Shown here in pieces: positions 1 through 33,555 of a stretch of 33,555 nt of DNA. The position numbers and the translations under genes are program-made. The notes under the pieces are model-generated. The model was not told the DNA's origin and searched no databases. It saw only the letters and a program-made list of their open reading frames with translations. The DNA is from a virus. How positions within the stretch are numbered: position 1 is the stretch's first letter; each line of letters opens with the position of its first letter. Where the stretch lies: positions 1 through 33,555 of IMG/VR virus record IMGVR_UViG_3300020395_000047, one strand, 5' to 3'.

Positions 1-7
1 ATAAATA
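1..7 (+). promoter_or_regulatory. Possible late promoter motif at window edge
   Basis: The window opens with ATAAATA followed by G, matching the T4-type late promoter core (TATAAATA in T4; NATAAATA-like in cyanophages). The base before it is outside the window. A TAA stop at positions 2-4 lies in the motif, as at four other gene ends here, so it may be the end of an upstream gene. The motif ends 22 bases before an ATG at 29. Confidence 0.35.
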
Positions 8-28
8 GAGGGTTAATCAGGTCACTAA

Positions 29-145
29 ATGTGTTTGAGAGTAGTGATCTTGGGGAGCAGTCTAACAGAAACTCCCCCAAATGTCAAGGAGTTTGTTATA
101 AATCTTCTGAGACAATTGCATTTTCTGACATACAACAATTTCTAA
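29..145 (+). CDS. Possible 38-aa small protein
   Basis: An ATG at 29 opens a 38-codon frame (starts MCLRVVILGS, ends FLTYNNF) closed by TAA at 143-145. A weak ribosome-binding candidate (AGGT, 20-23) precedes it, and the late-promoter-like motif at 1-7 is 22 bases upstream, a spacing like that before gp25. Against it, the frame contains an imperfect inverted repeat at 50-80, the composition is not clearly that of a phage protein, and I recognise no family. It could be a chance frame in a leader or intergenic stretch. Confidence 0.25.
   Translation: MCLRVVILGSSLTETPPNVKEFVINLLRQLHFLTYNNF
50..80 (+). other. Imperfect inverted repeat (hairpin)
   Basis: TTGGGGAG (50-57) can pair with CTCCCCCAA (72-80) with one bulged C and a loop of about 14 bases. 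No T-run follows on either strand, so it does not look like an intrinsic terminator. It may be an RNA structure or chance pairing. Confidence 0.35.
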
Positions 146-155
146 ATATTAACAC

Positions 156-184
156 TTGACATGTATAGTGAAAGGGTCTATAAT
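156..184 (+). promoter_or_regulatory. Consensus sigma70 promoter
   Basis: A perfect -35 TTGACA (156-161) and a perfect -10 TATAAT (179-184) are separated by 17 bases. The predicted transcription start is near 191, giving a leader of about 30 bases before the ATG at 223. In cyanophages such promoters are typical of early genes read by host RNA polymerase, whereas the baseplate genes use the late motif. Confidence 0.85.
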
Positions 185-222
185 AACACTATAAAGACTA
201 ACAGTTTTCCCCCACTAATCTG

Positions 223-378
223 ATGACAGTTCTTTACACTCAAGCACAACAAAAACAGGTGAGAGTAACACTAACTCTTCAAGTGCAAGATGACTTTAAT
301 GCAAGGCAAATTGATTGGAGAAAGTTATTCGAATTAGAGGACAATGAGCAGGTAGAAAGTTATATTGAAGAACTGTGA
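223..378 (+). CDS. Conserved small cyanophage protein (51 aa)
   Basis: A 51-codon frame beginning MTVLYTQAQQ and ending VESYIEEL, directly downstream of the consensus sigma70 promoter. The central segment VRVTLTLQVQDDFNARQIDW resembles, from memory, a recurrent small cyanophage protein with a V-T-L-x-V-x-DDFN-x-RQIDW pattern. It probably forms a short beta-hairpin followed by an acidic helix (ELEDNEQVESYIEEL). No Shine-Dalgarno sequence is visible before the ATG. No catalytic motif is seen, so the function is unknown; the promoter suggests early expression. Confidence 0.68.
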   Translation: MTVLYTQAQQKQVRVTLTLQVQDDFNARQIDWRKLFELEDNEQVESYIEEL

Positions 379-450
379 AATACTCACACTAAATGTTATT
401 AGACCTGAGTAAGTCTCTAAACTATTCTGTACACTTTATCATGGACAATT

Positions 451-555
451 ATGTCAGTTAACTTCGCACTATTCCTATTGGATCAAACTAACAATGGAGC
501 AGAGATATTATCAGTGCTAGATGACATCGTAGAGGTAGAAGATACAGTACTATAA
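451..555 (+). CDS. Small acidic protein (34 aa), cyanophage-like
   Basis: A 34-codon frame (starts MSVNFALFLL, ends VEVEDTVL) ends 16 bases before the hairpin at 571. The pattern A-L-F-L-L-D-Q-T ... AEILSVLDDIV resembles, from memory, short conserved cyanophage hypotheticals of the form 'FLDQ...G-x-E-(I/M)-L-x-(V/I)-LD-x-IV'. It is probably one or two helices with an acidic tail. It lies in the transcription unit of the promoter at 156-184, 72 bases after the preceding gene, and has no strong ribosome-binding site. Function unknown. Confidence 0.55.
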   Translation: MSVNFALFLLDQTNNGAEILSVLDDIVEVEDTVL

Positions 556-570
556 CTAACAACAACTGTG

Positions 571-605
571 TGGGTGCTATTTAACAGATAGCACCCATAT
601 CTTAT
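571..605 (+). terminator. Hairpin, probable weak terminator
   Basis: TGGGTGCTAT (571-580) pairs perfectly with ATAGCACCCA (588-597) around a 7-base loop, and the stem can be lengthened by G-T and A-T pairs. It sits 16 bases after the stop of the 34-aa gene. The following tract TATCTTATT is only moderately T-rich, so termination may be partial or the hairpin may protect the 3' end of the transcript. Confidence 0.6.
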
Positions 606-658
606 TGGTATTAGTATTAGTGAATAGGACAGTTGTTTTGTTATTATATGTTATTATT

Positions 659-739
659 ATGGGGTGCGTGATCGAAAAAAAGCAAACAACCCTAACCTAC
701 AGAGGTGACAAATTGAGATGTATATATAAAAATCTTTAA
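659..739 (+). CDS. Possible 26-aa DUF4278-like peptide
   Basis: An ATG at 659 opens a 26-codon frame (starts MGCVIEKKQT, ends CIYKNL) with stop TAA at 737-739. It contains TLTYRGDK, close to the LTYRGV-x-Y signature near the N terminus of DUF4278 proteins, common in cyanobacteria and present in some cyanophages. The expected V-x-Y after YRG is not kept and the family is normally longer, so this would be a truncated remnant or a minimal version. There is no clear ribosome-binding site. If real, it supports a cyanobacterial host, but a chance match of six residues cannot be excluded. Confidence 0.35.
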   Translation: MGCVIEKKQTTLTYRGDKLRCIYKNL

Positions 740-779
740 AAAATTTCTCAGGTAAAAAATCCCCCACAGGTCTTTGAAG

Positions 780-884
780 ATGCCCAAAGCAAAAGTCAGC
801 AAAGCATTTAATGATAAGAGAAAAAATGTAGGGAATTCTAGAACCTTTAAACAAAAGCAAGCATCTAAGAAAAAGAAAAAATGA
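780..884 (+). CDS. Very basic Lys-rich small protein (34 aa)
   Basis: A 34-codon frame (starts MPKAKVSKAF, ends ASKKKKK) with TGA at 882-884, overlapping the ATG of the next frame by four bases (ATGA). About a third of the residues are lysine and there is almost no hydrophobic core, suggesting a nucleic-acid-binding or disordered peptide. An AGG lies about 10 bases upstream of the ATG. It resembles in style the basic 47-aa protein at 2242-2385. Function unknown. Confidence 0.5.
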   Translation: MPKAKVSKAFNDKRKNVGNSRTFKQKQASKKKKK

Positions 885-976
885 ACTTATTTCTATTACC
901 TTTTAAAATAGGTAATTTTTTTATGTGGACTGCCCTTGGAATTATGGTGGTATGCATATATAACATAGTAAGGTAG
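881..976 (+). CDS. Small single-pass membrane peptide (31 aa)
   Basis: A 31-codon frame (starts MNLFLLPFKI, ends YNIVR) that is hydrophobic almost throughout: LFLLPF, then a stretch around FFMWTALGIMVVCIYNIV that fits one transmembrane helix with a C-terminal Arg inside. Its ATG overlaps the TGA of the Lys-rich gene (ATGA), the usual layout for coupled translation, and its stop TAG (974-976) runs into the ribosome-binding site of the next gene. Tiny membrane peptides are common in phage early regions. Function unknown. A candidate promoter overlaps its 3' half. Confidence 0.45.
   Translation: MNLFLLPFKIGNFFMWTALGIMVVCIYNIVR
936..964 (+). promoter_or_regulatory. Candidate sigma70 promoter (weaker)
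   Basis: TTGGAA (936-941, four of six consensus bases) and TATAAC (959-964, five of six) are 17 bases apart. The predicted start near 971 is just ahead of the AGGAG and ATG of the 75-aa gene at 982. It lies inside the 31-aa frame. Confidence 0.4.
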
Positions 977-981
977 GAGTT

Positions 982-1209
982 ATGGAATCAGAGAGTTATC
1001 ACATATATGCAAAGGACAAAGTTTTATATTGCAATTTGCCTAAGGAAGATTTTGAGGAGAAATGGCAGTTGCTTAATGTAATGGTAGGACTACTTAAAAC
1101 AGACTATACCGAGAAGGATCTATCATATATTAAACTTGCCCCCAAAGCAGGTGTTGGAGGACCAGGTAGGGTTATCTACAAACATACTTGGGAAGAAGAT
1201 AGTTATTGA
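982..1209 (+). CDS. Conserved cyanophage hypothetical (75 aa)
   Basis: A 75-residue protein with a good ribosome-binding site (AGGAG, 975-979, directly before the ATG). The N-terminal pattern YHIYAKDKVLYCNL, then W-x-x-L-x-x-MVGLLKTDY and DLSYIKL, resembles from memory a recurrent cyanophage protein with 'HIYAKDK' and 'MVGLM-x-TDY'. It looks like a small alpha/beta domain with a helix around residues 22-40 and a Gly-rich turn (AGVGGPGR, about residues 54-61). No catalytic motif is apparent. Its stop codon TGA lies inside the -35 box of the next promoter. Function unknown. Confidence 0.75.
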   Translation: MESESYHIYAKDKVLYCNLPKEDFEEKWQLLNVMVGLLKTDYTEKDLSYIKLAPKAGVGGPGRVIYKHTWEEDSY

Positions 1210-1234
1210 CATATACATATAATTACTCTATAAT
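1206..1234 (+). promoter_or_regulatory. Consensus sigma70 promoter for glycosyltransferase unit
   Basis: A perfect TTGACA (1206-1211) and TATAAT (1229-1234) are 17 bases apart. A second TATAAT at 1218-1223 is too close to the -35 to be used with it. The predicted start near 1241 leaves a leader of about 17 bases containing GAAGGA (1241-1246) before the ATG at 1258. The -35 overlaps the stop codon of the 75-aa gene. Confidence 0.85.
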
Positions 1235-1257
1235 TGAATTGAAGGAATTACAAACTT

Positions 1258-2025
1258 ATGGCAAAAGGATTTACTGTTAAAGCAGCTACGCCCAAAAAGA
1301 AAGAACCAGATTGGGATTATGATGCTATCAAAGAAAGAATGAAAGGTAAGACCATAGTGTTTTGCTTACCAGGTAGAGGATGTAGTTATATCTTTTTAAA
1401 GAATTTTGTACAGTTATGTTTTGACATGGTACAGAATGGAATGTCTATACAGATTAGTCAAGACTATTCCTCTATGGTTAACTTTGCTAGATGTAAAGTA
1501 TTAGGTGCTAATGTTCTTAGAGGACCTAAGCAAATACCTTGGGATGGTAAATTAGAATATGATTATCAATTATGGATCGACTCTGATATTGTCTTTACTA
1601 CAGAAAAGTTCTGGCAACTCTGTGATGTTGCTATTCCAGCAGAAGGTGAAGAGCGTAGAATTGCTGCTGGTTGGTATGCCACTGAAGATGGCACAACTAC
1701 CTCAGTTGCTCACTGGTTAGAGGAAGATGATTTCAGAAAGAATGGTGGAGTCATGAATCACGAAACAGTTGAGTCTATCTCTAAGCGCAGAAAACCTTTC
1801 ACAGTAGACTATACTGGATTTGGTTGGGTAATGATCAAGAAGGGTGTCTTTGAGAACCTTCCTTATCCTTGGTTTGCTCCTAAGATGCAAGTCTTTGAAT
1901 CTGGGGCAGTACAGGATATGTGTGGTGAGGATGTTTCATTCTGCTTAGATGCTATTGAAGCAGGTGATGACATATGGTGTGATCCAAGAATTAGGGTGGG
2001 TCATGAGAAAACACGAGTAATCTAG
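1258..2025 (+). CDS. GT-A-like glycosyltransferase, cyanophage type
   Basis: A 255-residue protein with features of a GT-A nucleotide-sugar glycosyltransferase. After a basic N-terminal tail (1-30), strand KTIVFCLPGRG opens the nucleotide-binding half; QLWIDSDIVF (104-113) carries the D-x-D motif at 108-110 expected to bind metal and sugar nucleotide; the C-terminal half has TGFGWVMIKK and GEDVSFCLDA (223-232), a position where an acidic catalytic residue is common, and ends in VGHEK. It resembles a glycosyltransferase found in many marine cyanomyoviruses. Likely roles are modification of phage DNA, capsid or host surface glycan; the sequence does not say which. It has its own consensus sigma70 promoter and is followed within 10 bases by the 68-aa gene. 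Confidence 0.82.
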   Translation: MAKGFTVKAATPKKKEPDWDYDAIKERMKGKTIVFCLPGRGCSYIFLKNFVQLCFDMVQNGMSIQISQDYSSMVNFARCKVLGANVLRGPKQIPWDGKLEYDYQLWIDSDIVFTTEKFWQLCDVAIPAEGEERRIAAGWYATEDGTTTSVAHWLEEDDFRKNGGVMNHETVESISKRRKPFTVDYTGFGWVMIKKGVFENLPYPWFAPKMQVFESGAVQDMCGEDVSFCLDAIEAGDDIWCDPRIRVGHEKTRVI

Positions 2026-2035
2026 GAGACCTCTA

Positions 2036-2242
2036 ATGGCACTTACAAAACAAGTAGAAGAGTCTCTAAATGAGGCTCAAGGTAATTTAAGGAATGCTCT
2101 TGCTTTTGCAGCAAGAAATGAGGAACCTTATATAGCAAAACACATTGCTGATTTTATTATGAGTATTGATCAACTTAAGAATGTTTCAAACGTTCTAGCG
2201 ATCTCTGAGAAAATTATGAAAGACATTGAGGAGGAAAACTAA
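2036..2242 (+). CDS. Conserved small helical cyanophage protein (68 aa)
   Basis: A 68-residue, nearly all-helical protein (starts MALTKQVEES). The pattern KQVEESLNEAQGNLRNALAF followed by AARNE, then IADFIMSIDQL and a C-terminal acidic helix, resembles from memory a conserved cyanophage hypothetical with 'LRNALAFAAR'. Its ribosome-binding site TAGGAG overlaps the stop of the glycosyltransferase, so the two are translated from one message. Its stop TAA overlaps the next ATG (TAATG). It is probably a small helical-bundle or dimerising protein; function unknown. Confidence 0.75.
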   Translation: MALTKQVEESLNEAQGNLRNALAFAARNEEPYIAKHIADFIMSIDQLKNVSNVLAISEKIMKDIEEEN

Positions 2243-2385
2243 TGCCAGTCAAAAAATCTCTCTCTGGTACCGAATTTGTAGAAACCATACCTAAAAAGAC
2301 GTACCAAGGAAGGGGAAAACACACTAAGTATGCTGCCACTAGTGCCAATAAACCTAAAAAAAGGTATAGAGGACAAGGAAAATAA
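2242..2385 (+). CDS. Conserved basic small protein (47 aa)
   Basis: A 47-codon frame (starts MPVKKSLSGT, ends KKRYRGQGK) whose ATG shares a base with the stop of the 68-aa gene. It contains GTEFVETIPKKT, GKHTKYAATSANK and KKRYRGQGK, which match from memory a small cyanophage protein with 'TKYAATSRNK-x-KK-x-YRGQG'. It is rich in Lys/Arg/Gly, has no predictable hydrophobic core, and may bind nucleic acid or a virion protein, but this is inference. It is the last gene before the strong terminator at 2387-2413. Confidence 0.72.
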   Translation: MPVKKSLSGTEFVETIPKKTYQGRGKHTKYAATSANKPKKRYRGQGK

Positions 2386-2386
2386 C

Positions 2387-2413
2387 AAGAGAGACCTTAG
2401 GGTCTCTTTTTTT
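2387..2413 (+). terminator. Rho-independent terminator
   Basis: AGAGACC (2390-2396) pairs with GGTCTCT (2401-2407) around a TTAG loop, extendable by a G-T and two A-T pairs, and runs into seven T residues (2407-2413). It ends the glycosyltransferase unit and separates it from the late baseplate genes. Confidence 0.9.
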
Positions 2414-2426
2414 GCGTATAAACCCT

Positions 2427-2434
2427 CATAAATA
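2427..2434 (+). promoter_or_regulatory. T4-type late promoter before gp25
   Basis: CATAAATA lies 22 bases before the gp25 ATG, just after the terminator. It fits the T4 late promoter -10 motif, read by host core polymerase with phage late sigma factor (gp55-type). It is the only such motif here in a true intergenic position. Confidence 0.7.
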
Positions 2435-2455
2435 ACTTATATTTACTGTTTTTTC

Positions 2456-2857
2456 ATGCCTGTACAAAGGGTTAGTAAGGGATTTAAGGATCTTAGCATG
2501 TCTTTTGAGGTAAATCCCATCAATTCAGACCTTATAGGTGTCAAAAATGACACTGCGATAGCACGTTCCATCAGAAATTTAGTACTTACTACTCCTGGTG
2601 AACGTTTTTTTAACCCCAGTCTGGGTTCTAAGATAAGTGATATCTTATTTGACAACCTAGATGACATTTCTGCCGCAGCTTTAAGGGATGAAATTGAGGA
2701 AACCATCATTAAGTATGAACCTAGAGTTAGATTAGATGAAGTAAAGACTGAACCTAACTTCGATAATCATTCTTTTGATGTTACTATTACCTATACTATA
2801 GTAGGAATTGATGCTCCTCCACAACAATTAAACTTCGCACTACAGGCAACAAGATAA
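2456..2857 (+). CDS. 25: Baseplate wedge protein gp25
   Basis: A 133-residue homologue of T4 gp25 (132 aa in T4), with the GPW/gp25 fold. Visible family features are an N-terminal segment ending in NDTAIARSIRNLVLTTPGER (51-70), the G-E-R-x-F-x-P-x-x-G block (GERFFNPSLGSKI), and DEIEETIIKYEPRVRL, then a beta-rich C terminus. gp25 binds gp6 and gp53 in the baseplate wedge and nucleates the sheath. It starts 22 bases after a late promoter motif, has no clear Shine-Dalgarno sequence, and its stop abuts the ATG of gp6. Confidence 0.95.
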   Translation: MPVQRVSKGFKDLSMSFEVNPINSDLIGVKNDTAIARSIRNLVLTTPGERFFNPSLGSKISDILFDNLDDISAAALRDEIEETIIKYEPRVRLDEVKTEPNFDNHSFDVTITYTIVGIDAPPQQLNFALQATR

Positions 2858-4888
2858 ATGGCATTAGTAAACTTTACAAATCTAGATTTCGATCAAGTAA
2901 AAACCTCCTTGAAGGATTATTTGAGAGAAAATTCTAATTTTACTGATTATGATTTTGAAGGATCTAATCTTTCTAACATAATTGATGTATTAGCATACAA
3001 TACTTACATCTCTTCTTACAATGCTAACATGCTGAGTAATGAAGTTTTCTTAGATAGTGCTACTTTAAGGGAAAATGTAGTAGCATTAGCAAGAAATATT
3101 GGTTATACACCTAGATCGAAGACTGCTGCAAAGGCAATTATATCATTTTTTGTAGATACAACTGGTTTTTCTACTACTCCAGTCACATTAACCATTAAAA
3201 AAGGTCTTTTAGCCACCTCTTCATCAGTATTTGGGTCAGAAAGTTACTCTTTTTCCATCCCAAGTGACATTACAGTGCCTGTAGTTGATGGAATTGCTAC
3301 TTTTACTAATGTAGTCATCTATGAAGGGTCATTTGTACTCTCTAATTTCACTGTTTCTGCAGAAAATCCAGCACCACCATCAAGATATTACTTAGAAAAT
3401 TCAGATATTGATACTTCTACCTTAGAAATTGTTATAAGAGAGACAAAATCAAGCACTTCTTCTAAAAAATACGTATTTTCTGATTCTTTGATAGAAGTTA
3501 CTGCTTCTTCGAGGGTTTATTTTATTCAAGAAATTGAAGATCAAAGATATGAGCTCATTTTTGGTGATGGAGTCTTTGGAGAAAAGTTAAAAGCACTCAA
3601 TTATATTGAAGCTTCCTATATTACCACTGCTGGAGAGCCTGGAAATGGAATTTCTGCCTTTACTTTCAATGGAAGAATAGTTGATAACAATAATAACCTC
3701 ATAAGTAGAGGAATTTCTTCATTATCTACAGTAAGTGAGTCTACTGGAGGTAAAGATATTGAATCTGTTGATTCGATTAAGAATTTTGCACCTAAAATTT
3801 ACTCAGCATACAATAGAGCAGTCACTGCAGGTGATTATGAAGCATTAATTCCTAAAATTTACCCAGAAGCACAATCTGTATCAGTTTTTGGAGGGGAAGA
3901 ATTGAATCCTCCTCAATATGGAAAGGTTTTTATTACAATTAAGCCATTTTATGGTCCTTATGTGCCAGATTCCATCAAAAATAACCTTAATAACCAACTA
4001 AGGAAATATTCTGTTGCTGGAATTGTAACTAAAATCCAAGATCTTAAGTATTTGTATGTTGAAGCTCATATTAATGCATATTATAACCCTAGTTTAGCAG
4101 AAAACTCTGAAGCTGTACAAACAGTGATATTAAACAATATTAATGCTTATGCAGATTCATCAGAAATGAATAAATATGGAGCAAAATTCAAATATAGTAA
4201 ATTCCAAGCTGTTGTTGATAATAGTAATGAATCTATAACTTCTAATATTACAAAAATAGAAATAAGAAGAGATTTGAAACCTTTATTAAACCAAAATGCA
4301 GAATATGAACTTTGTTATGGTAATGCTTTTTATGTAAAAGGTAATAATGGGTATAATATTAAATCTTCAGGATTTACTATATTTGGTATCAATGATACTG
4401 TATATTTAAGTGATATGCCTGACGGAAATGGAAAAACTGGAGTTTTATTCTTATTTACATTGGCATCTAAAAATAATCCAACAATTGTAAGTGATAATAT
4501 AGGTAGAATTGATTATACTAAAGGTGAAATATTACTTAAACCTATTAATATTACTTCAACATCTAAAATGGTGCAAAATATCTCGATAATAGAAATTGCT
4601 GCATGTCCTCAATCAAATGATATTATTGGATTACAGGATCTTTATTTACAACTAGATATTAGTAACACTACTATTGATATGATAGCAGATAATATTACTT
4701 CTGGAGAAAATACTGCAGGTACTCTTTATACAGCAACTTCAAGTTATAAGATGGGCAATATTGCTAGATTGTCTGAAGGGGAATCTCAAAATACCTCCCT
4801 TATTTCGCCAGATACATATGTAGTAGGATCTTCTTCTGAAAATGAACTTTTAACAGATTCTAACCCTACCCCTAGATCAATGTATTAA
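2858..4888 (+). CDS. 6: Baseplate wedge protein gp6 (baseplate J-like)
   Basis: A 676-residue homologue of T4 gp6 (660 aa), which forms the inner ring of the baseplate as a dimer in each wedge. The N terminus (LDFDQVKTSLKDYLRENS, then SNLSNIIDVLAYNTYISSYN and LRENVVALARNIGYTPRS) is the conserved helical region of J-like baseplate proteins. The middle has beta-rich segments, and YNRAVTAGDYEALIPKIYP (about 318-336) is the typical J-like motif. The C-terminal third is Asn/Ser-rich. It begins immediately after the gp25 stop, with only a weak AGG 12 bases upstream, so the two are probably coupled. Confidence 0.94.
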   Translation: MALVNFTNLDFDQVKTSLKDYLRENSNFTDYDFEGSNLSNIIDVLAYNTYISSYNANMLSNEVFLDSATLRENVVALARNIGYTPRSKTAAKAIISFFVDTTGFSTTPVTLTIKKGLLATSSSVFGSESYSFSIPSDITVPVVDGIATFTNVVIYEGSFVLSNFTVSAENPAPPSRYYLENSDIDTSTLEIVIRETKSSTSSKKYVFSDSLIEVTASSRVYFIQEIEDQRYELIFGDGVFGEKLKALNYIEASYITTAGEPGNGISAFTFNGRIVDNNNNLISRGISSLSTVSESTGGKDIESVDSIKNFAPKIYSAYNRAVTAGDYEALIPKIYPEAQSVSVFGGEELNPPQYGKVFITIKPFYGPYVPDSIKNNLNNQLRKYSVAGIVTKIQDLKYLYVEAHINAYYNPSLAENSEAVQTVILNNINAYADSSEMNKYGAKFKYSKFQAVVDNSNESITSNITKIEIRRDLKPLLNQNAEYELCYGNAFYVKGNNGYNIKSSGFTIFGINDTVYLSDMPDGNGKTGVLFLFTLASKNNPTIVSDNIGRIDYTKGEILLKPINITSTSKMVQNISIIEIAACPQSNDIIGLQDLYLQLDISNTTIDMIADNITSGENTAGTLYTATSSYKMGNIARLSEGESQNTSLISPDTYVVGSSSENELLTDSNPTPRSMY

Positions 4889-4929
4889 CCTTTTACCCTT
4901 TATTAGTAGGAAATTAACACCATTATAAA

Positions 4930-7900
4930 ATGTCGGAAAATACAAGAGTCAAAATTAGCTCAGTTGTTAAAAATCAACTGCCAGATTTCGTAAGAGATGA
5001 TTTTCCTCTTGCTGGTGAATTTTTAGCTCAATATTATACTGCTTTAGAGGGTCAGGGATCTACTCTAGATATTATACAAAATATAGACAAATATGTTAAA
5101 GTTGATGAGTTAACAGATTTAATACATACTACACCTTTATCTTCTAATGTAGGAATTACTGATAATGTTATAAATGTCAATTCTACAGTTGGATTTCCAG
5201 AATCTTATGGATTGTTAGAAATAGATTCTGAAATTATTACTTATACTGGAATTACTAGTAATACCTTTACTGGATGTGCTAGGGGATTTAGTGGAATTAC
5301 TTCTTATAGAAAACCTGGAGAAACAGATGAACTTCTTTTTTCTCAATCTGGGATTACTACTCATACTTCAGGAACATTAGTTAATAACTTAAGTATTAGA
5401 TTTTTACAAGAGTTTTTCAAAAAAGTAAAGACTCAAATTAGTCCAGGATTTGAAGAAAGAAAACTTTCTGATGATATTAATAAAAGATTATTTACTAAAC
5501 AAACAAAAGATTTTTATTCTTCTAAAGGAACTGATCAATCCTTTGAAATTTTATTCCGTGCTCTTTATGGAGAGGATGTAGAAGTAATTAAACCGAGGGA
5601 TTATCTTTTTATTCCTTCAGATGCTGATTATAAAGTTTCTGAGCAACTTGTAGTTAAAGCTATTGATGGAGATCCTACCAAACTTCTTAATAGAACTTTA
5701 TTTCAAGATCCTGTTTATGGATTCCCTAAAGCAGTTGGTTCTATAAGCAATGTAGAAAAGATAGTGAGAGGGGAAGAAGCATATTATAGATTAAGTTTAG
5801 ACTACGATCATAGTTTAGATAAAGTTACTGAAAATTTCTCTATTCACCCTAATACTAAATTAGTAGATTCTGTTTCTGTAGGATCTACTGTGATGAGCGT
5901 AGATTCTACTGTTGGATTTGGAACTACTGGGGTTTTGATTGCGGATTATGCAGATGGAACCTTTAGTTCTATTGAATATACTTCGAAATCCTTAACTCAA
6001 TTTTTTGGATGTTCTGGAATAAATCAAAATATTTCTCCTACTCAAAATTTAAGATTAGATGCTTATGCATATGGATATTCTGGTTTGGGGACTTCTAATG
6101 AAGTAAAAGTTGAAGTCACTGGTGTTTTATCTGATTTAAATTTGGAATTTGATTCTACTTATTATAATGAGGAAGGATCTGTTATAGAACCTAAGGGTTT
6201 AGGATCAATTTCTAAAAGTGAAATAACTAAAAATTTATTTACTAATATTTCAGCTACTTATAATGTAGAATCTATTGAACTTGTAGACGAATCAAACTTT
6301 ACTTATAAATTAACTCTTTATAATGATCATGATTTTATTGTAGGAGATACAGCTCTTATTAATAGTATAACATGTTCTATTATTTCTCTTGTTAGTTCTA
6401 GAGAAGTTTTAATTAAAGGTTCTGGAGAATTAAATCCTTTAGTAACGTATAGAATTCAAAGATTATTATCAAAAGCTAATTTAAGTAATTATCCAGAAGC
6501 GAGCATTTATACTACTAATATTCAAAACTCTTATTTGGATGATGAAGATGTTTATATTACATCTCCTTCTATTCCAAGTTACTTTAGTGATGCATTAGAT
6601 ATTAGAAATACTTCTTTAGTATTTTCTGGAAACTTTACAGAAGAGACTGAAATTGCTATTCCTAATCATGGATTATTGACAGGAGAAAGAATAATTTATG
6701 TGGCTGGAGAAGGTGATAATAAGTTAGATATTAGTGAGTCTGAATATTTTGTTAAAAAAGTAGATATTAATACAATTAAACTTTCTAAAAGTAGTGCAAG
6801 TATTTTAAATGATATCTATATTTCTTTTTCTGGAACGGTAACAGATAATAGATTTGAACTTTCTGATTTTAATAAGAAAACTATAAGATCTCATAAATTG
6901 ATAAGAAAAATTGGAACTCCTGTTTCTACTCTTAATACTCAAGCAACTCCTAGAGGAAAAACTGGTATTTTAATTAATGGTGTTGAGATACTTAACTATA
7001 AGTCTAAAGATGTTGTGCATTATGGTCCAATTGAAGATATATCTGTTACTAGTGAAGGAGATCATTATGATGTAATAAATCCTCCTATTTTATCAGTTAC
7101 TGACTCTGTTGGTACTGGAGTATCTGCATATTGTGAAGTTCAAGGAGCTGTAGAAAAAATTGATGTTGTAGATGGTGGATTTGATTATATTACTACACCA
7201 ACATTAAAAGTAAGTGGTGGAAATGGTTCGGGATGTGTTGCATACCCTAATTTAATTTTAAAAGAACATAGTGTAAGTTTTAACTCTATTGAGACTGCTG
7301 GATTAGTAGATCTTACTAATGATAGAATTGGATTTACAACTTTCCATAAATTTAGAGATGGAGAACTTGTAACTTATATTACAGACACTCAAACAGCAAT
7401 TGCAGGATTAACAACTAATGCTGCATACTATTGTTCTATAGTTGGACCTTCTACAGTTTCATTGCATACCAATTATCAAGATGCTATTCAAGGAGTTAAT
7501 AAAATTGATCTTACTGGATATGGTGCAGGTATACAAGAATTAAAGTGTGCAAATAAAAAGAGAATAATCAGTTCTGTTAGTATAGGAAATTCTGGTTCTG
7601 GATATACTAATAGATTAACTTCTACTACTTCTGCTGGAATCAATACTGCTACAAATACAATTAGTATTTCTAATCATGGGTATAAAACTGGAGAATTGAT
7701 AAGATATGATAATAAGAATACTCCTATTATTGGACTTACAACTTTAACCAATTATTATGTAACTTCAGTAAATGGAAGTTCATTTAAGTTATCTGCTGTT
7801 GGTGTAGGATCTACTCCAGCTAATTTTTATGTAAAGAATAAAGAATATGTTAAATTATCATCTGGTGGTGCTGGAATTCATGAATTTAATTATCCCCCTA

Positions 7901-10900
7901 TTACAGTTTCCTTAGAAGGATCTATTGGAGTTTCTACTCTCTCTGGACAAGATTTTAAAGCATCTTTAAGACCTGTAGTAAGAGGATCTATTAAGTCAGT
8001 ATTCATTGCTGAAGGGGGAAGTGGATATGGAGCTGATACAATAATCAACTATAACAGACAACCTAATTTTACAGCTAAGAGTGGTAAAAATGCTCAGTTA
8101 ATTCCCATAATCGATGCTGCAGGTAAATTATCAGAAGTTATAGTATTGAACTCTGGATCTGAATATAATTCTCCACCAGAATTAAAAATGGAAGGATCTG
8201 GAAAAGGAACTTATATGATTCCTATTTTGAAAGGAGATTCTATAGATTCAGTAAAAGTAATTAATAGTGGTATGGGTCATACTTCTACAGATGCTAGTAT
8301 AACAGTAACATCTAATGGAGAGGGAGCTAGTTTTTATGCTAATCCAAAAACATGGACTATTAATACTGTAGAAAGATTAATTCAAAATGATCAAATTACT
8401 ACTGATGATGGAATTGTAAGTGTTGGAATAAATGAAGAGTATGGTTTACAATACACTCATTTATATGCTCCTAGAAAATTAAGACAATCTTCTTATATTA
8501 AAAAATCTTTAGGAGAAAAAGAAGTTTTTGTACCTGATTTATCTTTAGAAAATGATATAGAAGAAGATTCTATTAACCATTCTCCGATTATTGGATGGGC
8601 TTATGATGGTTCTCCCATTTATGGTCCATATGGTTATGAAACAGCATCAGGAGGACCTATAAAGATTATTCAATCTGGTTATTCTGTATCTATATCAACT
8701 TATAGACCTAATCCTCTTACTGCTAATGAAGAGCAGATTTATGCTAATGGTTTCTTTGTTGAAGATTATGTATATAAAGGTGATAAAGATTTAGATGAGC
8801 ATAATGGAAGATTTTGCAAAACTCCAGAATTTCCTAATGGAGTATATGCTTATTTTGCTCTTATTAATAAAGATTTTAGGGATTCTGAAGGGGCATTTAA
8901 GAATTATAGAAAACCACAGTTTCCATATTTTATAGGTAATTCTTATAAGTTTAAACCTATAGAATATAACTTCGAGTATACTTCAAATCAAGATTCAGTA
9001 GATTTAAATTCTACAGACTTAGTTAGAAATACAACTCCATATAATTTTCTTTTTACAGATACTAGCTATGATTTCTTAGTAAATCCTAGTACTATTCATA
9101 AACAAAGAACCTATGTTCAATCTACAACTGCAGGAGTAATACAAAGAGTTGGAGTTAATAGTGGAGGGGATAGATATAAGGTTAATGATGAAGTAGTATT
9201 TGAAGATGCAGGATCTAATGGTTATGGTGCTAAAGCCTCGGTAGAGATAATTAAAGGAAAAACAATTAGTCAAATTAGTGTAGCTAATACTGAATTTTCT
9301 AATGTGGAGTTTGTGCTTGGAAAATATCCTGGACAATTTGTAGGATATACTACAAATCCTCATAATTTTTATCATAGAGAAACAACATATATTTCTGGAT
9401 TAAGTACTAGTGGTATACCCAATAATTCAATAATAAACGTTGGAGTAACAACTAATTTCTTTAAGTTATCTTCTGCTGTAAATGCTTCTTCTAGTACTGG
9501 CATAGTAACTTATTTTAATGTAGATGGATATGTAAGATATCCTTTTCTTAGAGAAAATGATATTTTAGGAATAGGTACTGAGACAGTAAAGGTATTAAAT
9601 GTTGAAACTGATAATAATAGAATTAGAGTAATAAGAGACTGGGATTCTACTATAGGAAGTTCTCATACTGCTAATAGTCTAATTACAGCCCATCCAAGGA
9701 ATTTTGATTTTAATGCTACATCATCTTTAGAAAATTCTGATATTAGGGTTAATAAGGAATTATATTTCAATCCAGCAGAATCTGTAGGATTAGGAACTAT
9801 TTCTGCAGTAGGAATTGGATCTACTATTGTATTTGCAAATCCAGGTACTGGAATAAGTGAGATATTCATTCCAACTAAATCTATGTACTTTAAAGAGCAT
9901 GGATTGTTAACTGGAGATGCATTAACTTATAGTACAAATGCAGGAGCAGCAGTATCAGTATCAACTGATGGAATTGATGGATTTGCTCTTACTCAAGGAC
10001 AAACAGTATATGCTGCAAAAATAACTAGGGATTTAATTGGACTTTCCACTTCAAGAGTAGGATTGGGATCTACTGGTTCTTTTGTAGGAATTGATACTAG
10101 TACTACAGCATCTACTTTATATTTTATTGGAGTAGGAACTGGAGTATATCATAGTTTAACCACTAATTATAATAATGTTTTGAAAGGGTCTTTAAGTAGA
10201 TCTTTAGTAACAGTAGCTACAGCTTCTACTCATGGACTTCAAGTTTCTGATAATATTATTCTATCTGCTAATCCTGGAGTAACTACTACTATTAATGTTG
10301 CTTATAATGATTATAATAGAAGATTAGTAATAGATCCTAGAAGTTTTGCAGCAGGAGATGTTAGTGTTGGTAATAATACTATTACAATTGCTCAACATGG
10401 TTATCAAAAAGGACAAAAAGTTATTCATACTGCTACTTCTGCTTCAGGTGGATTGATGAATAATGGAATATATTATGCATCTATTGTAGATAAGAATACT
10501 ATTAAATTATCTGATAATTATTATGATGCTATACATTTGGAACCTAAAGTAGTTAATATTACGAGTGCTGCTGCTGGAACTATTTCTGCAGTTAATCCTC
10601 CTATTACTTTAGAGAAAGATTTAAAGATGTATTTTGATCTTTCAGATTCTTCTTTATCTTTTGTTGAGGGAGGAACTTCTCAAAGTGCATTTGAATTTAA
10701 TCTTTATAATGATGTTCATCTTAAAGATCTGTTTTTCACTTCGGGAGAAAGTGATGATTTTAATGTTACTAAAAGTGGTAATATAGGTATAGATGCAAAT
10801 GCCAACCTTACAGTTAAGAATGTTGGAGAAATTGATCAAACAATTTATTATAATTTAACACCAACAAAGAAAGAAGGAAATACAGCAGTTAAGAAAGAAA

Positions 10901-13900
10901 TTATTAGGGATACTGAAAATATTAGTAATTCTAATTCTATAGTTTTAAGGAATAATATTTTAACTGGAGAACATTCTCTTGTTGGAGTAGGTTCTACTAC
11001 ACTTTCTTTCATATCTCCAGTTTCTCCTCCCAAATTAGTATATACTACAGCTGATGGAGAATTTTCATATTCTACAGATTCAAAAACAGCAGAAGGATCT
11101 ATAGGTATTGTGCAAGTAGAAAACGCAGGATTCCAATATAAAACTTTACCTGGAATTAGTACTATTATAACAGATAAAGGTAATAATGCTATTTTAGAAC
11201 CAGAAGGTACTGGCATTGGAAGAATAAGTAAGATTAAGATTGAAGATATTGGATTTGATTATTCTGTTGATAAAACACTTAGACCTGAAGCTAATATTCC
11301 TCAATTATTGCAAGTAGATTTACTTACTTCACTTGACAAAATTGGTATTACTTCTGTTGGTACTAATTATTTAAATTCTCCTGGTTTGGTTCTTTTAGAT
11401 GGATCAACTAAACAAAGAGTTGATGATGTGGAATTGGATTATGAAATAGGAGATAGTCAAGTTACTATTCTAAGTAATACTAAAACTTTAAACAATGTTA
11501 CTCCTACAATTATTCCTATAGATAATTCTAATGGAATTTCTATTACTAATATTGATTATGATAGCGGAAATAAAAATGTAACTGTAACTATTGGAGCTAG
11601 TTTTAGCGATGCTTCTGATTATCCATTTGAAGTGGGTAAGAAGGTTATGATTGAAGGTGTAAGTGTGGGGGTAGGAAGTACTGGTAAAGGATATAATAGT
11701 GTAGGTTATAATTATACTTTATTCGAAATCTTAGAGACAGATCCTAATATTGGAGGAACTCTTGGAACTGTAAGGTATAATTTATCCAATATTATTCCTG
11801 ATGGGGAAGTTCCTGGAGCATTTAAATCTGCTTTATCTGCTGGTAAAATTGTTCCTGAAGAATACTTCCCTATTTTTGATATTACCTTAAAAGGTAGTGA
11901 ATTTGATAAAGGAGAGAATATAGTATCTGGATTAAAGAAAGGAACTCTTCAATCTTGGAATAGTTCTTATGGAAATCTTAGAGTTTCTTCAGTTCAAGAT
12001 TTTGAAGTTGGAGAATCATTTATAGGGGAATCTTCAGGTACTAGAGGAACTATTACTGAGGTGGTAACTGATGATTCTGTTTATGGTGTAAATTCTTCAT
12101 CTATAGTTCAGGAAGGATTCCAAAAAAATACTGGATTCTTAAATGATGGATTACAAAGAGTTATTGATAGTGATTATTATCAATATTTCTCATATTCACT
12201 TAAATCTGAAGTAGCATATGAAAAATGGAAAGAACCCGTATCTTCTTTAAATCATACTTCTGGATTTAAGAAATTTAGTGATTTAATCATAAGAACAGAG
12301 CAAAGTGTAGGAGTAGTTACTTCTCAAACAGAAACATCTTTCGAAGTGGTTAATGATTTGATATCAGTAATGGATTTAAATACTGTATTTGATTTTGACC
12401 TAGTAAGAGAAAAAACTTTGAATATAAATTCTAATATCATTTCAGATGAGTTAGTTTTTGATTCTAAAATTCTTCAGGATTATAATGAGTCTGTTGGTAA
12501 TAGAGTATTAACTATTGATGATATTAGTGGTGAGTTTAATGCTAATGCAAGAACAGACCCTTATATGTCTGTAGATAGCTTTACTTTGGAAGATGTAAGA
12601 TATAGAAAATATATTGCTTACATTACAGATAAAAGATATACCAAAGAAAGGCAAATAATGCTAGTTTCATCAGTTCATGATGATATTGGTAATATTTACT
12701 TAAATCAATATGGTAGAGTTGAAACTAATACAGATTTGGGTGAATTTGGAGGTGATTTAGGATCATTCGATATGGATATGAAGGGTGATGATGGAAGACT
12801 ACTATTTTATCCTAAAAAATATCAATATAATAATTATAACGTTTCTACTCTTGCTTATAATATTTCTGATAGTGTTGCTGGAGTTGGATCTACTGGATTG
12901 GGTGGAATTGTTAATGTAGTAAGTAGTACCACAACTATTCCTCTAGGAATTAGTACACAGCACAATATAGTATCTTTTGCTACTACTTACAGAGCATCTA
13001 AGGTTTTAGTGTCTTATGCTGCTAGTGATTCTTCATATTATGAACATGATGAAATAACTTTAATTCATGATGGAACTAATGTAGATTTGGTAGAATATGG
13101 ACAATTAACTACTGATAATTTGAGTGGATCTGCTATTCCAGGATTAGGTACTTATAGTGCTTATATTGGAGGATCTAGAGTTCATTTAGATTTACATCCT
13201 ACAGTATCTACAGCTAGCACTTATGTTGCTAACACTATTCATGTTAATTTTGGAAATGCATCTTCTGCTGGAATTGGAACTACTTCTTTAGATGCTGCTA
13301 CTTTAGATTCTTGGTATACATCAATATCTGCTAGTGGCACTCCATCTGCTAACACAATAGCCAAATATGAAACTGAGACATTCACTAGTGCTTATTATAT
13401 TGTATGTGTTGAGGATACTACTAATAGTCAATATCAAGTATCTGAAGTTATAGTAGTAGATGATGGAACTACTTGTTATATAACTGAGTATGGAATCAAT
13501 CAAACTGGTTCTAATTTGGGTGATTTTGATGCAACTATTTCTGGAGATTATACTGAGTTAACATTTACTCCTTTAGCAAGTGCTGATGTTCAAGTTAGAG
13601 TATATCAGAATACTTTAAGGCTTGTAGATGATCTTAATCCTGTTAATGAAATAGATCTTACTAATGCTACTATTGATACTGGATCTGGTGCATATGATGC
13701 TACAGAGTCTGATGTTAAGAGAGCATTCGATCTGAAGCATAGACAACTCCCAATCTTTAAGAGAAATTTTGTAGGAAGTGCTACTACTGTAGTAAGTCTT
13801 GATGAAGATAGTATTAGAATACCTGATCATTATTTTGTTACAGGTGAAGAGTTATCTTACAGATATACTGGATCTGGTACTACTTCAGCAATTATAATTG

Positions 13901-16900
13901 AAGAGCAAGCTATACCTGGATATGGTACTACAGATAAGTTACCTTCTAGTGTTTATGCTATTAAGGTAGATGATTCTACTCTTAGATTTGCTAGTTCTGC
14001 AGAAAATGCATTAAAGACTAATCCTACTTATTTGGACATAACTGCTGTTGGAGTAGGTACATCTCATTCATTTACATCAACTAAGCAGAATTCAAGATGT
14101 ATATTAAGCATTGATAATGTAATTCAATCTCCAATAGTTGCTACTGCTGTAACAACTACTTTAAGTGGTTCTGTTTCACAGACTGCTGATACTATAAGAC
14201 TTTCTGGTATTACTTCTATTACTGGTGGTGATATGTTAAAGATTGGTGATGAGATTATGAAAGTTGATTCTGTTGGATTAGGTGCTACCAATATTCTATT
14301 GGTTAATAGACCTTGGATGGGTACTCAATCCACGAATTATGATGATGGCACTTTAGTAACTAAAGTTGAAGGAAGTTATAATATTGTAGATACTACTGTT
14401 AACTTCTTTACTGCTCCTGTAGGATTAACACCTATTTCAACTACTACTAATGAACCTAGTGAAAGGGATTGGGTTGGTGTAGCAACTCATTCTACCTTTA
14501 ACGGAAGATCATTTATGAGATCTGGTATTACTGGTAGTTCTGATGAACCTTATGCTGGCAACTATATCTTTGATGATATTTCTAGTAACTTTACTGGATT
14601 AACTACTCAATTTACTCTTCAATCAGATGGAAGTAATATAGCAGGATTCTCTACAAATAATGCTATTGTATTAGTTAATCAGATAGCACAAGGTCCTCAA
14701 AGATATACTGGTAACGTATCTGTTCCAGGTGATTATACTCTTATTGAAGGAGCTACAGGAATTAGTAGTATTCAATTTACAGGATCTGCTTCTTCTGTGG
14801 GATATGATCCTAATACTGCTACTGTTCCTTTAGGTGGAGTTATAGTTTCTGTAGGATCTACTGCAGGATTAGGTTATCAACCTTTGGTTGCTGCTGGTGG
14901 TACTGCTCTTGTATCTGGATTAGGTACTATTAGTTCTATTAGTATAGGAAATAGTGGATCTGGATATAGAACTGGTATACAGACAGTTGTGAATGTGGGT
15001 GTTCAAACATTAAGCACTGCAGAACCTAATATAGAGTTTATTGGTACTGCTGCTATAAGTGGTGGTCATATTGTTAGTATTGCTATTACTAATCCTGGTA
15101 CTGGATATACAACAACTAATCCACCAGCAGTGGTTATAGATGAACCATTATCTTATGATAATATGCCTTTATTCTATACTTCTTCTTCTAGTGGTGTAGG
15201 ATCTGAAGCAAGAGCTAATATAGTGGTAGGTCAAGGATCTAGTGTAATTACATTTGAAATTACTAACCAAGGATATGGTTATGGTGAAACTCAAAAGTTA
15301 ACCATAGGTGTTGGTGGTACTGTAGGAATTCCTACAGCAGGGTATTCTAATTTTGATGAATTCCAATTAACAATACAAGAAACTATTAGTGATAGTTTTG
15401 CTGGATGGACTGTTGGAGACTTCTTAGTATTAGATCCATTAGATGCATTATTCGATGGTCAAACTGTTTCCTTTGCTTTAAATCTAAATGGAACTCAGCA
15501 AACTATTCAATCTAAACCAGGATCTAATATAGATGTTGAAGTTGCTATTTTAGTCTTTATTAATGATATTCTTCAAGTTCCTGGAGTTGGATATGAGTTT
15601 AAAGGTGGTAGTTACATTACCTTTAAAGAAGCTCCTAAAGTAGGTGATACTTCTAAGATTCTATTCTATCAAGGAACTGGATCTGTAGATGTTACTAATG
15701 TTGATATTTTAGAAACTGTTAAAATAGGTGATGAAGTTAAATTATACGATCAAGCTCTTTCTTTAGAAGAAAATGACAGAACAGTAAGTGTTATCAATTC
15801 ATCAGATAGTCTTAAGACTAATCTATATCCTGGTCCTGGAATTACTACTAATGAAACTTTCCAGAGATCTGTAATATGGTCTAGACAAACTGAAGATAAA
15901 GTTATTGATGGTGCTGCAGTTACTAAGGATAGACCACACTATGAACCATTGATTTATCCTAATACTAATATTATTCAATCTGTAGGAGTTGGATCTACTG
16001 TAATTTTTGTTTCTAATATAAGAACATTCTTTGATAGTTCTAAAGAGAATTATACTGGACAAACTGATCTTAGAATAATATCTCAAGATACTATAGTTGG
16101 AGCATCTGCTACTGCCTTAGTATCTGTTGCTGGAACCATTAGTTCGTTTGATATAACAAATGCTGGTGTGGGTTATACTATAGCACCTACTGTATCAATT
16201 AGTCTTCCTATAGGTTTATCTACTTCTCAAGGTGCTCAAGCAACTGCAAGTATAAGTGGAGGATCTGTAGATTCTATTTCAGTATCTTATGGAGGAACTA
16301 CTACAGGATTTGCTTATACTAGTCTTAATGCTCCTTCGGTTTTAATTGCAGAACCTAAATTAGTAACTTCTATTGAAACTATTGAAGATGTATCATATTC
16401 TGGTGATTTTGGAATTATATCTGGTATTGCTCAAACTTCTGTAGGTGTGGCATCTACTGGTATTGTCTTCGATTTACTTCTTCCAAAAGAATCACCATTC
16501 AGAGATGCTTCTATTGTAGGAAGTGCATTAACTGTAAGTGGAATTTCAACTGGATATTACTTTACAGTCTTTAATTCTAATGTAGGTGCTTCAGTAACTT
16601 CTCTTTATCAAGATGGTACTGTAGTTGGTATAGGAACATCCTTCTTAGATAATATCTATGAAGTTGCTCAAGTATCTATTGCTCAAACTATGGGTATAGG
16701 AATTGGATTGACCTATGTTGCCCAAGTAACAGTAAGTGTTCAAGATTATAATGGACTAACTGGACTAGGATATAGTGAGTTCTTTGGTGAATATAGTTGG
16801 GGTAGAATACAAACTGCTCCTAGAGCATCTGCAAGAGTATTTACTTCTTATGCTGGTGATCAGAATGGATTGGTAGGAATAACTACTTCTCCTATAGTAG

Positions 16901-16941
16901 AAAGAGTGAATCCATTAAGATACTTAAATTATAATACATAA
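4930..16941 (+). CDS. 7: Giant gp7-like baseplate wedge protein (4003 aa)
   Basis: It sits where gp7, the wedge initiator, belongs (between gp6 and gp8) but is about four times the length of T4 gp7 (1032 aa). The N terminus (KISSVVKNQLPDFVRDDFPL, LEGQGSTLDIIQNIDKYVKV, KGTDQSFEILFRALYGEDVE) matches cyanophage gp7-type proteins from memory. About residues 84-125 form an EIITY...ARG module. At 1218-1312 lies a YHYH-like domain (GWAYDGSPIYGPYGY and DEHNGRFCKTPEFPNGVYAY). Elsewhere are many HG-x-x-TG modules, G-x-GY repeats, VGxGST linkers, and three copies of a DGTN...EYG domain near 2556-2898. The C terminus (YSWGRIQ, SPIVERVNPL) is family-like. No frameshift is seen in 12 kb. It is poor in Shine-Dalgarno signal, and it may also act in host contact (inference). 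Confidence 0.85.
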   Translation: MSENTRVKISSVVKNQLPDFVRDDFPLAGEFLAQYYTALEGQGSTLDIIQNIDKYVKVDELTDLIHTTPLSSNVGITDNVINVNSTVGFPESYGLLEIDSEIITYTGITSNTFTGCARGFSGITSYRKPGETDELLFSQSGITTHTSGTLVNNLSIRFLQEFFKKVKTQISPGFEERKLSDDINKRLFTKQTKDFYSSKGTDQSFEILFRALYGEDVEVIKPRDYLFIPSDADYKVSEQLVVKAIDGDPTKLLNRTLFQDPVYGFPKAVGSISNVEKIVRGEEAYYRLSLDYDHSLDKVTENFSIHPNTKLVDSVSVGSTVMSVDSTVGFGTTGVLIADYADGTFSSIEYTSKSLTQFFGCSGINQNISPTQNLRLDAYAYGYSGLGTSNEVKVEVTGVLSDLNLEFDSTYYNEEGSVIEPKGLGSISKSEITKNLFTNISATYNVESIELVDESNFTYKLTLYNDHDFIVGDTALINSITCSIISLVSSREVLIKGSGELNPLVTYRIQRLLSKANLSNYPEASIYTTNIQNSYLDDEDVYITSPSIPSYFSDALDIRNTSLVFSGNFTEETEIAIPNHGLLTGERIIYVAGEGDNKLDISESEYFVKKVDINTIKLSKSSASILNDIYISFSGTVTDNRFELSDFNKKTIRSHKLIRKIGTPVSTLNTQATPRGKTGILINGVEILNYKSKDVVHYGPIEDISVTSEGDHYDVINPPILSVTDSVGTGVSAYCEVQGAVEKIDVVDGGFDYITTPTLKVSGGNGSGCVAYPNLILKEHSVSFNSIETAGLVDLTNDRIGFTTFHKFRDGELVTYITDTQTAIAGLTTNAAYYCSIVGPSTVSLHTNYQDAIQGVNKIDLTGYGAGIQELKCANKKRIISSVSIGNSGSGYTNRLTSTTSAGINTATNTISISNHGYKTGELIRYDNKNTPIIGLTTLTNYYVTSVNGSSFKLSAVGVGSTPANFYVKNKEYVKLSSGGAGIHEFNYPPITVSLEGSIGVSTLSGQDFKASLRPVVRGSIKSVFIAEGGSGYGADTIINYNRQPNFTAKSGKNAQLIPIIDAAGKLSEVIVLNSGSEYNSPPELKMEGSGKGTYMIPILKGDSIDSVKVINSGMGHTSTDASITVTSNGEGASFYANPKTWTINTVERLIQNDQITTDDGIVSVGINEEYGLQYTHLYAPRKLRQSSYIKKSLGEKEVFVPDLSLENDIEEDSINHSPIIGWAYDGSPIYGPYGYETASGGPIKIIQSGYSVSISTYRPNPLTANEEQIYANGFFVEDYVYKGDKDLDEHNGRFCKTPEFPNGVYAYFALINKDFRDSEGAFKNYRKPQFPYFIGNSYKFKPIEYNFEYTSNQDSVDLNSTDLVRNTTPYNFLFTDTSYDFLVNPSTIHKQRTYVQSTTAGVIQRVGVNSGGDRYKVNDEVVFEDAGSNGYGAKASVEIIKGKTISQISVANTEFSNVEFVLGKYPGQFVGYTTNPHNFYHRETTYISGLSTSGIPNNSIINVGVTTNFFKLSSAVNASSSTGIVTYFNVDGYVRYPFLRENDILGIGTETVKVLNVETDNNRIRVIRDWDSTIGSSHTANSLITAHPRNFDFNATSSLENSDIRVNKELYFNPAESVGLGTISAVGIGSTIVFANPGTGISEIFIPTKSMYFKEHGLLTGDALTYSTNAGAAVSVSTDGIDGFALTQGQTVYAAKITRDLIGLSTSRVGLGSTGSFVGIDTSTTASTLYFIGVGTGVYHSLTTNYNNVLKGSLSRSLVTVATASTHGLQVSDNIILSANPGVTTTINVAYNDYNRRLVIDPRSFAAGDVSVGNNTITIAQHGYQKGQKVIHTATSASGGLMNNGIYYASIVDKNTIKLSDNYYDAIHLEPKVVNITSAAAGTISAVNPPITLEKDLKMYFDLSDSSLSFVEGGTSQSAFEFNLYNDVHLKDLFFTSGESDDFNVTKSGNIGIDANANLTVKNVGEIDQTIYYNLTPTKKEGNTAVKKEIIRDTENISNSNSIVLRNNILTGEHSLVGVGSTTLSFISPVSPPKLVYTTADGEFSYSTDSKTAEGSIGIVQVENAGFQYKTLPGISTIITDKGNNAILEPEGTGIGRISKIKIEDIGFDYSVDKTLRPEANIPQLLQVDLLTSLDKIGITSVGTNYLNSPGLVLLDGSTKQRVDDVELDYEIGDSQVTILSNTKTLNNVTPTIIPIDNSNGISITNIDYDSGNKNVTVTIGASFSDASDYPFEVGKKVMIEGVSVGVGSTGKGYNSVGYNYTLFEILETDPNIGGTLGTVRYNLSNIIPDGEVPGAFKSALSAGKIVPEEYFPIFDITLKGSEFDKGENIVSGLKKGTLQSWNSSYGNLRVSSVQDFEVGESFIGESSGTRGTITEVVTDDSVYGVNSSSIVQEGFQKNTGFLNDGLQRVIDSDYYQYFSYSLKSEVAYEKWKEPVSSLNHTSGFKKFSDLIIRTEQSVGVVTSQTETSFEVVNDLISVMDLNTVFDFDLVREKTLNINSNIISDELVFDSKILQDYNESVGNRVLTIDDISGEFNANARTDPYMSVDSFTLEDVRYRKYIAYITDKRYTKERQIMLVSSVHDDIGNIYLNQYGRVETNTDLGEFGGDLGSFDMDMKGDDGRLLFYPKKYQYNNYNVSTLAYNISDSVAGVGSTGLGGIVNVVSSTTTIPLGISTQHNIVSFATTYRASKVLVSYAASDSSYYEHDEITLIHDGTNVDLVEYGQLTTDNLSGSAIPGLGTYSAYIGGSRVHLDLHPTVSTASTYVANTIHVNFGNASSAGIGTTSLDAATLDSWYTSISASGTPSANTIAKYETETFTSAYYIVCVEDTTNSQYQVSEVIVVDDGTTCYITEYGINQTGSNLGDFDATISGDYTELTFTPLASADVQVRVYQNTLRLVDDLNPVNEIDLTNATIDTGSGAYDATESDVKRAFDLKHRQLPIFKRNFVGSATTVVSLDEDSIRIPDHYFVTGEELSYRYTGSGTTSAIIIEEQAIPGYGTTDKLPSSVYAIKVDDSTLRFASSAENALKTNPTYLDITAVGVGTSHSFTSTKQNSRCILSIDNVIQSPIVATAVTTTLSGSVSQTADTIRLSGITSITGGDMLKIGDEIMKVDSVGLGATNILLVNRPWMGTQSTNYDDGTLVTKVEGSYNIVDTTVNFFTAPVGLTPISTTTNEPSERDWVGVATHSTFNGRSFMRSGITGSSDEPYAGNYIFDDISSNFTGLTTQFTLQSDGSNIAGFSTNNAIVLVNQIAQGPQRYTGNVSVPGDYTLIEGATGISSIQFTGSASSVGYDPNTATVPLGGVIVSVGSTAGLGYQPLVAAGGTALVSGLGTISSISIGNSGSGYRTGIQTVVNVGVQTLSTAEPNIEFIGTAAISGGHIVSIAITNPGTGYTTTNPPAVVIDEPLSYDNMPLFYTSSSSGVGSEARANIVVGQGSSVITFEITNQGYGYGETQKLTIGVGGTVGIPTAGYSNFDEFQLTIQETISDSFAGWTVGDFLVLDPLDALFDGQTVSFALNLNGTQQTIQSKPGSNIDVEVAILVFINDILQVPGVGYEFKGGSYITFKEAPKVGDTSKILFYQGTGSVDVTNVDILETVKIGDEVKLYDQALSLEENDRTVSVINSSDSLKTNLYPGPGITTNETFQRSVIWSRQTEDKVIDGAAVTKDRPHYEPLIYPNTNIIQSVGVGSTVIFVSNIRTFFDSSKENYTGQTDLRIISQDTIVGASATALVSVAGTISSFDITNAGVGYTIAPTVSISLPIGLSTSQGAQATASISGGSVDSISVSYGGTTTGFAYTSLNAPSVLIAEPKLVTSIETIEDVSYSGDFGIISGIAQTSVGVASTGIVFDLLLPKESPFRDASIVGSALTVSGISTGYYFTVFNSNVGASVTSLYQDGTVVGIGTSFLDNIYEVAQVSIAQTMGIGIGLTYVAQVTVSVQDYNGLTGLGYSEFFGEYSWGRIQTAPRASARVFTSYAGDQNGLVGITTSPIVERVNPLRYLNYNT
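5180..5305 (+). repeat. EiiTY-RG module, copy in gp7
   Basis: Codes for a segment with VGFPESYGLLEIDSEIITYT then GCARGFSG. The same layout (short strand, Gly turn, Id-E-ii-Y-x-x, then RG) recurs at about 14160-14370 in the same gene, 25312-25465 in the DUF4815 giant, and 30110-30310 in gp15. Confidence 0.7.
6664..14010 (+). repeat. HG-x-x-TG modules in gp7 (about seven dispersed copies)
   Basis: A 45-60 residue module beginning HG-(L/Y)-x-TG, followed by a short strand, an optional 'GLTT...YY' segment and a strand with 'v-d-x-x-t-(I/L)-(K/S)-L'. Copies begin near 6664, 7342, 7672, 9895, 10234 (partial), 10393 and 13826. Copies differ, so this is an old protein-level repeat and not a fresh DNA duplication. 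A related HG start occurs near 25163 in the DUF4815 giant. Confidence 0.7.
12597..13622 (+). repeat. Three tandem DGTN-EYG domains in gp7
   Basis: Three domains of about 75-95 residues follow one another at about 12597-12870, 12986-13250 and 13393-13622. Each has Y-x-x-x-x-(Y/V), a strand with (I/V)-HDGTN or V-DDGTT (SVHDDIGN in the first), the pair EYG or QYG, and a later G-x-x-x-L-x-(F/L) strand. A fourth copy ends the 656-aa protein (32574-32802). Confidence 0.7.
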
Positions 16942-16944
16942 ATA
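16937..16944 (+). promoter_or_regulatory. Late promoter motif before gp8
   Basis: CATAAATA contains the TAA stop of the gp7-like gene (16939-16941) and ends 20 bases before the gp8 ATG at 16964, the same geometry as before gp25. Confidence 0.6.
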
Positions 16945-16963
16945 ACTAAAAAAATAAGTAAAA

Positions 16964-18532
16964 ATGTCAGCCATTATAACTGATCAACTTAGAATATTGA
17001 ATGCGAAGAATTTTGTTTCTACAGCAACATCTTCTTCTAATTCATATTATTCTTTTGTTGGTTTACCTAATGCTACCAACTATTCTTCCACTTGGGATGC
17101 TAATCCTCCATCTCCTAAGGATAGTTTTGATCAAGAGGATGATTATTGGGATACTATGATTGCATTGAAGAAGATTACTTCTTCAGATGTACGTAGGGTA
17201 GTTAGTAAGCATACTTGGACTTCTGGTATAACTTATGACATGTATAGAGGAGATATTAGTAGGACTAATACAGCAAAACCTTCTGGTGCAACTAATTTAT
17301 ATTCGGCAAAGTATTTTATAGTAAATGAAGATTATAAAGTTTATATTTGTTTGCAAAATGGTACTGACCCAGAAAATACTTCAGGAAGACCTTCACTAGA
17401 TCAACCAACTTTCACAGATCTTGAACCTAAATCAGCAGGTGATAGTGGAGATGGATATGTTTGGAAATATCTTTATACTATCAAACCAAGTGATATTGCT
17501 AAGTTTGATTCTACTAATTTTATGCCAGTTCCTACTGATTGGGAAACTAGTTCTGATAATGCTGCTGTAAGGGATAATGCATCTAGTAGTGGTCAATTAA
17601 AAATTGCCACTGTTATTAACCGAGGAGCTGGAATAGGAACTGCTAACAGAACTTATACTGGAGTACCTGTTGCTGGTGATGGATCTGGTGCGGAAGCAAC
17701 TATAGTTATTAATAATGATGCTAAAGTAGAATCTATTAATATTGCAAAAGGTGGATCTGGGTATACCTATGGAACTGTAGATTTAGTTACTGGTGGTGTT
17801 CCTACTGGAACTACAAATCCAGTTTTTAATGTTATTATTCCACCTCAAGGAGGTCATGGCGCAGATATCTATAGGGAGTTAGGAGCAACTAATGTTTTAG
17901 TTTATTCTAAGATTGAAAATGATTCAGAAAATCCAGATTTCATAACAGGAAACCAAATTGCTAGAATTGGTATTGTAGAGAACCCTCAAGCTGTTGATTC
18001 AACTTCAAATTTAACTCTTTCTAAAGCTAGTTCATTATATGCATTAAAATTGATTGGAGCAGGTTATACTACTGCTACTTTTGATTTAGATGGTCAAGTT
18101 ACTCAAACTGTAGGAGTTGGATCTACTGCAGTAGGAAGAGTGGTTTCTTATGATCAAACAACTGGTGTTTTAAAGTATTGGCAAGATAAGAGTTTAGTTG
18201 GATTTAATAGTGATGGATCATTAAAGACTGATCCTAAGTATGGATATTCATTACATGCATTTACAGCAAATCCCACTAGTGGAGGAAATGTTAATATAGT
18301 TAGCAATGAAGGTACTTTAGGTATAGATACTAACTTTGGTACTGTAGGTAGTCCTGGTATAAGTACTGTAATAAATAATAGAACATATTACCTTGGGCAG
18401 AGTTTTAATCAAGGAGTTTCTAATCCTGAAGTTAAGAAATACTCTGGAAACATAATTTATGTTGATAATAGACCTTCTATTACTAGGTCTGCTAACCAAC
18501 GAGAAGATATCAAAGTCATTTTGCAATTCTAA
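16964..18532 (+). CDS. 8: Baseplate wedge protein gp8 (enlarged)
   Basis: A 522-residue homologue of T4 gp8 (334 aa), which joins gp7 and gp10 in the outer wedge. The N terminus (MSAIITDQLRILNAKNFV, then YYSFVGLPNATNYSSTWD, DTMIALKKITSSDVRRVV) and the C terminus (YYLGQSFNQG, EVKKYSGNIIYVDNRPSI, QREDIKVILQF) match cyanophage gp8 from memory. The extra length is in the middle: a G-x-GY module near 222-275 (INRGAGIG; AKGGSGYTYG) and a VGVGST linker near 387. It is preceded by a late promoter motif overlapping the gp7 stop and lacks a Shine-Dalgarno sequence. It ends six bases before the DUF4815 gene. Confidence 0.92.
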   Translation: MSAIITDQLRILNAKNFVSTATSSSNSYYSFVGLPNATNYSSTWDANPPSPKDSFDQEDDYWDTMIALKKITSSDVRRVVSKHTWTSGITYDMYRGDISRTNTAKPSGATNLYSAKYFIVNEDYKVYICLQNGTDPENTSGRPSLDQPTFTDLEPKSAGDSGDGYVWKYLYTIKPSDIAKFDSTNFMPVPTDWETSSDNAAVRDNASSSGQLKIATVINRGAGIGTANRTYTGVPVAGDGSGAEATIVINNDAKVESINIAKGGSGYTYGTVDLVTGGVPTGTTNPVFNVIIPPQGGHGADIYRELGATNVLVYSKIENDSENPDFITGNQIARIGIVENPQAVDSTSNLTLSKASSLYALKLIGAGYTTATFDLDGQVTQTVGVGSTAVGRVVSYDQTTGVLKYWQDKSLVGFNSDGSLKTDPKYGYSLHAFTANPTSGGNVNIVSNEGTLGIDTNFGTVGSPGISTVINNRTYYLGQSFNQGVSNPEVKKYSGNIIYVDNRPSITRSANQREDIKVILQF

Positions 18533-18538
18533 AGAATC

Positions 18539-21500
18539 ATGCCACAGGAAACCAATTTAAACGTCGCTCCTTATTTTGACGATTTTGATGCAAAAGACAA
18601 TTATTGTAAGATATTATTTAAACCTGGATTGCCAGTACAAGCTAGGGAATTAACTGGTATTCAATCTATTCTTCAGAATCAAATTGAAAAATTTGGACAG
18701 CATATTTTTAAAGATGGATCTTCTGTAACTGGTGGCGGAGTTAGATATAATGGTGGATATCATTCAGTTAGAATTCAAGTATCTAATGAAGGTATAGATG
18801 TTTCATCTTATATACTTCAATTAGTTGGTCAAGTAGTAATTGGTAGTGAATCTGGTGTAAAAGCTAAAATAAAATCATTTATAGGTAAACCTACTGATTC
18901 TGATTGGTATGTTTTATTTGTTACTTATTTAAATACAGGTGGAGATGAAAATGAAATATTCTCTGCTGGAGAAAGTTTATTATTAGATAATAGAATATTA
19001 ACCACTGCTGAAGGACCAGTTTTTCAACCAGGAGAACCTATAGCGCAGTGTGTTAATACTAATCCTTGTTTTACTGGATGTGCTGCTGTTTTATCTAGTG
19101 GTATTTATTTTATAAGAGGATATTTTATAGATGTTCCTGAACAGACACTTGTTTTAGATCCTTATACTAATATAGTTGATGCTAAAGTTGGTTTGAAAAT
19201 TAGGGAAACAATAGTTACAGCTGATTTAGATGAATCTTTAAAAGATAATGCAGCAGGATTTAGTAATTATACTGCTCCTGGAGCTGATAGATTGGGGATA
19301 AGTGTGAGATTGCAATCTTTAGATATTACAGAAACTAAACCATCCAATTTTATAGAATTGATGGAGATTAGGAATGGTGAATTAACATTTATGCGTCCAG
19401 AAGTAGAATATAATGAATTAGCAAATGAATTAGCCAAAAGAACTTTTGATGAATCTGGAAATTATTATATTAAACCATTTACTCTTACTGCAAGAAATAC
19501 TTTAAATGATTATGAAGGAAATAATGGAATTTTTAATGCTAATCAAATAACTTATAATAATAACACTCCTACTGATGATTTAGGAACCTATAGATTAACT
19601 CCAGGTAAAGCATATATTGAAGGGTTTGAAGTAGAAACTATAGTTCCTGCATTTTTGGATTTTCCAAAACCTAGAACAACCAAAACTTTAAAAAATCAAA
19701 GTATAAATTATGTTACTGGTCCAACCTTTACTTTAAATAGAGTATCTGGAGCTCCTCAAATAGGAGTTGGTACTGATTATACAGTAAGTTTAAGAGATCA
19801 GAGAATTGGTGTTGCAGCAACAACTGCTGCTGGTAATGAAATAGGATTAGCACGTGTATATGATTTTGCTTTAGAAGAAGGTGGATATAATCTTTCTAAT
19901 GCAAATGAAAATCTTTGGGATATTGCTTTATATGATATTCAAACTTATACTAATATAACTTTAAATACTACTGCTACTCTCCCTATTCCTACTCATATTA
20001 AAGGAAAATCGAGTGGTGCTACTGGATATTTAAGATATGAGGTAAATGCTGGTACTGCAGTAACGGCATATAATACTAAAGGTAAATTTATCACTGGTGA
20101 GCAATTTATTTTTAATGGAGTAGAAAGTGGACATATTTCAGCTGGATCTACTTCTTACACTACTAGTGATATTAAATCTATTAATGGAACTGTAAGTACA
20201 GCTAGTACTTTTAATGCAGATGTAGTACAAACTACTTTAACTAATATAGGTCCTGTTAATATTAGTGCAGCTACCACTGATGGATCTTCTATAGGATTAT
20301 CTACGGTTACACTTCAAGATCCTAATAAATTTTTTATTGGTATTGCTACTGTAGGTAATATAGTACAATATACTAATCCTAATACTACTGGTCTTACAAC
20401 TACATCTTATGCTAGAGTAGAAAGTGTTTCTCAAAATTCATTAACTATTTCTGGGGTTACTACTGTTGCTGGTGTTTGTGAAGGTGGATTGCCTACATCA
20501 ATTGCTGGTGTTAGTACTTTCAAATCTATTAATTCTCCTTATTTTAAAATTTTAGGATCTCAATTCCAATCATCAGTTGATAATAATTTATATACAAAAT
20601 TCCCTAAAAATAATATTTCGAATGTAGATTTAACTAGTTCTGATATTGTAATAAGAAAACAATTTGATGTAACTATAACAGATAATTCTACAGGTGCTAT
20701 TAGTAGTGGAAATGTTAATGAAACATTTTTACCTTATAATGAAGAAGAATATGTTTTAATAAGAACTGATGGAACTACTGAAGCTTTATCTGCAGATAAA
20801 TTTGCTTTTAATACTGGATCTACTGAAATAACTATTAATGGATTGGGTACTAATAGTGAAGCTAAATTAATAGCAACTTTGCGTAAAATAAAAGTAACTG
20901 AAAAGATTAAAGAAAAGCAAAAAATTAAAGTACTTAATATAGTAGGTTCAGCTCATTCCACTTCAGGTATTGGAACTACTACTTTAAATGATGGACTCAC
21001 ATATAATACTGTATATGGAACTAGAGTTCAAGATGAAGAAATCTCTTTAAATTTCCCTGATGTAACTAAAGTCTATGGTATATTTGAATCTCAGGATACT
21101 AATAATGCATCTTTACCTATAGCCACTTTAACAAGTATTAACAGTTCAACTGGAAAAACAGGTGATCTTTTAGTTGGAGAAAAATTTGTAGGTAAGGATA
21201 GTAATTGTACGGGAATTTATGTAAGTAAGAATAGCGATACTGCAATTAATTATTTGCTTTTGAATGATTTTGATGTTCAAATTGGAGAAACTCTTACTTT
21301 CCAAGAATCTGGAATTACTGCTAAAGTTGGTACTCTTAGTTTAGGATCTCATGATATTACTAAGGAATTTACTTATGATGATGGACAAAGAAATACACTT
21401 TATGATTATGCTAGATTAATAAGAAAATCTGGTTATGATGCCCCATTTAAAAGATTAAGTGTGATATTTGAGTATGGATATTATACAGCATCAGATACTG

Positions 21501-24500
21501 GAGATATAACCACTGTTAATTCTTATGATAATTTTGATTATGGCGATTTACCTTTAATTAATAATACTAGAGTAAGTGATATTATTGATATAAGACCTAG
21601 AGTTGATGAATTTTCTGGAACTGCACGTTCTCCTTTCGAATTTTTAGGTAGAAATTTAGATGGAAATGGAAATTCTGCTCAGAATATTTTAGCATCTGAT
21701 AAATCTACTGTATTAAGTTATTCTTTCTATCTTCCTAGATTGGATAAAATTTATCTTACTAAGGGTGGAAGCTTCCAATTAAATCAAGGAGTACCAGCAG
21801 AAACTCCAGAATGGCCTGTTCCTATTGATGGAGCTTTAGAAATAGCATCTATTAAGCTACCTGCATATCTCTTTAATATTAATAATGCAAGTATAACTCT
21901 TGCAAATTATAAGAGATATCAGATGAGTGATATCAATAAACTTGAAAAGAGAATTGAAAATTTAGAGTTCTACACTACTCTTTCTTTATTAGAAAATAAT
22001 ACGTTAAATATGCAAATCACTGATACAGATGGTTTGAATAGGTTTAAATCTGGATTTTTTGTAGATGATTTTTCTAATACAGACAATCAAATTAAGAGTA
22101 CTATAGTAAAAAATGCTATTGACTATCATCATGGAGAGTTAAGACCTACTCCATATACTACTGAACTAGATTTACAACTAGATTTAAATAGTGCTAATGG
22201 AGTTAGAAAAACTGGAAGAGTATTAACTTTAGATTATGATGATGTAGAACATATGTCTCAACTTTTTGCTACTAGAGTTGAAAATATTACTCCATATCTT
22301 GTAAGTTATTATGGAGGAACTATAGATCTTCTTCCAGATACTGATATATGGGTAGATCAAGTTGTTCTTGAAGCTAAGAATGAAGATTTGGTTACTTATA
22401 CAGAAAATTCTGAACAATTAGATCAAGCTGGATTTGATTCTAGATCAGGATATGGACCTGTTACTTGGGGTAGATGGCAAGATAGTTGGACTGGATTTAC
22501 AGAAAATTGGACAGATACTACTAACGAGTGGGTTCATGATGAATACATCAGGAAGACAACTGTAAATGGTCAAAAAACTGGAACTTCTACCAGAACAGGA
22601 ACCAAACAACTTGTTAGAGAAACCTTTAGTACTATTAATGAAGGTCCTAAAGTAATTAATACTCAAGTTGGTTCTTATATGAGATCTAGAAACATCAGAT
22701 TTGATGCTAGAACTTTAAAACCATCAACTGGAATTTATGCATTTTTTGATAGTCAAGATGTATCTAAGTATATTATTCCTAAGCTTCTTGAAATTTCCAT
22801 GACTACTGGAACTTTTTCAGTGGGAGAAACTGTTATAGGTCAAACTTCTAATGGAAAAGAATTAATTAGGTTTAAAGTAGCTCAATCTAATCATAAACGT
22901 GGACCTTTTAATGCTCCTACTGAGACATTTAAAGCTAATCCCTATTATCAATTTACTCCTTTAACTAAAGGAGCAACTGGAAGAACTTTAGGTGCTGTTA
23001 TAGTTGATAATATTGTTCCTTCCGTTTCAGATACAACATCTACAGATGCTTCTGCTTCATCAGATCTTGTTAATATTCCAGAATTATATTCTACAACATC
23101 TAGTATTCTTAATATAGATTTAGAAGCTTTAGCAGAAAAGGCAGATAATACTTATTATGGATATGTTGAAAAAGGTCTTAAATTAGTAGGACAAACATCT
23201 GGTGCTCAAGCTTCTATTTCTAATGTAAGACTTAGAACTGATACTTTAGGAAGTATAATTGGATCATTCTTTATTCCTAATCCTAATGATATAACTACTC
23301 CTAAATTTGATACTGGCAAAAAAGTATTCAGACTTACTAGTAATAAGTTTAACAGTCAAATTGAAGGAAATGTTACATCAGATGCATCAGAAATATTTGA
23401 ATCGAGTGGAAAGATTGATACAGTTCAATCTACTATTATTAGTGTGAAGAATATTCATACTGATATTTTAACTAGAGTAGAATCCAAATCTATATCAGGA
23501 CCTACTACCACTAATACACATACTCAAGTAATTAATACACGATCTCCAGGAAGGAGTGGAGGAGCACGTGTTGTAGATGTAACTAATACATTAACAAGAG
23601 CAAATGTTCTTAGACATGAACCCACATTTGTACCTAAAGTTGATATTAAGATAGATCATGGTACTGGAGCCGCTGCTACTGAACAAGGAGGTGAAGTTGT
23701 TGTTGAAGTAAATGATCCTATTGCAGCTGCTTATATTGAGGTCTTTGGTAATGATGATGATTTAGATGAAGGTGCTGCTACTTATTGGACTGCATCTATT
23801 GTAGCTGAATTGGGAGCAGGAGCAAGTTCCCAAGCCATTCAAAGAGAGATGGTAAAACATGCTACTTGGGCAAAAGAAACTAGTGAAGCTGAGAAAACAG
23901 CTTTCGCAGCAGCTAATAAAGAAGCTGTTGATGCTACAATGGCCACTGTAACAGAATTAAGTGGAAAGACTAGAGAAGATCTATCTAATATGACTAAAGA
24001 ATGTGGATGGGGTGTTAAAGACCCTCTTGCACAATCTTTCTTTGTAGGTCCAGGAACAGGAATTTATGTTACTAAGGTAGATCTTTATTTTGGTTCTAAA
24101 GATGAATTTTTACCTGTAAGTGTTCAATTAAGAACTATGCAGTTGGGAATGCCTACTACAGAAATTATTCCTTTCGGTGAAGTAGTTTTAGATCCAGATG
24201 ATGTCAATGTATCTGATGATGGTAGTGTAGTTACAACAGTTACTTTCCCATCTCCAGTTTATTTACCTGGTGGAAAATCTTATGCAATTGTTCTCTTATC
24301 TACAAGTAATGATTATACTGCTTGGATTTCTAGAATGGGAGAAGTTGATGTTCAAACTAAGAATAAACCAGAATCTGAACAAGTAGTAGTTAGTTCTCAG
24401 CCTACTTTAGGATCTTTATTCAAATCTCAAAATGGTGAAACTTGGAACCCAAGTCAATATGAAGATCTTAAATTTACTCTTTATAGAGCAGAATTTAAGC

Positions 24501-26479
24501 AAAGAACTGGTAATATTAATTTCGTCAATCCTCCTTTAGTAACTTATTCTGATGATATACCACCTTTACTTAAAGATTCATTTAGTATCAATTCTAATAA
24601 AATAAGAATAGGATTTAATACTACAATATCTGATACAGGAATAACTTTAGGAAATACTATTCAACAGTTGGGTAGTAATGCTACTGGTAATTATGTTGGA
24701 TCTGCTGGAACTGCTACTGGCAATCTAACTATCACCAATGCAGGAATTGGATTTACTCCTTCTTCTGGTGCTTGGACTTATCAAAATGTTTCATTAACTA
24801 CTATTACTGGTTTTGGTAGAAATGCAACTGCTAATATCACTATTAGTAATGGAGTAGCATCTGCTGCCACTATATTAAGTGGTGGTAGTGGTTATGTGGT
24901 AGGTGATGTAGTAGGACTAACTCAAATAGGTGTTAATTCTTTAGGAAGAGATCTTAAATTCTCAATAGCTTCTCTTACAGGAACTAATGAATTCGTTCTT
25001 GATAATGTTCAAGGAGAGTTTGCTACTGGTGTAGGTAAAACAATTAATTATGTTACTAGTGCAGGTATAGTTACTCTTAATCATGCTGTTGGAGGGAATG
25101 TTTGGTTATCTGGAGATCCTATAGAGACTACAGATGGTCTTCACATTAAGATAAATCAGAAAAATCATGGAATGTATTCTTCGCAGAATAATGTAACATT
25201 TGAAAATGTAGAATCTGATGTTCCTGCTACTCAATTAGCAGCAGATTATGATTCAGCATCAACAGGTTCTATTATTGTAGACGATGGAACAAACTTTGCT
25301 GAATTTGAAAATGTAGGTGTGGGTTCTACTAATTTAGGTTATATTAAAGTTGGAACAGAAATTCTTTCTTATACTGGTGTGAATTCTAATACATTAACTG
25401 GTGTAAGTAGAGGAGTTGATTCTACTCCAACCCTAACTCACAATACTCTTGATTATGTTCATAAGTATGAATTGAATGGAGTTTCATTGAGAAGAATTAA
25501 TACTACTCATAATATAGCAAATTCTACAGTAACTGATCCTAGAGGATTAGATCATTTTACTGTTAAAGTAGATATGTCTACTAATGGAGTAGATAGATCT
25601 GTAGGAACAAGCTTACCTAAATTGCACTTTAATCAAACTAAATCTACTGGAGGATCTCAGATTCTTTCTACTGAAAATATACCATTTGAAATTGTAACTC
25701 CTATAGTTCAAAATATAACTCCACAAGGAACTAATCTAACAGCACAAATTAGAACTGTTAGTGCCTCTAGTATAGATGGATCAGAAACTCCTTTCCAAGA
25801 TCAAGGTTTTGAAGATATTTCTCTTGAGAGTGATAATTATATGTCTACTCCTAGAATGGTAGCTTCTAGAATTAATGAAACCACATCATTACCAAATCTT
25901 CCCGATAATAAATCATTTACTTTGAATTTATCATTGTATGGACAAGATGGTGGAGTTTCTCCTATGATTGATTTGGATAGAATTGGAATGATTCTTACAT
26001 CAAATAGGATTAACAATCCAATAGATGATTGGATAACAGATAATAGAGTTAATACTCTAAAGAATGATCCTAATTCTTTTGTATATGCATCCAAACCTAT
26101 TACTTTGAAGTCTGGAGCAACTGGAATTAAGATTCATTTAGAAGGTCATATTAATGTAACCAGTGATCTTAGAGCATTCTATGCAATTTCTGAAGGACCT
26201 AATGATGAATTAGTTTATCAACCTTTCCCTGGATATTCTAATATGCTACCTACAGGACAAATTATTGATCCTGCTAAGAATAATGGTCTTCCTGATAAGT
26301 TAACTGCTAAAACAGATGTTATAGCTTATCTTCCAAGTGAGGTAGTGTGGAATGATTATGAATATACAATTGATAATTTACCAACTTTCAAATACTTTAG
26401 TATTAAATTGATAGGAACTGGTACAAATCAAGCTCAACCACCTAGAGTGAAAAATCTTAGAGTAATTGCAATTGCTTAA
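18539..26479 (+). CDS. Giant DUF4815 virion structural protein (2646 aa)
   Basis: The N terminus (MPQETNLNVAPYFDDFDAKD, FKPGLPVQARELTGIQSILQ, KFGQHIFKDGSSV) is the DUF4815 signature of large tail and baseplate proteins in cyanophages and other myophages. Conserved blocks follow: ITLANYKRYQMSDINKLEKR and EFYTTLSLLE (about 1120-1155), LFATRVENITPYLVSYYGGT (about 1241-1260), KDPLAQSFFVGPGTGIYV (about 1828-1845), and YMSTPRMVASRINETTS with DLDRIGMILTSNRINN near the end. A helical DUF4214-like segment lies at about 1723-1780. G-x-GY repeats (24721-24930) and an EiiSY-RG module (25312-25465) occur in the C-terminal third. Placed between gp8 and the neck genes, it probably forms the outer baseplate or fibre connector in place of T4 gp9-gp12 (inference). 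Confidence 0.85.
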   Translation: MPQETNLNVAPYFDDFDAKDNYCKILFKPGLPVQARELTGIQSILQNQIEKFGQHIFKDGSSVTGGGVRYNGGYHSVRIQVSNEGIDVSSYILQLVGQVVIGSESGVKAKIKSFIGKPTDSDWYVLFVTYLNTGGDENEIFSAGESLLLDNRILTTAEGPVFQPGEPIAQCVNTNPCFTGCAAVLSSGIYFIRGYFIDVPEQTLVLDPYTNIVDAKVGLKIRETIVTADLDESLKDNAAGFSNYTAPGADRLGISVRLQSLDITETKPSNFIELMEIRNGELTFMRPEVEYNELANELAKRTFDESGNYYIKPFTLTARNTLNDYEGNNGIFNANQITYNNNTPTDDLGTYRLTPGKAYIEGFEVETIVPAFLDFPKPRTTKTLKNQSINYVTGPTFTLNRVSGAPQIGVGTDYTVSLRDQRIGVAATTAAGNEIGLARVYDFALEEGGYNLSNANENLWDIALYDIQTYTNITLNTTATLPIPTHIKGKSSGATGYLRYEVNAGTAVTAYNTKGKFITGEQFIFNGVESGHISAGSTSYTTSDIKSINGTVSTASTFNADVVQTTLTNIGPVNISAATTDGSSIGLSTVTLQDPNKFFIGIATVGNIVQYTNPNTTGLTTTSYARVESVSQNSLTISGVTTVAGVCEGGLPTSIAGVSTFKSINSPYFKILGSQFQSSVDNNLYTKFPKNNISNVDLTSSDIVIRKQFDVTITDNSTGAISSGNVNETFLPYNEEEYVLIRTDGTTEALSADKFAFNTGSTEITINGLGTNSEAKLIATLRKIKVTEKIKEKQKIKVLNIVGSAHSTSGIGTTTLNDGLTYNTVYGTRVQDEEISLNFPDVTKVYGIFESQDTNNASLPIATLTSINSSTGKTGDLLVGEKFVGKDSNCTGIYVSKNSDTAINYLLLNDFDVQIGETLTFQESGITAKVGTLSLGSHDITKEFTYDDGQRNTLYDYARLIRKSGYDAPFKRLSVIFEYGYYTASDTGDITTVNSYDNFDYGDLPLINNTRVSDIIDIRPRVDEFSGTARSPFEFLGRNLDGNGNSAQNILASDKSTVLSYSFYLPRLDKIYLTKGGSFQLNQGVPAETPEWPVPIDGALEIASIKLPAYLFNINNASITLANYKRYQMSDINKLEKRIENLEFYTTLSLLENNTLNMQITDTDGLNRFKSGFFVDDFSNTDNQIKSTIVKNAIDYHHGELRPTPYTTELDLQLDLNSANGVRKTGRVLTLDYDDVEHMSQLFATRVENITPYLVSYYGGTIDLLPDTDIWVDQVVLEAKNEDLVTYTENSEQLDQAGFDSRSGYGPVTWGRWQDSWTGFTENWTDTTNEWVHDEYIRKTTVNGQKTGTSTRTGTKQLVRETFSTINEGPKVINTQVGSYMRSRNIRFDARTLKPSTGIYAFFDSQDVSKYIIPKLLEISMTTGTFSVGETVIGQTSNGKELIRFKVAQSNHKRGPFNAPTETFKANPYYQFTPLTKGATGRTLGAVIVDNIVPSVSDTTSTDASASSDLVNIPELYSTTSSILNIDLEALAEKADNTYYGYVEKGLKLVGQTSGAQASISNVRLRTDTLGSIIGSFFIPNPNDITTPKFDTGKKVFRLTSNKFNSQIEGNVTSDASEIFESSGKIDTVQSTIISVKNIHTDILTRVESKSISGPTTTNTHTQVINTRSPGRSGGARVVDVTNTLTRANVLRHEPTFVPKVDIKIDHGTGAAATEQGGEVVVEVNDPIAAAYIEVFGNDDDLDEGAATYWTASIVAELGAGASSQAIQREMVKHATWAKETSEAEKTAFAAANKEAVDATMATVTELSGKTREDLSNMTKECGWGVKDPLAQSFFVGPGTGIYVTKVDLYFGSKDEFLPVSVQLRTMQLGMPTTEIIPFGEVVLDPDDVNVSDDGSVVTTVTFPSPVYLPGGKSYAIVLLSTSNDYTAWISRMGEVDVQTKNKPESEQVVVSSQPTLGSLFKSQNGETWNPSQYEDLKFTLYRAEFKQRTGNINFVNPPLVTYSDDIPPLLKDSFSINSNKIRIGFNTTISDTGITLGNTIQQLGSNATGNYVGSAGTATGNLTITNAGIGFTPSSGAWTYQNVSLTTITGFGRNATANITISNGVASAATILSGGSGYVVGDVVGLTQIGVNSLGRDLKFSIASLTGTNEFVLDNVQGEFATGVGKTINYVTSAGIVTLNHAVGGNVWLSGDPIETTDGLHIKINQKNHGMYSSQNNVTFENVESDVPATQLAADYDSASTGSIIVDDGTNFAEFENVGVGSTNLGYIKVGTEILSYTGVNSNTLTGVSRGVDSTPTLTHNTLDYVHKYELNGVSLRRINTTHNIANSTVTDPRGLDHFTVKVDMSTNGVDRSVGTSLPKLHFNQTKSTGGSQILSTENIPFEIVTPIVQNITPQGTNLTAQIRTVSASSIDGSETPFQDQGFEDISLESDNYMSTPRMVASRINETTSLPNLPDNKSFTLNLSLYGQDGGVSPMIDLDRIGMILTSNRINNPIDDWITDNRVNTLKNDPNSFVYASKPITLKSGATGIKIHLEGHINVTSDLRAFYAISEGPNDELVYQPFPGYSNMLPTGQIIDPAKNNGLPDKLTAKTDVIAYLPSEVVWNDYEYTIDNLPTFKYFSIKLIGTGTNQAQPPRVKNLRVIAIA
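23709..23880 (+). other. DUF4214-like helical segment inside the DUF4815 giant
   Basis: The stretch around PIAAAYIEVFGNDDDLDEGA, TYWTASIVAELGAGASSQAI and REMVKHATWAK follows the DUF4214 pattern: helix with Y-x-x-x-(L/F)-G, acidic loop, G-x-x-YW, helix ending in G-x-S-x-x-x-(I/V), then a helix. DUF4214 usually has 'GR' where this has 'GN'. It interrupts an otherwise beta-rich protein and is followed by an Ala/Glu-rich helix. Confidence 0.55.
24721..25465 (+). repeat. G-x-GY and EiiSY-RG modules in the DUF4815 giant
   Basis: Codes for ITNAGIGFTPSS and LSGGSGYVVGDVV, matching the G-x-GY repeats of the gp7-like protein, gp8 and gp14. These are followed by VGVGSTNLGYIKVGTEILSY and TGVSRGVDST, matching the EiiTY-RG module of gp7 and gp15. 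Confidence 0.7.
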
Positions 26480-26480
26480 T

Positions 26481-26693
26481 ATGAAAGTAGAAGGACATAG
26501 TAATCTCTTTAGAGATGAAGAAACTAATGCTATTTTGAATACAAACTCTAGTGAATATAATAACTATCTTGCTATTCGTGCTAGAAAAAAGCAAGGATCT
26601 GAAAGGATAGATAATATGGAGAATGATTTAAAATCTTTAAAGGATGACATTAATGAAATCAAAACTTTACTAAGAGCACTATCTAATGGCTAA
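26481..26693 (+). CDS. Conserved coiled-coil small protein (70 aa)
   Basis: The most likely start is the ATG at 26481, one base after the stop of the DUF4815 gene; an earlier in-frame ATG at 26466 would overlap that gene and adds only MQLLN. The protein begins MKVEGHSNLFRDEETNAILN, a pattern (H-x-x-L-x-R/K-D-x-x-T-x-AI-x-NTN) that I associate with small conserved proteins next to cyanophage tail genes. Residues about 35-66 (RIDNMENDLKSLKDDINEIK) have heptad spacing of hydrophobics and should form a coiled coil. Its stop region overlaps the next gene's start by eight bases. Probably a minor virion or assembly protein; function unknown. Confidence 0.8.
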   Translation: MKVEGHSNLFRDEETNAILNTNSSEYNNYLAIRARKKQGSERIDNMENDLKSLKDDINEIKTLLRALSNG

Positions 26694-27075
26694 AAACACT
26701 CTTACATTTGATCCTAGTGCAGGTGTTGCCTATGGTGTCAATCTTACTATTAATACAGGAGCAGATTTAGATGCTGACTATACTGTAGTTGGCACATCTG
26801 GGACTGCTTTTGATTTTACTGGATATACTGGCTCTGCTCAACTTGCCAAGAGTGTAGCAATAGGATCATCTCAACATGCAATAAAAACCTTTGAAGTTGG
26901 TTTTACTAGTGCTAAAGGTGGAGAATTTAGATTATCATTAGGTTCTACTGCTACTAGAACTTTAACAGAAGGTAGATATGTATATGATGTTTTAATTGGT
27001 TCTGGTTCCTCAGTTTATAGGATAGTATCTGGAGATGTAATGGTTATTGGTGGCATCTCTTCTGCTCCTTCATAA
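26686..27075 (+). CDS. Small beta-rich virion protein (129 aa)
   Basis: A 129-residue protein (starts MAKNTLTFDPSAGVAYGVNL) with alternating short strands and almost no helix: FDFTGYTGSAQLAKS, AIKTFEVGFTSAKGGEFRLS, and TLTEGRYVYDVLIGSGSSVY then RIVSGDVMVIGG. The 'L-T-E-G-R-Y-x-Y-D-(V/I)' and 'R-I-x-x-G-x-(V/M)' features are, from memory, shared by small structural proteins next to gp13 in cyanophages, and the layout resembles the N-terminal sandwich of siphophage baseplate BppU-type proteins. It starts inside the end of the coiled-coil gene (eight-base overlap) and ends at a late promoter motif. A baseplate or neck decoration role is inferred from position. Confidence 0.78.
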   Translation: MAKNTLTFDPSAGVAYGVNLTINTGADLDADYTVVGTSGTAFDFTGYTGSAQLAKSVAIGSSQHAIKTFEVGFTSAKGGEFRLSLGSTATRTLTEGRYVYDVLIGSGSSVYRIVSGDVMVIGGISSAPS

Positions 27076-27078
27076 ATA
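27071..27078 (+). promoter_or_regulatory. Late promoter motif before gp13
   Basis: CATAAATA contains the TAA stop of the 129-aa gene (27073-27075) and ends 25 bases before the gp13 ATG at 27103. Confidence 0.6.
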
Positions 27079-27102
27079 ACATTATACTAGTAAAGTAGAT
27101 AA

Positions 27103-27942
27103 ATGGCTCAACCAAGCACTCGAGGAGAACTTATAGACTACTGTAAGAGGAAACTTGGCGCGCCTGTTTTAGAAATAAACGTTGCTGATGAGCAAGTAGA
27201 AGATATTATAGATGATGCAGTGCAGTTTTTTCAAGAAAGACATTTTGATGGGGTATATCAGACTTATTTAAAATATCAAATTACACAAGATGATATCGAT
27301 AGAGGAAGAGCAAAAAAAGGTGGTGTAGGAATTACAACTATTTCTGCTACAACAACAATTAATGGAGAATCCCTACAATTTGATTTTGAAGAAAATAGTA
27401 ATTATTTACAAATTCCTCCTGAAATTATAGGAGTAACTAAAATATTTCATTTTGATGGAAGTAATACTATTACTAATAATATGTTTAGTGTGAAGTACCA
27501 GTTGTTCTTGAATGATATCTATTATTGGGGTACTACTGAACTTCTTTCTTATGCTATGACTAAGACATATCTTGAAGATATTAATTTCTTATTAACTACC
27601 CAGAAACAAATTAGATTTAATAAGAGACAGGATAGAATGTATTTGGATATTGATTGGGATAGTGTTACTGCTGGTGATTTTTTTGTTATTGATTGTTTTA
27701 GAATGTTAGATCCATCAGATTATCCTAGAGTATGGAATGATTCCTTTTTAAAACCTTATGCTACTGCATTACTTAAGAAGCAATGGGGACAAAATATGCT
27801 TAAATTTCAAGGTGTTAAATTGCCTGGAGGAATTGAATTAAATGGAAGAGAAATGTATGAAGATGCAGAAAAGGATTTAGAAAAGATAAGAGAGAATATG
27901 TCCAATACTTATGAACTTCCTCCATTGGATATGATAGGTTAA
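27103..27942 (+). CDS. 13: Neck protein gp13
   Basis: A 279-residue homologue of T4 gp13 (309 aa), which forms the upper neck ring that closes the portal after DNA packaging. Family features include the N-terminal TRGELIDYCKRKLGAPVLEI, the acidic helix VEDIIDDAVQFFQERHFDGV, PPEIIGVTKIFHF, the segment NNMFSVKYQLFLNDIYYWG, and a C-terminal EDAEKDLEKIRENM followed by YELPPLDMIG. It is preceded by a late promoter motif and separated from gp14 by four bases. No inserted beta modules are visible, in contrast to gp14 and gp15. Confidence 0.94.
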   Translation: MAQPSTRGELIDYCKRKLGAPVLEINVADEQVEDIIDDAVQFFQERHFDGVYQTYLKYQITQDDIDRGRAKKGGVGITTISATTTINGESLQFDFEENSNYLQIPPEIIGVTKIFHFDGSNTITNNMFSVKYQLFLNDIYYWGTTELLSYAMTKTYLEDINFLLTTQKQIRFNKRQDRMYLDIDWDSVTAGDFFVIDCFRMLDPSDYPRVWNDSFLKPYATALLKKQWGQNMLKFQGVKLPGGIELNGREMYEDAEKDLEKIRENMSNTYELPPLDMIG

Positions 27943-27946
27943 GAAT

Positions 27947-29344
27947 ATGGCACTTAATCCCTATTTCTTACAAGGATCTTCTACAGAACAGAATCTAGTC
28001 CAAAGCTTAATCAATGAACAGATTAAGATGTATGGAGTGGAGGTATATTATATTCCTAGAAGATATATGACTAAGACCACTGTAATACAGGAGGTCATTG
28101 AATCTAAGTTCGAGGAAGCAATTCCATTAGAAGCATATGTAGATACCTTTGATGGATATGAAGGTCAAGGTTCTCTTCTATCTAAGTTTGGTGTTCAGGC
28201 ATTAGATGATTTAACTCTTATTATATCAAGAGATAGATTTGAAAACTATATTACTCCACTTATTAAGAATATACCAAACATAGAATTAGCAACTAGACCT
28301 AAAGAGGGAGACTTAATATATTTTCCATTAGGAGATAGATTATTTGAGATTAAGTTTGTAGAACATGAAAAACCATTTTATCAGTTAAAGAAAAATTATG
28401 TATATGAACTCAGATGTGAGCTTTACAGATATGAGGATGAGGTCATAGATACAGGAGTGGGTGATATTGATGATAACCTAGAGGAAGCAGGTTACATTGA
28501 AACACTTACTCTAGTGTCATCAGGAACAACTGCAGTTCTTACAGCTGGTATTGTTGATGGTGCATTAAGTAAGGTTACTATATCAAATAGAGGATATGAT
28601 TATACTAGTCTTCCAAGAGTTGCTATTTCCTCTGCTCCTTCAGCAGGATTAACTGCTATAGGTATAGCATCTATGAGGGATGATTTAGTGGATTATGATG
28701 GTGAGAAATCTTATAAGATTCAAAGGATAGATATTATTAATCCAGGTTATGGATATACTGTAGGACAAGAACCTGAAGTATACACAGTTGGTGGTGGAGG
28801 TGCAGGATTTGCTGCTACTGCCACTGTATCTGATGGTGCTATTGGAATAGTCACAATTACATCTGGAGGTAGTGGATACTCCACAACACCTACAATCACC
28901 TTCTCAGCACCTCCTGGAGCAGGTAGAACAGCAACTGCAGTTGCATATGTAGGTAGTGGTAATACAGTAGGTATTGTTACCCAAATTGGTATTACTGATG
29001 CTGGATCTGGATATACCAGTCCTCCAACTATTACAGTCACTGCACCTTACATGGGTGGTTCTGGAAACTATGTCTTTAATGAAGTAGTAACTGGTTCTGT
29101 AAGTGGTTCTACTGGTAGAGTTAAATCTTGGGATGCATCTACTATGGAACTCAATGTTTCAATCACTACAGGTGCATTTACAGTTGGAGAAGTTATTACA
29201 GGAGAAACATCAGGTGCAACCTATGAATATCAATTAGTTTCTTCTACTAATACTGATGATGGATTTGCTGAAAATAGTCCTATACAAAGTGCTGCTGATA
29301 ATATAATAGACTTCACAGAGACCAATCCATTTGGAATGCCCTAA
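27947..29344 (+). CDS. 14: Neck protein gp14 with large internal insertion
   Basis: A 465-residue homologue of T4 gp14 (256 aa), the second neck ring protein. Residues about 1-180 are the conserved core (NPYFLQGSSTEQNLVQSLIN, YYIPRRYMTKTTVIQEVIES, RPKEGDLIYFPLGDRLFEIK, YQLKKNYVYELRCELYRYED). The last 30 residues (AENSPIQSAADNIIDFTETN, PFGMP) are the conserved tail. Between them, about residues 183-434 are an insertion: four G-x-GY-x-x-x-P repeats (ISNRGYDYTSLP, INPGYGYTVG, TSGGSGYSTTP, TDAGSGYTSPP), then two 'V-x-G-x-x-S-G' segments (VTGSVSGSTG, ITGETSGAT). The insertion uses the same modules as the giant baseplate proteins. It starts four bases after the gp13 stop. Confidence 0.92.
   Translation: MALNPYFLQGSSTEQNLVQSLINEQIKMYGVEVYYIPRRYMTKTTVIQEVIESKFEEAIPLEAYVDTFDGYEGQGSLLSKFGVQALDDLTLIISRDRFENYITPLIKNIPNIELATRPKEGDLIYFPLGDRLFEIKFVEHEKPFYQLKKNYVYELRCELYRYEDEVIDTGVGDIDDNLEEAGYIETLTLVSSGTTAVLTAGIVDGALSKVTISNRGYDYTSLPRVAISSAPSAGLTAIGIASMRDDLVDYDGEKSYKIQRIDIINPGYGYTVGQEPEVYTVGGGGAGFAATATVSDGAIGIVTITSGGSGYSTTPTITFSAPPGAGRTATAVAYVGSGNTVGIVTQIGITDAGSGYTSPPTITVTAPYMGGSGNYVFNEVVTGSVSGSTGRVKSWDASTMELNVSITTGAFTVGEVITGETSGATYEYQLVSSTNTDDGFAENSPIQSAADNIIDFTETNPFGMP
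28495..29250 (+). repeat. G-x-GY repeat insertion within gp14
   Basis: Codes for about 250 residues: four G-x-GY-x-x-x-P units spaced 50-75 residues apart, each followed by a P-x-(I/V)-x-(I/V/F)-x-x-(A/P)-P strand and an Ala/Gly-rich segment, then a V-x-x-G-E-x-(I/V)-x-G-x-(T/S)-SG pair. It separates the conserved gp14 core from its conserved tail. Confidence 0.75.
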
Positions 29345-29347
29345 ATA
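29341..29347 (+). promoter_or_regulatory. Late promoter-like motif before gp15
   Basis: CTAAATA contains the TAA stop of gp14 (29342-29344) and ends 27 bases before the gp15 ATG. It differs from the CATAAATA copies at the base after C, so it is weaker evidence. Confidence 0.45.
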
Positions 29348-29373
29348 GTTTATTGATATAACAGGAATCGAGA

Positions 29374-30375
29374 ATGTTTGAATATTTTTATCACGAAATA
29401 ATGAGGAGGACCATTATATCCTTTGGTTCTATCTTTAATAATATTAATATAAACCACGAAAATAGTGATGGTTCTGTTGTAAGTACGACTAAGGTTCCTC
29501 TTGCTTATGGTCCTACTCAAAAGTTCCTAGCAAGATTGGAGCAAGTACCTGATCTAAACAGACCAGTTCAAATTAGTCTTCCAAGAATGTCATTTGAACT
29601 AAATGGTCTTAGTTATGATCCTGCAAGAAAATCAACAACTACACAAACATTTTTAAAAGGAGTTAAAGGAGATAAGAGTACCTTAGCAAAAACATATCTT
29701 CCTGTACCATATAACTTAGATTTTGAACTTAGTATATTCACTAAGTTGAATGATGATATGCTTCAGATAGTAGAGCAAATTCTCCCATACTTTCAACCTG
29801 CATATACTGTATCAGTAGACCTAGTTGATACTATTGGAGAGAAAAGAGATATTCCTATTGTTTTAAATTCTATCACTACTAGTGATGATTATGAGAGTGA
29901 TTTTTCTACTAGAAGAGCACTTATCTATACTATGAGATTTACTGCCAAGACCTATATGTTTGGTCCTGTCAATACAGATATTACCAAGGATGTTATCAAG
30001 AAAGCATCTATTGGATATGTTGCTGGTGGCAAGACATCTACTCCAACTAGAGAAGTTACATATAGTGTTGTACCTAGAGCAACTAAGGCATATGGTGATA
30101 CTGTTACTACTAACTTGAGTGAAAATATAGATGATAGTATTGCTATTATTAATGTAACCAGTGCTAGTGGTATTGAAGCAACTAATTACATATACATAGA
30201 TCAGGAGGAAATGTATGTCGAATCCATTTCAGGAACAGCATTAACTGTTAAGAGGGGTCAAGATAATACTGCTGCTGTAGACCATGTAAATGGTGCAGAA
30301 GTTAAAGTTATCACTTCTACAGATAATAATGCTATAGAATTTGGAGATGACTTTGGTTTTGATGGAACTATCTAA
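29374..30375 (+). CDS. 15: Tail sheath stabiliser/terminator gp15
   Basis: A 333-residue homologue of T4 gp15 (272 aa), which caps the sheath and joins tail to neck. The conserved start is MFEYFYHEIMRRTIISFGSI followed by FNNI, then VPLAYGPTQKFLARLEQVPD, LPRMSFELNGLSYDPARK and YLPVPYNLDFELSIFTKLND, LQIVEQILPYFQPAYTVSVD. Residues about 245-312 are an inserted EiiTY-RG module (TNYIYIDQEEMYVESIS then VKRGQDN and DHVNGAEVKVI). The tail NAIEFGDDFGFDGTI is the conserved C terminus. It is preceded by AGGAA (about 29363) as a weak ribosome-binding site, and its stop overlaps the gp16 ATG (TAATG). Confidence 0.94.
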   Translation: MFEYFYHEIMRRTIISFGSIFNNININHENSDGSVVSTTKVPLAYGPTQKFLARLEQVPDLNRPVQISLPRMSFELNGLSYDPARKSTTTQTFLKGVKGDKSTLAKTYLPVPYNLDFELSIFTKLNDDMLQIVEQILPYFQPAYTVSVDLVDTIGEKRDIPIVLNSITTSDDYESDFSTRRALIYTMRFTAKTYMFGPVNTDITKDVIKKASIGYVAGGKTSTPTREVTYSVVPRATKAYGDTVTTNLSENIDDSIAIINVTSASGIEATNYIYIDQEEMYVESISGTALTVKRGQDNTAAVDHVNGAEVKVITSTDNNAIEFGDDFGFDGTI

Positions 30376-30800
30376 TGACTAAAAACTTTGATGAATTAAA
30401 TGATACTTTTAATGTTTCTGGAGAGATAGTTTCTACGGAATCAACTGAGGTTGGAATAACTAAACCAGAAAGACATGAAAGAACTGATATTGAAAAAGAC
30501 TATGAGTATACTCGTGGTAATCTTTACAGCATCATAGAGAAGGGTCAGGAAGCAATTAATGGTATTCTTGAACTTGCACAGGATAGTGAGATGCCAAGGG
30601 CATATGAAGTTGCTGGTCAGTTGATAAAGAGTGTTTCTGATGCTACTGATAAGTTAATGGATTTACAGAAGAAGTTAAAAGATGTAGAAGAAGAGAAAGT
30701 ATCTAAAGGACCTAGTACAGTTAATAATTCTCTTTTTGTTGGTTCTACAGCAGAGTTAGCAAAGATGTTGAAGTCTGTTAATATGGAAGATAATAAATAA
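30375..30800 (+). CDS. 16: Small terminase subunit gp16
   Basis: A 141-residue homologue of T4 gp16 (164 aa), the DNA-recognition and regulatory subunit of the packaging motor. The N terminus (FDELNDTFNVSGEI) leads to HERTDIEKDYEYTRGNLYSI, IEKGQEAINGILELAQDSEM with PRAYEVAGQLIKSVSDATDK, and a helical coiled-coil run LMDLQKKLKDVEEEK; this central helical pair drives ring assembly in the family. The C-terminal VNNSLFVGSTAELAKMLKSV is a typical gp16 tail. Its ATG overlaps the gp15 stop by one base. The large subunit gene is separated from it by the 656-aa fibre gene and two small genes. Confidence 0.93.
   Translation: MTKNFDELNDTFNVSGEIVSTESTEVGITKPERHERTDIEKDYEYTRGNLYSIIEKGQEAINGILELAQDSEMPRAYEVAGQLIKSVSDATDKLMDLQKKLKDVEEEKVSKGPSTVNNSLFVGSTAELAKMLKSVNMEDNK
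30792..30799 (+). promoter_or_regulatory. Weak late promoter-like motif before the 656-aa gene
   Basis: AATAAATA overlaps the 3' end of gp16 and lies 43 bases before the next ATG. The stop codon register differs from the other copies, so it may be chance. Confidence 0.3.
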
Positions 30801-30806
30801 AGTATA

Positions 30807-30836
30807 GGGAGAGAAATCCCACAGTATTTTGATACT
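30807..30836 (+). other. Two short inverted repeats in the gp16-fibre gap
   Basis: GGGA (30807-30810) pairs with TCCC (30817-30820), and AGTAT (30823-30827) pairs with ATACT (30832-30836) around TTTG. Both stems are short and fall in the leader of the 656-aa gene, which has no Shine-Dalgarno sequence. They could modulate translation or mRNA ends, or be chance. Confidence 0.3.
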
Positions 30837-30842
30837 CATAAC

Positions 30843-32813
30843 ATGTCTGACGACTATAAAAATTTACCATCGATTGACGACTTTGAAGAAAGTAATGAAG
30901 AATTACCGTCAGTTGCTGATCTTGTAGAAGAAAAAGATTTACCATCTGTAGAAAGTTATATAGAAAAAGAAGAAGAAATAGAAGAAGCTGTACAAACTAT
31001 AGAAGATGCTAATGGCGAAACCTTTGCTGAAGTAAAGGATATAGTTCCCCCTTGGCCTGAATTATTACGTTTAGTTAATGATGTTAAAGAAAGTATTCCT
31101 GAGATACCTGAGATAAAGTCATATGACAATGAACTACAAGAACTTTTAACTCATATAGAACAAGTAAGGGAAAGCATTCCAGAAGTCCCAGAAGTAAGAT
31201 ATTATGAAGATCAGATAGAAGCACTAAAAGAAGATATTGAAGGGGTTAGAGGAGATATTCCTAAGTTCCCTAAGTGGGTTAATGAGGTTAATCAAGTACC
31301 AGATTTTTCTTGGATTGGCAAGACCTTTGGTGTAATTGATGATGACTTTGAAAAGGTCAATGATAACTTACATACCCTTAAAGATACATTTAATCAGGAT
31401 ATAGAGAATCTTACAGAGAATCTAGAACTTAAGGATTTTGAAAAGAAGGTTGAGATTAAGGAAGTAAAAGAGTATCTACAAGAAACCAAGGATAAAATAT
31501 ATGAGGAATTGAAAGAGACTGCTCTTAAAATATATGAGCATAGGAATCAGTTTAAAGATGATGATAGGAAGTTAAAAAAGAGTGTATTAAGTAAACTGAA
31601 TGAAGCAAAACAGAATATTGAGAAAAAGATAGATGAGTCTAATAGTAAGTATCGAGATTCTAATAAAGAAATTAGAAATTACTTCAATGGATTGAAAGAG
31701 GAAGTTGCTAATCTTCCAGAAGTAAAATACTATGATAAGGATATTAGGAAGTTAAGTGATAAGACAGAAACTCATACTGTTAATATTGCAGACCTTTATA
31801 AGATTGTTGAGGATATAAAGGGAAAGCAAGAAGTATTAAAAGAAGGATATGATAAGTATGCTTTTGGTACAGATCCAGCAAGACCTATAGGACCTGATCC
31901 TAAAGAAAAGCAAGGTAATGATCCTCTTACTGCTACAGATCAGAAGTTTGCTACTCTTCAAGATTTAGCAGCAAACTATAGGTTATTTGTTAATAGAGTT
32001 GAGCAGCAATTATATACCATCGGTGGAGGTGGTGCAGGATTTATAAAGGATCTTGATGATGTTAATTTTGATTCTACTAATAATGACTTATTAATATATG
32101 ATGGTGATAATTCTAGATGGGTTGGTATTGCTAGTACTGCTCTTGCTGGTTCTCCTTCAGAATTAGCTAATTCTTGTTCTGGAAATAATCTTACAGTAAA
32201 ACATCTTTCTGTAACTGGAATAGCTACTTATGAAGATGTAAAAAATATTGATTCTATTGGTATTATTACTGGTAGAAGTGATATGAATATTCAGGGGAAT
32301 GCCACTATAGTTGGTATTCTTACTGTAGGTTCTTCATCTATTACTTTTGATGGTGATGCTAATGTAGTTAATGTTGGAACTGGAATTACTATAAATGCTT
32401 CTAGCAATACAATTGAGGTAGGTGGAAGTAAAATTGCGGATGCTAGTGGTAATGCTAATTTTGTGGGAGTTGTAACTGCTACTGCTTTTGATACTTCTAT
32501 TGGAGAAATAAGAGGAACTTCTAAAACTGTTACTTCTACTAGTGGAGTGGTTATTGTGGGAATTACTACTGCATATAGATCTGCTACTTATCAAATACAG
32601 GCAACTCAAGGTTCTAATTATAATATGACAACTATCCATGTTATTCATGATGGAACTAATACATATATGACTGAATATGGAACTATCAATGTACCAACAG
32701 GAATAGCAACTTATAATACAGATATTAATAGTGGAGTAATGAGACTCATTGGATATGCCTCCTCTACTACTTCAACTACGTTTAAAGTATTTTCAACTGC
32801 AGTAGATCGCTAA
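30843..32813 (+). CDS. Coiled-coil and fibre-like virion protein (656 aa)
   Basis: A conserved type of protein between the terminase genes of cyanophages. Residues 1-60 are acidic, with repeated LPS(I/V) units (LPSIDDF, LPSVADL, LPSVESY). Three P-E-(I/V)-x-E-(I/V)-(K/R)-x-Y-(D/Y) units occur near 85, 111 and 291, each followed by a helix. About 145-345 is a long charged coiled coil (FEKKVEIKEVKEYLQETKDK; LNEAKQNIEKKIDESNSK). A Gly hinge (GGGGAG) with IKDLDDVNFDSTNNDLLIYD starts a fibre-like part with 'VTGI...VGI' and 'GIITGRSDM...VGILTVG' repeats typical of marine phage fibres. The C terminus (about 577-653) is a copy of the DGTN-EYG domain found in gp7. It is probably a neck whisker or head-tail fibre; identity with T4 wac is not shown. 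Confidence 0.8.
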   Translation: MSDDYKNLPSIDDFEESNEELPSVADLVEEKDLPSVESYIEKEEEIEEAVQTIEDANGETFAEVKDIVPPWPELLRLVNDVKESIPEIPEIKSYDNELQELLTHIEQVRESIPEVPEVRYYEDQIEALKEDIEGVRGDIPKFPKWVNEVNQVPDFSWIGKTFGVIDDDFEKVNDNLHTLKDTFNQDIENLTENLELKDFEKKVEIKEVKEYLQETKDKIYEELKETALKIYEHRNQFKDDDRKLKKSVLSKLNEAKQNIEKKIDESNSKYRDSNKEIRNYFNGLKEEVANLPEVKYYDKDIRKLSDKTETHTVNIADLYKIVEDIKGKQEVLKEGYDKYAFGTDPARPIGPDPKEKQGNDPLTATDQKFATLQDLAANYRLFVNRVEQQLYTIGGGGAGFIKDLDDVNFDSTNNDLLIYDGDNSRWVGIASTALAGSPSELANSCSGNNLTVKHLSVTGIATYEDVKNIDSIGIITGRSDMNIQGNATIVGILTVGSSSITFDGDANVVNVGTGITINASSNTIEVGGSKIADASGNANFVGVVTATAFDTSIGEIRGTSKTVTSTSGVVIVGITTAYRSATYQIQATQGSNYNMTTIHVIHDGTNTYMTEYGTINVPTGIATYNTDINSGVMRLIGYASSTTSTTFKVFSTAVDR

Positions 32814-32816
32814 ATA
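32810..32816 (+). promoter_or_regulatory. Late promoter-like motif before the 88-aa gene
   Basis: CTAAATA includes the TAA stop of the 656-aa gene (32811-32813) and ends 26 bases before the ATG at 32842. Spacing matches the other late motifs. Confidence 0.45.
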
Positions 32817-32841
32817 TTAAGGTAAATGATGTATTAATAGA

Positions 32842-33108
32842 ATGATTTCCTTTAAGGAGTTTCGACAGGAGAGTGTTAAAGAGTCGACGCAACTAAAAGC
32901 TCGTAGAGGAAATGTAATTGACGTATATCTTGGATGGAGAGGAAAAGGCTACATGATAAAAATGTTTTTCCCTTCAATCAAGCAACCATCACGCAGAGAA
33001 GTTCAGGATCAAGTAGATAAAGTATATCCTGGATCTAAACTCTGGTCTTACCAAGTTTCCAATTATGACCAAGGAGAACCACTCCTCCAAATCGGAGGTA
33101 GAAAATAA
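32842..33108 (+). CDS. Conserved cyanophage protein upstream of gp17 (88 aa)
   Basis: An 88-residue basic protein (starts MISFKEFRQESVKESTQLKA). Its core, IDVYLGWRGKGYMIKMFFPS followed by PSRREVQDQVDKVYPGSKLW and a C-terminal GEPLLQIGG, resembles from memory a conserved small protein preceding gp17 in cyanophages ('Y-x-IKMFFP', 'P-x-(R/K)-(R/K)-EV-x-D'). It is probably a small alpha/beta fold with a strand-strand-helix-strand layout. It starts with SFKEF, common in marine T4-like phage proteins. Codon use looks less A/T-extreme than in the giant genes. A small coiled-coil gene overlaps its 3' end by 44 bases in another frame. Function unknown; a packaging accessory role is only positional inference. 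Confidence 0.82.
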   Translation: MISFKEFRQESVKESTQLKARRGNVIDVYLGWRGKGYMIKMFFPSIKQPSRREVQDQVDKVYPGSKLWSYQVSNYDQGEPLLQIGGRK

Positions 33109-33208
33109 AGAATTGAAAAAGAAAGTTGAGCAACTAGAAAAAATTATAGATATGACTATAAAGACTAGGGAGCATGACAAAAAGTTTGGAAAGTATGAAA
33201 TGATGTAG
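33065..33208 (+). CDS. Short coiled-coil protein overlapping the 88-aa gene (47 aa)
   Basis: A 47-codon frame (starts MTKENHSSKSEVENKELKKK, then VEQLEKIIDMTIKT and HDKKFGKYEMM) begins inside the 88-aa gene and ends at TAG 33206-33208, ten bases before the gp17 start. The heptad-like LKKKVEQLEKIIDM supports a short coiled coil. The 44-base overlap and use of the interval before gp17 favour a real, translationally coupled gene; that part of the interval has no stop in this frame. A weak GGAG-like site lies outside good spacing. Function unknown. Confidence 0.6.
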   Translation: MTKENHSSKSEVENKELKKKVEQLEKIIDMTIKTREHDKKFGKYEMM

Positions 33209-33212
33209 GAGG
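33207..33212 (+). promoter_or_regulatory. Strong ribosome-binding site of gp17
   Basis: AGGAGG, five bases before the ATG at 33218, is the best Shine-Dalgarno sequence in the window and fixes the gp17 start. It overlaps the stop codon of the 47-aa gene. Confidence 0.85.
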
Positions 33213-33217
33213 TTATT

Positions 33218-33555
33218 ATGTCAGACAACATTTATCTAGGTAATCCCAACCTAAAAAAAGCAAATGTAGCACAAGAGTTTAGTCAAGAACAAATTCTTGA
33301 GTTTTATGCTTGTAGAAATGATCCAATTTATTTTGCAGAGAAGTATGTCAAGATTGTAAGTCTTGATGAAGGTCTGACACCTTTTAAGCCCTACCATTTT
33401 CAGAAGAAGTTAATTAAGAACTTTCATGAGAACAGATTCAATATCTGTAAGATGCCTAGACAGACAGGTAAGTCTACAACTTGCGTCGCTTATCTTTTAC
33501 ACTATGTTGTTTTTAATGATAGTGTAAATGTCGGTATACTAGCTAACAAAGCAGC
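33218..33555 (+). CDS. 17: Large terminase subunit gp17 (5' part, cut by window end)
   Basis: The first 112 codons of the packaging ATPase-nuclease (610 aa in T4). The start MSDNIYLGNPNLKKANVAQE follows a strong ribosome-binding site. Residues about 35-75 (DPIYFAEKYVKIVSLDEGLT, PYHFQKKLIKNFHENRF) are the conserved N-terminal region with the adenine-binding FQ near PYHFQ. MPRQTGKST (79-87, at about 33452-33478) is the Walker A motif, R-Q-x-G-K-S/T in terminases. The Walker B motif and C-terminal nuclease lie beyond the window. The frame is open to the end. Confidence 0.95.
   Translation, partial: MSDNIYLGNPNLKKANVAQEFSQEQILEFYACRNDPIYFAEKYVKIVSLDEGLTPFKPYHFQKKLIKNFHENRFNICKMPRQTGKSTTCVAYLLHYVVFNDSVNVGILANKA

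Follow-up and report, generated by a model that had tools for sequence, protein, structure and literature searches.

Optional beta modules shared by baseplate and neck proteins of T4-like cyanophages, with a proposed fibre socket in gp7

Virion proteins encoded in the window, i.e. the whole 33,555-nucleotide stretch of viral DNA analysed here, share four homologous modules, HG, GY, EY and DG, which behave as optional cassettes. We put at about one in two the probability that these beta cassettes on baseplate and neck proteins of T4-like cyanophages hold or dock fibres and touch sugar, the DG triplet being a socket in gp7. T4-like cyanophages rank with the most abundant marine viruses, yet most of their giant wedge proteins bear only the annotation "hypothetical".

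Results

Six virion proteins share four homologous modules

The modules were identified with HMMs seeded with the window copies and iterated over nine phages. They lie in gp7, gp8, a DUF4815/VrlC protein, gp14, gp15 and a 656-aa fibre-like protein, all encoded on the + strand. A sequence-only reading of this DNA had claimed that modules are shared across at least six virion proteins. Profile searches controlled with reversed and with shuffled sequences bear this out, the HMMs giving matches across proteins and none at E<1e-3 in reversed sequences.

The main carrier is a gp7-type giant baseplate wedge protein of 4003 aa (4930-16941; phrog_2885, baseplate wedge). All six HG domains of the window are located in it (6634-6852, 7306-7539, 7639-7884, 9862-10155, 10360-10587 and 13792-14070, the last with an AF2 pLDDT of 72-91), and the HG trace previously suspected in the DUF4815 protein was ruled out as the HMM gives no support there. 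GY was recovered in all four proteins for which it had been proposed: gp7 has six copies (7027-7215, 7987-8193, 11098-11283, a tandem pair at 14926-15309, and 16036-16203), gp8 one (17594-17791; 1.7e-14), the DUF4815 protein one (24719-24922; 1.4e-6), and gp14 an inserted array of three HMM domains (28481-29041; 6.7e-15; pLDDT about 80-95). The proposed distribution of EY was likewise found, with three copies in gp7 where two had been counted (5149-5310, 4e-22; 5872-6054; 14239-14361, pLDDT about 80), one in the DUF4815 protein (25277-25438; 3.7e-15) and one inserted in gp15 (30127-30282). DG occurs, as expected from that reading, three times in gp7 and at the C-terminus of the 656-aa protein (32571-32807; 1.4e-29).

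In a leave-host-out test with seeds restricted to gp7 copies, GY reached gp14 at 4e-5 and DG the 656-aa protein at 1.7e-7; the EY seed matched gp15 weakly (0.41), the multi-phage EY profile finding it at 8e-18. The same proteins carry modules again across more than 160 additional viral loci, where the negative controls gp6, gp13, gp16 and a 129-aa protein had no module matches.

A sixth module, SG (GExIxGxxSGA), which the earlier reading had not listed, is common to gp14 (29066-29239), the DUF4815 protein (22784-22870) and gp7 (11932-12045). A gp14-only profile finds the latter two at 1e-4 and 1.4e-3, respectively, the best reversed sequence scoring 0.68. VGxGST, the fifth type originally proposed, occurs 8 times versus 0.09 expected in local shuffles, but we rejected it as a module and regard it only as an enriched motif because its contexts are heterogeneous and partly lie within HG and EY.

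Sequence searches of EY and DG against the PDB, and of EY against Pfam, gave no matches, no Ig-like family was matched by the modules in Pfam, and NCBIfam yielded nothing useful. The NCBIfam matches of the 656-aa protein to Rad50 and SMC were discarded, as they look like coiled-coil composition.

The modules are gained and lost as units

The GY array of gp14 is an exact insertion relative to the GY-less gp14 of relatives, with both flanks intact. EY is inserted just as precisely in gp15, and ACG-2014f, S-SSM5 and HTVC008M lack it while keeping the flanks. In gp13 of phage S-CAM9 it is HG that is inserted precisely, relatives without HG retaining both flanks. S-CAM9-type gp7 lacks the entire DG block as one unit, and the location of DG switches between the C-terminus of a fibre and a small gene of its own. 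These insertions and the block loss support the notion of transferable units. That the modules circulate, as had been suggested, is too strong for EY: the nearest neighbours of EY copies lie within the same host protein in 22 of 23 cases, so that the descent of EY has for the most part followed that of its host protein, its transfer is ancient, and recent exchange of EY between proteins is rejected. For GY the nearest-neighbour pattern is mixed at this divergence.

The module carrier is a gp7-type wedge protein

A family profile of the N-terminal part of the window gp7 finds T6 gp7 724-758 at 2.6e-8, the top match among 81 T4-like control ORFs, and the gene order in the window is gp25-gp6-gp7-gp8. 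A pelagiphage gp7-like protein is recorded publicly under the name head closure Hc2; shared modules appear to produce such annotation errors in public records.

The DG triplet resembles the T4 gp9 C-terminal domain

The three DG units of gp7 comprise aa 2548-2651 (12571-12882; unit HMM 4e-29; pLDDT mostly 80-91), aa 2659-2779 (12904-13266; 3e-33) and aa 2789-2925 (13294-13704; 3e-34; pLDDT about 90). Each is predicted by AF2 as about eight strands, the pTM of the whole modelled gp7 segment being only 0.49. When the AF2 model was compared with 350,542 PDB chains using Foldseek, T4 gp9 (1qex) was the sole match below 1e-3, and a search of BFVD matched a gp9+10 protein. In hhalign the DG profile aligned with the gp9 family over gp9 196-288 (P 2.7e-6), the controls HG, GY and EY giving P 0.06-0.54. 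The DG HMM ranked gp9 first among the T6 ORFs (0.0035; next ORF 1.3), a score for T6 gp9 that 1 of 3000 shuffles equalled, and the match in PHROGs was PHROG 967, a gp9-like connector. The likeness differs between units: unit 2 aligned with gp9 175-285 (P 2.4e-4), unit 3 weakly (P 0.018) and unit 1 not at all (P 0.15), and in the reverse direction the gp9 HMM matched units 2 and 3 weakly (about 1). Together these profiles and the predicted fold argue strongly for homology of DG to the gp9 C-terminal domain. DG-like sandwiches also match the tailspikes 6e1r and 6c72 in Foldseek, and the fold may therefore be a general trimeric fibre domain.

The DG count is all or none. Three units were present in 198 of 200 spanning gp7-ortholog ORFs (44 clusters), and zero in all 33 S-CAM9-like orthologs; a replacement gp9 domain was not found by the gp9 HMM in roughly 84% of the genome of the triplet-less S-CAM9. 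The same HMM detected neither the N-terminal coiled-coil anchor nor the middle domain of gp9 in the window, and the interval from gp8 to gp13 contains no stand-alone gp9 gene; in P-TIM68 the HMM does find a gp9 N-terminus, in an 814-aa gene between gp7 and gp8.

T4 gp9 is present in 18 copies, as trimers, and T4 gp7 as six monomers; the N-domain of gp9 sits on gp7 and its C-domain joins the fibre (PMC3004832). Six gp7 chains with three DG units each would therefore match the 18 gp9 chains, and three units per chain would fit a three-fold arrangement like that of the gp9 trimer. We infer that the triplet may form, within the single gp7 chain, a pseudo-trimeric socket with the long tail fibre as candidate partner.

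HG resembles endosialidase barrels and GY, perhaps weakly, a sheath domain

By sequence profile HG matched the endosialidase 4hiz at 9.7e-4, and none of 3000 shuffles aligned as well with K1F 441-495. PF12195 was matched by 8 of 32 HG copies; in the window, the third (gp7 899-936) and fifth (0.018) copies do so below threshold, at 15.4 bits versus a gathering cut-off of 35. The best 50 Foldseek matches listed for the AF2 model include no endosialidase. At the profile level HG thus appears homologous to endosialidase barrels of known structure, and its copies are putative sugar-binding barrels.

For GY, gp18 ranked first among the T6 ORFs (8e-4), 3 of 37 copies matched PF22639, gp18 domain I (best 0.0024), and hhalign aligned the two weakly over 24 columns (P 0.0017). 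GY may thus bear a weak resemblance to this sheath domain, which in T4 binds retracted fibres (PMC3004832), making it a candidate fibre-docking domain. Its profile also found two repeats in the Acinetobacter depolymerase Dpo31/Dpo36 (2.8e-5). Since the confidence of the gp7 model was too low for GY, the gp14 copies were modelled instead; PDB matches of that model cover the gp14 core, not GY, and phmmer with the GY block of gp14 as its single query gave no matches in the PDB.

Discussion

We suggest that T4-like cyanophages reuse small beta domains as optional outward-facing cassettes of baseplate and neck, whose likely job would be to hold or dock tail fibres and to contact cell-surface sugar. 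Three tandem DG units fused in gp7 would fold into a pseudo-trimeric socket for the long tail fibre, so that six gp7 chains would display 18 DG domains, as many as T4 has gp9 chains, and the fibre mount would be covalently part of the wedge. The GY arrays of gp14, gp8, the DUF4815 protein and gp7 might provide extra docking for folded-back fibres, as T4 sheath domain I does, and HG copies probably act as sugar-binding barrels. More tentatively, and with odds somewhat against it, a sizeable marine T4-like group may have replaced the separate gp9 homotrimer by a gp7 pseudo-trimer and spread GY, as a second fibre-docking domain related to sheath domain I, over neck and baseplate, whereby fibre attachment and stowing would be built into the tail structural chains.

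About as probable as this evolutionary scenario is a role in receptor binding, the modules then being decorations of baseplate, neck and fibres that grip the cell surface through numerous weak sugar sites. The barrel that HG matches is a polysialic-acid site and a host-discrimination hotspot in endosialidases (PMC12632334), GY matches a depolymerase, and host recognition has likewise been proposed for large proteins of this kind (PMC7029224); however, HG is restricted to gp7 in the window, and neck proteins are distant from the cell surface.

Only slightly less probable, in our estimate, are generic stabilising or spacer domains that, like the Ig-like domains of phage proteins, would serve particle stability with no specific partner, the DG-gp9 likeness then reflecting a common jelly-roll sandwich. 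The loss of modules in relatives, the mixed neighbours of GY and the tailspike matches of DG would suit such spacers, but the profiles that link DG to gp9 are in register and go beyond fold, and a count that is either three or zero is unexpected where spacer copy number usually drifts.

A common outer lattice or a single common ligand had also been envisaged. A continuous layer of modules binding each other would explain why adjacent baseplate proteins and neck proteins bear the same types; it is very improbable since no one module is present in all host proteins, GY of gp14 or EY of gp15 is lost individually in close relatives, and gp14/gp15 and gp7/gp8 lie at opposite ends of the tail. The idea of one ligand is unsupported as the best leads point to different partners, a fibre for DG and perhaps GY, and sugar for HG. 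Low-complexity convergence of Gly/Ser/Thr/Val-rich beta proteins, for which biased composition, short motifs and the varied VGxGST contexts might speak, is negligible given the empty reversed searches, the leave-host-out matches and the clean control proteins.

If the gp7 triplet is a socket, as we favour, the fibre mount of this group would be predictable from sequence and directly testable, and it would clearly exemplify how a homotrimeric connector can become a single-chain pseudo-trimer.

Comparison with known systems

The window gp7 shares with the T4 gp7 wedge protein both a homologous wedge segment and the gp6-gp7-gp8 order. DG matches the C-terminal eight-stranded beta-sandwich of T4 gp9 (1qex; PHROG 967) in profile and predicted fold, and one gp9 trimer per wedge parallels three DG domains per window gp7; gp9, however, consists of separate chains, whereas DG is present as three copies on a single chain within gp7. 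HG has in common with the endosialidase beta-barrel (PF12195; 4hiz) the core I-x-HGL-x-x-GD-x-V-x-F and the barrel position in K1F and phi92, but endosialidases carry a sialidase propeller, and the six HG copies sit in a baseplate wedge protein without one. GY aligns with T4 gp18 domain I (PF22639; 3fo8) at 102-145, a weak and partial similarity in which G106, whose mutation blocks fibre retraction, appears to equal the GxxY glycine of GY, as judged by elimination; domain I lies on the sheath, whereas GY is repeated and located on neck and baseplate proteins. In Dpo31/Dpo36 (28lx, 8ck1) the two GY-like repeats at 422-505 belong to a trimeric tailspike enzyme. Finally, the Ig-like and BACON repeats of phage virion proteins are likewise optional beta modules on structural proteins that change in copy number, but they form families unrelated to the window modules, which match no Ig or BACON family in Pfam.

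Recurrent modules in the virion proteins of the window

The 33.5 kb window, an IMG/VR contig, comes from a T4-like cyanomyovirus and covers a portion of its virion gene cluster in the order gp25, gp6, gp7 (4003 aa), gp8, DUF4815/VrlC (2646 aa), a pair of small genes, gp13, gp14, gp15, gp16 and a fibre-like protein of 656 aa. Among annotated relatives, the Prochlorococcus phage P-TIM68 was the closest one found (gp14 N-terminus 78% identical). The 4003-aa protein is a true relative of gp7, since an N-terminal profile of it hits T6 gp7 724-758 (2.6e-8, ranking best among 81 control ORFs). It also contains a YHYH domain (window 8566-8868, Pfam 6.7e-21), for which the role of a metal-dependent hydrolase associated with the tail has been predicted elsewhere (PMC7824862). 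Between gp7 and gp8 P-TIM68 carries an 814-aa gene (L004:6579-9020) whose product begins with an anchor resembling the N-terminus of gp9/gp10 (2.9e-7); in the window this position is empty. A 129-aa protein (window 26686-27075) matches the PHROG 'L-shaped tail fiber protein assembly', and its HTVC008M counterpart gives a marginal match (0.0035) to the DG module described below.

The sequence-only reading had proposed that small beta modules are shared by at least six virion proteins. One HMM per module (HG, GY, EY, DG) was iterated on the ORFs of nine phages and the window, with reversed sequences as decoys. Domains were found in six window proteins and no reversed sequence passed 1e-3, confirming the sharing. 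In a stricter test HMMs were seeded from gp7 copies alone, leaving out the other host proteins: GY recovered gp14 (4e-5), DG the 656-aa protein (1.7e-7) and EY, weakly, gp15 (0.41), the best reversed matches lying at 0.2 to 0.8. Two details of the proposal were not borne out: HG was not found in DUF4815, and VGxGST did not qualify as a module. A further module, SG, is common to gp14, DUF4815 and gp7. In a metagenomic survey of 1113 ORFs from 317 viral loci, which are related to one another so that counts are not independent, each module recurred in the same host proteins as in the window, and gp6, gp13, gp16 and the 129-aa protein had none. Module copies matched 20 (GY), 12 (EY), 9 (HG) and 4 (DG) PHROGs families spanning wedge, neck, head and fibre classes, in agreement with the HMM mapping to several virion proteins. 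Nearly all results reported here rest on sequence or prediction.

Clean insertions of modules

Ortholog alignments revealed clean module insertions. In gp14 of S-SSM5, S-RIM44 and HTVC008M the core runs directly into an SG-like stretch and a conserved C-terminal DFTExNPFG tail; in the window, P-TIM68, S-CAM9 and MED4-213 a GY array lies in between. The gp15 proteins of ACG-2014f, S-SSM5 and HTVC008M are devoid of EY and retain both flanks, an HG module in S-CAM9 gp13 occupies the site of a short loop in all other aligned gp13, and the stretch missing from S-CAM9 gp7 is exactly that holding the three DG units. The location of insertions at surface loops suggests that the modules face outward. 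At the locus of the 656-aa protein DG is fused to the fibre C-terminus in seven loci; in seven others it has its own ORF of 121-136 aa, immediately following a homolog that bears GY. The two states never occur together. Such stand-alone ORFs, mostly DG domain and downstream of DG-less fibre genes, are located at L110:12120, L116:10608, L140:12331 and in four more loci.

The nearest neighbours of EY in other phages lie in the same host protein in 22 of 23 cases, which argues that its spread among host proteins is ancient; those of GY are mixed (48 same, 53 different). Shared modules seem to have led to the misannotation of two proteins: the gp7-like pelagiphage protein of HTVC008M (L008:33435-36485) bears the name 'head closure Hc2', and the DUF4815-type protein of P-TIM68 (L004:10630-18504) is called 'putative neck protein'.

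HG and GY resemble known domains

By sequence, HG is tied to the endosialidase beta-barrel; the K1F barrel is both a site for polysialic acid and a hotspot of host discrimination (PMC12632334). No structural lead was found for EY and SG.

Among T6 ORFs the GY profile ranked gp18 first (102-145, 8e-4; next 0.82), a match equalled in 0 of 3000 local shuffles. It matched 28 of 79 gp18 homologs at E<0.01, the top matches listed all lying near the domain I position. In the reverse search with a gp18 domain I profile several best matches were GY copies, none individually significant, and the Pfam family for gp18 domain I picked up 3 of 37 GY copies. Together, this is suggestive of a relationship between GY and domain I, an outward-jutting part of the sheath to which fibres bind when retracted; G106S in this domain blocks retraction (PMC3004832), and by elimination G106 would be the glycine of the GxxY motif. 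Of 77 aligned sheath sequences of T4 type, about 9 are without domain I (L478, L479, L481-L485 and others), which is therefore optional in the sheath, too. GY is also present in a solved depolymerase structure and, in S-CAM9 and P-TIM68, in fibres as well as in gp5, the tail-lysozyme protein (L380:10947-13073, L381:12038-14665), where it lies near the C-terminus.

DG resembles the T4 fibre socket

The three tandem DG units of gp7 (U1-U3, aa 2548-2925) are clearly homologous among themselves (P about 1e-9 to 1e-10). An AlphaFold2 model of gp7 2540-3480 (47 homologs in the input) was mostly confident over its residues 1-620, a segment that includes all three DG units as well as one HG and one EY. 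In Foldseek searches T4 gp9 was the only PDB match below 1e-3; among viral predictions gp7 relatives came first, followed by cyanophage fibres and the gp9+10 protein of Aeromonas phage 65. Independently of the model, gp9 ranked first among T6 ORFs with the DG profile (0.0035; next 1.3), and hhalign of DG against gp9 (29 non-redundant sequences), for which HG, GY and EY served as negative controls, gave P 2.7e-6 over gp9 196-288, single-unit profiles being weaker (U2 2.4e-4, U3 0.018, U1 0.15). Profiles and model thus strongly suggest that DG is homologous to the gp9 fibre-socket domain.

Among 200 gp7 ORFs (44 sequence clusters) spanning conserved anchors on both sides, 198 contain exactly three DG units and two contain two confident ones, a count that favours triplet-bearing gp7, since the patterns used to locate the loci fell in part within the DG region. 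A second scan, with S-CAM9 as its starting point, offsets this bias only in part; it gave zero units in 33 of 33 spanning ORFs. Hence, in this sample the block is retained or lost as a triplet. A search of about 84% of the S-CAM9 genome for a replacement socket yielded no gp9 domain.

The T4 particle has 18 copies of gp9, arranged as trimers, and 6 of gp7, a monomer; gp9 rests on gp7 by its N-domain, and the fibre joins the gp9 C-domain coaxially (PMC3004832). Based on the match in number we propose that the three DG units of one gp7 chain may form a covalent pseudo-trimeric fibre socket, for which we infer trimeric packing and fibre binding by DG: six gp7 chains with three units each would provide the same 18 domains that T4 assembles from 18 gp9 chains.
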